DNA from: Aradus depressus | Lineage: Eukaryota > Arthropoda > Insecta > Hemiptera > Aradidae | Assembly: GCA_963662175.1 (NCBI GenBank) | Contig: OY759214.1 | Location: 12,400,001 to 12,464,000, forward strand | Length of the DNA: 64,000 nucleotides | Direction: 5' to 3' | Shown: piece after piece, positions 1-64,000 of the stretch | Layout: each line of letters opens with the position of its first letter | Numbering within the stretch: the first letter of the stretch is position 1 | Program-made: the position numbers and the translations under genes | The notes under the pieces: generated by a model | What the model was told of the DNA's origin: nothing | What the model saw: the letters and a program-made list of their open reading frames with translations, nothing else | Database searches by the model: none

Positions 1-1150
1 TTTTCACTTATTTTATGACAGTTTGGATCAATTTTGTTAAATTTAATAAAAACAATAATCCTGTCAATTTTTTTTTTTTTTTTTAATTCGGATTACTGGA
101 ACAAACTTGGAAATATAGTTATTCCATTTTTTTTGGCAGTTACTTTAAATCATATTACACGTTTTGGCTGATACATTGTAGTAATGTGATAAGAGCATGT
201 TATTCCTAACTCTTTTATTAAGTAGCTTTTCTTTCTGTTATTTGTTTTGTTTTTGTTATTATTTTTATTTTTTTTATTGTTATTTTCTTCCATTTCTGGG
301 ATTGGGGAGTCAAGGGGAGGGTCGAGTTCAAAAGAAGCCATCTATAAACATTGTCCGGTTTGCCTTTCGGTTTTCCAATTTGTCTTCAAACCTACCTCTG
401 AGAGAGAAAGTAAATGATAATAATGGACGTACACGAGAATAATAACAGGAGGAGAAAAAATGTATTAAATAAATAAAGCCACAAGATGAAGGATGGCGGT
501 GTTGAATTAAAGATATGAGGATAAACTCATGGAGACGGTTGGAAACTGGATTCAAAAGAGAAGGACCTTGAAGAAGCGCAAACAGTATCACTTCCTTGCC
601 TCTTGGATTGGGATATCCGAGATATTTACTGATTTTTCGTTTGGATTGAAAATTCTTTGGAATGTGGATTCTTTGGATACCAATATCAGTGTAGGCAAGA
701 AATTCGACAAAATCATAACAATGTGTGGTGAATAATTTTTTTTTTTTTTTTTTTTTCTGTACTATGTCACAGTGATGAAATGATATAAATAATTGTATGT
801 AATTATTGTATACATATTTTGTGTTGTGCATGAATTATTAAATTGTAATTTTAAATTATGGGGAAGCTACTTTTTTGTTTTTCTTATAGAATTTACAGTT
901 AGTCATTTATATTTTCTTGAAGTAACGGCTTGAATTATTGATGAAAAGTAATTTTAATTGTTTATTATTATTTTATTTCTATTATTTTTCCTTGGTAGTT
1001 TGATATGAAAGAGTTCGGAATAACATGTCAAATTTATAATAATATATTTTTAAGTTTTTTTTTTTTTTTTTTTTTTTTTTTCCTAATGCCATACTGTTTG
1101 AGCTTTATAATTAAACATTCTAATATGTTTTGTTTTCGTTACTTCGTTAG
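1..1150. other. Intron sequence of the SR gene, nothing else recognised
   Basis: AT-rich sequence with long T tracts (about 68-84, 737-756 and 1059-1081), ending in the CGTTAG acceptor for the exon at 1151. Short open frames here show no family resemblance. It is most likely the intron between the RRM1 side and the RRM2 exon. Confidence 0.5.
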
Positions 1151-4100
1151 GATTTGAAAGACTACATGCGCCAAGCTGGTGAAGTGACTTACGCTGATGC
1201 CCATAAGGACAGGAGAAATGAAGGGTAAGAATTGTTTTTTTTATTTGTGTAATTATATATTTTTGTAGATGGTTGGAAATGCTAAACTGTCGGAAGTATA
1301 ATTACAAAATGAAGCCAAAAACATCTGTATGGTGTCCCATCTATTGAAATTTATGAAAACTACTAGGTGTGAGATTCTCTTCTTTCATTAATGAATTTTT
1401 TTCTTTTTCATGTGTTTAGTGTTGTCGAATTTGCTTCTCACTCGGACATGAAGAACGCCCTGGACAAACTTGATGATACGGAGCTGAACGGTCGCCGAAT
1501 CCGTCTGGTGGAGGATAGACGAAGATCCCGCAGGTCTCGTTCTTCAAGTTCCAGATCACGATCAAGGTCACGTTCCCGCAGGCGTTCTCGCTCCAGGTTA
1601 GTTCTTAACTCACTCAAATCCTGTTCATTCAAGTTGGGATAAATAACAGAAGTGGTCAAAAACCTTCACTCCTCTTTTACCAGTTTGACTGAAAATCAAT
1701 ATTTACTTTACTTTTGAACTAAATTGGAATAATTTAATTCCGTAAGGAGTGATCAGGGTTTCTGAGTGTAACCCCTTCCTCATTGGTCCATTTGACTGAA
1801 AGCCAGATAATTCAACGACTTCTCTTATCCATGGACTCAGGGTCATCTGTTGGTAGAAAGGGATTTTCGGGGTTATGAACGCATGAAATTCCGGTGAAAA
1901 CATCAATTTTTTTATACAACTTCCCCTTATTATTAGGTCAAGTATAGCTGAAGAGTAAAATGGGGCTTCTGTAGAGAACATCTGTTGAGTAGCAAAAAAC
2001 GTTACAAGACGTCTACATTTGGCTTGTTGATATTTGACATGAAGGGAAAAAAGTTGATGTCGATTTTTCTGAAAAGGAAAGAGATAATTATTCCAAAAAT
2101 ATTGTCTTGCCCTTTAAATTATCTCTCAGTATCCCTTCCCTTAGAAATTTGTACGCTAATAACGCTGTTCCTCATCGCCTTACTCTCTGCATAACTTGTG
2201 GAAAAAAAAAGTTTCTGTATGACTAAGATAAAGAAGATGAAAACCCGTAACTTTGGAGAGGCTGAGTTTGTTGTCGATACAGATGAAATTGGCTAATGAG
2301 ACAAATATAGTAAAAAAGTTGAATCTGTAGTTTGTTAAATAACTTTTTAACAGGTTTAGCTGTCTAATAGTCCAAAATATACAAAGTTATCTAGTTTTTG
2401 AAAATTTATTCTACTTCTTGGGGAGCGCGGTACCAACATCTAAACTTCAGTTGATGTAGATAGTATTCAATTCCACACCAAAATACTATGAACTATCTCC
2501 GGAATTTCGAAGTTTATTTTCGGATACTTGAGAAATTTGCTTCTTCGCATCCGTATCTTGAAATATAGATTTTTTCTCCTTTCAGCCAATTCCTTTCTTC
2601 TGGTTTGGAAAAAAATCCGATGGTGTATCGCGAAGTCCTGAAATCAAGTTTTTTCTCGTCCCCCTTTTACGAAATCAAATTGAAAATTTTTCATTGGGAT
2701 AATTTATAAAAAAAAAAAATGTCTGGAGATGGAGAGAAATCCAGTTGTGTTCTTTCTTCTCTCCACAGAACTAGTAATGAAATGGGATAATTCTAGAGAA
2801 AGTCATAATGGCTGTTGTTACATTTCTAAATTTAAATAGGCCCTCTACTGTGTACCTGTCTAGTGAGAGCTGTGTCTTACCTGTGACCTAAGAGTTAGGT
2901 TGACATTTTGTGCCATCTAGCGGGAGAAGTGGTCCCAAGCACTAGGAGCTAACTCCTGCAGGAGCTGTTTAAGTAACAATAATAACGTAACTAGAAATCA
3001 AATTATTTTCAAAGCTCTAGAAGGGTAGACTTACTTTTAAATTGAATATATATATATATTTTTTAAATTTCGGCCATGTTTTCCCATTCTCATTCATTGA
3101 GTGTTTTTGTTAATATTGTGATGTACTCATCTTGCAGCGAGACGGCCGCTCCGGGTCTTGGCTTTATTACAGGTCCTGTCTGGTATGGGACCGGTTTCTG
3201 AAGAGCCACAAACTAAATACCAATAAATAACAGTACTCTACCTTCCGAGGAATTACCATCCTGTAGAAAATATAAGAAGAATTAAAATATACTAAAAACT
3301 AATAAATTTTTTTAGAAATCATACTGTTTGTGTTTCATAATATTTATTTTTTAGTTGGAAGGGAAAATTCTACTCTCGATGAGTAAAATAATTTGTAGTT
3401 TTTATTTAACAGTTAATAATAATATTGGGCTGATTGAGGGAAGAACTGGATTTTTTAATTGCTTAAGGCTTTATTAATGTCTCCACTGTAGGCTTCATGA
3501 AACTTTGATCCATATTTTCCAAAACATTTTGAGATTTATTTATTTTTATAATCTTCAAAAACTGTGTGAACTTTGAGGTACTTGGATTTCAAGCTTTTTG
3601 CTTCCCCAGCGATATGAAGTAAAGGGGAAGTCATGTTATTGCAAGATCAAAGGTCAAAAATGGCATGCGGACTTTTCAACGGAATTTCATGTTTTCCGAC
3701 CTCTTGATTCCAAAAAATTATCAATTTGGGTTAACTATCGTGATGAATTATTGACACTAAATTTCATATGTAAATTCAAGTCTCTATAAGGACGACCCTT
3801 ATTGATTTTCAGCCAAATCGGCCAAAGGGAAGGGGGCTCAACTAAAAATCTCAATATCTCTACAGATTTAATGAGTATATCGACGTAAAATTTTATACTT
3901 AAATTCAAAAAAAAACGTAAGGATGACACGTATTACTTTTTTGCGAAATCGATCGAAGGAGGGGACTAGAGAAAGTCGAGCTCGACTCAGATACCCTAAT
4001 AGCTGGCTGGCGATGTAATAAATGTATGGACATAAAGTTTAGTATGAATATTCAGAAGCCACTATGTAAGTCAGCCCAAACGGTCAATTGGCTTTGAAGG

Positions 4101-6283
4101 GAGAACGAGAACGTAATTGATTAATTCGTGGTGGGGAAGTACATAGCCTCTTTATTGCTGCTTCCATTGTATGGTGTAGTACTCATGTGACATAATTCCT
4201 TTGTCGTTAGTTGTGTAGTTATTGTATCTTTTACATTTGACTTTTGCTGGTTTGACACAATCGCATTTGTAAAGTCGCACATTTTGAAAATAGTAACATT
4301 GTCTTTACACCTTAAGACTAGGTAAATGTTTTCCAAAACGTGAATATTTCACCCTGTGCTTTTCTAGTAGTTTTAGTAGCCTCTTGAGACGGAGGATGGA
4401 GAGTCAAACTGTTAGTGTTTGAATTTATTTTATTGGTCGACAAAGATAAAATGGAAAATATTTTGTCTACTCTGTAATTTAAAATGTCTTCAAGGCTTAC
4501 TAATAAACCATCGATAGTGAGAAGTGGTGTCAGACCAAAGGTACCATCTATTTGAGAAATACGTTCATGTTTTCTCGTCCTCTCGACAGAATATCAGTTG
4601 AAATGAAATGTATTTTCCTCTTATCATTATTGCTATCTCTTTGTTTATATTTTGTCGTTGTTTTTCTGCTTCTAGGTCGAGGAGCAGGCGCAGCTCTCGT
4701 AGTCGCAGCCGAAGGAGTAGCCGCTCCAAGTCACGAGGTGGTAAATCTGCCTCCAGATCAAAATCACGATCCAAGTATGTAGCAATTTTTTTCTTATAAC
4801 TATTTAGATTCCCTCAACTATTTTCTTAGTTTAAATCTATATGTTTCCTGTTATTTATTTTTGTTATTCTTCTCATCTAGATCTCGCGATCATAAGTCCA
4901 AATCAAGATCCCGTTCCAAGTCTGCCAGCAAGAAGCCGTCCAAGTCCAGATCTCGATCCATCGACAAGAGGAACAGGGACGACGACTCTATGTAAGAATT
5001 AGCTTATTTTTTCTCTATATATATCTGTGCTATTTGGGTAAAGGGATATATGTCAATTTTTTGTGAAAATGGGTAACACCTCAGCAAGTCATAACTTGCT
5101 TTAGATAGGTGATCTCTACGTTGGGGTAAAGAGAAATAAGTCAGAATCTTATGACATCATTGAAAAAAAGGAAGTGAAAAGGGGGACAACTGAGAAACAT
5201 GGGAGTTCTCTGAAAACTGAAAACAGAAAAACTGACATATACCCCTTTACTCCAACACCACAGATATATATTTCTGATGGATTCGATTAAGTTCATTTTT
5301 ATCGATCAAATAATAGACCGTCCTTTCAAATTTTGAATTGAATTCAATTTTTATAGATTGTGTTTTTCAGTTCGCTATCCCAGAAAAATTAAAGGGTATA
5401 AAGTTTGTAATAGAGGTAAATAAAACTGTAATGTGGTATGCGTGCTTGCTACTGAGTTCAAGATCGCGGGTTCGAAACCCGGCCGAGGCCCTTAGCTTTT
5501 TTATCTGGGAGGTAAAATAAGCGTAAACATGGCAACCTTCGGATTGGACGTCGAGCGATGGTTCCGAGCCTGTACGATGTCAGGTACTCGTTAAAGACCT
5601 CTTACCCTAGGTGAATAAAAAATTAGGACTCCCATAATGGAGTCGGGCTCATATCAACCCGAGTGCTCTGGTTTTAGGCGATATGACTTTGTAGTTAATG
5701 CCCGGGCATGAGTGTTGATAACTAACTAAAAGTTTAATTAACTTTACCAGAAAAGGTCAATGGTTGTAATTCTAATATAAATTTTAATTCCTTCATCAAA
5801 ATCTACTATAAAAATTACTAGTTTCTTTTTTTAAGGAATCTTCAAATCTTTTTGCTTCAACTCAATGTAAAGTCTTTCTTTAATTATCTCCAACCAAAAA
5901 AGTTCAAAGATAGTAATTCAAATAATCTAAAAAATTGTTAAAATTATTGTATCAAAATCACATAATATATAATTTTCTATGTAAAGTTTGTGCGAACAGA
6001 ATGGAAAAAATCTAGTCGGGTGATTTCAAAACGTAATTAATCTATTTCTAATTGTTTCACTATTACAATACTCTTCCTTATATTAAAGTTATACAAATTC
6101 GAAAAATGAAATTGAACCGTAAATAATAACTAGTGCATTTTTGTGTTCTTGATATTATTATTAACCCATTATTTTCTTTTGTTAAACAGGGACAGATCTC
6201 GGGAAGAAAAGTCTAAATCACGAAGTCGTTCCGTGCAGAGGAATGGCGGGGATCAATCAGGCAATGACGATAACCTTGACTGA
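1151..6283 (+). CDS. B52: SR splicing factor, B52/SRSF4-6 type (3' part: RRM2 end and RS domain)
   Basis: Five exons can be joined with consistent phase: 1151-1224, 1420-1596, 4676-4774, 4881-4991 and 6190-6283 (184 codons plus TGA at 6281-6283). The first two encode the second, pseudo-RRM of the family: [18 protein letters not shown] follows an expected SWQ in the missing upstream exon, then [19 protein letters not shown] and [12 protein letters not shown]. The remaining exons encode an Arg-Ser-rich domain with many RSRS repeats and the C-terminus [13 protein letters not shown]. Proteins of this family bind exonic enhancers in nuclear pre-mRNA and recruit U1/U2 components through the RS domain. 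RRM1 and the start codon lie left of the window; I see no RRM1 exon in 1-1150. All introns are GT-AG. The orthology to B52/Srp55 (SRSF4/5/6) rests on recognising the RRM2 residues; the exact paralogue is less certain. Confidence 0.93.
1660..1985 (-). repeat. Diverged copy of the GGGGAAGT repeat family (reverse)
   Basis: On the minus strand the block resembles the interspersed family best seen at 15214-15744: an end at about 1921 (ACTTCCCCTTA on +), the phrase GCATGAAATTCCGG (+) and lines of the internal repeat. It is diverged and its borders are approximate. It lies in the SR gene intron. Confidence 0.35.
2000..3130. other. SR gene intron, no recognised element
   Basis: AT-rich intron sequence. 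I see no coding, RNA or clear repeat signal before the candidate exon at 3138. Confidence 0.4.
3138..3230 (+). other. Candidate alternative terminal or poison exon of the SR gene
   Basis: Inside the 3.1-kb intron there is a GC-richer island behind a CTTGCAG acceptor (3131-3137). Spliced to the exon ending at 1596, it would read in frame for 21 codons ([21 protein letters not shown]) and stop at TGA 3199-3201, with an AATAAA at 3222-3227. That could be an alternative last exon giving a protein with a truncated RS domain, or a poison exon of the kind SR genes use for autoregulation. There is no expression evidence here, and the island could also be chance or an old repeat. Confidence 0.3.
3601..4140 (+). 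repeat. Interspersed GGGGAAGT repeat, nearly full copy
   Basis: Starts CTTCCCCAGCGATATGAAGT, soon followed by GGGGAAGT, and ends GTGGTGGGGAAGT. Between them are about three imperfect tandem units of roughly 110 bp, each with a phrase like CTAAATTTCATATG, then GATTTTCAGCCAAATCGGCC, then a G/A-rich run and CTCAA. No protein is encoded. The family recurs throughout the window. Confidence 0.65.
5017..5271. mobile_element. Small terminal-inverted-repeat element (MITE-like)
   Basis: The left end (ATATATCTGTG..., then GGGTAAAGGGATATATGTCA) and the right end read in reverse (ATATATCTGTGG..., then GAGTAAAGGGGTATATGTCA) match over roughly 37 bp with a few mismatches. The unit is about 255 bp and has no coding capacity. 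It lies in the last intron of the SR gene. The superfamily is not identifiable; TA-rich flanks make the exact ends and duplication uncertain. Confidence 0.6.
5432..5728 (+). repeat. tRNA-derived SINE, family 1
   Basis: A slightly 5'-truncated tRNA-like head (GTGGTATGCGTGCTTGCT, B box GGTTCGAAACCC) is followed by the family body (TACGATGTCAGGTACTCG, GAGTCGGGCTCAT) and the tail CCCGGGCATGAGT. It lies in the last intron of the SR gene. The first ~17 bases of the consensus head are missing. Confidence 0.85.
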
Positions 6284-7562
6284 GCAATACACAATTCATC
6301 TAACATAAAATAACACTAACCGTAGGATACTTTAAACATTTAACTATTGTACATTCTATTTAGATAATTTTCACTGTTCTTAAACTACGTTTTTGATGTC
6401 TGTTATATAAAAAAAAACCATTATATATGTGACCATCATTTAATTAATGTTCTTTACGTTACTATGTATAAATTTTAAATATATTTTTCCTTTTTTTAAT
6501 ACTTTTTTTTTTTTGCTATTATGTTAGGAACATATCCAGGTATTCTTTAGAGCCTCGTGTGAAAAGTTGGTAATGGGCACAATATAAAGTGTGTTTAACA
6601 CGCACGTAAACACAAAAGTTGTATGAACTTCTTGTGTATAAGAAAGGCTGGTTATTGGGTCCATAGCAAAGCTATAAAGGTTTTTTTTTGTCTATTGTAC
6701 ATTAGAACCGATGATGCTCTTCTCTTTTTAACAATTTGTAATATATTATAATAGGTGTGTTTTTTCTTATTTTTTTTTTATTATTTTTTTTTTTTTTTCG
6801 AATTTATTCCATTATTCGAATCTTGAGATTTTTTTTATTTTATTCAAATATATTTAATATGCATTTCACTCTTTATTTTACATTCAATATACGAGTCAAT
6901 TTTATTAAGAGCTTGACTTCTTTTTATAATGAATAACAATATTTTATTTAAGGTAGCTTATTGTAGTTTTTTACGTTAAGAACTGATTTTATAAACCTGA
7001 AGTGAAGTTAGTGTAACTATTGTTTTAATGCTCACTAAATATTTCATGACTTATATACCGATGAAGGTGGAGATTTACAACTAATGTAGTATTTTTTAGG
7101 TCTTTCTTTTTGTTAGATGATCAATATCTATTATGGTTTAGATTTTAGCAATGACTAAGAGTGTAAGCTATGGTGGGATTCCTAACAATTTAACTATCTA
7201 TTCTGTGAACTTTCGAAATTTGGATCCCTCCAATTAAGTCTATGGTTCTACACGAATTCAGATTTACTAATTATGTACATAAGTATCTTATACTTCAAGA
7301 TAATTATAATTAGTTTAAGGCCTTGGTTGTTTATTATATTAAAGAGCTGATTTATTTTAGACTAGGATTAGTTTTACAAGTAGCCTAAAATATTTATTTA
7401 GGTTACGATCATTGTAAGTTGAATTCTTTTTCTTGTAATAAATCCATTGAAAAAAGTTTTTTTGTTTTTTTTTTCTCCAAAACTAAATATCGCACTCGTC
7501 GTGGAATAAAGGTACAACTCAAAAATTGAATTTGTTGGGAAATCAACATTAAAGTTTTTGTT
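6284..7562 (+). other. 3' UTR of the SR gene and AT-rich flank
   Basis: AT-rich, T-tract-rich sequence after the SR stop codon. The 3' UTR presumably occupies the first few hundred bases, but I could not fix the poly(A) site. No other feature is recognised. Confidence 0.35.
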
Positions 7563-7657
7563 TTTAAATGAGGAGGTAGTCAAAAGTGTAGACACTTTTG
7601 ACTACCTCCAGGAGGTAGTCAAAAGTGTAGACACTTTTGACTACCTCCTCATTTAAA
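7563..7657. repeat. 95-bp perfect double palindrome
   Basis: The whole 95-bp block is its own reverse complement. It contains four alternating copies of a 17-mer, GAGGTAGTCAAAAGTGT and its complement, so each half is itself a hairpin with a 2-bp loop (AG). It resembles a foldback end or a replication/assembly fold-back. No gene is nearby. Confidence 0.9.
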
Positions 7658-7837
7658 CGCAACAACGAGTTTGTCCCCACAAAAAACAACAGTAACAAAA
7701 CAAAAACAGCTACATCACGTCCAACTGCGTGGGCATTACTTATTTATTTATTTTTTTCTTTCCGGACGAAAAACTCACTCCCCCAACATAATAAAGAAAC
7801 ACTCCCTCTTGGGTGGTGGGAAAACTAACTTAACCGA

Positions 7838-8112
7838 GCCCTGGGGACAGCCTCTGGTGACCGCAGTAGCGCTGGCTCATGGGTGCTGAACGCTCGCAGA
7901 GGAAGCTGAAGATCAGCCCAAATAGATTCCTAGGTGGCCCCATCATTCTCAGTCGCGTGAGGTTCGAAGGCCGCTGCAATGTCGAAGAAGACACCCTGTC
8001 CTCCACATCCGCCCTTATCCTCCTCAGTGGACCTACCGTACTGCCGATGGGACACGTAGGCATGAACACGGGCAGCCATCCGTTGAGTCTCCAGCACCTT
8101 ACCGAGTTCTGA
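7838..8112 (-). pseudogene. R1-clade LINE reverse transcriptase fragment, degenerate
   Basis: The minus strand encodes pieces of the same RT seen at 16244-19140: SHRQ-like and RADVE..VFF-like residues, then NLFGLIFSFLCERSA and a remnant of GCPQGSVLG. Frameshifts and an internal deletion break it. It is a relic without a catalytic YVDD block. Confidence 0.75.
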
Positions 8113-8269
8113 TATTCTACGTACAAAATGGGCTACTTCCTCAATTCAATATAGTTCGTAACTCAAAATTCGCATTTTTTTAATTGTACCTTAATTCTAA
8201 GACGGGTGCGATATGTTATCAATATAAACGTATTCTGCTATAAGTATAGGGGAGTAAGTGTAGTCTGAA

Positions 8270-8515
8270 ATTCTATGTTTAGTTTTCCCTGGAAATTCAT
8301 GTTTTCTGTCCTGATTTAAAAAAATTCGTGAACACAAAGGAAACACTCGGTAAGGAACACTTTAGTTTTTTGCGAAATCTGCGAAGGAGGATGTGGGATA
8401 AGCATTCAGAAGAAGTCCATATACATATTAGTAAACTATTGATTTTTAGCCCAAACTTAATTAGTTCTGGGGAAATACATTGCCGGTGAATGACCGGTGA
8501 CTTCGAATACACTTG
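8270..8515 (+). repeat. GGGGAAGT repeat family, 3' fragment
   Basis: Contains the family phrases AATTCATGTTTTCTGTCCTGA and TTTTTAGCCCAAAC and ends CTGGGGAAATACATTGCCGG followed by the family's terminal hairpin GGTGAATGACCGGTGAC. The 5' part is missing. Confidence 0.5.
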
Positions 8516-8940
8516 TGACGTGGAACAGGAAACCAAAGCCGGAAAAAAATTATTTATCAGTCCATCCCTTCAAGTGGACTGAACACCCCCGACCAGGAGA
8601 GGCAGAGGAAACTTTGTTAAATTCCAATTTTGTTGAAGTAATTGGTCGTGATAGACAGTTGTCAAAACTGTCACAAATCGCACCCTCAAATTAATAGTTA
8701 CAGTTGTTGAATATTGAATGCAGAATACTAATTGTAGATTATAAGATGAAGAGGAATAGTTCACTATTTCTATTCTGCCAACATGTCGATATATTTTGCA
8801 ATCTATTGTTGGAGACATGCTGGGAAGGTTAATAGTGTGATAAGCTCTTTCTCCCATTGACGATTTAAATGAACCGTCATACCTTTTTCATAAATTTTCG
8901 ATATCTTAACACGTAAGAAAGCAGGGAATTTGTTTTCCTT

Positions 8941-9232
8941 GTTATTGACTCATGTCCGGACTTTAAATACGAGGTGTTATCGCCTACTACCAGAGAGAGC
9001 TCTAGTGATGAGCCCGACTTAACTGTAGGAGTTCTCATTTTTGCATACCCATATTTTTCAGCTAGGTCAAGTGCCTTAATGAGTACCTGACATCGTACAG
9101 GCTCGGGGACAATCGCTTAACGTCCCCATCCGAAGGACGGCACGGCGTGCTTAAGTTTATTTTACCTCCCAGGGTTTAACCAGCATCTTGAGCTCAGTAA
9201 GCAAGCATGCATACCGCTGAGTTACCGGCATC
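8941..9232 (-). repeat. tRNA-derived SINE, family 1
   Basis: Reverse-oriented copy, tail at the left (GACTCATGTCCGGACTTTAA) and tRNA-like head at the right (ACCGCTGAGTTACCGGCATC on +). The B box region is damaged (CCCAGGGTTTAACCAGC on +). Confidence 0.75.
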
Positions 9233-9280
9233 AGGTATTTTATATTATACATTCATTAACACAATTATGGTGAAGTTATA

Positions 9281-9580
9281 GAATTTATATTCAATCCAAC
9301 ACATTATTTTCATCAGTAATACTTTTCCAACATTTTTTTGGCTTTATATATACATCAATATATTTCCCAATAATATAAGGCCTATCATCCAAATATTTGC
9401 TTCAATAGCGAAATCCATTTTAAATCTTTTTTTTTTTTTTTTAAAGAGTTCAGCTAATAAATAACATATTTAGATGACTTATTATTGGGAAATATATTGA
9501 CACATATTGAAGGTGTATAACCAAAAAATGTCCTAAAAGTATTACTGACGATAATATTGTTGGATTGAAAATAAATTTTA
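9281..9580. repeat. Foldback element with ~100-bp inverted arms
   Basis: The left arm (about 9281-9383, containing CATCAGTAATACTTTTCC and CAATATATTTCCCAATAAT) is the reverse complement of the right arm (about 9475-9580), with a T-tract-containing centre. No coding sequence is present. It is probably a non-autonomous foldback DNA element. Confidence 0.65.
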
Positions 9581-9804
9581 TAAATTTACCAAAACTATGT
9601 AAGTTTGATTATGCCTGAATTTGGGGCGAAACTTCTATAACAATTGAAAAAACAAGTCAGGAGACGATAAAGCTTAGAAGTGCGTTTGTTGAACGGGTCT
9701 CAAAACAAGAAATATTAATTCTCTAAAAATTAATGAATATGCAAAATCTAAGTTGAGGAACGCGGACATATTGTGGAAACTTGTAATAAATGAATAAAAC
9801 AAAC

Positions 9805-9835
<31 letters not shown>

Positions 9836-9937
9836 TTTTGAAATATTGTCTATTCCACTAAAGATATATATACATATAACTAGCGGTTTCGGCTTTATAC
9901 CATCGTCAGGTCTAGTTATGAACATTCATAACTAGAC

Positions 9938-9968
9938 CTGACGATGGTATAAAGCCGAAACCGGTAGT
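9938..9968 (+). ncRNA. Hammerhead-ribozyme-like motif
   Basis: Core CTGACGA at 9938-9944, GG/CC stem II pair, GAAA at 9957-9960, minimal stem III ACCGGU and a cleavable A. A mirror copy lies at 9883-9909 on the other strand. An extra U separates the core from stem II, as in every copy in this window. Activity is not shown. Confidence 0.6.
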
Positions 9969-9977
9969 TATATGTAT

Positions 9978-10319
9978 AGGTTAGGTTTTATGACTCATGC
10001 CCGGGCTTTAACTACGAGGTCATATCGCCTACTACCAGAGTGCTCTTTCGTCACTCTGGTGGACATGAGCCCGACTCTACTGTGGGAGTCCTAAATTTTG
10101 CCTACCCTAAATTTTTATTCATCTAGGGTAGGGGTCTTTAACGAGTACCTGACATCGTACAGGCTCGGGACCATCGCTTAACGTCCCATCCGAAGGACGG
10201 CGTGCTTAAGTTTATTTTACCTCCCAGATAAAATAAACTAAGGGTCTCGGTCGGGCTACGAACCCACGACCTTGAGCTCAGAAGTCAAGCACGCATACCA
10301 CTGAGCTACCGGCGCCCTC
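9978..10319 (-). repeat. tRNA-derived SINE, family 1, full length, inserted in the hammerhead element
   Basis: 342-bp copy flanked by the 11-bp duplication GTTATATGTAT (9967-9977 and 10320-10330). On the minus strand the head reads GGGCGCCGGTAGCTCAGTGG with an A box, and the B box is slightly altered (GGTTCGTAGCCC). The tail is CCCGGGCATGAGTCATAA. It is the best-delimited member of the family and is younger than the element it interrupts. Confidence 0.92.
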
Positions 10320-10576
10320 GTTATATGTATGTATATCTTTAGTGGAATAGACAATATTTCAAAAAATAAAAAAATAAGTTTGTTTTATTCGAATATGCAA
10401 AATATGAATTATTGTGAATGCACTGCATTGCACCTTCTCCAACATTTAATTAATAATACAGTTATGATTTTGTGAACTGGACTTGGGGAAAGAAAGAAAA
10501 AAAATATTGTAATAGATACTTTCATGAGGTATAAAACATAGATACATTTCTCAATATACATTTTCATAGCCACTAT

Positions 10577-13500
10577 TCAGGGTGATGGTCCGAATTTTTC
10601 CATTGGGTAATGTTCTTTGTACTTCTCAATAACTCTAGCCAAATTTTCTTGCTGTTTTCTAAAAAAGATAGACAAAAAATGACAAATTTTATCCAGTGTT
10701 TGCAGAACTGAAAGACTCCATTAGTCGAACTTACTTCAAATTGAGTGGCATTTCCCTGAGAACATCCGTAAACACTTCCTTCCATTCAGGTCTCTGTCGC
10801 TTTTCAGCATCATTCACTGCAGCTATTGCCTGAAGTAATGGGCATCAGTAAAACATTTCATTATAAGAAAATTATATCCAATACAAGTTTAAGATCTCTT
10901 GCAGAAGTTGTAAAAAAAAAAGTTTGCTGGGTAGAAGAGTGTAATAGTTTTGAATCAGGTTGATTTTCTAACTCTGAAATTAGCGAGAATAAGCCACTAT
11001 TGCCGAAAAATTATAAACCGATCTGATTGCTCTCAACAATATAAGAAATGATAAAACAAAAAACAAAGGATTACTTCATATTTCAAGTCCTGATAATGTT
11101 ATAACATGACAATGTACACACATATGTAATTCGATAAATAAAAAGTGTCTCGATTAACCGTGGTTTTCATTTATCCGTGCGACCTCTCCCCCCATTATCA
11201 TGTTATGGTTTAACAGAAACAAATATTATAACTATTATCTTGGTTATATCCCTCTACAACACCTCTGGAGCTCTACCCAACCACACTTCTCTATAATATT
11301 TTTCCTGTCTCGTGTCACTCACCCTTTTGACGGTTTCTTCCTGCCATTCTCCTTCTTTCTCATTGTTCCAAAGTCCTTTCTGCATGATATATTTCTTAAA
11401 TCGAATGACCGGTGACAACTTTTCCCAAGCTGCCACTTCTTCTGGGGTCCTGTACGCTGTACTGTCATCTGACGTGCTGTGGTGACTCATTCTGAAAAAA
11501 ATGAGTGTAGGACATTGAAGAGAGAAAAAGCTTCTCTTTTTACCTTCACTCCACTCGGTCTGAAATTCGAAGTTGAGTTTTTATTGGAATTTCATGTTTT
11601 CCGACCTCATGATCGCAAAATTGAAAAAAAATTGCTGTCGGTGTACACGATATATCCCGATAGAATGTATGTATCATGTAATATATGTATAAAGAGAGAG
11701 GCTTAACACAAAAACTAATAACTGCTGTTATAATGCATATATTGTCACAAAATTTCATATGTAAATTCAAAACCCTATGAGGATGACACCTAATTTTCAT
11801 AGGAATCGGCCGAACGGACTGGGGGATCAGAACGGGGCTCAACTCAAAAATCCCAATAACTGCCATTGTAACGAATGTATCAACAAGAAACTAAATACCC
11901 CATAAGGGACACACCTATTAATTTTCCGCGAAATCGACGCGGGTAGGGGATCAAAAGAGGAGGCTAACTCAAATTCTCTTATGTATTACTATCGATGTAA
12001 TGAATTTATCAACACAAAATTTAGTATGATTCACAACACATATTTGTCAACTATTTATTTTCAGCCCAAATGGTTTTGGAAGGAAAGCAAAAATAAAATT
12101 GAGTAATTCTTGATCACATTTTTTATCTGCACATGTGATATTTTACAGTTTTCTTTTCTATGTATTTTCTATTTATTTTTTTTATCGAAACAATTAAATA
12201 TCTTGGCATTCATTTGGACACAAAATTAACAAGGAAAATCACCACATAAACAACAAACTCACGCAAGCATATACCAGACTATCGCAACTCTACCCCCTCA
12301 TCAACAGAAGATCGACACTCAAGTACACTTGCAGCATTCTTCTCTACACATCTCTACTCAGACCACTATTCACATATGCAGCACTCATCTGGCTAACAAC
12401 AAACAAAACAAACATTCAACAACTTCGAAGATTTGAAAACAAGGTTCTCCGTTTGGCAGTAACCGCACCCTGGTTCGTCCGGAACACCCAAATTCGTCGA
12501 GAACCGGCCTTCCAGATATCGCAGACTTCCTGAAAAGAATTACCACGTCTCACTACGAAGGGCTATCTTTGGTATCGGGAGCCCAATTTTATCGATTGGG
12601 CCAACCAACCCAAAACAGAAGGCTAAAACCTCGCCTTTACCAGCACACCTTGTACTCAACTATTTATTTATTTATTTATTTTTGCTGTGTAGAGTGCTTT
12701 GTGCACTGGAAACAGAAATAAAGTTCTATTTATTTTCTGAGTGTTTGAAGAATATTTCAGTGATTTAAAATCCACTTTTCATCAGACTATTCATGTGATT
12801 CCATCTCTTGTTATGGCTTAGGAAAAATGAAGGATCTACCTGAAAGAAGACTGAGCGTAACCGAATATGTTGGAATCTGATGTGCTTGTAACAGAATTTA
12901 TTTCTTTAATATCGTTAAACTGTACTTTACACTCTGCCTTCACAAGAATACTTCTGCGAGAGATCGAGTGACCGAGTCCAGCAATAATGTAAGTTGAAAT
13001 TTCATCTTTCTTACGACTACTGGCCGTTTAGAACCAAAGCAGTTGTCAAAAAATGTCGATAAAAGTAGATCAATCCAAAATTCACCTAAAAAACCCTCTA
13101 ACATTTGGACATTAAACACACTTGCCTGTGCAATTTTAATATTTCATTAAAATTAAATTAAAGATTTGTACTTCGTAAATAAAAAAATTGTATGTACATA
13201 ACCAAGAGTGTTTTTTGAGGGCGAATGGGTTCGAAACCAGGTCGGGGCTCTTAGATTTTTTATCTGGCAGGTGGAAAAAATATTGAGCACGGCGTCCTTC
13301 GGGTGGGACGTTAAGCGATATCAGGAACTCGTTAAAGACCCCCTACTCTAGATGAATAAACCTGCCTAGGCAGAATTTTGGACTCCGATAATAGAATTGT
13401 CCTCAGGTCCACCAGAGCGACAAAAGAACGCTCTGGTAGTTGGTGATATGACCTCGCAGTTAAAGCGGGCATGAGTCACAATAACTAACCAAGAGTGTTG

Positions 13501-16500
13501 ACTTATGTATGATGAACAAAGATTAAGAGATACGTTTTTTTTTTTTTTTTTTTTTTGGGCAATTAAATTTGAGGGTACGCCAAATAAAAATTCTCGGAAA
13601 GACATTCTTAGGGTAAGAAAATGAGAAGCAGTAATATACCTGTAGGTCATGGCTTCGATCATAGTTGGCCGGTTGGTTGAAATGGTGTACTCTCGTGCCA
13701 TCGTGACTGCGATGTAAACAGCCAGAGGGTCGTTTCCATCCACCCGAATTGTAGATATTCCATAGCCTATAGCCCTTCCAGCTATTCCATCTCCCCCATA
13801 CTGCTCAGTTGAGGGTGTCGAGATGGCATACCCGTTGTTCCGCCTGGAAAATAACTAATAGTTCCATCAGAGTTGTGCATTTGCTACTTGAACTGTATCA
13901 AATAATGTTAAAAAGGAAGAACTTCTAGATTCTCCAAATCCACGAAAATATATACATGTAGAGTATCGGTTTCGGCTTGCGTCATCATCAGTATAACGTT
14001 CAAAAGTGACATTTAAGTTTGCAAGGTTGTCATATTTATACAATATTGAGGTTCTAAGTTGAGGAACGCGGACATATTGTGGAAACTTGTAAGTTCATAA
14101 CTAGACCTGACGATGGTATAAAGCCGAAACCGGTAGTTATATGTATATATATCTTTAGTGGAATAGACAATATTTCAAAAATAATATTGAGGTTACCAAA
14201 GATTACCTGCGGCTGTGACTCCCAAGTACCCTAAAGAAGTCCATGGGGGTGGTGGGAAGTCCTGAGTCAAATATTTGTAACAGAATGTTCCGTTAAGGCA
14301 AGACTACCCCCTCCCTAGACTTCCCTAGGGGACGGGGAGTCACAGCTTTAAGTAATCTCAAGTAACCTTAAGGTTTTTGTATAAATATGACAATCTAGCA
14401 AACTTAAATGTCACTTTTTAACTTTATACTGACGATGGCATAAGCCGAAACGCGTACAATATAAAAGTTAACCAATTTCTTTTGATTATCTTTCCACTCT
14501 AGCAACACAGATCGCAAAAATGTATTCTAACATAATGATTAACTACATTTTTTTTGTATTTCTGTTATTGTCTCATCGCAGAGACCCTATTAGCCCAGTC
14601 ATTTTTTCGTACAGCATTTTCTTCACTAAATATCTGAAATATCTTATAATAAACCTTGCAACAACCTGTTTTAACATGTTTGTCAAATCTTTGCGAAAAC
14701 GGTGAGTTCTATACGAAAAATCGGTTCCAAAGAAAAATGTTTCCCTCATGTAACATGATCAAGTGGCTTTACTTCTTATGTATTCAATTTACATCTCGAT
14801 CAAAAATACAAACAATTTTCGAAATTTTGACTGAGAAAAAAGCATGTTATGATTTTTAAAAGATCCTCGAACCTATCCCCTCGAGAAAATTTTGCTTTTC
14901 GGGAAGAAATCTATAATGGAATGTTTTTTGTATTTTTTAATCCCAATTAAGAATCTCTAAGTTGAGGGAAAAAATTGTAAAAAACGATAAAAATTAGAAA
15001 TATTTATCAAAAATATCATACGCAAAGAATATAACAGGTACTTGAAGAGTAGCAGCGAAATTCATAGCAGCATGTGTATCACCTTCTGAAGCAGCTCCTT
15101 CTCCAAAGTACACCATCACACATCTTTCTTTCTTATCCAATTTGTAAGCATAGGCTGAGCCGACAGCTAAAATGGAATTTTCGTGGTAAATATTTATATT
15201 TTATTCATTTATTACTTCTCCAGCGATACGAAGTGTAGGGGAAGTTATGTAATCGGTCAGAAATGTGATGCTGAGATTTCCACGGAATTTCATATTTTTC
15301 GATCTCCTGATTCAAAAAATGAAATATGAATTTCCATCAATCTATGTGTCTCTGAACATGATAACTCCCGATAGAATAAATGTATCGATACGAAATTTTA
15401 TATGTGAACCCCATAACGACGACGCCTATTCATTTTCAGACAAATGCGCCAGAGGAAGGACTTAACACAAAAACTCTAATTACTATCGTTGTAATGAATG
15501 TATTTGAACGAAATTTCATATGTGAATTCAAAATCCCATAAGGACGCCAGCTTTCAATTTTAAACTGAATCGGCCGAAGGAAAGCGGGAATCAGTGCGAG
15601 TTCAAGGCAAAACCCAAAAAAATATCGAGTATGAGGAACCAGATGTCTCTAGGTATAGAATTGTAGTCCATTGGTTTTGGAGGATGAGCAAAAAACGTTG
15701 TGAATAATTCGTGCTGGGGAAGTACATTGTCGGTGATTCACCGACTACTTTTTCTTTTTTTTCTGGTAATTTACATAGTTAATAAATAGATTACATAGCA
15801 TGAATAACAAACCTTGGGGTATTTGGGTGGCCAGAGTTGAAGATATAGTGACAAAATTCATTTCTGGACATCCATAATGTACAGGCATTTGCTTGCCTTT
15901 TCCAGGATCCAAATTGGTTCCAAAACACTGATTTGCAAATTGGTCCAAAGTAAACCCTCTCCAGAGCAGAACACCTAAACATATACAATATAGTGGTTTT
16001 AAGGTTCAGTAGAAAGATATATTTATAATGAACCAGCCACTGTAGTCTAATAGGTTGAGGTAGTGTTAAACAATGGTCCCGAGCCTGTATGATGTCAGGT
16101 ACTAGTTAAATACCCCTTCCCTAGGTGAATAAAAGTTAGGTACTCCTACATTGGAGTACAAGATTGGTACTCCTACATTGGAGTACAAGGTTGGTACTTC
16201 TACATTGCTAACTAAAAACAGTATTGACAGTTCACTATCCTTGTCCGTCTGAAAACATAGAACGACAGCTGGGTCACCTGGATATAGTATTGAATGCCCT
16301 CACAGGACGCAACATCATAGTTCTGGCTGACGTCAACTCCTGGTGTGTCTCTTGGGGATCGGTTCGAACTGACCGCCGGGGCGACAGGCTATTGGAGCTG
16401 ATCGCCCGCCATGACCTGTGCATAGTCAACGACCCATCCTCACCGCCTACATTTCACGGCTCCCGAGGACACTCTCACATCGATGTCACACTGGTGTCGA

Positions 16501-19101
16501 GTGGACTGTACCCAGCTGTGGGCAGTTGGAGTGTCCGAGAGGTCACGTCTAGCGACCACAGCGTACTGGACGTTTTGCTCTTTGACAACCGCCTCCCCGC
16601 AACCAGGCCCAAAGACCCCCGTTACGCTACACGCAAAACAATATCTGACGCCTTTGTGACCGCCGTTGTTGCCTACTCCTGTGATGAAGAATGGGAAGGT
16701 CTCAGGAGTTCGGACCCGGATGACCAGATTGAGGATGAGGTCGGCAAACTCAGTAATCTATTACTTCGAGCTGCTGACGAGACCATCCCCAAGAAGGTCC
16801 ACCGGGTTAAGAAGGTACCCTGGTGGAGCAAAGATCTTACCCTTGACAAGAGGACCGTTTATCGTGCCAGGCGGAGGTATCAGCGGTGCCGAGACCCAGT
16901 CCAAAGGGAGGCGCGAAGGGAGGAGTACCGGCAGCTCAGCAGGGCGTATGGCAGGAGAGTCGAGACCGCAAAAAAGGAGAGTTGGAGAAGATTTGTTGAG
17001 GAAGAAAGCAGTAGGAACCCGTGGGGAATACCTTACCGTGTCATCACTGGGAGGCTCAAATCAATTCCACCTGTAGCCTCCATCAGGGACGGCCACTTGC
17101 AAGCAATGTCCCTAGCGGAGACGAACAGGTTATTCCTGGAGGAGGCCTTTCCCGCTGACGATCCGGCACAGGATTCGCCCGGCCAACGCGATATCAGGAG
17201 CGCTGCTCGTACCCTGCCAGAGACGGAAAATGCACCTGACTGGGACGAGCTCGATCTGCTCTTGGCGGTTGGGAAACAAAAGAGTGGCGGCGCCCCTGGG
17301 AACGATCTCATCGACGCCGCTATAATCAAGAAAGCATTCCCGACCATCAAGACAGATCTTCTACATCTGTTCAACGCTTGTCTAAGGCGAGGCCATTTCC
17401 CGAGCGCTTGGAAGCGTGCTCTAATATGCACCTTTGTTAAGCCCGGGGACAGGGACCTCTCCTTGGCAAAGAGCTACAGACCAATCAGCCTGCTCCCCGT
17501 CTTTGGGAAGGTACTGGAGACCCTTATCTTCAATGGAATTCAAACGCAAGTACACGCCTTAGTATCCCATAGGCAATTTGGCTGCATGAGGGGTAGATCT
17601 GCCGAGGACGCATTGAGGATGCTGAGAGCAGACGTAGAAGAACGCGACGGCAAATATGCCCTCTGCGTTTTCTTCGATATTGCGTCGGCCTTTGATTGCG
17701 CCTGGTGGCCAGCCATCCTCACGAGACTGCGGACTATGGAATTGCCTAGGAATTTATTTGCGCTGATATCTAGCTTCCTCTGCGATCGATCCGCCACCAT
17801 AAGCCAGCTGTATACTAGTACTACAGTGGACGTCACTAGAGGCTGTCCTCAGGGATCGGTTCTCGGACCAACCCTGTGGAATATACTCTTTGACGGGTTG
17901 CTCCGTGACCTCGAGAACCGTGGGCATAAGGCAATCGCCTATGTCGACGATCTCGTGGTTACAGTTCAGGCTGATAGTCATGCCAACCTTACCCTTCGCG
18001 CGCAAACTGCAATAGACGATATAGGCAGCTGGTGCTGCGCCAATAAGCTGGCTCTCTCACCGAGTAAGACCTCGGCCTTACTGATGAGGGGGAGACCCGA
18101 TGCTCGACAACCCCTGGTTTTGACAGTCCATGGGCGGCACATTGAATGCCCAGCTGTGATAACGTACCTTGGGGTGCGGATCGCACGAGGCCTGAAAGTG
18201 ACGCCCCACGTTGTTGCCATTAAAGAAAAGACGATAGCCACTTTCAACGCCCTGAGTCGCCTAGCCCGCGCGACGTGGGGCCTCGACTATTCCGCGTGTA
18301 GGACCATCTACACAGGGGTATTCGTGGCTGTAGCAAGGTACGCTGCTGCAGGTTGGTGGCACCGCCCCACGAATCGGCAGCGCACGATTCTGACGCAAGC
18401 CCAGAGAGCAGCCCTTTTAAGAGTTACAAGGGCTTATCGTACTGTCTCTACGGCTGCGCTACAGGTACTAGCGGGAGCCGCCCCCATTGACTTGATCTTG
18501 GATGGGGCTGTCGCTTCGTATTTCTGTAGACGCAACATGCCCTTAGAAGCAGATATTGAAGAGCCCTTACGTCTAGCCCTAGAGGAAGAGATGCGCGGAC
18601 AGTCCAGACCAGTGCGCTGCAAGGACATCGTCCAGAATTGGATTGTGGAAAAATGGCAACAACGTTGGTCACGATGCCCGGATGGCCGAACGACGTACGC
18701 ATACTTCCCGGACGTCCAGGTACGCCTTGACTCAACATGGGTACAGCCTAATCACTGGACGTCTCAAATATTATCAGGTCATGGTGATTTCAACTCCAAG
18801 CTGTTCTTCTTTCACAGGAAGAACACCCCGAACTGTTCGTGCGGCGGTATCGAGACTGCAGAACATGTGGTCCTCGAATGCCCGCTGTACGACCAAGCTA
18901 GGGTGGAGTTGATTCATGGGACAAGATCGTATTTGGGACTAGATCTACGGCAGATGGTGACGGAAACTGACTACCCGATGTTCTGCCGATTCGTCGGCTC
19001 CTGGCGGGAGCAGAAACAGGCAATGTAATGATCCCGAGCTTTGCCTAAACGTAGACTGGGTGATGTTGCTGCAACGCAAGGCGCACCCTCTTTTAAAACT
19101 G

Positions 19102-19143
<42 letters not shown>

Positions 19144-20148
19144 CACTATCCTTGGATATAAACTAAGATCTGGACGATCCTTTAATGATTTTCGAAAACC
19201 TCGGTCTGAGTCCACAGTTGTGTTAGTAATATAGCCGAGGCTAAAAAATACCTTAATAGTTTGAATATTTCAATTTATTTTTCATACTGTCATACCTTAG
19301 AAACAATTAAATGTAGCAAATTTTAATGAATGGAGTTCAAAACTCTCAATGGACAGCTGGTCTCCTGATTAATAGTTAAGTGTTAATTATAAATGTGAGA
19401 TGTTATCAACTATTCATGTTAAGTTATGCATTTCTTGACGATTACTTAACTCATCAGTTATCAAATCTATAGCATAATATGGTACACGAGCAGGGCTTGC
19501 GCAAAAAATGTTGGCATGCCTGACCCCCCCCCCCCCCCCCCATTTTTTAAATCATGAACATTGTTTAAAAATTAATTTCAGTAGCTCACCCGACTCCCTA
19601 TACTGAGAATAAACCAGATCATCATCTTTTAAGGCGGCAGCAGAACCAACGATTGCTTCTTCACCAGTGCTTGTCATATAAAATGCGATCCTTCCCTGTC
19701 TTTGAGACATCAAAAATATTTTATCCATGTTATTCAATTGTACCATAGCCGTATACATTGAAACAAGCGTTTCATCTGGAATCTAAAATGAAAACTATAC
19801 AAATAAAAAAAAAAAGAATCAACTTAATGACAAACGCACCAACAGCGTTGAAACTACCTGTGGCTCTTGAGCTTTGTCAAGTATCACTCCCGTTTCGTCT
19901 AGTATCCGATAGGTAGGAATTTTCTTCATTTTATCCGGGTGTATGAAATCAATTTTGTTAGACCAAACTACATCTTCCAACCGCGTCTTCTTGACAGAAA
20001 AAATACTGAAAAACTGCGGAACAATTTTCCTGTTAATTAATAACACAATAATGAATTTACCAAAATAATATTATAATAGTACCTGTTTTTCTATGTTCCT
20101 TGATACAGGTCGCATTAACAAACTGCCTAACTTCGTACGGAAAATCAT
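10577..20148 (-). CDS. BCKDHA: Branched-chain 2-oxo-acid dehydrogenase E1 component, alpha subunit, mitochondrial
   Basis: Nine exons in transcript order: 20148-20083, 20013-19858, 19782-19590, 15974-15813, 15166-15022, 13843-13640, 11491-11323, 10829-10735 and 10658-10577. They total 1272 nt, 423 aa plus TGA, with all phases matching. The protein decarboxylates the 2-oxo acids of Leu, Ile and Val with thiamine diphosphate in the mitochondrial matrix, as an alpha2-beta2 E1. The N-terminus ([18 protein letters not shown]) looks like a transit peptide. Diagnostic blocks are [28 protein letters not shown], the ThDP motif GEGAASEGD (214-222) through [10 protein letters not shown] (242-), and the kinase-regulated loop [12 protein letters not shown] (312-323). 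The family's usual Ile-Gly before HH is Met-Ser here. These blocks separate it from pyruvate dehydrogenase alpha. Intron 3 contains an R1 LINE in opposite orientation. It is divergently paired with SCFD2. Confidence 0.97.
11500..12115 (+). repeat. GGGGAAGT repeat family copy, internal units
   Basis: Contains GGAATTTCATGTTTTCCGAC near the left and three tandem units with CAAAATTTCATATG, GGAATCGGCCGAAC and CAACTCAAAAATC phrases, then TATTTTCAGCCCAAATGG. The terminal GGGGAAGT motifs are lost. It lies in BCKDHA intron 6. Confidence 0.55.
12187..12735 (+). pseudogene. Jockey-clade LINE, 3' end of RT ORF and tail
   Basis: With two frameshifts the plus strand reads [15 protein letters not shown], then [34 protein letters not shown] and [20 protein letters not shown], then a further shift to [17 protein letters not shown]. 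These are the conserved post-catalytic (thumb/connection) residues of Jockey-like RTs. The tail holds a TATT microsatellite (about 12658-12685) and GAAATAAAGTTC. It is a 5'-truncated dead copy in BCKDHA intron 6. Confidence 0.8.
12736..13199. other. Intron sequence without recognised elements
   Basis: Part of BCKDHA intron 6. I see no coding, RNA or clear repeat signal. Confidence 0.4.
13211..13486 (+). repeat. tRNA-derived SINE, family 1, head deleted
   Basis: Flanked by the duplication AACCAAGAGTG (13200-13210 and 13487-13497). The first bases GAGGGCG jump straight to the B box (GGTTCGAAACC), so the A-box half of the tRNA-like head is missing although the duplication is intact. The body and GCATGAGTCACAATAACT tail are present. 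It lies in BCKDHA intron 6. Confidence 0.88.
14054..14182 (+). mobile_element. 129-bp hammerhead mini-element with 12-bp TSD
   Basis: The duplication AATATTGAGGTT (14042-14053 and 14183-14194) brackets just 129 bp. The insert starts CTAAGTTGAGGAACGCGG, the same first bases as the element at 9748, then contains the core CTGACGA (14107-14113), GG/CC stem II, GAAA (14126-14129) and CCGGTA, and ends TAGACAATATTTCAAAAAT. It is inserted into the left arm of an older foldback element. Confidence 0.85.
14429..14456 (+). ncRNA. Hammerhead-ribozyme-like motif with 3-bp stem II
   Basis: CTGACGA 14429-14435, U, stem II GGC/GCC (14437-14439 with 14444-14446) closed by an AUAA loop, GAAA 14447-14450, then ACGCGU-A as a tiny stem III and cleavage nucleotide. 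The base pairs differ from the other copies but remain complementary. Confidence 0.6.
15214..15744 (+). repeat. GGGGAAGT repeat, best full-length copy
   Basis: Begins ACTTCTCCAGCGATACGAAG with GGGGAAGT 22 bp later, forming a potential 5' hairpin. It has three imperfect tandem units (CGAAATTTCATATGTGAA, ATTTTCAGACAAAT or similar) and ends GTGCTGGGGAAGTACATT followed by the hairpin GTCGGTGATTCACCGAC (15728-15744). No protein is encoded and no obvious duplication is visible. It could be a foldback or Helitron-like non-autonomous element. It sits in BCKDHA intron 4. Confidence 0.7.
16072..16216 (+). repeat. SINE family 1 fragment with local tandem repeat
   Basis: The middle part of the SINE body (GGTCCCGAGCCTGTATGATG) is followed by 2.5 copies of a ~26-bp unit containing GGTACTCCTACATTGGAGTA (16137-16208). 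The family head and most of the tail are missing. Confidence 0.65.
16244..19028 (+). CDS. R1-like ORF2: endonuclease (C-terminal part) and reverse transcriptase, intact frame
   Basis: Uninterrupted reading frame of about 928 codons from the truncation point to TAA at 19026-19028. No start codon of its own is present; the first few in-frame codons upstream come from target DNA. Order of domains: end of the exonuclease/endonuclease/phosphatase fold ([48 protein letters not shown]), then RT with [60 protein letters not shown] and catalytic YVDD (17940-17951), then a C-terminal Cys-His cluster ([17 protein letters not shown]). No stops or frameshifts, so the copy is young, but the missing endonuclease N-terminus makes it non-autonomous. 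Confidence 0.93.
16244..19140 (+). mobile_element. R1-clade LINE, 5'-truncated, with poly(A) and 14-bp target duplication
   Basis: The 14-bp direct repeat GTTCACTATCCTTG lies at 16230-16243 and 19141-19154, directly after a 38-39 nt A tail (19102-19140). The body is GC-rich compared with its surroundings. It is inserted in BCKDHA intron 3 opposite to the gene. It starts within the endonuclease domain, so ORF1 and the 5' UTR are absent. A 14-bp duplication is the length also known for R1 at its rDNA target, but this is not an rDNA site. Confidence 0.95.
19524..19541. repeat. C18 homopolymer
   Basis: Eighteen consecutive C on the plus strand, 48 bp from the donor side of BCKDHA exon 3 (19590). 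In the transcript this is a G18 run just inside intron 3. Confidence 0.95.
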
Positions 20149-20830
20149 TATAAATATTAACTTAATAGCACAATCACCAAAAAAAATAAACACAAGCCGG
20201 CCGATGACAGAGAATTATTAAATAAAAGTAATGAGTCATGACGCCAAGCTTTTATCAGGTTATCAACATGCAATAGATGTTACGTAGGACGTGTGATATA
20301 ATGTTTCAACATTTACAGCGATACTAAGAAAACATTGCTCTATTCATTAATGAAATAAAATAAAAACAATACGTAGAACAAAAAAAACATGATAGTTGGC
20401 AATCTTGGTGCCAATGGATTGAAGTTTTAAAGCTATGAAAATAAGATAAAAAGAAGTTTAAATGAGATCTACGTGTTCTCATGTTTTCGACGAGATTCAT
20501 AATCAATGGTAAATATTAATACCTCGAATTATATACATATATATTTTATAATATATAACAAGCAATAAAATGTTATTATTTTCTTCCTTTCTCCCCTCCA
20601 TAATAAAGTAGTTGTTAGCTAATATATGATCGATTTGTGTACATCGATTATGTGATAAGCTAATGTTTACGTTTGTAAAAGCTACGTGTCGTTTTTAATT
20701 AATTTTCTAATAATACTAAATACTATTATAAGATAATATGTGTTCATTTTTCTTCTAAGTACTAACAGATAGATAAAAAACTATATCGTAATTCTATTTG
20801 ATTATATTTATTGCTGATGATGTTTTTAAT
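20149..20830. promoter_or_regulatory. Divergent intergenic region between BCKDHA and SCFD2
   Basis: The two start codons (20148 on -, 20831 on +) are 682 bp apart and point away from each other, and no repeat is recognised between them. Both 5' UTRs and promoters must fit here unless there are distant upstream exons. It is a probable bidirectional promoter; I could not identify individual core elements. Confidence 0.5.
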
Positions 20831-23800
20831 ATGGTTTTAAATATAAAATACGCTACAGATAACTGTTGGAAAGAGGTGTGCAAAAAAGTACGAAATGCTG
20901 TCATTTTCGTGGATAATTGTTCTGTAGAATGTTTACATTGGCATGGAGGCCTTCTTCGATTGCTGAGCGCTGGAGCCACTGAAGTCAAAGAATTTTCTTC
21001 TTTCGAAGTGAGAATGAATTGTAGTCATGTATTATATTTTTATTATTTAAGGTTCCGTAGAGTGAAGACTGTGTACGAAACCCCATTCACGTTTGACGTC
21101 TATCCCCCACGATATCTTGGAAACCATTGAATCTATATGCAGCACAGAGTAATAGGGATGGGAAAAGAAAATATTAAATGAATACTACAATTTCACAGGT
21201 TGAATTGGATAGTTGGAATCAATATCAAAAACAAATGCTAGAAATTACATTTATATTTAATTACCTAGTTTATTTAACTAATTCAACTATTTCTGTAATA
21301 TAATGGGAAAACAAATTTTATGAAGTTTTTTTCTAAAACTTAATGATTCACTGCTGGCGATATGTGTCATGATGAATTATGAACTACGTTGTGGTTAATT
21401 GATGTTCATGAATACAATTGTGTTCGTGTTAGAGCTTATTGTTTATCACTATACAAGTAAGAAGATTTGTATTGCCAGTACTTATTTGAAATGTTGTTGA
21501 TTCTTTTTCATGTTCTTATTCTTACTATTATTCAGTCAATATTAAATATAAATTTTATATTAAAAAAAAAAAAAAATTCGAATCTGTTATTGTTCAATAT
21601 CCTTAGCAGTGGCATACGCAGAACCAAAATATATAATACAGAACGATGAATTTCCTTAATTTATATTTAATAGTTCAAATTATTATAAAATCTACGGAAT
21701 TTCAATGTCTGATCTGATCACAAATTTCTAGTATTTTATAAGCCTTTTTGGTATAATTAAGTTTTAATTGACGAATATTATATTTTTCAGGATGGAGGTG
21801 AAGAGAAAAAGGCTGTATTTTTGGTGGGAAAGCCATTGGTTGGAGCCACCAGGATGATTTTGAAAGATATAATTTCGAATAGTTCTTTTGAGCACTGTAT
21901 TTTAATTATGTGTTGTGGTCCAGTCGTGCTCAGTGTTGTAGATAATCACAAAGACTCACAATCCAATGCCTCCACCAATTTGACACCTTTACATATGTTG
22001 GAAATGGACATGCTCAATTGGATGAAGAACAAGGTATCAATTATTGCTTTATTTATATCTAGTGGTTTTATTCAAGTCTGTAAGAAGTTGAAGTCAATGT
22101 ACAGTTTTCTATGATGTAATTTTTGTCAGTTATGACTTCACAATGAAGAGGCCATGTTATAGTCAAAACCATATATACAAGACAAGGGTTGTAACTTATG
22201 ATTGAGTATAGTATAAATATTATACGTTTTATAGATTTCTGGCAGGTTAGTAATGTTATCTGCCCAGTTAGTAACTGCTACTGGGCTTATATCAATGCAC
22301 ACCTGTAAAATTTTCTGAAAATCTGATGAACAGTTAGGGAGCTGGCAGTAATTTTGTTTCGTGCCCCCACAAATCCTCCCCGTTCACAATGAGATGCAAC
22401 ATAGGCTATTTTTGTACCGGACTTATAAAATGATGCTACTACACATTCATGAAAATACGATCCATCGTTGAAGAGCTATCACTCATTTTATGTTTGGGTC
22501 TCCCAGTTCGAATATCAGCTCAAAGTAATGTGTATTTTTTTTAAATGTATTTATATATGTTTCAATCATTTAGCATATAGATATTTACCTAAGCGCAACT
22601 GACAGGGTGCAAGCCTGACTCCAGTACAGTCACTGCACGCCGAACTAACACATAACACTCACAACATGCCATTTAGTATGCCTTTGTACATTTTTTAAAA
22701 TACCTAGCTAACTAAATGTTACTTTTCTTCCCTAGACATATACAGCAGAGATATTTCATTTCCCGTTTGGCCTGATCTCTATTACTGATTATTTCTTCTG
22801 TGCTCCCACGTTAAACGACATAGTACCTTGGATGAACGAAGACATGGAATATGTGATCACTCAATGTAGAATGGTAAGAAAATCTTTATATTTTTATTTA
22901 TCTTTTTATTTAAAAAAGCTTCTGTTGTTAATAGAAATATTTCATGTCTTTTTTAAATAGTCTTTAACCATGCTGGGGTGAGTTGGCTGAAGATGGTTTT
23001 CCGCTAAATGATTGGCCTGTCACTAAACAATTTACCATTTAATGATTAACTCATCTATATTTTTATTTATCATATATATTTATTGATGGGCACTCGTATG
23101 TATGTATACATGTGTGTACATCTAGGAACCTACGCATCCAATGCTTTTATTCCTTCTCTGTCATTCCTTATCCAGATTTAGTTACCTAATGTAGGGGTGT
23201 TTAAGCCGACATCGCACAGGCTCGGGACCATCGTTTAACTTCCCATCCGAAGGATGACGTGCTCTAAGGTTTTTTTACCTCCTGAACAAAAAATCGTAAG
23301 GACCTCCATTGGCCATGTTCCGAACCCGCGATGCTCAGCAGGCTAGCACGCTACCTTTTGAGCTACCGGCGCTCTCTATTAATAGATAAATCCCAACCAG
23401 AAACTATTCAGAACCCGTATTGTCCTTTAAGACATGGCAACTCTAAAATCAACATTTAAAAAAATAATAAGATTTTTATGATGGGTGTGTAACTCCTCTA
23501 AGATTATTTCTTCATCAAATAGCCATCCGAGATATATTCAGAGTCAGATTGTATAATCGAGGAAAAATGAACTAAAGTTAATTTTTTGTTCAGAATAGCC
23601 CCAGGTTAACTGAGCTATCAGGGTTTTGATTCTTACGTTGAAAATGACAGCTTTAGTCTCGAAAATAATTTGGTACAAAATTCAGTAGGAATGAATTCTA
23701 AATAAATATTCTGAGGTTGAAACCGAAAACAGAATCTTATGGCGCTGGTTGTGTCTGTGTTTTTCACCGTCTCTCTATAGACACAACCATTTGGTGAGAA

Positions 23801-26800
23801 GGAAAGTTGCTTTTTTTCCTGAAATATCCAAAATATGGCCCAATGCTGGAAAATCATAAATAAACACCAGAGGGTTTCCTCCCCAAGTATGGATGAACAT
23901 TAGGGGGTCGCAAAAACAATTTTTTTTAAAAATTGTATATTCAATATAAGTTTGTGGAGGATCAAAAATATCATGCTTTAGTTTGGGAAACAGGGTTTAG
24001 GGCAGACAGATGTACACCTCGATATGGTGGCTGTCCTTCCTAAAATGTGTGTGTTTCACTAACAGTTCTCTTCTTTTCCCTGTGTGTAGACTCGAGAGTG
24101 GGAAGTGGAGCTACTCCCTCGGGAACTTGAGCTGGGTGTGACCCATGTGATGGCAACTCTGAATAGTCTCCTGTCTCAGTTGAACGTACAGGAGGATATC
24201 TACTGTGTAGGACCCTTCAGCTCCTTTGTCGGATGTCATCTTCAGAAGTATTCTGCCAGCATATCAAGAGCTAAAGTTTGTTTACTACTAATCAATTTAA
24301 ATAATTGTAAGGCTGATAACAAAAGTAAACGGATTATTCTCAATTTTCTTTCATTCAACTATAAAACCCAGTCATATCCCACAGAATCTATCAATCAAAA
24401 TTTGGTGTTTCTGCAAAACATATTGTTATAAAAAAAAAAAAAATGGCAAAATGTGAGAGATTTTTCTTATTTCCTGAAAAGTTAAACTTGTGAGTTAATC
24501 CAACTTTTTTTTTTGTTTAAAAACACTAAGCTTATAAGAACTATCGCATACTCAATTCAAATTCAACTGTAATTACAACATAAATGTTCAAATTCACATT
24601 ATGTGTTACGGCTGCGGTGCTAAAATCCATGTTATACTATATATCTTCATCTTTCAAGTTCGAATTGTATGGTATTCTGTATATGAATGTTTACGCAATA
24701 CAAGAAACATTAATTTTCATATCGCTATAAAATAAGATTCAGTGTTAATTTTTTTTTTATTATGTGGAATATTTTTTAATAGAAACTAACCGACTAATAA
24801 TAATAATGAGGAGAAGACTATATATGAAGGATTCTTAGCAAGTATCATAGGTATGACATATATTTTAAATTTTATATTCAATGTATGTTTGTGGAGGATC
24901 AAAAACATCATCCTTTAGTTTGGGAAACAGGGTTTAAGGCACACAGATGTTCAACACCTCCATAGGGTGGTTCCTAAAATTTGTGTTTCACATGATGCAC
25001 TGTTCTGAAATGTTTGTTTGAGTGTTTGTCTGCTTCTCCAATCTCCCACAGCCCAAACCATCCAAAATAGAGACTTCAAACTTGGTATGTAAATGTCGTG
25101 CGGTCGTCCAACTTCAGGAAAACTACCTACACAAGACGCATAAGCACAAATATACAGCGCACTAAAATTAAAATAAATAATACAAGCGTGTTATCAAATT
25201 AAAGGTACTAATGTTCACAATATGAAACAAGAATTTTCTAAACTTCAACAGATTAGAATAATCTGCGAAACAAAATGGATAAATATAGCCGGAGCCAAAA
25301 TACTAGTGTGATGTGTAAATAACATTCATTTGATAATGTTTCAGAGTGCGACCTCGAAAATGGGGTTGCTACTCATCGACAGGACTTTGGATTTGGCCAG
25401 TGTTACCTATTATGGGAAGAACTGTTTTTTGGATCGGATGAAGAGTGTACTACCACCGTTTCCTGGTCATAGTACCGATGTGGCTATTGACATGTCTATT
25501 TTATGCCCTTCCAAAGTGTAGGTAAAGGTTATTTGTATATTAACATAATTGTTTTTCACTTTTTTGGGTTATGTAAAAAGATTTTTAATTCATATATAAT
25601 ATATTATTACAGCTCACTTCTCCCATTAATTTTTTTCCTTCTCAAAAAATAACAATTATACACATTTCTCTCTTCAGTTAATTTATGGTTTCCAGATTTA
25701 CTTTGTGAAGCTCCATTCTAGGAATAGATAATTAAAATGCACAATTTCTTTGTCAAACTTCACTATATATTCTCAAATACTCAACTAGTTTCGCCGTGTT
25801 AAGGCATTATCAAGAGTCACTTACAAACTGACAGAATTGGTTGACAGGGTAGAGGGTACAGTTAAGGAGGGGGTTTTTAGGTAATGACGGGGAATCCCTT
25901 GTTTTTGTTACTCTATACATTCCAATAAACAGATATTTACAAGATAATAATAAATATAAAATAAAAGGAAGAAAGAAAATGATATATATATAAAATCTAA
26001 TAAAGCGAATCTAACAGTAAAGTGTTGGTATTTATATAGGTATGACTCATGAATTATATAAATGTAACATATAATAAATATTAAAGTGAATAAAAACAAA
26101 TACATAGAATTTAAAGACAAATTAAAACATCAAATGAAAATTATAGTATTCTCTGAATGTCAGTTGGCAAAACATTTCCACAATCATCAGACTCTTAGCT
26201 ACTTGATATTTAAATTAAGAAGGGGGGAATGGTTCAGTTCTATTTGTTCATTTAGCATTATAATATCGTTATTTTTGTTCAGTTTATTTATTTCTACCGC
26301 TTCCAGTAAATTCAAAAGTGGACCTTTTTGGCAGATATGTATTATATTTGGTTTGTGTTGTGTGTCTATGGTATGTCCTGTTTCTGTGAGATGTTGGTGA
26401 AATGAGGAAGTGTTGGAGTTTGTATTTCTTGTGTGTTCCCTGTATCTAATCTTAAAGGATCTCCCTGTCTGTCCCGCGTATTTGGCATTACATTCTGGGC
26501 ATTCCAATTGATACACTCCACATTTATCCATTAAATCTATTTTTTCTTTTGAATTAAATAATATTCTACCCAGATTGGGGTTGGATTTGAAGGCTGGATT
26601 CAAGTTATGCTTACTTAATTTCTTTTTTATTATTTGGGATAATCTACCAGTGTAAGGGATAGAGTAATAATTACATTTTTCTGTTTGTGGTTTAGGGTAG
26701 ATATTATGATAAGTTATCTGTTTTAATTTACTAGATATTAGTTTGTCTATTATACTGGTAGTAAATTAAAACAGATAACTTATCATAATATCTACCCTAA

Positions 26801-29800
26801 ACCACAAACAGAAAAATGTAATTATTACTCTATCCCTTACACTGGTAGATTATCCCAAATAATAAAAAAGAAATTAAGTAAGCATAACTTGAATCCAGCC
26901 TTCAAATCCAACCCCAATCTGGGTAGAATATTATTTAATTCAAAAGAAAAAATAGATTTAATGGATAAATGTGGAGTGTATCAATTGGAATGCCCAGAAT
27001 GTAATGCCAAATACGCGGGACAGACAGGGAGATCCTTTAAGATTAGATACAGGGAACACACAAGAAATACAAACTCCAACACTTCCTCATTTCACCAACA
27101 TCTCACAGAAACAGGACATACCATAGACACACAACACAAACCAAATATAATACATATCTGCCAAAAAGGTCCACTTTTGAATTTACTGGAAGCGGTAGAA
27201 ATAAATAAACTGAACAAAAATAACGATATTATAATGCTAAATGAACAAATAGAACTGAACCATTCCCCCCTTCTTAATTTAAATATCAAGTAGCTAAGAG
27301 TCTGATGATTGTGGAAATGTTTTGCCAACTGACATTCAGAGAATACTATAATTTTCATTTGATGTTTTAATTTGTCTTTAAATTCTTTGTATTTGTTTTT
27401 ATTCACTTTAATATTTATTATATGTTACATTTATATAATTCATGAGTCATACCTATATAAATACCAACACTTTACTGTTAGATTCGCTTTATTAGATTTC
27501 ATATATATATATTATTTTCTTTCTTCCTTTTCTTTTATATTTATTATTATCTTGTAAATATCTGTTCATTGGAATGTATAGAGTAACAAAAACAAGGGAT
27601 TCCCCGTCATTACCTAAAAACCCCCTCCTTAACTGTACCCTCTACCCTGTCAACCAATTCTGTCAGTTTGTAAGTGACTCTTGATAATGCCTTAACACGG
27701 CGAAACTAGTTGAGTATTTGAGAATATATAGTGAAGTTTGACAAAGAAATTGTGCATTTTAATTATCTATTCTCTCTTCAGTATTTAAAATACACGTTTG
27801 GAAGAATTTTTATATATAGATAGGATTTGTCATTAGTAAATTAGCCTTAAATATGTGATTGATATATCGAGAGGTATTCATTGGATTCTGACAGAGTAGT
27901 CTCGCGGAGGGTCTGTTGTTCCCTGTGGAGTGGTCGACGTCAGATAATGTTCCCCGGGTTTTGTCAATGGGACTGGAGCTGCCTATGTCAAGGCACATCA
28001 GGGTACCCTACAACAATAGCCCATCATTTCGAGCCACTCGACTTTATTTGGGGGGCCATGCGGGCTAGAGCGTAGGGCTCTGGTCGCATGGCCTCACCAT
28101 GGTTTGCGGGTTCGAATCCCGTCCGGGGGGTCCCGGGGCCATGGATGTCGTAAGTAACTAGATGAAACAGTGACATGGCTAATATGCATCGTAGATAAGG
28201 GCAAAAAAAAAAAAAACACATGTGCTTTCTTAGGATAACTATTCCATCTGTCAATCAGAATCTTCCTTTCATAGAACACATTTTTTTTTTTAATTTTCAT
28301 TTAATTGGCCTTATGTACTGATGATGCGTATTAGCCATGTCTCTATAACGGTGTTATTTAGTTATTTACAACATCCATGGTCTCGGGATTCTATCTACGC
28401 AAAAAAACTCTCTTCCGGATGGGATTCGAACCCTCAACCATAGTGAGACCTTGCGACCAAAGCCCTACGCTCTAGCCCGCACGGCCACCATGGCCCCTAG
28501 AAGGCTTCTATATTTCAACTAGTCAAAAGATTTGATCACATATTCATTCATTCACAACGGCGCGACAACCCACTAATGAGTCAAGGCCTCCTCCAACAGT
28601 GTCCGCCAGTTATCCCTATTTTGTGCAGCTGCTCTCCAGTGTCGGACTCCAAGCAGGCTCCTCGCATCATTCGCCACACCATCCTGCCATCTCAGCTTCG
28701 GTCTCCCGACGCGTCTAGTTCCGTTGATCACATATAAGTTTATTAATATTATAGTAATGAGGGCACCTGTAGCTCAGTGGTATGCGTGCTTGCTTTCTGA
28801 GCTCAAGATTGTGGGTTCGAAACCCGATTTTATCTGGGAGTTAAGCGATGGTCCCGAACTTGTACGATGTCAGGTACACGTTAAATACCCCTGCCCTAGG
28901 CGAATAAAACTTTAGGGTAGGCAAAATTCAGGACTCCCACAGATAGAGTCGGGCTCATGTCCACCAGAGTGACGAAAGAGTGCTTTACGAAAGTATGCGA
29001 TATGACCTCGTAGTTAAAGCCCGGGCATGAGTCAAATAACTTACTAATATTATAGTTTATCTTGTTTATATTTAATAATTTTCTTTCTTGAAATAGTTTA
29101 TTCCACAACATAGATATACATAGACTACCGATTTCCATATTACACTATCGTCATTAGTTATAAACTAAGCTCGTTTAAACCATGGTGTAATGCCGATATC
29201 AGTAGTTCATATATACAATTTTTATGGCATAGACAATATTTCAAAAATAAGTTTGTTTTATTTATTTATCAGTTTTACCTTTTAGTGAACCAAGTGATGA
29301 ACTCTATGTCCCTGGATGTTTACATGAACCAATGGACGAGGATATGATGGAATGGCTGATTCATAGATCTCCTCAAGACATTGTTGAGAAACTGTGCCAA
29401 CGAGTTGTTGAGATCTGCTCAGTAGATAAACGAAAGTCCTCTTCCACAATAAAAGACTTGGAGAAACTAATTGAAAAAAATTTTAAAATGACGGAAGGAA
29501 ACGAGGATAAAATTAAGAGAAATGCTGGATTATTACAGGTGAATTTTAGGTTTTTTCTTTCTCACTTTTATACGTTATTTAAAATCTGAAAATGGATTAT
29601 TCTTTGGTCAGTTATTTTCAAAAGAAAACGAGATGCCGTAACTATGAGATGATTTTTAAAAATGTTTAAGAAAATCCAAGTTTTTATGATTGACATATTG
29701 ACGTGTATGAAGAATAATCTTGGATTTCTTGTCTATATTATTATTATCAGTTTTGTTGTCTTAATAGTTTATCGAAATAACCATAGAACATTTAGAAAAT

Positions 29801-32770
29801 CACATCGCATTTTATTTGTAAGTGGAGATGGAGGACTTAAAATCGGTAAACTACCATAGTGCGATCTTTAAATATTAGCTTTTTTTCAATTTTTTTTTCT
29901 TCTTTTTTTAGGTTGCGATTGGTGTTATAGAAACTTACAAATCCAAGATCTTTGAGAAGATACAGAGGGCGGAGAGTTATCAAAAACTAATTTTACAGCA
30001 AGTTGCTACGCAAAATAAAAAAACAAATGAAGCTATAGATCAGGTAAATTGAAAGAAGTAAATCACAACGGGGCTAGGAGCTGAATAATATGTTTCAAAT
30101 AAACATCCCAATTTGGTTCTGTTTGCCAAGATATAATAATATTATATAATAAGATCGCAGGTTCGAAACCCGGCCGAGGCCCTTTGGTTTTCCATTCAAT
30201 TCAGTATTGAGCATGAATAACTAAACCTAGGTAGGCCAAATTTAGGACTCCCACAGTAGGGTCGGGCTCATGTCCACCAGAGGGGCGAATGATCGCTGTG
30301 GTAGTATGAGATATGATTTCGCAGTAAAAGCCCGTAGATGAGTTATAATTACTAACTACAAGAAATAATTGAAATATAATTAAATATATGACATTATATC
30401 GAAAGTAAGAGTGAAAACAAGAATAAAATGAAATAAATGTGTTCATAATATTATGTTTAAATATTATTATGTTTATCTTATATTAAGTACTCTAGTGGCG
30501 GAGTTAGGAACTATACGGCGATAACTTAGAAAAGTTTTTAGATATTTATGTTAATATTTTTGTGATGAACAAGATTCATGAAATTAATTTTCCTGGTAGG
30601 AACGTAGGCAGTAATTTTATTTCAGAAAAATATTTTAAATAAATTTGTATTAATAATACATCAACTCATTTATGGAACCCTTCAGTAAGTGATCTGCTCA
30701 GACCTCTGTATTTTTTTAATTATTAATCAGTAATCTATTTATTTTTTTCTTTCTCCACAGTTGATCTGTACAATCAATTCAAGGCATGAGGAGGGCCTAA
30801 CGATGGAACACATCTTGTCAATATTGGTGTTTTTCTATAATGCCATTGGCAAAGACTTTTTAATAGAACCAGATCAGGAAGCCTTATTACAATCTGCATT
30901 AGCTGAAGCTATTGTTGAAGAAAAACAGAGTGAAACACCTGATGATTTTTTAGATATAGACAGTATTTTTGATGTTAAACAATACTGTTCCATAATATTT
31001 AAAAAACTTAATAGTATTAAAAACTCCAGAGCTAACCTAATTAAGTACAAGTAAGTAAATTATTTATAACGAAAATATACTATAACTTTATTTCAATTTA
31101 ATATAATAAATAACTTTTTTTAAAATTATTGATTGCAGGAGTATAACTACTTATGAGGGTTCCATGATGCCATTGCATTACTCAAATTTAATTAATAATA
31201 TTATTTGCGATATTGTTGATGTCACAAAACCTGAAATTGCAGACCTTTTGCACAAACCAAATCTCGGCGTTAGAGAAAATTTCACATTCCGTTTCAGGTA
31301 TATTACCTTAATGTATTAGTTTAATTAATGCCGATGTTTCTTTGACAGCTACTCAAGTGATGAAAACTGACATTATTGCAGAGATATTATGAAATAATTC
31401 AAATGAACTTGAAATAAATAAAACTTGTTTATTTATGATATTGTCTAATTTCACCAACTATATTTACATGGGAGTACTTTCGGTATTTCTACCATCCTCA
31501 GCCAAAAGCATAAGAGATAAGACTGGTGAAATTAGACAATATCATAAAATACTCAAGTGATGTTTTTTTCTGGTGGAAAATTTTGATCTAACGCCAATAA
31601 AAAATGTACGGTCTTCAAATCATTTCATACTGACATTACTGGGTATAAGAAAGTCACCTTCAGATTACGTTGTTCAATGAAACAAATAAATCAGTTGACG
31701 CCAACACATTACTTTCATGTTCTCAGTGATGCAAATATGAAAGGCATTTGAGAGAGGAAGGGAGCGTGATCTGAACAAAAGTGGTTGGTATAGTTAGTTA
31801 TTGTGACTAATGCCCGGCCTCTAACTACGAGGTCATATCGACTACTACCAGAGCGCTCTTTCGTTGCTCTAATGAACATGGGCCCCACTTTACGACAGCG
31901 GCAGTCCTAAGTGTCAACCCTGATTTATTCACCGTGGGTGGGGTAGGGGTCATTAACGAGTACCTGACATCGCACAGGCTCGGGATCATCGGTTAATGTC
32001 CCACCAAAGGATGGCATGCTCAAGGTTTTTTTACCTCTCAGATAAAAAAACCTAAGGACCTCGGCCGGGTTTTGAATTCGCGATTTTCAGCTCAGTAGAC
32101 AAGCACGCTACCGGTGCCCTCAAGACTGCACCATCAAGGTTGTATAAGAAAGTTCTGTTGTGGTCACATTACATTTTTTTTTCTTAAGTATAAAGCTTAA
32201 ATGAGGGTTGGTACTTCATTGCCACGACCCTCTGGATTATTAGTTGCGAAATATAATATTCAAAATGATCAAATGGAACTATTTTTATTGAAAAAACTAT
32301 GGCTTTGGATGTTAGAAATTCACTTTTTGAGAGGGCTGATGTTTATTTAATAAATAAATAAAACAATATTATGAACTAGACCTGACGATGGTGTGAGGCC
32401 GAAACCGGTAGTTTTATTTTTATAAATATCTTTAGTGGAATAGACAATATTTCAAAAAATAAGTTTGTTTTATTTATTTATTACAAATTCCACAATTTGT
32501 CCGCGTTCCTCAACTTAGAAGTTGTTTATTTAATAGGTGATTATTTTTTTCAGTAAAATGTTGAACACAACGAGACCCCATCTGATGGACAATGACAACG
32601 TCATGGTGTTCGTGATAGGAGGCGTTACTGGTCAGGAAGTGAAGTTTATCAAAGACTGTTTCAAGGCCTACGACAAGAATGTCCTTATCGGTTCTACCAG
32701 TTTCATTTCGCCGGGTCTTCTTCTCAGAAATATATTTAATAATGACCCCTTAAATCCATTTTCTATATAA
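20831..32770 (+). CDS. SCFD2: Sec1 family domain-containing protein 2 orthologue
   Basis: Ten exons: 20831-21007, 21791-22033, 22736-22873, 24090-24275, 25345-25517, 29286-29538, 29912-30043, 30761-31050, 31139-31297 and 32554-32770. They total 1968 nt, 655 aa plus TAA, all phase-consistent. SCFD2 is a divergent Sec1/Munc18-like protein, presumed to act in SNARE-dependent traffic; its role is poorly known. Recognisable blocks are ECLHWHGGLLRLLSAGA and KEFSSFE (exon 1), EEKKAVFLVGKPL (exon 2), TAEIFHFPFG (exon 3), GLLLIDRTLDLASVTYYG and LPPFPGHSTDVAIDM (exon 5), LYVPGCL (exon 6) and VMVFVIGGVTGQEVKFIKD (exon 10). Length is close to the vertebrate protein (about 680 aa). The first in-frame ATG is chosen; the frame is open upstream but has no earlier ATG. 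Intron 5 holds a PLE palindrome and two SINE families, and intron 9 two hammerhead elements. Confidence 0.95.
23175..23376 (-). repeat. tRNA-derived SINE, family 1, 5' part
   Basis: Reverse-oriented head and proximal body: ATCGCACAGGCTCGGGACCA, B box region TTCCGAACCCGCGA, and GAGCTACCGGCGCTCTC at the right (all as read on +). The distal body and tail are absent. It lies in SCFD2 intron 3. Confidence 0.8.
23938..24060 (+). repeat. Direct repeat upstream of SCFD2 exon 4 (copy 1)
   Basis: Shares GTTTGTGGAGGATCAAAAA, TTTAGTTTGGGAAACAGGG and a TAAAAT-GTGTTTCAC end with 24876-24992. It lies 30 bp before exon 4; the family is unknown. Confidence 0.65.
24876..24992 (+). repeat. Direct repeat downstream of SCFD2 exon 4 (copy 2)
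   Basis: About 85% similar by eye to 23938-24060, same orientation, on the other side of exon 4. It could be an interspersed repeat inserted twice or part of an old local duplication. Confidence 0.65.
26199..26733 (-). CDS. PLE GIY-YIG endonuclease domain, partial (left arm)
   Basis: The open frame runs from the palindrome centre to the stop, without its own 5' end. It has the linker (YHNIYPKPQTEKCNYYSIPY, then KHNLNPAFKSNPN) and the nuclease core GVYQLECPECNAKYAGQTGR, FKIRYREH and FHQHLTETGH, ending LEAVEINKLNKNND...LLNLNIK. GIY is represented by GVY and YIG by YAG, and the Cys pair CPEC is typical of PLE endonucleases. The RT domain is absent, so it cannot move on its own. Confidence 0.88.
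26763..27293 (+). CDS. PLE GIY-YIG endonuclease domain, partial (right arm)
   Basis: Mirror copy of the left-arm frame, about 176 codons ending TAG at 27291-27293. The first internal ATG/TTG candidates give 134 aa, but the open frame extends back to the palindrome centre, so this is a truncated ORF, not a gene with its own start. The amino-acid sequence is the same as the left arm, indicating a recent origin or ongoing conversion of the palindrome. Confidence 0.88.
   Translation, partial: KLKQITYHNIYPKPQTEKCNYYSIPYTGRLSQIIKKKLSKHNLNPAFKSNPNLGRILFNSKEKIDLMDKCGVYQLECPECNAKYAGQTGRSFKIRYREHTRNTNSNTSSFHQHLTETGHTIDTQHKPNIIHICQKGPLLNLLEAVEINKLNKNNDIIMLNEQIELNHSPLLNLNIK
27683..27720 (+). ncRNA. Degenerate hammerhead-like motif at PLE end
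   Basis: TTGATAA, U, stem II GCC/GGC, GAAA, CTAGTTGA. The usual first C and the catalytic G of CTGANGA are T and A here, so it is probably inactive. The mirror copy is near 25774-25811. Confidence 0.4.
28046..28215 (+). repeat. tRNA-derived SINE, family 2
   Basis: Head GGGCTAGAGCGTAGGGCTCT with B box GGTTCGAATCCCG, then CCCGGGGCCATGGATGTCGT and ATGGCTAATATGCATCG. This is a different tRNA-like head and body from family 1. It lies in SCFD2 intron 5. Confidence 0.78.
28312..28499 (-). repeat. tRNA-derived SINE, family 2, inverted neighbour
   Basis: Reverse-oriented copy: GATGATGCGTATTAGCCATG at the left (tail side), B box GGGATTCGAACC and CTCTAGCCCGCACGGCC at the right. It is tail-to-tail with the copy at 28046-28215. 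Confidence 0.8.
28540..28722 (-). pseudogene. RTE-like LINE ORF 3'-terminal fragment
   Basis: The minus strand reads GRPKLRWQDGVANDARSLLG, then VRHWRAAAQNRDNWRTLLEE and ALTH-stop. This is the conserved C-terminal stretch of RTE-type and related LINE polyproteins. Only this tail remains. It lies in SCFD2 intron 5. Confidence 0.65.
28756..29044 (+). repeat. tRNA-derived SINE, family 1, with TSD
   Basis: Flanked by TAATATTATAGT (28744-28755 and 29045-29056). Head GAGGGCACCTGTAGCTCAGT with A box, B box GGTTCGAAACCCG, a short deletion after the B box, then the body and CCCGGGCATGAGTCAAATAA. It lies in SCFD2 intron 5. Confidence 0.92.
29085..29272. repeat. Degenerate PLE-related inverted pair next to SCFD2 exon 6
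   Basis: Inverted hammerhead-like remnants (minus near 29117-29155, plus near 29182-29212: ATGGTGTAATGCCGATATCA) followed by GCATAGACAATATTTCAAAA and the T-rich tail AAGTTTGTTTTATTTATTTA. The tail ends ~14 bp before the exon 6 acceptor at 29285. Confidence 0.55.
30152..30358 (+). repeat. SINE family 1, truncated
   Basis: Begins at the B box (GGTTCGAAACCCGGCCGAGG), has an internal deletion, and ends GTAGATGAGTTATAATTACT. It lies in SCFD2 intron 7. Confidence 0.7.
31363..31549 (-). mobile_element. 187-bp hammerhead mini-element with 13-bp TSD (subfamily A)
   Basis: The duplication TACTCAAGTGATG (31350-31362 and 31550-31562) brackets 187 bp. A 21-bp perfect inverted repeat (31435-31455 with 31525-31545; GGTGAAATTAGACAATATCA on +) encloses a hammerhead core on the minus strand (about 31471-31502): CTGAGGA, GGUA/UACC stem II with a GAAA loop, GAAA, AGUACU-C. 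It lies in SCFD2 intron 9. Confidence 0.85.
31790..32120 (-). repeat. tRNA-derived SINE, family 1
   Basis: Tail at left (TAGTTAGTTATTGTGACT), body with ACCTGACATCGCACAGGCTC, and a damaged head at right (AAGCACGCTACCGGTGCCC; part of the A-box region deleted). It lies in SCFD2 intron 9. Confidence 0.82.
32353..32522 (+). mobile_element. 170-bp hammerhead mini-element with 13-bp TSD (subfamily B)
   Basis: The duplication TGTTTATTTAATA (32340-32352 and 32523-32535) brackets 170 bp. The core CTGACGA is at 32382-32388, then TGGTGTGAGGCC, GAAA (32401-32404) and CCGGTA. Downstream come TTTAGTGGAATAGACAATAT, the T-rich AAGTTTGTTTTATTTATTTA and a terminal block ending GTCCGCGTTCCTCAACTTAG, the complement of the first bases of the 9748 and 14054 elements. 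It ends 31 bp before the SCFD2 exon 10. Confidence 0.85.
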
Positions 32771-32826
32771 ACTGTCCTGGTTTAAACAAAAAAATTATTA
32801 TTTATTGAAATGGTTGTTGATAATTT

Positions 32827-32832
32827 AATAAA
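32827..32832 (+). terminator. Candidate poly(A) signal of SCFD2
   Basis: AATAAA 57 nt after the SCFD2 stop codon, in T/A-rich sequence. Confidence 0.45.
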
Positions 32833-33024
32833 TGTTTTATCAAAATGTTTTTGATTCCAATTATTATGTTTTCCTTTGTGCAACTATTATCTTATATGCG
32901 AATCACATTTAAAATTAGACGATTTTATTTATTTATAAAAATTATTTATACTAAATCACCTAAATACACAATATCAAGGTAATTTTAGATATTGATTTAC
33001 AAACATTCAATGATAATATATTTC
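32833..33024. other. SCFD2 downstream flank
   Basis: AT-rich sequence after the candidate poly(A) signal; nothing recognised. Confidence 0.4.
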
Positions 33025-33263
33025 AAAAGGGCTTAAGTCAGAATAAGTCTTGTGATCCAAAGGATTTACCAAAGGATTTAGTGCATTTAAATATTTTTGC
33101 CAAATGCAGCTGATTGTTGGAATATTTTACTTTGTTTATATTTAATACTTTATAGAAATAATATTTCAAGTAACATAAATGTGCTTTACCTGATTTGCAG
33201 GAATTTTTCAAACCTTCGGAAATTCCCCTCCTAAAATTCATATTTGCTGACTTAAGCCCTTTT
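33025..33263. mobile_element. MITE-like element with 17-bp perfect TIR
   Basis: AAAAGGGCTTAAGTCAG at 33025-33041 is repeated inverted at 33247-33263, giving a 239-bp unit. It carries no recognisable protein. The superfamily is unknown and the target duplication is not obvious. Confidence 0.65.
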
Positions 33264-33269
33264 CGCCCA

Positions 33270-33870
33270 AACACCCGAGATATAGTAGCTAAAAAAGCTT
33301 GATATTTGCATATTAAGCAAAGTAATTTAAATAATAATTGATTTAATCCACGAAATATCTTTCTTAAGTTTCGTGTAAATAAATAATACAATTCCTGCTA
33401 AAAAATATCTATTTATATCCATTCGATTCGATCTAATTTTTTCTTATTTTTCACCAAAAAAAGTTCATTGAAATGATGGTTCTTGAATTGTGTTTTCTTT
33501 CAGTCTGTTCTTATTGCGAATGGTGATGCGTCGATTGAGACAGGGTGCGGCTAATTTCTCGCCATTTTAATTTTACCAATCTTTCTAAGACTCTTCGGAA
33601 ATTACTTATTGTTGTCTTTCTTTATTTTTAGGTAAAATCCAAGTCTCACACTACTTGGTGTACTTCACAACAGCCATTATCTTTTTTTCTGAGTGTTTTG
33701 CCTTTGAATAATCACATTTAGATTTTTCTGTTTTATGATTTATTAGGATTCACTTTTTGTTTTGGAAATTAAAACAGTGAACAAATAAATATGTAGCCAA
33801 GGAAGGGAGGAGATGTTGGAGTACTATTTATTATAAATTACAAATCCAGATCCAAAAAAAAAAAGTTTTT
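33270..33870. other. Intergenic sequence, nothing recognised
   Basis: AT-rich intergenic DNA between the MITE-like unit and the next interspersed repeat. No coding frame resembles a known family. Confidence 0.4.
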
Positions 33871-33879
33871 TGGTAAATC

Positions 33880-34535
33880 ACTAGCTACATCCTCAAGAAG
33901 AAAAAATCGATTTTCCGCTCTCCTTTCAAAGCCAATCTACCGTTTGGCCTAAAACTCAATATTTGACTTATATAGTGGCTTCTGAATCTACATTCTACAT
34001 TTTGTGTCGATACATTCATTACAACGGCAGTTATTATGGTATTTGGGACGAGCCCTTCATCTAATGCCTCCCCTTCCACCCTACTGATTTCGCGGAAAAT
34101 TACTAAGTACCATCTCTATAGGGTTTTGAATTTAAATATAAAATTTCATGTCAATACATTCATTACATCGGCAGTTATTGGAGTACATGAGTCAAGCCCT
34201 CCTCTCATCCTTCCTCTCCTTCGGCTGATTCTGCTGAAAAATATTAGATGTAGTCCAATATTTGAAAACTGGCTTCTGAATCATACTAAATTTCGTGTCA
34301 ATATATTCATTCCATCGGGAGTTTGGGGGATTTTTGAGTTGAGCTTCCTCTGATCCTTCCTTCACTTCGGAACCTTCCGCTGAAAATTGATAGCTACGTC
34401 CTCATAGGTTCTGAATTTACTTAAGAAATTTCATGTCAATACATTAATTACAACGGCAGTTATTAGAGTTACTAGGTTCTGGATACACATATAAAATTGG
34501 TGTTGATACATTAATTCCAGTCCGAACTCCGATGA
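33880..34535 (-). repeat. GGGGAAGT repeat family, long reverse copy
   Basis: At least four tandem units in reverse orientation, marked on + by TTTTGTGTCGATACATTCAT, GTCAATACATTCATTACA, GTCAATATATTCATTCCA and GTCAATACATTAATTACA. The terminal GGGGAAGT is lost at the left. It borders the insertion site of the second R1 element. Confidence 0.6.
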
Positions 34536-34553
34536 ATTGTCAACAATAAGATG

Positions 34554-37500
34554 TTTTTTTTTTTTTTTTGGGGGGGGGGGGGTCGGTCACATCACCCTAT
34601 TTGTTCGGCGGGGAAATGGGTAACCTTTCTCCGTTTTTATTCACAATTTACTTTTGGTGCTATGGACGGCTGTGGACCGGCTCGATGGCTACGGTCGGCA
34701 GTCGTCCTTGGTTCCTCGCCGCCTCATTGCGCCGAATGAGCTCGAGACTCTTCGGTGGCTTCTGGTCTGCCTATCTCCCGGAGCCGGGGGCTGCCACCGC
34801 TGCGCCTGTCGGCGGTCGGCGGGGCCCCCGGCACCGGGTTAGAAGGCTTTCTTAATTTTTCGCCAGGAGGAGACGAACCGACCAAAAGCCGGGTAGCCAG
34901 TCTCCGTCATCAGTCCCGGCAGATTCAGTCCCAGGTACGATCCTGTCCTGCGAATCAGCGCCGCCCTTGGCCCGTCGTATAGCGGGCATTCGAGGACTAC
35001 GTGTTCCGCAGTCTCGACGCCGCCACACGAGCAGGCAGGGCTGTTCTTCCTCTTAAAGAAGAAGAGCTTGGCGCTGAAGTCACCGTGACCTGATAGCACC
35101 TGTGACATCCAGTGGTCTGGTTGTATCCATGGAGAGTCAAGACGCGTCCGGACGCTCGAGAAATAGGCGAAGGTGGTTCGGCCATCTGTCGATTGCGCCC
35201 AACGCCGTTGCCATCTTTCCACAATCCATGCCTGGACAATGCCCCTCAGGCGCTCCGGTCTCGCCTGTCCTTGCATCCCCTCCTCTAAGGCTTGACGCAA
35301 GGCCACGTCCGTGTCTGCTTCCAGTGGTAAGCCGCGTCTACAGAAGTAAGAGGCGACGGCTCCATCCAAGACTAGATCTATGGGAGGAGCCCCCGCCAGC
35401 ACCTGCAGCGCAGCCGTGGAAACTGTACGGTAGGCCTTGGTAACCCTGAGGAGGGCGGCTCTTTGAGCTTGTAATAGCAATGCACGCTGCCGTTTGGTGG
35501 GGTGATGCCACCATCCGGCAGCGGCGTATCTTTCTACGGCCTCGAAGACCCCGGCGTAAATAGTTTTACACGCGGAGTACCCGAGGCCCCATGTCGCTCG
35601 GGCTAGGTAGCTCAGAGCGCTAAAGGTAGCTGTTGTCTTATCCTTGATGGCAACTGCGTGGGGCGTGACGTTGAATCCCGGCCCAATCCCCACACCTAGG
35701 TACGTGACCACGGCCGGAAACTCAACGCGTCGGCCGTACACTGCAAGAACCAGGGGGTGGCGGGCGTCAGTTTTTCCTCTCATCAGCATGGCCGCTGTCT
35801 TGCTGGGAGAGAGGGTTAACTTGTTCAGTCGGCACCATGTGTCCGTAGCGTCAATCGCGGCTTGGGCTCGGGCAGTCAAAGTAGCTCGACTGTCAGCGTG
35901 CACCGTGACCACTAGGTCGTCGACATAGGCTATTGCCTTGAGTCCACGAGTCTCGAGGTCACGAAGCAGTCCGTCAAAGAGGATGTTCCAGAGTGTTGGT
36001 CCGAGGACCGAGCCCTGGGGACACCCCCTGGTGACGTTCGCTGTAGTGCTGGTGAATTGCTGCCTCACCGTCGCAGAGCGCTCGCTGAGGAAGCTGGAGA
36101 TGAGCCCGAATAGGTTCCTGGTAATTCCCACAGACCGTAGTCGCAAGAGAATGGCAGGCCACCAGGCGCAGTCGAAGGCCGCGGCTATGTCGAAGAAGAT
36201 ACAGAGAGAGTATTTCCCTCGGCCCTCCCCGACATCCGCCCTCAGCATCCTCAACGCATCCTCAGTGGATCTGCCCCTCATGCATCCGAATTGTCTGTGC
36301 GATACGAAGGCCTGTACCCGGGCTCGAATTCCTGAGAGAATCAGAGTCTCCAACACCTTGCCGGAGACTGGGAGTAGACTGATCGGTCTATAGCTACCCA
36401 CCAAGGAGAGGTCCCTGTCCCCAGGCTTGACAAACGTGCACACAAGTGCACGTTTCCAAGCACTCGGGAAGTGGCCAGTCCTTAGGCAGGAGTTTACCAG
36501 GTGAAGAAGATCCGCCTTTATGGCCGGGAATGCCTTCTTGATCATGGCGGCGTCTATGAGATCCATCCCAGGGGCGCCGCCATTCCTCTGCTTCCCAACC
36601 GCCAGACTTAAATCTAATTCGTCCCAGTCCGGAGCGTCCTCCGTATCCGGCAGGGCACGGGCAGTCTCTCTGATTATTACCTGGGCGGGGGTATCCTCCG
36701 TCGGGTCGTCCGCCGGAAAGGCCACTCCCAGGTACATCCGTCCTGCCTCCTCCAGGGACAAGGCGTAAACGTCCCCGTCCCTGATGGAGGCCACAGGGGC
36801 GACCGGCCTGAGCCTACCGGTGACGACCCGGTAAGGGATCCCCCACGGGTTTCTGACACTCTCCTCCTCTATGAAATTCCTCCAACTTACCTTCTTCGCA
36901 GTGGCGATGCTTCGGTTGTAGGCATTATTCAGTTGTCGGTACTCTTCCCGCCTTAACACCTTCAGAAGTGGATTCCCGCACCGTTGGTACCTACGCCTGG
37001 CGCGGTATACAACCCTCTTAGCGAGGGTAAGCTCCTCACTCCACCAGGGAACCTTTTTGAGCCTGTTCACCTTCCTGGGGATGGTTTCATCGGCAGCTCG
37101 GAGTAATATACTTCCGAGCTGTTCGACTCCCTCCTCGATCTGGTCAACAGGGTCAACGCTCCCGAGGCCTTCCCAATCCTCGTCACAGGAGTAGGTAGCA
37201 ACGGCGGTCACAAAGGCGTCCGAGATGGCCTTGCGTGTAGCAAAGCGCGGGTCTCTAGGCCTGACCACTGGAAGACCCGGGTCAAAGAGCTGAACATCTA
37301 TGACGCAATGGTCGCTAGATGTGACTTCTCTGACACGCCATCCTCCCACAGCCTGGCCTAGTCCGCCGGACACAAGTGTGACATCTATATGGGATTCTCC
37401 CATTACACCACGAAATGTGGGCGGGGAGTCCGGGTCGTTGACAATGCGAAGATCATGGCGGGCTATCACATCCAGTAACCTGCCACCCCGGCGATCGGTG

Positions 37501-37557
37501 CGAGCCGATCCCCAGGCGACTGACCAGGAATTAACATCCGCCAAGATGATCACGTTG
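34554..37557 (-). mobile_element. R1-clade LINE, second subfamily, 5'-truncated
   Basis: GC-rich 3.0-kb insert. On the minus strand its 3' end is C13 followed by A16 (34582-34554). A 7-bp repeat TAAGATG at 34547-34553 and 37558-37564 directly flanks the A tail and the 5' truncation point, so it is a likely short target duplication. The 5' end falls in the endonuclease domain about 20 codons further in than the copy at 16244. The 3' UTR is longer (about 290 bp) and unlike that copy. Confidence 0.9.
34839..37557 (-). CDS. R1-like ORF2: endonuclease (C-terminal part) and reverse transcriptase, intact frame
   Basis: Open from the truncation point for about 905 codons. It has [38 protein letters not shown] and TSSDHCVIDV (endonuclease end), then [60 protein letters not shown], catalytic YVDD (35916-35927) and [17 protein letters not shown] near the C-terminus. 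By eye it is roughly 70-75% identical to the ORF at 16244-19028, so the two belong to related subfamilies, not to one recent burst. No stops or frameshifts. Confidence 0.93.
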
Positions 37558-37564
37558 TAAGATG

Positions 37565-37870
37565 CTATGTAGAGATCTCAATATCCCGACTGCCAATCTA
37601 ATCCTGATTCCAAGCATTCTATAGAAACCTTTCTTCTCGTTGCAAGTCTCTCCCACAAGCACTATTCTCTCATTCCCATCCGGATATTCCTCCTCGCAGC
37701 TTGGACAGGAGATGGCCACTCGATCTTCTCTCTAGAGGTAGTGAACTATACTTTCGAGGGAGTGTCAGCGCTGGATGGTTTCTCCCGTCAATTGACACTG
37801 TTCTATATAGATTGAGAAACAAAAAAAAAAAAATATATATATATATGTATAAAACAGTAACGTGATGTAA
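37565..37870. other. Flank of the R1 insertion, no feature recognised
   Basis: An open frame on the minus strand (to 37719, with CPSCEEEYPDGNERIVLVGE) could be a relic of another transposon, but I do not recognise the family. An A-rich and AT-repeat tract lies at 37820-37850. Confidence 0.3.
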
Positions 37871-37879
37871 GTATAGTAG

Positions 37880-38205
37880 TTAGTTATTGTGACTCATGCC
37901 GGGGCTTTAACTACAAGGTCATATCGCCTACAACCAGAGCGCTCTTTCGTCAGTGGTGGACTCTATTGTGGAAGTCCTAAATTTTGCCTACCGTAAATTC
38001 TTATTCACCTAGGGTAGGGATCGAGTACCTGACATCGTACAGGCTCGGGACCATCACTTAACGTCCTATTCGAAAGATCGGCGTGCTTAAGTTTATTTTA
38101 CCTCCCAGATAAAATAAACTAAGGGCCTTGGTCGGGTTTGGAACCTACGATCTTGAGCTCAGAAAGCAAGCACGCATACCACTCTGCTACCGATGCCCCC
38201 TGTAT
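37880..38205 (-). repeat. tRNA-derived SINE, family 1, with TSD
   Basis: Flanked by GTATAGTAG (37871-37879 and 38206-38214). Tail at left (GACTCATGCCGGGGC), head at right (CACGCATACCACTCTGCTAC), B box GGTTTGGAACC on + (mutated). Confidence 0.88.
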
Positions 38206-38334
38206 GTATAGTAGATAAAATAATAAATGTGTAACTATGTTACTGTTGGGTCGATAATTTTCATAAACTTTTTTTTTGTTTTATGCAATTAAAACAGGAT
38301 TAGATCTTTATAAACAAAAAGAAATAACCCTGTT

Positions 38335-38475
38335 TAACGTGTCAGGTACTCATAAAATTGGATCGTAAAAAGATCTGGGTTTTTGCCTATAGTCTACGTC
38401 CGGCAGAACGACAAAAGAGCGCACTGCTAGTCGGTGGTTAGACCTCGTAGTTAAAGCCCGGGTATGAGACCAAAA
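38335..38475 (+). repeat. SINE family 1, 3' fragment
   Basis: Body and tail remnant: GTCAGGTACTCATAAAAT, CGACAAAAGAGCGCACTG, TTAAAGCCCGGGTATGAG. The tRNA-like head is absent. Confidence 0.65.
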
Positions 38476-38812
38476 AGAAACAAACAACAATTAGTCCGTG
38501 TATGAATGAAAATTAAAGAAAAAATGTACAGAAGTAGGGAATTTAATCGTCAATCAAGCCATTATTGCACTGTATTTTCTGGAGTTTACTCAACATTGTT
38601 ACGCATTTCTCAGGTAACAACGAAGTAAATAGCACTTTTCATAAATGGTATAATTACGGTGAAGATTAAGCAAATGAATTGTCATGCCTACGTTAGCTTA
38701 TTAACTCGTTATGGAAATGAATTTGAAACTCGCGGTACTCGCAGCCATCTTGACATTCCTCCCCTCCACCTTTACTTGCCCAGATATCTCCTTGAATGAA
38801 AGTTGAGTTCAG

Positions 38813-39187
38813 TTCGTTCCGTATCTTGTTCAGTATTTCTCGTGTCACTCCTAGTAGTAGTGTAATCGTTTGTTATGGCGTCTGCTTGTTTGTGAGTGGT
38901 CTACCAGTCAATAATTAATTTATTAGTTTTTCTTCCATCCATAAATACAAATTGTTTTACACTACCCAGTAATGATAGTGGTTAACAGCGCAATGTTTAG
39001 TGTTTCTTCTCACTTTCTAAAGTGTATTAGTTTTTTTCGCCACATTTTCACAGTCTATGTGTGATAATGAATTCAATTGAATGAAAAATTCCAAGAACTT
39101 TTGTTTAAAGTTTTAGTTAGATTTCTTATTTGAATTTTGATTAGTTTTGGTTTTTTTCATATTTTCATCAGTTTTTAAGAAGCAATA
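38813..39187 (+). promoter_or_regulatory. Probable 5' UTR and start region of GAPVD1
   Basis: An arthropod-type initiator-like TCAGTT at about 38815, a possible donor TTT|GTGAGT at 38892 and an acceptor TTTTCATCAG ending 39171 suggest a non-coding first exon and a ~280-bp 5' UTR intron. A short upstream ATG (38875) opens a 6-codon frame. All of this is inference from sequence patterns. Confidence 0.25.
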
Positions 39188-42100
39188 ATGGAAAGCAATC
39201 CTTTTTTATGGGACATTGTGGAATTGGCCGGACAATTGCGACAGGAGAGACTGTTTGTCGGTTCTCAGCAGATCTACCTTCAAGAATTAAATGAAAAAGT
39301 AAGACAACTTCACACTTCCTAAACTAGTAATTTAAACTGAAACTTCTGTTTTATTTGACATGAAATATTCTATATATATATGTGTATTTTTTAAAAAATC
39401 CTATAGGTTCTTTCAACATCTTCTAAATTAGCTCAAGTATCTTGGGTAACTTCTCAACAAAGACTTAATTTGAATCGGTTAGTACTTTCTTGTCCTAACT
39501 CAACGCCAGCCTTGTGCTGTCAAAGGGCAGCCTGTTTGGAATCAACAAGATTTGTTGATGCACAAAAGTGTTTAGGATTTCAGGTAAGATTTATTCTAGT
39601 CCTTTATTTTTCTCGGGAAATATATATGTAAAGAGCTAGAAGGCATTAGTCTAACGATTTGTGTATTGATTTTTAGAAGTGTGCAAATTATGGAGAGTTG
39701 TTATCAGTTCTGCGAGACTCTCCAGAACTCGTTTCGAGATGTCTTCTTGCTGGTGATAGATTTCTTCCCGAAGAGATGTCACGTATTATTCGAAGTCTTA
39801 TTTCTGGCCTCTATGCGAGTTGTGTTCTTCCACAGGATAAAAATATTGTATTGAAAATCCTTAGTCAGCTTATATCACTGCAAATAATTCCTTCAGAAAC
39901 CCCTAGAAGGTAATTTATTTTTTTATCTTTTATCTTTGCACTCGTCAAAACTTTTTTTTGGTTTTACAATAATTAGCAGCCATTATGTCATTGATACTAT
40001 TGTTGTCATTTTGAGTCAAGGTCACACTGCATTCTTTATGATCATGTTTTTGCAACTTTTTTTTTTAATGACCTCTGCAATCCCATTCTACTTTATTTTC
40101 ATTTATTTTTAACTACACATTTGTATGTATTCACAAAATATATATTTTGCTTTTTGTGATCATTGAGAATGCACATAATCCTGAGTTCAAAAACCTATTT
40201 TCAAGGTCATACAACTAAAGCTGGCACATTTTTATTTAATAATATTCATTCTAATTTTATTATTGTTAATTATTATACATTCTGTGTTTAATTTCGAAGT
40301 GAAAGTCCCTTCTCCCCTTAAAGTTCACACAATTATGTTACCGACTTATGTACGTGTCAGTTGAAGTTTCCGCCTTGATGGAGTAGACAGTCTTATCTCT
40401 TATGCTTTTGGCTGAGGATGGTAGAAATACCGAAAGTACTCCCATGTATATGTATATAGTTAGTGAAATTAGACAATATATCAAATAAACAAGTTTTATT
40501 TTATTTTTCAAGTCCAATTTATGGAGTAGATTCTCTCTATCCATTTCGGTCATATAGGGGCCTATAAGGGTCAATAAGAGCATTAAACAGACTCGTGGAG
40601 CCTTCAAAAAGTTTTATTTATTAGTTTTAAATCAATAAAACAAACTTTTTAAAAAATATATTGTTTGTTTCACAAGAAATTTGTACATAACCTACCGGTT
40701 TCGACATTACACTTTCGTCAGGTTTAGTTATTAACTAAGACAAGTTTGCTGTCATACGTAAATAGGTACATCAGGTAGATAAAAAAATAATTTTACAATA
40801 ATTATATGTATAGTTTTAGTTAGTTATTGTGACTCATGCCCGGGCTTTAACTACGAGGTCATATGCCTACTACCAGAGCGCTCTGGTGGACATGAGCACG
40901 ACTCGACTATGGGAGTCCGTAATTTTTCTAGGCAGGTTTATTCATCTAGAGTAGGGGATCTTTAACCAGTATCTGACATAGTACAGGCTCGGGACCATCA
41001 CATAATGTCCCATCCGAAGGATGGTATGCTCAAGGTTTTCTCATTTCCCAGAAAAACAAAACCAAAGGGTCCCGGCCGGGTTTCGAACCTGTGATCTTGA
41101 GCTCAGTAGGCTATCACGTTACCTCTGAGCTACCGGCGCCCTCTAGGGGGATGTGTAAAACATTCAAATATAAGAGCCTCATTCGTCCCACACTTAACAA
41201 GTTAAGATATGAAATATTTTATTTTCTCGTATTAATATTAAATGAGTATGCATTTATTGTAAATAGGTTGTTACAACAAGGGTCTTGTGCTTTTGCACGA
41301 CTTTATTCCGCATTTCATGAGAACCTGTTCCCGGCCAAACTGTATCTCACAGCAGCTCTTCATGCCCCCATAATGAAGCTGCTCATGATGGAAGAGAAGT
41401 ATTTGGATATAGACCCAGAGAAGAAAGTGGCTGAGAGGTAATTGTTATGTTCACCAGGAAATTCAACAATATTGTTTTTATATGAATATATAATTTAAAA
41501 AGTAAAAGAGTGTAATAGAAGAATTCATGTAAGTTCTGGATGTACTTCCGTATGGGCTCGATATTTCGTCCCCTTCAATTCCATTTTTAAGAAAAAAAGT
41601 CGGTGAAACACAGTGTTCTTCCCCAGAAGGAATTAATCAATTAACTTTTCGCTCCCGCTCCAAAACCAATCGACCGTTTGTGCCGATAAATTCATTACAT
41701 GGGCAGGGTTTTTGAATTGAGCCTCCTCCCTGAACACCCTCTTCCCTTCGCTGAAATTATAACAGGTTATTTCCTCATTGGATTTTGACTTTAAATAATT
41801 TCTTGTCGATATATTCATTAGATCGGCAGTTGTTGGGGTTCTTGTGTTAAGTCTCTCCCTAATCCCTTAACAAAAAGTTTCATATATGGAATCTGAAGGT
41901 CGGAAAACATGAAATTCCGTTGAAAACTCCGTATCAAATTGTTGACCGATTACATAACTTCCCCCTCTACTTCGTATGTTTGGGGAAGTAAAAAGGGTAC
42001 CTCTTGTACAGGAGAGTTAAAAATTTTTATGTTCTTTTGAATAACAATAATTTTTATATAGTAAACAAAAATGAAGGAAAAAAGTGCGGGCCTACGGAAG

Positions 42101-45100
42101 TATGCTCCAACTTTTTAGGAATATAAAAGAATAAATTATTTTGGTAAAATTAAGATTATTGCTCTAATTAATATTTTGTTTTTAAAGGTTCACATTGGAA
42201 GAAAGGATAAAACGATTCGGTGTCGAAAGCAGCGCTACTTACAAGACAGAAATGAGGAATTACAAATTATCTGTATTAGAGAGTCTGACAAAAATCACCC
42301 AACACTTTATAACTAGTATTTTAGAAAATTTTCATTGTTTTCCTAATTCAGTGTTTTGGCTGGTTAGTCAAATACATTCCCTTCTTACCAAAGCCAACAC
42401 TATTCCAGAAAAAGAGGTATTTGCTGTATAACTGTAGTCTATCATTATTTTTCTGAATTTTAAAGGACCAAATTTGACTTTGCCTGCGTCATTAGCTCAG
42501 CGTCCAATAGGATTCATTGTTCTATTGGCGTTTTACAATTAATTTGATTGGATGATGGTCTAGGGATGCGAGTTAAGCCTAACCTAGTTTCATTTTATGT
42601 GAAATCAAATATATACATATCACAATTTTAATGAATTAATAATTAAAAAATGTTTGAACAAAATGTGAGAATTTTGAAGTTTTCATTTATGGTTTTGTTT
42701 TAGGTATTTGCAATGTGTACGGATCTAGTGTTTACCCTGTTCATCTGTCCAGCCATCGTTACTCCTGAAACTTATGGGATTATAGAGGTTCCTATTAGCG
42801 ATATTGCAAGGTACAATCTGATGCAAGTTGCACAAATATTGCAAATGCTTGCTTTAAGAAAATTCCAAAGTTTTGATGCACGATTTGATGATGTTTATTC
42901 TCAGTTCTCGGTGGTGAGTATTTTTTTTTAATATTTTATATTTATTAATTACTAAGTAGATCTCGACTGCTGAAGATATAAATGAAGGATATGTGTACAA
43001 GGTTTTGTCAAAAACCTTTACGCTTTATCTTGATCAGCTTTTCGATTATTAAAAAAATCTACATCAGGATCAGAATTAAATATAAGAAATTATTTGTAAG
43101 GATACTTCCATAATATTCGGACGGCTTGCGAATGTTTTTCACTATTTTCTTTTATTAAAAAATAATTAGCATTGTTCATCTATTTTTTTTATGTATTTAT
43201 AGTTTTACCTTGGTTTGCTAGATTACTCTCAATAAAACATAAATTGGCTAAACGGCTTTGTCACAGGAAAATCTTTACAGAATTAAGCGTCTATTGTTAA
43301 AAGTATAGTTCAATATTACTTAGCGTGATTAGTGTTTTTTGAAATATATACGCTTTTAATTTATATATTTCTTCAATGTTGTCCTAAAACAGGACCTTCT
43401 TGTCATTTATGTGTCATATTAAGAACCTTTCCACCTTTAATTTATATTTTGGTTCGTTAATAATTCATTTTATTATACATTAGATACATGAACAGCTATA
43501 ACTATTTGAGTCTGATTCACATATAATTAGTAATTACAATACTGTTCAAAAAATAATATGCAATGAATAAAAAATTAATAATACCTGAAAATATATCAGT
43601 ACAAAAATAATAACACTAATGTTAATTTAATAAAAATGAAGATAAATATTTTTCATAACTCTTCCGAAAGTGTCTTTAATTTTTCCATTTCTATTTTAAT
43701 TCACAATTTTAAATCTGATATTTCTATAAGGCATCTCGGACCCTAACAATTCCTTAACATGTCTTCGGTCGTTTTAACCAAGTCCGTATATACTGAAGGA
43801 AACAAGGTCCAGTCTCTGGTGACGTGACCTACATGTTGTGACCTATGTTGAAATATTAAAATTCCGACCCTATAAAATAATTAAAACAATATTCAGAAGA
43901 GTGTGGTTTCTTAATAATTCATAATTTATTCATTTTGTTTTTCAACAATATTGTAAATGAGACTAGTGGGACTCATGGGATCATATGTTATAATAGTTCG
44001 TGAAAGGGGTATCTCAGGCTGGATTGAATAAATATTTTTTAGAATGATAAAAATGTGTGTCCCTTCTCTAGATAAAACTAATGATTAATCATGGGTCTAA
44101 TTGTTATCACGTGTTGTTATTATTTTTGTGATATTTATTATTTAAAATCAAATCAAATTTGTTTATTGCTCATAGGATCGATATTACATCCCATAGCAAG
44201 GAGTGGGTCCTTGAATAACTTATAGTACAAAAATAAATGGAAAGTATAATAATAATAATATTTTTTTATTTCCGTTCATCCATAACATAGGATAGGTCAT
44301 AAGAATGCATACATTAAGATAGCTTATAAATTAGATACATAAACGGATATTAACTCTTAGAGTCTGACTCACATGGATTAGAATTAACAATACTATAGAA
44401 CCCCTCTTAACCGGCCTATCCCATGGAAGAGTTTTTTTTTTTTTTATTTCAGCATATAGTAGCTGGCAAGTGACTCAAACATTGTTTGACGGGCCTTTCC
44501 TGGAAATGGAAAATAAAACGGGTTGACGGGACGTTTAGCTGTGCAATGTGTTTGTGTTGTGGCTGGCAGAACGGGGGAGGGGGAGGCAGTTTCATTCCCC
44601 TCTTGCTTCCGAGTCTATTTTTCTATGAATCAATTAATATAGCGGGCTCCTGTGATATTTTTTCTTCGCCTCTTGCTTTTTCAAAGCCTTTCTCCAAATT
44701 TCGTGGCAGCAAATTTCTTGAAAATCAGGAAAGGGAGAGGAGGAAGTTACCCTTTTCTTTCAGTTTTGTTGTTGCCTTTGTCCGGTTATGATCTGTTAAA
44801 TAAAAATGAGTGATTTAGGAAAACGGAAACGTGTGATGTGAGACTTGGCTTTCAAAAAATCTTTGAAAGATAAAAAACAGAAAAAAATTATTTTTTCATT
44901 TGTTACATATGTACAATAAGTTTTCAAAGTTTATGTAAGTTCGTAATGTTTAATTTTTTCGTGTTCGTTGATATCTGTATGTACCTAATGTACAATAAAA
45001 TGAGTTGCGATAACGTCTTATTTGCTTGTTTATTTATGATACCTGATGAAATATGTACATATGTAGGTTCTTTTTGAGCAAAAATCGATTTTTCAGGATT

Positions 45101-48041
45101 AACTGGTCAAACGGGTAACCGGCCATGGTCTCGGTCCCGATCAGACCTGTTAAGAAGGGTTCTACTGTACTATTAAAATGTAAAATATATAAAGTACATA
45201 ATAAATACAGTAGATAATTTTTTTAAATTTAATTAAAATAATGATAATCATCCTTAACCATCTGATGATAATAAGATAATCATCCTTAATCATATTTTTT
45301 TTGTTTTTAGCTTCAATTTTAATTCAATTAATTTTTTACTTCCCCAGCTATACGAAGTTTAGTGGAAGTTATCTGTCAGAAATTTGATGTGGAATTTTCA
45401 TCGGTATTTCATGTTTTCAAATCTGCTGATTACAAAAATTAAATAAAAACAATTCTCTCTGTATGTGTGCCTGTGAACACGATAACTCTCGATCGAATGA
45501 ATGTATCGGCACGCAATTTTTTTTATGTGTATCCAGAACTCCCTAACGACGATACCTATTGATTTTGAACCAGATCGGCCAAAAGGAAGGAGGAAATGAG
45601 GGGGAGGATAAACCCAAAAACTTGATTAATTGTCGTTGTAATGATTTTATTGACACGGAATTTCAATTGTAAATTCAAAGCCCTTTAAGAACGACACCTA
45701 TTGATTTTCAACAAAATCATCCAAAGGGAAAGAGGAGGGAATTGGTGGAGGCTAAATTTTTTAAAGGCTTAATTTTCAGCGAAATCAGGCGAAGGGGAGG
45801 TTTCAGAGAGGGCTTAGCTAAAACAAAACATGATGTATATAATGTATGTATGACTTGAAATTGTATACATATAAGCTTTGGAGGGAGAAGGAACGGATTA
45901 ATTCGTGTTGGGGAAGTGCGCATTAGCTTTATACTGATATATATATATTTTGTTATATAAAATAAAATGTCTACATTTTCAGGATTGTGTATCGTCGGTT
46001 ATTGAAACAATGATAGAAGGAGGCACCTGTGGTGATGAAATTCAAATTGAAGATAAGTTTGAGGGTCTGTCCAGGCGGGTTGCATTATTTACTGAAGCTG
46101 AATTGTATTCTTTGGTCAGTATTTTTAATTTTTTAATTTTCTCAACAATTGTAACTTCTTCTTTAATTAATGTTACTACTTTGCCATTATAGATCACTTT
46201 CCTGAGAACGGTAATGAATGAAGCCAACTGCGAAGATACAAAAATGCAAAAAGAGCTCTCCACGTTTCTCAGCCAGATTCCTCCACAGGCTGTCAATGGA
46301 CATGGCAAAGTGCCAAGTGTCTCTCCAAGTGATCCGGTTGTCAAAAAACCCAGCATATTGGCGAAAGGTAAAACTTCTTTAAAAATGAATTGTTGTTTGG
46401 TTTAGCAATGTAAAACTATCGATAGTCGGTGTTATCGATATTTACGAGATATCGGTATTGAACTATCGTTACTATGTTTTAAGGACTTTCGTAAGTGTTT
46501 AGTAAAATTAAAAAATTACTATTCTTGTAGCGTGATTTGAACCTTGTTGTTTTGAACTGAAAAATGAGTCGAAAACGGAAGTCCAATGCGTGGAGTTACT
46601 TCGATAAGGATGTGGGTCCAAAAAAACTGGCTAAATGTCGTTTGTGCAGTGCCGAATACAGAACTTCTGGGAACACTTCCAATTTGAAGGATCAGTTGTT
46701 GAGAAAACAACTAGGCGATTACAACGGGAATGCCTTGTGCACACCTACAGATACAGAAGAGAATAGAGGTAGTGGAAGTGGAATTCGTTTTTACTCGAGC
46801 TCAACAAAAACATACGAAAGAATCTCCGAGAGGTACAGGATTCTCTTAAATCGTCTTGTTTCATACATAGCCATTGATTTTCAACCATTCAGCGTAGTCG
46901 AATTCGTAAAAGAAATATAGGTACTTACATTGTACGACATCTTGTTTGTCTTCCTTAAATTACTTACATGGTACATGTCACGTGTGCATATACGAGCTCG
47001 TACATGAGCATAGAGTGACTCGATATCACTTCTGCTTTAAAAAATATTTCGATAGTTTATATATATATATATATATATCGATAGACTCAGTAGTTCAAAA
47101 CTATCGTCACTATCGATATTGCCACTATAGTTTGACATACCTAGTTTGGTTACGTAATGAACGTTCTTGTATAGTCCCTCCCCCCTAGATTGGACAACCT
47201 CTTCTCGTTGCCCTTCTCTACTATTTATTCATCTTTTATTCTACTTATTTTTAACAAACAAAAAAAAAAGTACCGACAATCCTCCGGGAGTTGAGTTTGT
47301 ACATCTTATCACCTGTTCTGAAGCGATCTTGTCTCCAAGTACCTCTGTGTTATCAAATCCTTATCGCATATGCTACGACGGATAGAAATAGTTCTGCTTA
47401 AAATTTTAGTACTCTTGGTATTCAAGAATAATTTACATGTGAATGCCATTATTTTTAGTTTAGTAACAGAACTTGATAATAAGTAACCTTGATATTATCG
47501 GGTGGATGGTAAATTTGCAAAAACTTATCAGGAGAGCCAATAAGCAGTTTTTCAGCTCTCGTGAAATCGATTTTTAGGAGGAATCCACCAGTGACTGAAA
47601 TTTGACTTATTTTCAGTTGCAAAGTAGCGTAATAATATCACAGCATAAATAATTAATGCAGATGGGATTTTAGGTTAAAGTAAATCCATTTAAAAATACT
47701 ATGGATTGAATTATTGTCCAATAACTTCACAATTTATAAGAGAAATCACAATGGAAAAGTAGTTTTCGAGCTAAAATCAGGAAACCAGAAACAGAAAAGT
47801 CGTCGTGAAATCACCAGCTATGTACTTCCCCTCCACGAATTAATTATTTTTTCACTCTTTCTCCAAAGCCTCAACCATTTGGGCTAACACTATATATATT
47901 AGTTATGTAGTGGCTTCTGAATCCTAAATTTTGTGTCGATATATTCATTACATCGGCCGTTATTTGGGTATTTTAAATCCTAATTTTAGTATATGAATTG
48001 AATTTATTATAAAACAATATATATATACTACTATATATAGG

Positions 48042-48072
<31 letters not shown>

Positions 48073-48980
48073 TTTTTTTTTCTGTTAAGTATGTGACCAT
48101 TACTATTGGTTTCTGCTAGCTTGAACATAATCTGTGTCTTCAGTTTACCAATTGGGGGTAAAAATGTGATTATTAACGAAACTAGATATACTGGGTGTGG
48201 ACACATTGGACATAGCATAGCAGCCGTAGCTCAGAGATAGCATGCTGACCTACTGAGCTCAAGATCGCGGGTTCGAAACCCGGCCAAGGCCCTTGGTTTT
48301 TTTTTATTTGGTAGGTATGAAACCTTAGTCCGCCGTTCCTCGGATGGAACGTTAAGCGATGGTACCGAGCCTGTGCGATTTCAGATACCCGTACAAAATC
48401 GATAATCGCGCCGCCATTTAATGTCCCCTCCGAAGGATCGCGTGCTCAAAGTTTAGTTACCCTTAGCCGGGTTTGAACCCGCGACTTTGAGCACTGTAGA
48501 CTACCTCTGTGGTACCTCTTACGAAACGTATACATTACTTTGTACATTTCGAAATTTAATAAAACAAATTAAACTTACATAACCTTTAACACTTTTTTAA
48601 ATATAAATAAACTTCTTTACAACTAGTAAATATTAGTTCGTTTTTTATGAACCATTTCCAGCATGAAATATGACTAGTAAGTGAATTCAATATTGTTATC
48701 TGTCGTATAGTCTGTGTATTAAAAGTGTCTGGTGAGTGATAAGATAAATAATGTGCAACCTCAGTTTTCAAAGATTGTGTTTTTCAGAAATTATAAAAAT
48801 ATTATTAAATATACTTTCCTCTGCGCATTGGAGATAATTCTCAGAAAAATAACCTAAGGTTCTGTTATGGACTAATGTAATCTTATTTCTAAATTTTTGT
48901 ATAATTTTTATATAATTCTTGACTTTTGAAATTATTCTAACTCGGTCTCAAGTTAGCCATGGTTGTTAGTTAATAAATAA

Positions 48981-49012
<32 letters not shown>

Positions 49013-52000
49013 CTTTTTATCATATTGAGTGCCGAACACCTTGAAATGCTGTTACAACACAAACACAAATTGCACTAAATACTATTAAAGTAGTGGTGGA
49101 ATTTGAGTTAACACAATTTTGAAATTTACTCTAATTTCTCTTGAGCTCTCTTTCTCTTGAAGTGCTCAAATCTGCAGAACCTCTACTCCGGGACTCCTTA
49201 AGGGGGAGGGGGTGAATTAAGAGGAAGGGTGAGATATCCAATAGAAGGGGGTAAAGAGGTAAATAAAATGAGATGTATTTATTTATTGCATATATATATA
49301 TATATGCATTAATATTATTAATAAATAGTACAGAGTAAAGAATACAAATAAATATTATTATATATATACCTGAGACACTATGTATATAAAACTTCTAATC
49401 TAATTTTGTCTTGATGGGTGGGGACTGATGCGTGGCTCCCTCTGGCTCCGGAACCCTTCCATCTATTTATTCCATTCATATTTAAAGTGGTACTTCCTTT
49501 TCTTGGTTTATTTAACGATGAGAGTACGCATATACTGAACGGCATGATTATTTCAGTTTTGTTATGAAATAATATATTATTTATATTTTTGAGTTCATGA
49601 ACGTGACTAAATGTTAAACATTTAAAACATAACATTAATAAAAAACATTTTAAGGGTATATCTCTTGAAACTTTCCGAGAAAACACAAGAAAATTGTTTA
49701 CATTTTCGAGTTGTTGAATGTGACTAAACATTTAACTTTGAGCTATTTTCATAAAATGATTATAAATTATTGTTGTATTTGTAAATTTAAATATTTTTCT
49801 CTTCGAAGACATTCAAAATTTTCTATTAAAAGTTTATATAAAAAACAAACAAAAAAAAAGTATGAATTCATATAAATGTATTAATATACTTATCCTTTAT
49901 CTGAAGGAAGTTCAGTTCAAGTAAATAACGCCTTTCCCATTTTGAATTTATCATTTTGTTATAAAGACGCATTTTTTTTTTTCAGTTCATTCAGGAAGTG
50001 TCATGACCGTCATAGATTTTTCTTTTTTTTTTCGAAACATATTTGTGGTTTATTTTCTGTTGGCATTTAGAGAATGACAAAATATTGCTCCTTACAATTT
50101 TGTTTCAGCACTTTATGGCTACTTAAAAAAATCAAGTAAGGCTGCGTTGATTTTTCAATTTCCTCCGTCGTCGAAAGTAAAAAATGCTAGAAACTTCATT
50201 ATTCTTTCCTTTGGAAGTTCTTCACGTGTTCCAATATTCTACGACTTTTCATACATGAAATTCATTAATTTTTGAAAGAAAAAAAGTGCTTTTTTACACT
50301 TGTTACTTTACTCTTTAAAGTTGAATTTGATATTTAAATTGTACGCCATGTGAAAAACTTCTCAAGCACTTTCAATCATAAGAATAATGAATTTTCTAGT
50401 AATTTTACTTTAGTCAAAGAAGCGCATTAAAAGACAGCATGTGTAACCTTGGCCGACTTTTTTAAATAAGCATAAGGAAGTGAAAATTTTTTAAGCTCGA
50501 AAGTTTAATATTTTCTTGAATGTCTGTAGTATGGTTATTTCACAAATGATCTTGAAAAAAATCGATAATGTTCATGTTATATAGATGGAATTAGTGGAAA
50601 GACTTCCTGAATGTATACGACAATAAACAGTTATGGAAATTGTTATTAATTTTTTTAATTGCATTTTTAACAAATGTATTTTTGCAATTTTATAGATTTT
50701 TATTGTTCGATTCTCTCTATTTATGCTGAAGGTAATAATATTTCATTATCTAAATATTTTCTCCTCAAGAACGATTATACCATTTGGCTGAATATGGGTT
50801 GAAGATGAAAGGTCGATCGAAGTTCTATCGTGGAGGTCGATCCGATTACCCCAGTAAATACGGCCAAAACGGGGTTACGGAGCTATTATGTATTTCCAAA
50901 AAAAAATTAAAATATCAGGATCTATCTGTCATGCCAATATTGAATGACGGTCCTTGAAATCCTTTCAGATTGGCAGTCAAAAAAGATAGCTATACTATGA
51001 GCGCCTCGTTTCCGATTTATTCTCTCATTTTGGAAAAGAATCAAGCTATTTCATTTCTGGAAAAAAAAAAAAAAAAAAAATCTTTAAATGTTGGTATTAC
51101 ACTCCATAAAATCATGTCCATATTATGTTATCTTCTTCGGAGTGGTAAACACTTTTTTACTTCCCCAACGGAGTATAGCGGAAGTTATGTAATCGGTCAA
51201 AAATTCGCTGCTGGGTTTTCCACAGAATTTCAAGTTTTTTTCATCCCCTAGATTCAGAGTATGAAAAAAAAAGTATGTCTGTGAACACGATAAATCACAT
51301 GAAATTTTATATGTGAATCCAGTAAATCCCTCTAACGACGACAAATATTTTTGTGCCAAATCGACCAGAGAGAAAAGGGAGGTTAGGGGGGAGCCTTAAA
51401 ACAAAAATATAATAACTGCCGATAGAATGAATGTACCCTCACGAAATTTTACATTGGTGAAGGGTCTTTAACGAGTATCTAACATTGCACAGACTCGGGA
51501 CCATCACCTAATGTCCCAAGATTTCGAACTCGCGATCTTGAGCTCTATGAGTCTTAATTGTTTTATTTTCGGAGTCCATATATCTATTCAAATTTGTTGA
51601 CTCATAAAAAAAAAGTCTCCGGAAATAAAATAATGAACTAACAACATAAATTTAGTACATAACCCAACAATTGATTTTCAGTTAGTAAAAGCAGAAGTCA
51701 TAGCAGCAGTGGGTCAGGCACCGAGAATGGATCTGTAGATGATGATGAAACGTCAATTTTGAAAGTTCTCGTTATACCTTTCGACTTGGGCGCTGATTCC
51801 CATTTTGGAGTTTTGGCATCAGAACAAAAGGTAATGATGAACTTTGAACATTATTTAATTTATTAAATTTTTCCTGTTTGAAAAAGAGTTTTTCAGTCCA
51901 ATTCAAGAAAAATGATACTGAACTCATTATTGTAGTTGGTAAAAAGTATTCAAGGAACTTGTTAAATTTTATTTAAGTATTTCTTTTTGTCAATTAATAG

Positions 52001-55000
52001 TTTTTGATACTAATAGAACTGTATTACTTTATTGAAACAAAGTTTATTGAAAACATTTTTTTTTAAGTGTAAAACTCTTTGATTGATTGGTTTGTGATGG
52101 TTTGTTCTGAATGGATACCATTTTAAGTATTTGTCTACATATGATGTCTGACTAAAGCTTTGTTGATAAAAAGAAACAGTGATATCTGCATCAAGTTCTT
52201 TTTTAGTTGTATAAAATAATTTATTCTGATTTATAAGTATCTAAAAGAAAATTCAAATGAATTAATTTGATATATTTTATTTCTTAATATTGGCAGATAT
52301 TAGCTATGGAAAAAGAGGAAGAAAACCAAAGAAACGAACGAAGAATAGAGAATGATGCATCGGACAGGCCTGATGGACAAGAGAAAAGAACTAGGTTCTC
52401 ATTGTCTCATGACGACGGATCCATAGGTAATTTTGCATTATTTTATTAAAAGTTAAATGACAATCGGTGCTTTTTATTTATTTTTTTTCTACTTTTAGTG
52501 TAGGTATTGTGATCGTGCTTAAATTTCAGATAGAGTTTTCAACGGAATTTTACTTTTTTTATGTTAGGTTAGGTTGGTTTTTTTGACTCAGGCCCGGGCT
52601 TTAACTACAAGGTCATATTGCCTACTACCAGAGCGCTCGTTCGTTGCTCTGGTGGAAATGAGCCCGACTCTACTATAGGAGTCCTAAATTTTGCTTACCC
52701 TAAATTTTTATTCGCTTAGGGTATGGGGTCTTATCGCTTAACGTCCAATCTGAAGAACGGCGTGCTTTATGTTTTTTTTACCTTCCAGATAAAATAAACT
52801 AAGGGCCTCGGCCGGGTTTCGAACCCGCGATCATGAGCTCAGTAGGCTAGCACGCTACCTCTGGGTTTGAAAAGAGCCCTCAAAATTAAAGCAATCATGT
52901 CTGAATGTAAGCATTATAACCTAGAAACAATTGTACCAAAAAAACATAAAATTTGAGATGAATATTTGAGAAACAAAGTGAGACAACTCCACTTTGGCGC
53001 CTAAGTACGTCGTTCAAGAAATCTTGTATCTAAAAATTCCCCTACAAAAAAATTGTAGAGTTAACAGAAAGCACATTCTATCTGAAATAAGATTTTTCGA
53101 AAGCCGCTGGATTTGCGAGGTACGTGGTCTGTCCTAAAATAACTTCTCGAAAGAAATTGTTTAGGCATTAGCTTCATTTACGCAAAAATGATTATTCCTT
53201 ACGAAAAATTAGTTCTCACATAAAATGTTCCTTAAAAAATTTTTCAACTATCAAAATTCCCACAGATTTGAGTAGGGGCAATATGACCAAAATTTATAAT
53301 TTTTCAAAGAAGGTATAATAAATGTTGGCAGAAAATAGTTATGTTTAAATCGTAACGCGTGACAATGAATTTAAAAGTCATTATTTAATTTTTTTATTAT
53401 TTGTTGTTTGTTCGAAAAATAATTAAATATATATTTCATAATTATGACTATAAGAGTTGTTCCGTATTTGGAATTACACCTATTTGAGACATGAACAGAA
53501 TAAGAAAGACACTCTCAGATTTTCACTGAACTTACAAAGAAACGCGCGGAAGCCATATATGACTTTCTTACAGCCAGTAATGCCAGTTTGAAATGAGGGA
53601 GATACTAATTTGAGAGGGAAGTGGCGAAAAAATGTACGGTTATACACATGGATCTCATGGTCACATCAGATTTTTCCTATTATTAATAAATTCATTCTAT
53701 CAGCTATTGACATTAGCTCAGGGCAAAATTAAAATTTAAGTAATCAAAATTGACAATTATATTAATGTTATAATATTTGTATTAATTGAAGTTACTAACT
53801 AGTATAATATTCAATACTTACATCCCTAATCCATATTTACTCTCTTTGTTACATTATTAGTATTAATTTGTAATTACTTACTCATACTTTTTTTTTTTTT
53901 TATTTATGTTATTTATTTTGTTTGTTAAAGGTTCCTTTATATATGTCATTGTTCAGCTGATCAATTTATAACTTTTTTTTTTTTTTTTTTTTTTCTTTTG
54001 GCTTTATGAACGGTGCATATTAGCCATGTCAATGTGTTATGTATAATTATTTAAGACATCCATGGCCCCGGGAGGGAGTTCTATCTACGAAATAAAACTC
54101 ACTCCCGGACGGGATTCGAACCCGCAAACCATGGTGAGACCATGCGACCAAAGCCCTACGCTCTAGCCCGCACGGCCACCATGGCCCCCTAAAATTTATA
54201 ACTTTGGAAATGTTAATGTTAATATTTTAAATGTAATGGTCAATTGTATAGGGGCGATCCCTTTAAACAATAAAAATTATTATTATTATATTATTACTAA
54301 CTAGTACAGTTACTAACTATTAATTGAGTAAATACATTATATTGAGTTGATAAATATACTAATTTTGCTTCTGTGATAGGTAATACAAGTGACAATCTGG
54401 AAGTAGTATCTGAAGCTCCATCCAATCACAGTGTTGCCTCTTCACTGGAACTTGAGACTGAAGATCAGAACGACAATCTCTCAGACATGATCTCTGCCAA
54501 TGTTTCTGGAAGAGGATCTCCTAATATTTCTGGTAAATAGTTATTTCTTAATATTACAGTTTACTAGCTCTATAGTTTCTCTGAAGTTGGTGGATTGTAG
54601 TGCCAGGTTAGGCTGAACCGCATCACTTGTTTTGTTTAGGCCGAGATACGCCTTCCTCGCAGCTAACGGAAGGTGAGGAGGCTGGAGTGGCCTCGGTGAG
54701 ACAGCCCTTGGACTATACCACCCCGCCTCCTTCCAAACACGCTCCTCAGGCGAGGTTCGACCTGGAGGACAAGTTTGGCAAGTTCCAGATTGAGTCTCTC
54801 ATTGAGGGGACACCACTGGGTAAGTAACACGCAGGGCATTCCGCTAAAACTAACTTAAGTAGAGCTATATCTTCTGTATTAAGAAGGTACCGGTAGCGCA
54901 GAGCTAGCCTTATTGTCTGCTATGAAACGGATTGATCCTAGCTGAGGCCAAAAGGTTTGTTTTTAGATAAACAGCAGATAAACCTTAAGCACGCTATCCT

Positions 55001-58000
55001 TCGGATGTGACGTTAAGAGATATTTCTGAGCCTATATGATTCAGGTACTCCACCCCTCCTAATCAAAACCTGGGTAAGCAGCATTTAGGATCCTACCACT
55101 GTTAAATCGGGCTCATGTCCACCAGAGCGGCGATAAGGCCTTTGGTAGTCCGTCATATGGCCTTGTTGAAGCCCTGCCATTAGTCATGAATCAAATCAAA
55201 ACAATCTCCGATATAGCGCTAATAAAACTGGTGATGAAGAACACATACTGTCAACATTTTAGTGAGTTGACAAATAAACAATGAAGTTGTTCACTCTACG
55301 GGCAACCTGTTAACCGGCGTTATCGGGACCGAAGTTCGCCCAGTTAGCGAAATCTCTTGTTACAATTTTAACTATAGATTTGACAAAAAAGTGATTAAGT
55401 CTACATAATAAAACAGCTATTTAAAAAATCTGTAATTTTCTTTATGTTTCGGGGCATATAGTCCCACCATTTCTTTTGCATAAAAATGCAAGCATAGCTT
55501 GAAGTCAGATGCTGCTCTACGTTAGAAGTGTAAGCAGTTATTGTCCCCTTTTTTTTTTCTCCAATCCTTAACCATACTCTCCCATAAATCGCACTACGCA
55601 CGATGGAGTTACTTTGGTTTCTCTTTCTCTCCATTGCGAAACACACACGGGCCAACAGATATGAATTTAGAGATCCTTTACGGAAGAAGTTTGACTAAAA
55701 ACTAATATGAATAGGGCCCACCACCGTTATAATTGGTTTTCCAAGTAAACGTTCTGTCCAAGGAATAGAGTGCCCTTAATGTTCTGAGAAAGCATTCACG
55801 TCCTGGTAATGTGCATATCTCTTTTCCAGATATCCAGGATATTGATTTATTATGTTTAATTGTAGTCACAATTGACTCCAATTTAGTAAGAATGAATATA
55901 AACTACCGATGTGAAGCCGGATAGCCAAGCTCTTCGGATAAGAGAGAGTTTAATATAGATAATCTATACTTTTAGTATAAAAGACAACCTCTCTAGAGTG
56001 AAGGGTTTCATTGATGAAACATGTTTACGAGCCTTGTGCTCGATGCGATACATTTACTTTCTTTGAGCGTAATTCATAAATATTGGCAAATAGACTCCTT
56101 CATTAGGAAATTTTATGCCTCAGAATTTTCGCCTTTAAATCAAGGTTATAATGAATAATTAGCCAAGAACAGAGGAAACGGCCGGGAAGTGGCCCATACT
56201 CTGAAGCCTTCAAGTTTTCGCAGAGAATAATTTCCAAACTGATAGTTGTTTGAAAAACATGAGAGGTGTAATTTTACGGGCTTGTTTTCGCTGAAGTACA
56301 CATCCACATGCCAAACTAAAATTTAACTAGAATTTTCATATATTTTTTTGTTTGAAATTTCTTAAAGGGATGAGTAATAGATAATTAATAGCATGTTTAC
56401 TGTTGCCTTTGTGCTAATGTGAGTGCTATGTCTGTGTTGGAGGTGCTGATGAGACTTTCTCCCTGGTGAGCGACACGTGGAGCACGGATGTTCTGGCCAG
56501 TGACAGTGAGATGGTAGAACAGCAGCCGACCCAACTCCAGCCACCTCAGCCTGTCCTTCCTGAACCACCCACTCTGGTAACTTTTCATTTCTTTTAGCTT
56601 CTGTTGACAAAGATTCGGCATATTGTGGAAAATAAAACTCACTTCTTTTTTCAATATTCTCTATTCTACAAAAATTGTATACATATACTACCGATTTCGG
56701 CATTACGTCATACTCCATCGCCAGGTTAAGTGTTTATAACTAACTGACAGTTTATATGTCAGTTCTCTGGTCAGATAAAGAAGGACGTTGGAATTTCAAT
56801 TGATAAATCCCCGTGGCATTATTTCCCTGTTTTCATCACAGTGATAAAACTTAAACTAAAGGGGAAATTATTAAATTCTAACAATATAAACTAATTTATT
56901 ATATGATAAGCATGAGATGATGTTTATAAGTTTAACAAAATAAGATAATGGCGACAAAATGACATAATGAGAATAACATTTTTTTTGAGGGCTCCGGTAG
57001 CTCAGTGGTATGCGTGCTTGCCTTCTGAGCTCAAGATCGTGGGTTCGAAACCCGACCGAGGCCCTTAGTTTATTTTATCTGGGAGGTAAAATAAACTTAC
57101 GCCGTCCTTCGGATGGGACGTTAAGCAATGGTCCCGAGCCTGTACGATGTCAGGTACTCGTTAAAGACCCCTGCCTTAAATGAATAAAAATTTAGGGTAG
57201 GCAAAATTTAGGACTCCCACAGTAGAGTCGAGCTCAGGTCCACCAGAATGACGAAAGAGCGCTCTGGTAGTAGGCGATATGACCTCGTAGTTAAAGCCCA
57301 GGCATGAGTCATAATAACTAACTAACTTTAACAAAATGATTATAATCATTTTGTTAAAGTTAGTTAGTTATCGCCTTCCTTTACTAAGTTTATAACTAAA
57401 CCTGACTTGGTATATGTGTATTAACATTTTTGTGAAATAGACAATATTTGAAAAATATGTATTTATTAATATAATTATCTACAGGTAAAATATTTGTTTA
57501 TCTGTTGTAGGTGAGTGATACGTTAGACACTGCCTCTGAAGCCTGGAGTACGGATGTTGTCATATCTGATTCAGAAAGACTCACGGAAGTTGATACTGAC
57601 GATACTGCCAGCGTTGCAAGGTGAATTATTTTCTTTATCCTGAAAGCTGGTTTCGGAACCCAGCTCAGACATTTAGGTTTTTTATCAGAGAGGTAAAAAA
57701 ACCTTGAATACGCCGTCCTTCGGATGGGACGTTGAGCGATGATCCCGAACCAGTACGATGTCAGGTATTCGACCCTAGGTCAATAAAAATTTAGTGTGGG
57801 CAAAATTGAGTCGGGCTTATGTTCACCAGAGTGATGAAAGAGCGCTCTGGTAGTAGGTGACTTTGTAGTTGAAGCCCTGGCATGAATCATAATAACTAAC
57901 TAACGAACTCTATATTTTATATCTTTATTTGATATTTGAGAAAACCATTCTCTAAATTGTAGAGAGCTAATGACCATGTTGACACCGTCTTAATGTACTT

Positions 58001-61000
58001 GTATCCCTCTTATTTACTGGCATAAACAAATAAAACAGTAAAATCCAAGAATTGCCTAAATAATTTTGTGTATTTCTTGTTAGATCTGACGACACTGGGA
58101 GATCTGAAGTTGAAAGCAGGGGTGAACCAGAAGCTGTTGAGGAGCCAGTAGTGGTCCAAGGAGGTAATATTTGTTCACTTATAATGTAAATAATTTCCTC
58201 TGTTTATTTACTGGTTAAGGCTGCATTGATATTTCAGTTGAATTCACTACAACTGTAAATATGATCAATAATGTTTTAAAAATACAATGTTATATCTAAT
58301 CATTGTTATATGTATACATCTATGTTATATCTAATCATTCCAAGAAAGTAGCAATGCTCAAAAACAGCTGACATCACAAATAAAGAAGTTGTATGTGCGC
58401 TGCGCGCGCAACCGTCCGACATACACACACACATACTCACGCATGCAGATCAACGAGACTTACGCTCTGACATAGCTCTACAGAGAGCTAAGATGTTTAC
58501 ACATCAAAAATGTTTATTTTATACAAACAATTGCTTTCAATTAGTAAAATGTTAACTATTCGGGCTGTCAAAATGTATATATATATATACATATATTGAT
58601 GTATTATATCAAATAGTTAGTATTCTATGATATATAGTTTCACAGAGACAAAAAGGGATTGAATAACTGTTTGTATTTATTATTATTATTTTAAAATATA
58701 ATTTATTGTTATTGTTTTGTCAGTTTACGCAGGAAGCGTGGGCCTTAGAGGCGGTCGTGAGGAGATAGGAGTGAGACAGCAGATGTTACTGGAGAGGGAA
58801 GGTGTACCCACTCTAGGCAATGTGACTGGTAAGGGAGGCGCCAAGGCGGACTACAGGAGGCGGACTGTGGAATATGTGGACACCAATAGGAACCTCTACT
58901 CCAAACATGGTCAGTCTTCTTAAGCGACTATGCTACAGCGTTAAGGACTGTATTTGTGTAGTAAATGCCTTGTGTCTCTTATGTTAACAGTTGGAATTAC
59001 AGAAGAGTTGGAAAATTTAAAATTGGACCGAAAAAGTGGAAGTTCCCTCAGTTCTCCTACACACAGCATCAACGAGCCCATGACCTACCATTCATCAGTA
59101 CTCCTGCAGCCTGTTGCTTCCAAACTCCACTTCAGATCAGCTTCTCAGCAGACCTCCAGTCAAGAGGTAGGAGAAGAAGGAAACTATCTTCATTAACAAT
59201 GTTGCAATCTGTTTCGATGTAGTGGAAATATACATATGTATACTAATAAATAATATAGTAGTAATATAGTATAATTAAGAAACAACGAAATGGGTTCAAC
59301 ACATACTGTCTAATTTCTACAAAATAATAAATAAATACAGTGTGGGGAGCCCCCAGAACCGCGAGGGATTGGTGTAAATGTTTTCTTTAGAAGACATAAA
59401 AAAGTAGTATAAATTCGGGGTCTACGTCGTGGCGGAAGATGGTAGTAATATCGAAAGTATTCCCATATATTATCTATATTTTGTGAAATATACAATATGT
59501 TTAAAAAACTTGTTTTTATTTTATTTTAATTTTTTTTCGATCTATTAGTATTGATATTGTTTATTTTTATTATGTGACACGTATGAATAAACGGACCTCT
59601 CTTGGTCCACGCTTGAAACCTAAGGCGTTAAGAAGTACCAAAATGTTGCCGACTACTGGCTAAGCAGAGCACAAAGTTCAAGAGTCTCTTTTAACAACTG
59701 TCTTTTTTACTTTCTTATACTTTTAATACAATGAAGTATTGTAATCGTGCAAAAATCCGAGATTAAGTTTTCAATGAAATTTCACGTTTCAAGATCCTCT
59801 GATATTTTTTTGAACATCTTCGTGACGATGTCTGTCTGTACGTGTGTATCTGATGGCTCTAACTCACAAACGATTGTAGCAATGAACTTTTTGACATGAA
59901 GATGTCATGTGCCAACAGGTCTGATTAGAGTTTGATCAAATATATGCATAAAATTACATGCGTAATTACTCGGCGCAAGAATACATTCTTATACCGAAGT
60001 AATGTCGGTTCGACATGAATAGAAGGGAGGAGGGGAAAGATGAGAGGTGGAGGGATAAAAACATAGTGTGTATAAGTCATATCCATTATTTTTATTAGAT
60101 TTTTAATTTCTTTCAGTGTTTTTTAAGTTGAAGTATCGTGACTTCCTGATATTTTATTCACTAAGGTAGCGATAGTGTTAGTAATTTTGATCGTTCAATT
60201 TTTTGTTTATAATATTGATTTGTTGTTCAATGTTTTTGTTTATAATATTGATTTGTTTTCCCTATAAGATGTCCATTGACGAAGAGCGAAGTGAGAGAGA
60301 CATGGTGCTCTCTGGTGGCTGTTTCAGTGCTTCTTCCTCTACCAGTGGCAGCAGCTTTGAAGCTAGAAACATTCCATCTGGTCAGTTTTAGTAAAGTTTC
60401 TTTATTATTTTATATTTTGATATATCAGTTTTACATTATCCTTCATGTGCTATTAAAGGGACATTGATTATGGAAGCAATAATAATTGTATTAATATTTT
60501 CTTACAGATATTGGTCTGACAGCAGCAGCTCCTCTAGTAGTTCCTAATGGTTCCGTCCTCCCAGAGAGCCCCAACCTGAACAAGCCCACACAGACGGGTG
60601 CCATACCCAAGAGTATCAGCTTCGACAAGACAGCTGAAAAAGGAGACAAGGTTAGTTATTATAGGAGTCTCCATTTTTTTTTTTTTTTTTTGAGATGCTA
60701 TCACCGCGGTTAGAGTAAGCCTTTTGTGTGCTTTGTGTGTGTTAAGACCTACAGCAGCCCTATATCTTCAATAAAGTCCATGATGCTGCTACTGGTTCCC
60801 TCCATAGTCTGTCTCGGTTCCGTTATGACAATTTTACACTGGCTTAGAAACCGGTCAGAGGGCTTTTAGCGATCCCCATATTGTTTATTTAGGTGTTTGT
60901 ACATATCACAGTGTTTAGTGATCAGCCCAGTCATAGTTCATAGTTCCTAGGTTCAGAAGCTCTTGGCTTCTCTTCTCTGAGCGTTCCACAACGAGTTTTG

Positions 61001-63640
61001 AATGTCTTTACTTACATTCATTACCCGAAAAACATAATAACATGTAGAAAATAGGCGCTTATTCATAATGCGGAGAATAAAATTTACTTATGATATCCCA
61101 ATGTTATGCGCATATTTCTCATAACGTCTCTTGACTATTTATCCTCTCTGTGGGCTACTAAAATTAATCCACGGGCCGATTTTGATGTTTATATTGAACC
61201 CTAAGATTCATCTTAACATATCGCCATTGATGGTTGTTATTTTGAAAATATATTGTTCTGGAGTTGAATAATATTTTAAAAAATGTTCCGATCCGAGTTA
61301 AACAAAAAAAAAATGTTGTTCCATTTCGGAACGATATACGTATTTTTTTCCTCGCAAAATTATTTCAATTCATGTTATTATGATTCTCGGGTTAAATACC
61401 TCACATCAGCGGATATTTCCTTAGTAGGTGGTAAACGGGGATTTCATTCAGCTGATATATAACTATTCCTTTGTGCCGATTTGTAATACTCGTTATTAAA
61501 TACAAACTGACATCTCTTAATGTACATTTTTTTTTATTTTCTCTTCAGGAAGCTCTAGATGAAGAAGGTAAACAAAAACGAAGTTTTTTCAAGAATTTCA
61601 AACTGCCTTTTAAAAATAGAAGGGGAAAATCATTCCGTGGTGAATGGTAAGTAAAAATTCCTTTAAATTTTTCATTTTTGGTTGTTAAGTTCAATTTTGA
61701 AAAATATGTGTAGTTATTGTTAAACATAAAATACATTTGGTTCTAAATTGTATAGAATGAGGCGCATCTGAAGCCTCTAAAACCAAAAAATTAGCTTGAC
61801 AATTACGTCAACATTTTTACTTTACACAGAGTTTAATTTAAATCGGCCATCATAATTTTTTTAAATTTGCTGTTAATTGCTATGAAAGAAGAAGCCCTTC
61901 TAGCTGCTTTAATATACCTTAAACCCCTTATTAGGGTTCCATAGTTCGAAGATCGTACCGACCCTCTATGAATGAGTGTTTTACGTCTGTCTGTCCCTCC
62001 CCTAATATCTCGGAAACTACTAAAGCTACATAACTGAAATTTTGGACTAAGTTGAAGAGTAATACACGATGTCATAAATCGATGGGGAAAAATTATTACA
62101 TAAATAGTATTGTTAAATTAATCAAATCGGGCTTTAACTACGAGGTAATATTGCCTACTACCAGAGCGCTCTTTCGTCCCTCTGGTGGAAATGAGCCGAC
62201 TATACTCTGGGAGTCTTAAATTTTGTCAACCCAGGTTTAGTCACCTAGGGTAAGGGGTCTTTAACGAGTATCTGACATCGTAAGGGTCGGGACCATCCCT
62301 TAACGTCTCATCTTAAGGATGGCATGCTCAAGGTTTTTTCGCCTCCCAGTTAAAAAAACTTAAGGGGAATAAAATCTGTTCTTTGAATAATAGTTTATTT
62401 ATTAACTAGAGTTTATAAAATATTTTCGAAACCATTGAAACATTGATAATTGACATTGAGTAGGCGGAATCTAAATATATAACAGAACTATTTATTCATT
62501 AAATATACATTTATTAGTACATTGAAGCTATGTTCACCTATGTAACCCTTCAATGTGTGGCGTGATCACACTTTTAAGTAATATTTTTTAAATCTTCAAT
62601 AATATATTAATACTTTCTACGTTAACAATATACGCATATATGGGTTTGTGTATGTTCAATAAACCTATTTGTTGTAATTCATAACTATGGACAGTACGTG
62701 GTATTGCAGTTACGAACCTTCGATTGGCGACATAGAAGGACTCCCAACACTCAGGCTAAGAAGGGGGCTCCCTGATGAGAACCGAGCTTCAAGAGTTGGT
62801 ATGTTATTACTCAAAAAATGAATAAATAAATATATAATAATAATAATTTTGTACTTTTATTACAATGATGATAGTAGGAATAGGTATATTTTTTTGATGT
62901 AGATGTGTTCCGTTTTTACCTGAGAGAATACAATTTAATCGAACTCTCTAGATCCTTAGTACAGTTTCACGACGCCTTGGATACCTTCGGAAGTATCAAT
63001 AATAGTAACAAACTTCCTAATTGGGTTAGTGAAAAATGTTTTCCATTTGTTCAATGGGGGGGACAACAAAAAATCTCTAATAACTGCCGACGTAATAAAT
63101 GTATTGACACGAAATTTTATATGTAATTTCAAAATCCCATAAGTACGGCTCCTATTAATTTCCCGCGTAATCGGTCGAAGGGAAGAGGGAATCAAAGGAG
63201 GGGGACTCGACTCAAAAACTCTAATAACTGCCGATATAATTAATGTATCGACACAAAATTTAGTATTTGCAATATTGATTCTTAGCCCAAACAGTCTTGA
63301 TTGGTTTTTAGAGGGAGAGCGAAAACTTAATATATTGAATCGTTCTGGGTAAGTACATCGTCGGTGAATCATCGACGATTTTTTTGTCATATTTTTACTG
63401 TATTATGTTCTTGTATTTTTTTGATTAGATACAACAGAGGATATACTGGCTAAGTATCGAGGGAAGGGTACTAAATCCAAAGAGGTCCCAGTCCAACAAG
63501 AGATAACCGTATCCATCCAGGCGGAGGTACCGAGGGAAAATGATACATACTCTTGCGATTTATTTGAGGACGCCAAAAAGAAACTACGACTGGTTCTGAG
63601 CACCAGTGAAATACACCAACTCCCAGACTCTCTACCCATG
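39188..63640 (+). CDS. GAPVD1: GAPVD1 / RME-6 / GAPex-5 orthologue (RasGAP and VPS9 protein), N-terminal 1130 codons
   Basis: Twenty-two phase-consistent exons: 39188-39298, 39407-39583, 39677-39909, 41267-41437, 42188-42416, 42704-42913, 45983-46114, 46193-46367, 51682-51830, 52297-52426, 54380-54532, 54640-54819, 56443-56576, 57511-57620, 58084-58163, 58724-58909, 58991-59166, 60269-60380, 60508-60650, 61549-61646, 62710-62798 and 63429-63640 (3390 nt). The family regulates Rab5/Rab31 in endocytosis through a C-terminal VPS9 domain, which lies off-window. Seen here: N-terminus [17 protein letters not shown], RasGAP region ([45 protein letters not shown]), acidic Ser-rich middle with repeated [18 protein letters not shown] motifs (exons 13 and 14), basic [15 protein letters not shown] (exon 20), then AKYRGKG and [12 protein letters not shown] (exon 22). 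The arginine-finger position appears to be Gln178. The ATG at 39188 starts the first recognisable family exon. Confidence 0.95.
40386..40510 (+). mobile_element. Hammerhead mini-element, subfamily A
   Basis: Same core and surroundings as the insert at 31363-31549: CTTATGCTTTTGGCTGAGGA, then TTAGTGAAATTAGACAATAT and ATAAACAAGTTTTATTTTAT. I could not define a target duplication. It lies in GAPVD1 intron 3. Confidence 0.7.
40410..40445 (+). ncRNA. Hammerhead-ribozyme-like motif, best copy
   Basis: CTGAGGA 40412-40418, U, stem II GGUA/UACC (40420-40423 with 40428-40431) with a GAAA tetraloop, GAAA 40432-40435, stem III AGUACU 40435-40440, cleavable C 40441. Stem I has UGG (40409-40411) pairing CCA (40442-40444). 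All family-invariant core residues of a type I hammerhead are present; the extra U before stem II is the only anomaly. Confidence 0.68.
40620..40760 (-). repeat. PLE-related remnant with degenerate hammerhead motif
   Basis: Minus-strand CCTGACGAAAGTGTAATGTC, then GAAACCGGTAGGTT, with the family T/A-rich AATAAAACAAACTT (+) to the left. Stem II is weak. It lies in GAPVD1 intron 3. Confidence 0.55.
40815..41143 (-). repeat. tRNA-derived SINE, family 1
   Basis: Near-full reverse copy: TTAGTTATTGTGACTCATGC at left, B box CGGGTTTCGAACCTG (on +), and GAGCTACCGGCGCCCTCT at right. It ends about 120 bp before GAPVD1 exon 4. Confidence 0.9.
41600..41989 (-). repeat. GGGGAAGT repeat family, reverse copy with both ends
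   Basis: On + it runs from GTCGGTGAAACACAGTGTTC, TTCCCCAG to ACTTCCCCCTCTACTTCGTA, GGGGAAGT at 41982-41989. Fewer internal units than the 15214 copy. GAPVD1 intron 4. Confidence 0.65.
42920..44390. other. GAPVD1 intron 6, proximal part
   Basis: AT-rich sequence without coding signal. Two diverged direct copies of a short unknown repeat (TTAGATACAT, then GAGTCTGA-TCACAT) lie at about 43480-43550 and 44330-44395. Confidence 0.4.
44393..45167. mobile_element. pogo/Tigger-like non-autonomous element with TA duplication
   Basis: TIRs CTATAGAACCCCTCTTAACC at left and, inverted, CAGTAGAACCCTTCTTAACA at right; TA at 44391-44392 and 45168-45169. The CAGTAGAACC start resembles pogo/Tigger ends. 775 bp, with a 101-codon frame (44486-44791) that I do not recognise and no DDE transposase. 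GAPVD1 intron 6. Confidence 0.7.
45338..45917 (+). repeat. GGGGAAGT repeat, nearly full copy
   Basis: Starts ACTTCCCCAGCTATACGAAG, ends GTGTTGGGGAAGT. Internal units carry CACGCAATTTTTTTTATG, TGATTTTGAACCAGATCGGC and GATTTTCAACAAAATCATCC. It ends 65 bp before GAPVD1 exon 7. Confidence 0.68.
46403..47143. mobile_element. Non-autonomous hAT element with 8-bp TSD
   Basis: GTTTGGTT at 46395-46402 and 47144-47151 flanks 741 bp. The ends are imperfect TIRs: TAGCAATGTAAAACTATCG versus TAGGTATGTCAAACTATAG. Subterminal repeats of TATCGATA occur at both ends. The 8-bp duplication and BED-type ORF agree with hAT. It begins 35 bp after GAPVD1 exon 8. Confidence 0.9.
46564..46920 (+). pseudogene. Truncated hAT transposase: BED-like domain fused to a short N-terminal remnant
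   Basis: 118-aa frame inside the hAT element. Residues 5-50 resemble a BED finger ([18 protein letters not shown], then RLCSAEY), but the expected NLxxHLxxxH reads [10 protein letters not shown], so both zinc-binding histidines are Gln. The end ([16 protein letters not shown]) matches the hAT segment before the catalytic core, which is deleted. It is an inactive deletion derivative, not a host exon. Confidence 0.78.
47144..47810. other. GAPVD1 intron 8, no recognised element
   Basis: AT-rich intron sequence after the hAT element. Nothing supportable seen. Confidence 0.4.
47815..47965 (-). repeat. GGGGAAGT repeat family, fragment
   Basis: Reverse copy of the 3' end: CACCAGCTATGTACTTCCCC, then CTCCAAAGCC and TGTGTCGATATATTCATTAC on +. 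It is followed by an AT dinucleotide repeat region (48015-48072). Confidence 0.55.
48219..48520. repeat. SINE family 1, inverted partial pair
   Basis: Plus-oriented head and body (GCAGCCGTAGCTCAGAGATA, GGTTCGAAACCCGGCC, to about 48395) followed by a minus-oriented head piece (CCGAAGGATCGCGTGCTCAA, CCGGGTTTGAACCCGCGA on +, to 48520). Two 5' halves meet tail to tail. Confidence 0.75.
48982..49012. repeat. G31 homopolymer
   Basis: Thirty-one consecutive G. Strong potential for G-quadruplex formation in GAPVD1 intron 8, and the exact length is likely unreliable in the assembly. Confidence 0.95.
49013..51150. other. GAPVD1 intron 8, distal part
   Basis: AT-rich, with short AT microsatellites near 49288-49304. 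No gene, RNA or classified repeat recognised. Confidence 0.4.
51159..51455 (+). repeat. GGGGAAGT repeat, 5' part, joined to a SINE remnant
   Basis: Starts ACTTCCCCAACGGAGTATAG, GGAAGTTATGTAATCGGTCA; two internal units; ends in TGTACCCTCACGAAATTTTA without the terminal motif, directly abutting a SINE fragment. Confidence 0.65.
51461..51545 (-). repeat. SINE family 1, small internal fragment
   Basis: GGTCTTTAACGAGTATCTAA, GACTCGGGACCATCACCTAA, then a jump to the B-box region TTTCGAACTCGCGATCTTG. Head end and tail are missing. Confidence 0.65.
52563..52880 (-). repeat. tRNA-derived SINE, family 1
   Basis: Reverse copy, tail at left (GACTCAGGCCCGGGCTTTAA), B box GGGTTTCGAACCCG on +, head ends at about 52880 with A-box erosion. 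GAPVD1 intron 10. Confidence 0.85.
52900..53980. other. GAPVD1 intron 10, no recognised element
   Basis: AT-rich intron. No supportable coding or repeat call. Confidence 0.4.
53992..54190 (-). repeat. tRNA-derived SINE, family 2
   Basis: Reverse copy with a T tract at 53973-53994 (tail side on the minus strand), GTGCATATTAGCCATGTC, B box GGGATTCGAACCCG and CTCTAGCCCGCACGGCC. It is the cleanest family 2 copy. Confidence 0.85.
54885..55190 (+). repeat. SINE family 1, old diverged copy
   Basis: GGTACCGGTAGCGCAGAGCT head without a good B box, body GCACGCTATCCTTCGGATGT and GGGCTCATGTCCACCAGAGC, tail CCATTAGTCATGA. GAPVD1 intron 12. Confidence 0.7.
55200..56440. other. GAPVD1 intron 12, distal part
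   Basis: Contains AACCGGCGTTATCGGGACCG near 55313-55334, which resembles the right end of the pogo-like element at 44393-45167, and little else recognisable. Confidence 0.35.
56605..56760 (-). repeat. PLE-related remnant with degenerate hammerhead motif
   Basis: Begins TTCGGCATATTGTGGAAAAT (+); on the minus strand CCTGGCGATGGAGTATGACG, TAATGCC, GAAATCGGTAGT. The core has CTGGCGA instead of CTGANGA. It starts about 30 bp after GAPVD1 exon 13. Confidence 0.5.
56987..57327 (+). repeat. tRNA-derived SINE, family 1, near full length
   Basis: GAGGGCTCCGGTAGCTCAGT head, A box GTAGCTCAGTGG, B box GGTTCGAAACCCG, complete body and tail CATGAGTCATAATAACTAAC. Closest to the family consensus in this window. 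GAPVD1 intron 13. Confidence 0.93.
57315..57370. repeat. 56-bp perfect palindrome at the SINE tail
   Basis: The last bases of the SINE (TAACTAACTAACTTTAACAA) continue to AATGATTA and then reverse exactly for 28 bp. There is no loop. Confidence 0.9.
57645..57905 (+). repeat. tRNA-derived SINE, family 1, head truncated
   Basis: Starts inside the B-box region (GGTTTCGGAACCCAGCTCAG), with body CGCCGTCCTTCGGATGGGAC and tail GCATGAATCATAATAACTAA. It begins about 25 bp after GAPVD1 exon 14. Confidence 0.82.
58164..58723. other. GAPVD1 intron 15, no recognised element
   Basis: Contains a GCGC-rich patch (58396-58410) and ACAC runs; nothing else supportable. Confidence 0.4.
59290..59520 (+). repeat. 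Diverged hammerhead element, subfamily A
   Basis: GAAGATGGTAGTAATATCGA, AAGTATTCCCATATA and TGAAATATACAATATG, AACTTGTTTTTATT match subfamily A with mutations in the CTGANGA block. GAPVD1 intron 17. Confidence 0.5.
59735..60060 (+). repeat. Unclassified interspersed repeat
   Basis: Shares GTATTGTAATCGTGC and GAGTTTTCAA-GAATTT-like phrases with about 52500-52556 and has a generic insect-repeat look (GTCTGTCTGTACGTGTGT). Borders are uncertain. GAPVD1 intron 17. Confidence 0.35.
61850..62090 (-). repeat. Unclassified interspersed repeat
   Basis: Contains TAGGGTTCCATAGTTCGAAG and GTCTGTCTGTCC, then ATCTCGGAAACTACTAAAGC, phrases common to dispersed insect repeats. No coding match. GAPVD1 intron 20. 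Confidence 0.35.
62127..62363 (-). repeat. SINE family 1, 3' part
   Basis: Reverse copy from TCGGGCTTTAACTACGAGGT to CCTCCCAGTTAAAAAAACTT. The tRNA-like head is missing. GAPVD1 intron 20. Confidence 0.78.
63050..63380 (+). repeat. GGGGAAGT repeat family, 3' part
   Basis: Two and a half internal units (TGACACGAAATTTTATATGT, CCGCGTAATCGGTCGAAGGG, CTCAAAAACTCTAATAACTG), then GGGTAAGTACATCG and the terminal hairpin GTCGGTGAATCATCGAC. GAPVD1 intron 21. Confidence 0.6.
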
Positions 63641-64000
63641 GTGTGTATTTCAATAGTCGTATCTACAGTTAGGTTTTCGTAAGTTAAGACTTATTGATAG
63701 TTGAGGAATGAGGATAGTCGGAGTCCTCATCATTCACCCACCCTCCTGTCAATTTGACTGTTTTAACGTCATGAAGATTATCAATGATTGAATAATGAAC
63801 CCTATTGACCCTTCATAATTATGTCAAATTGACAAAAAAAAACAAAAAAAAAACTAGTTTTGATAATTACTACATACTAGTTGTGTGTTATCCTTCTTTG
63901 ATGGGTCTCTCATAAACAGAAACACGCAACTTAAACACACATGTACTATTCTGCTATAAAGATACTCATACTTCCACTTCTAGCATATGCCTGTCCAGTC
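63641..64000 (+). other. GAPVD1 intron 22 (5' part)
   Basis: Follows the ATG|GTGTGT donor at 63640. Includes T/A tracts; no further exon recognised before the window ends. Confidence 0.5.

Follow-up and report, generated by a model that had tools for sequence, protein, structure and literature searches.

Short hammerhead-bearing insertions in the genome of Aradus depressus, probably solo leaders of a Penelope-like element

The window analyzed here is a 64-kb stretch of the genome of Aradus depressus (697.7 Mb in 74 contigs), corresponding to positions 12,400,001-12,464,000 of contig OY759214.1. It contains four short insertions in which no protein was seen and whose edges, when compared, carry exact direct repeats of 12-13 bp in every case. 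Element 1 (9748..10390) is flanked by a 13-bp target site duplication (TSD; 9735..9747 and 10391..10403, GAATATGCAAAAT) and is composed of two head-to-head arms of the leader of a Penelope-like element (PLE) and a nested SINE. Its left arm (9748..9923, minus strand) bears a hammerhead ribozyme (HHR) and extends, with the tail, to the position termed site c below; the first part of the right arm (9925..9978, plus strand) contains an HHR with the stem III ACCGGU, and the second part (10317..10390, plus strand) ends at site b. The minus-strand hammerhead of this element, at 9909, has a stem III broken by one base (ACCGCU). The SINE (about 9979-10316) was labeled tRNA-like by eye; ARAGORN found no tRNA in the window, a result that does not bear on the origin of the SINE. 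Element 2 (14054..14182, plus strand; 12-bp TSD AATATTGAGGTT at 14042..14053 and 14183..14194) combines an inverted c arm made up of the tail only (14054-14092) with a b arm whose HHR core (14107..14136, plus strand) is intact; cleavage of this core is predicted after position 14135, a position that we take from the type I consensus. It is nested inside an older inverted hammerhead element (13950-14480, family C, plus-arm stem III ACGCGU), for which no TSD was found. Element 3 (31363..31549, minus strand; 13-bp TSD TACTCAAGTGATG at 31350..31362 and 31550..31562) has a full c arm with the HHR stem III AGUACU and, on its right side, a short b-type arm of about 25 nt. Element 4 (32353..32522, plus strand; 13-bp TSD TGTTTATTTAATA at 32340..32352 and 32523..32535) consists of a c arm, which carries the HHR and the tail, and an inverted b arm of about 12 nt fused to it. 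Elements 1, 2 and 4 (three of the four) belong to family A and element 3 to family B.

Given the window composition, an exact 12-mer is expected by chance at a fixed pair of edges with p of about 1.4e-7, and with p of about 2.4e-5 if each edge is allowed to slide by 6. The initial annotation had delimited the four insertions by repeats of 13, 12, 13 and 13 bp, and all edges proved exact as first placed. It had also described recurring tail phrases; TAGACAATAT and AAGTTTGTTTTATT do recur, but element 3 represents family B, and element 2 is without AAGTTTGTTTTATT.

A PLE endonuclease remnant had been noticed nearby as well and is real. It is part of a 2.1-kb palindromic insertion, here called PLE D (25679..27769), with its own 13-bp TSD (25666..25678 and 27770..27782), arms that are 99.4% identical and GIY-YIG coding sequence in each arm; the GIY-YIG match reaches 21.5 bits, just below the Pfam cut-off of 22.6. 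By our own reading its tailed end is on the left and the untailed one on the right. Hammerhead-like cores occur in both arms, with U3/A8 in place of C3/G8, possibly a pair-preserving change. A one-armed family-B copy (40388..40520, plus strand) lies between 10-bp repeats (ATGGAGTAGA, 40378-40387 and 40521-40530). More decayed copies of the leader families are found at 29050-29283, 40628-40749, 56630-57486 and 59430-59532, with a SINE, identified by eye, inside the copy at 56-57 kb. A 938-aa open frame at 16212-19028 contains RVT_1 and the endonuclease domains of a non-LTR retrotransposon, and a 912-aa open frame at 34839-37577 resembles it by eye.

The hammerhead blocks have a common layout (CTGANGA followed by an additional U, a short stem II, GAAA and a self-complementary stem III of 6 nt), and their stem III palindromes mark four families in the window: ACCGGU (A), AGUACU (B), ACGCGU (C) and ACUAGU (D). 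A descriptor tuned to these motifs (CTGANGA, stem II of at least 3 bp, 6-nt palindromic stem III, H17 not G) matched six times in the 64-kb window, compared with a mean of 0.01 in 100 dinucleotide shuffles, and once in the neighboring 200 kb. The type I hammerhead layout ascribed to the insertions beforehand stands in so far as all four contain minimal blocks of the PLE type, but an Infernal/Rfam check returned no hammerhead match in the window: no Rfam model matched at gathering score over its whole length, and the hammerhead families gave nothing at E <= 10 in 9700-14600 (for 31-33 kb the search was limited to the gathering score). The Rfam hammerhead models matched nowhere in the whole genome either, but as the 14 control genomes were equally silent, this carries no information. 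By the lack of an Rfam match in the window and by their 6-nt palindromic stem III the blocks differ from the canonical type I HHRs of animal retrozymes; they are minimal HHRs located in a pseudo-LTR (pLTR) near the start of the ORF, as is typical of PLEs. RNA folding of single hammerheads gave little signal (z from -2.88 to 0.09, n=6). miRNA matches at 9.9 kb were rejected, the signal being the palindrome itself. According to a review, as far as its text was available, minimal PLE hammerheads may cleave as dimers, and the palindromic stem III would suit a dimeric ribozyme. Exact patterns and the PLE D protein revealed no relatives among viral contigs or in the phage search.

A genome search with element 2 gave 719 first-look candidates, the best 40 of which were scored (75 matches), and 30 loci were fetched; the fetched copies are few and are the closest matches, not a random sample. 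Several of them extend upstream of the hammerhead into a common 3'UTR, and some further into a GIY-YIG endonuclease frame. The C10 copy, which is TSD-flanked and has one b and one c end, comprises a 248-aa endonuclease frame, the 3'UTR and a family-A HHR. In the same region (C10:23012831-23020969; L040, L051 and L039) a PLE-bearing stretch of about 2.76 kb is present twice, 5 kb apart and with 99.4% identity. The endonuclease protein yielded 8003 first-look candidates (a loose count); 150 of these were scored, and all showed at least 96% identity. Open frames of up to 839 aa, ending in the endonuclease, occur among the 150, and some matches are arranged in tandem with a period of exactly 2852 bp. 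Across the tandem junction of L057, the 3'UTR is followed by the HHR, site b, the ATG, site c and the ORF; the leader runs on into the ORF, and the family-A tail holds the first ORF codons. An internal piece of the L057 array encodes a reverse transcriptase (RVT_1, 54.7 bits), and the GIY-YIG match of the parent reaches 29.8 bits. Together with the frames of up to 839 aa, these two domains indicate an ORF of PLE type with RT and GIY-YIG, assembled here from pieces. Judged from sequence, the family-A short elements match the leader and the 3' end of an abundant, young, autonomous-looking PLE.

For the description of ends, the hammerhead core base C3 was set as +1. Site b then extends from +80 to +109, and site c, the PLE 'tail', from +138 to +147, about 25 nt inside the ORF. 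Leader-only insertions are common and about 118-300 bp long. In 28 TSD-flanked family-A insertions (the three window elements, 22 loci out of L022-L050, and in addition L002, L004 and the C10 copy), each of the two outer ends corresponds to a PLE 3' end, with one at b and the other at c. The script called b+c in 26/28 (16 with c left and b right, 10 with b left and c right) and neither b+b nor c+c in any; in the other two (L048, L002) one end was left unclassed by the script, and b+c was assigned by eye. Omitted from the 28 were duplicates (L021, which is element 2; L038, which is L029; L040, the C10 copy) as well as L035, L037, L044, L046, L013 and L016, which have no clear TSD or an end beyond the locus. 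A hand list to which L035, L037, L044, L013 and L016 were added had mixed ends in 33/33 cases and is not an independent test. The neighboring 200 kb is the only sample not picked by similarity; its four two-ended copies (L002, L004, L013, L016) were all b+c by eye, two of them with a TSD, and single-ended pieces in L001, L003, L005 and L017 fell outside the end classification. The element-2 query should not favor mixed ends, because within the hammerhead it matches both types of arm equally. By our own arithmetic, element 3 ends at about +70/+139 and PLE D at about +89/+135, that is, with one untailed and one tailed end each.

The TSDs of 26 insertions (24 of family A, element 3 and PLE D; hand-typed) measure 12-16 bp, with a median of 13, and have an AT content of 79% vs 64% in the window. 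TSDs outside this list are those of L027 (31 bp, in a repetitive site), L002 (18 bp), L004 (12 bp) and the C10 copy (12 bp). A tail of 30-45 nt on one of two inverted ends, a TSD and an AT-rich target are thus present together, as in PLEs. Head-to-head palindromes, which are numerous among these insertions, might also arise by snap-back self-priming of a single cDNA, as suggested in PMC3846280 (available in part). Copying of a hairpin should, however, give like ends, whereas the 28 TSD-flanked insertions show one b and one c; moreover, tail-only c arms such as that of element 2 are not palindromes, and in L050 and the C10 copy the two arms carry different AT-repeat alleles, a weak argument given the nature of the repeat. 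Self-priming is therefore regarded as very improbable.

The inner ends, counted by hand for 51 arms, cluster at a preferred point. Among the b arms (n=27), 21 end between -12 and -18 and the other six further upstream; the c arms (n=24) end between -12 and -18 in 12 cases, upstream of that range in four, at +87 to +107 in seven and at -7 in one, namely element 4, which has a different sequence at this point. A start at the predicted cleavage site (+28 to +32) was seen in none of the 51 arms. The count does not include the c arms of L028, L034 and L035, the 12-nt b arm found in element 4, both arms of L044 or those of L002, L004, L013 and L016. Seven short c arms in the count, those of element 2 and L022-L027, comprise nothing but the tail and stop where the b arm begins; those of L028, L034 and L035 (11-22 nt by eye) fall short of site b, and element 4 shows the reverse pattern, with its 12-nt b arm next to a full c arm. 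In family B, element 3 and the copy at 40388 are about 87% alike and have a common 5' end by eye, so this family, too, seems to have a preferred start. At 21 junctions between arms, filler wholly found in the arms was seen in two (L030, 17 nt; L033, 12 nt), overlaps of 4-13 nt in four (L031, L042, L045, L048), of 1 nt in six and of 2 nt in one; the arms account for only part of the longer fillers of L029, L037 and L049. The classified insertions have inverted arms and not the tandem direct HHR monomer repeats of animal retrozymes. An origin of the short copies from randomly 5'-truncated PLEs was set aside in view of the fixed 5' point. Long copies do exist from which short ones could be derived by internal deletion after insertion, but such deletions would not repeatedly hit the breakpoints b, c and -14 at loci that are independent of one another, which makes this origin extremely improbable.

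Family A is divided into the subfamilies A1 and A2, which differ in the AT repeat, site b and the tail (L022-L063; tail GCGTTCCTC in A1 and GCGTTTCTC in A2). Young short copies are mostly A1, with L023 and L027 (A2) as exceptions, whereas all six ORF-bearing leaders read (L053-L057, L063) are A2. Among the expected 5' regions of 12 fetched long copies, L052, L054, L057 and L063 continue upstream into the 3'UTR in a tandem-like manner; the ORF-bearing L055 and L056 have an inverted c arm, followed by an ORF-side arm from +123 and +124, respectively; L053 starts at +83 beside inverted endonuclease sequence; and L058-L062 show flank, inverted sequence or another leader end, without an ORF-joined leader there. 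With 0/12 starting at -12 to -18, the long copies speak against the 5' point of the short copies as an RNA start, or at least lend it no support.

The unequal distribution of A1 and A2, the lack of the short-copy 5' point in 12/12 long-copy 5' regions, the fixed short termini and the many near-identical short copies would be in line with a retrozyme-like, non-autonomous family in its own right, whose transcripts come from short copies and which a PLE mobilizes in trans, as proposed in the initial annotation. However, A1 also occurs as longer PLE pieces, with 3'UTR in L032, L042, L044, L046, L048 and L049 and C-terminal endonuclease coding sequence in L044, L046 and L049; because of the latter, an A1 PLE must have existed. 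Longer copies run from the same ribozyme block into the PLE 3'UTR and endonuclease, ORF-bearing copies carry the same kind of leader, the arms are inverted and free of HHR monomer repeats, and the HHR was apparently copied uncleaved (0/51 arms at the cleavage point). In addition, the short copies end about 25 nt into the ORF, whereas the template of a lizard PLE needed the first 172 nt (PMC11167929, available portion). A separate family of this kind is thus unlikely. Comparison of genomic copies with their flanks upheld the TSDs and very consistent short termini of the proposal but not its separate family; it was right that the units are ribozyme-bearing, protein-less, short, TSD-flanked and made by PLE machinery.

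The short insertions are probably solo-leader PLE insertions, produced by twin-primed copying of an uncleaved leader RNA. This reading starts from the observed ends, TSDs, b/c asymmetry, preferred 5' point and parent PLE; an RNA 5' end at the preferred point, a collision on a single RNA and end joining would be its deduced steps. The template RNA would have its 5' end a short way upstream of the hammerhead (-12 to -18 relative to C3) and would offer two start sites for reverse transcription downstream of the hammerhead, b and c. The GIY-YIG endonuclease would make a staggered cut, mostly of 12-14 bp, each DNA end would serve as a primer for reverse transcription, with b as the start site for one end and c for the other, the hammerhead would be copied uncleaved, and the two cDNAs would be united head to head through end joining. 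A 5'-proximal b/c pair would give a short element and a downstream pair a long or ORF-bearing one. If one RNA served both primings, the c-primed cDNA would halt at the b-primed hybrid, leaving a tail-only c arm, and the ORF-side arm would halt just past the c-primed start (L055, L056). The starts at +123/+124 fit a halt at the c-primed hybrid, and together with the tail-only c arms they suggest that both priming events can share one RNA. In LINE-1 twin priming, both DNA ends prime on one RNA and the 5' part is inverted; there the process is occasional and uses variable sites, whereas here it is seemingly regular and tied to two fixed sites.

Several observations count against twin priming. A second RNA, or strand displacement, has to be assumed for palindromes in which both arms reach -14; the long-copy starts (0/12), the arms of L028, L034, L035 and element 4 and the partly explained fillers are contrary to it; the A1/A2 split also weighs against it; and with its single arm the family-B copy at 40388-40520 is at odds with the scheme. 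The differing arm alleles of L050 and the C10 copy fit two RNAs, but weakly, as such repeats mutate fast. In a stricter version twin priming would be obligatory: a dimeric enzyme would allow both ends of the staggered cut to be extended on one leader RNA, each from one of two fixed sites separated by about 45 nt, and the arm lengths would depend on where the two cDNAs collide. We hold this version to be about equally likely to be correct or wrong.

According to the available portion of PMC11167929, a lizard PLE cuts and extends both strands in vitro, with two adjacent start sites that bound the tail; the start site did not differ between strands, which counts against one site per end. HHR mutants insert normally in vitro in the same work, with which a ribozyme passed over intact agrees, and the later insertion steps were left for validation. 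Endonuclease-containing PLEs such as Pen2a of Adineta vaga (PMC3846280) and PAc of Anolis (PMC11167929), as far as these sources were accessible, have in common with the present element RT and GIY-YIG, tandem units, a tail on one of two inverted pLTRs, a short TSD and AT-rich targets. In PAc, too, an HHR is located where the ORF begins, and the printed sequence, as we read it, places the same additional U and the ORF start within the hammerhead block. The accessible text of PMC3846280 gives inverted pLTRs, optionally with a tail on one of them, and TSDs of 8-10 bp, with self-priming proposed and left open. Unlike in the accessible accounts of Pen2a and PAc, leader-only insertions are common here, and every classified TSD-flanked family-A case is b+c. 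Animal non-LTR retrozymes (PMC7229834, in part) are likewise short and non-coding, with a type I HHR, a TSD, a similar size range and PLE co-occurrence, but consist of tandem direct repeats with canonical HHRs and form circular RNAs, in contrast to the inverted arms and the minimal, apparently uncleaved HHRs found here; full PLE units are tandem here too, but with a period of 2852 bp. The minimal type I HHRs dispersed in animal genomes (PMC7761336, in part) are equally minimal and scattered in non-coding DNA, but are described there as dispersed motifs, some of them in PLE pLTRs, whereas complete insertions with defined ends are present here. PMC6155905, also available in part, was among the literature set beside these insertions. 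A literature search on twin priming and Penelope gave no title about PLE insertion among the papers listed, and the term 'solo pLTR' was absent from the papers listed in another search. While the kind of element is known, the leader-only class and the strict b/c rule look new, though they are perhaps contained in the PLE-hammerhead papers of 2014/2017 or the PLE survey of 2021.

In the accessible parts of PMC3846280 and PMC11167929, the insertion route of PLEs and the one-sided tail on their inverted copies are unsettled. The many young copies in A. depressus are insertion footprints that argue against self-priming; they predict one start site per DNA end and the position of the RNA 5' end, and they suggest that the ribozyme of the template was uncut. 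If twin priming is obligatory, the PLE tail and the inverted pLTRs would be footprints of one reaction and dispersed minimal hammerheads would be leader-length products, which offers a possible origin for the minimal hammerheads scattered in animal genomes.
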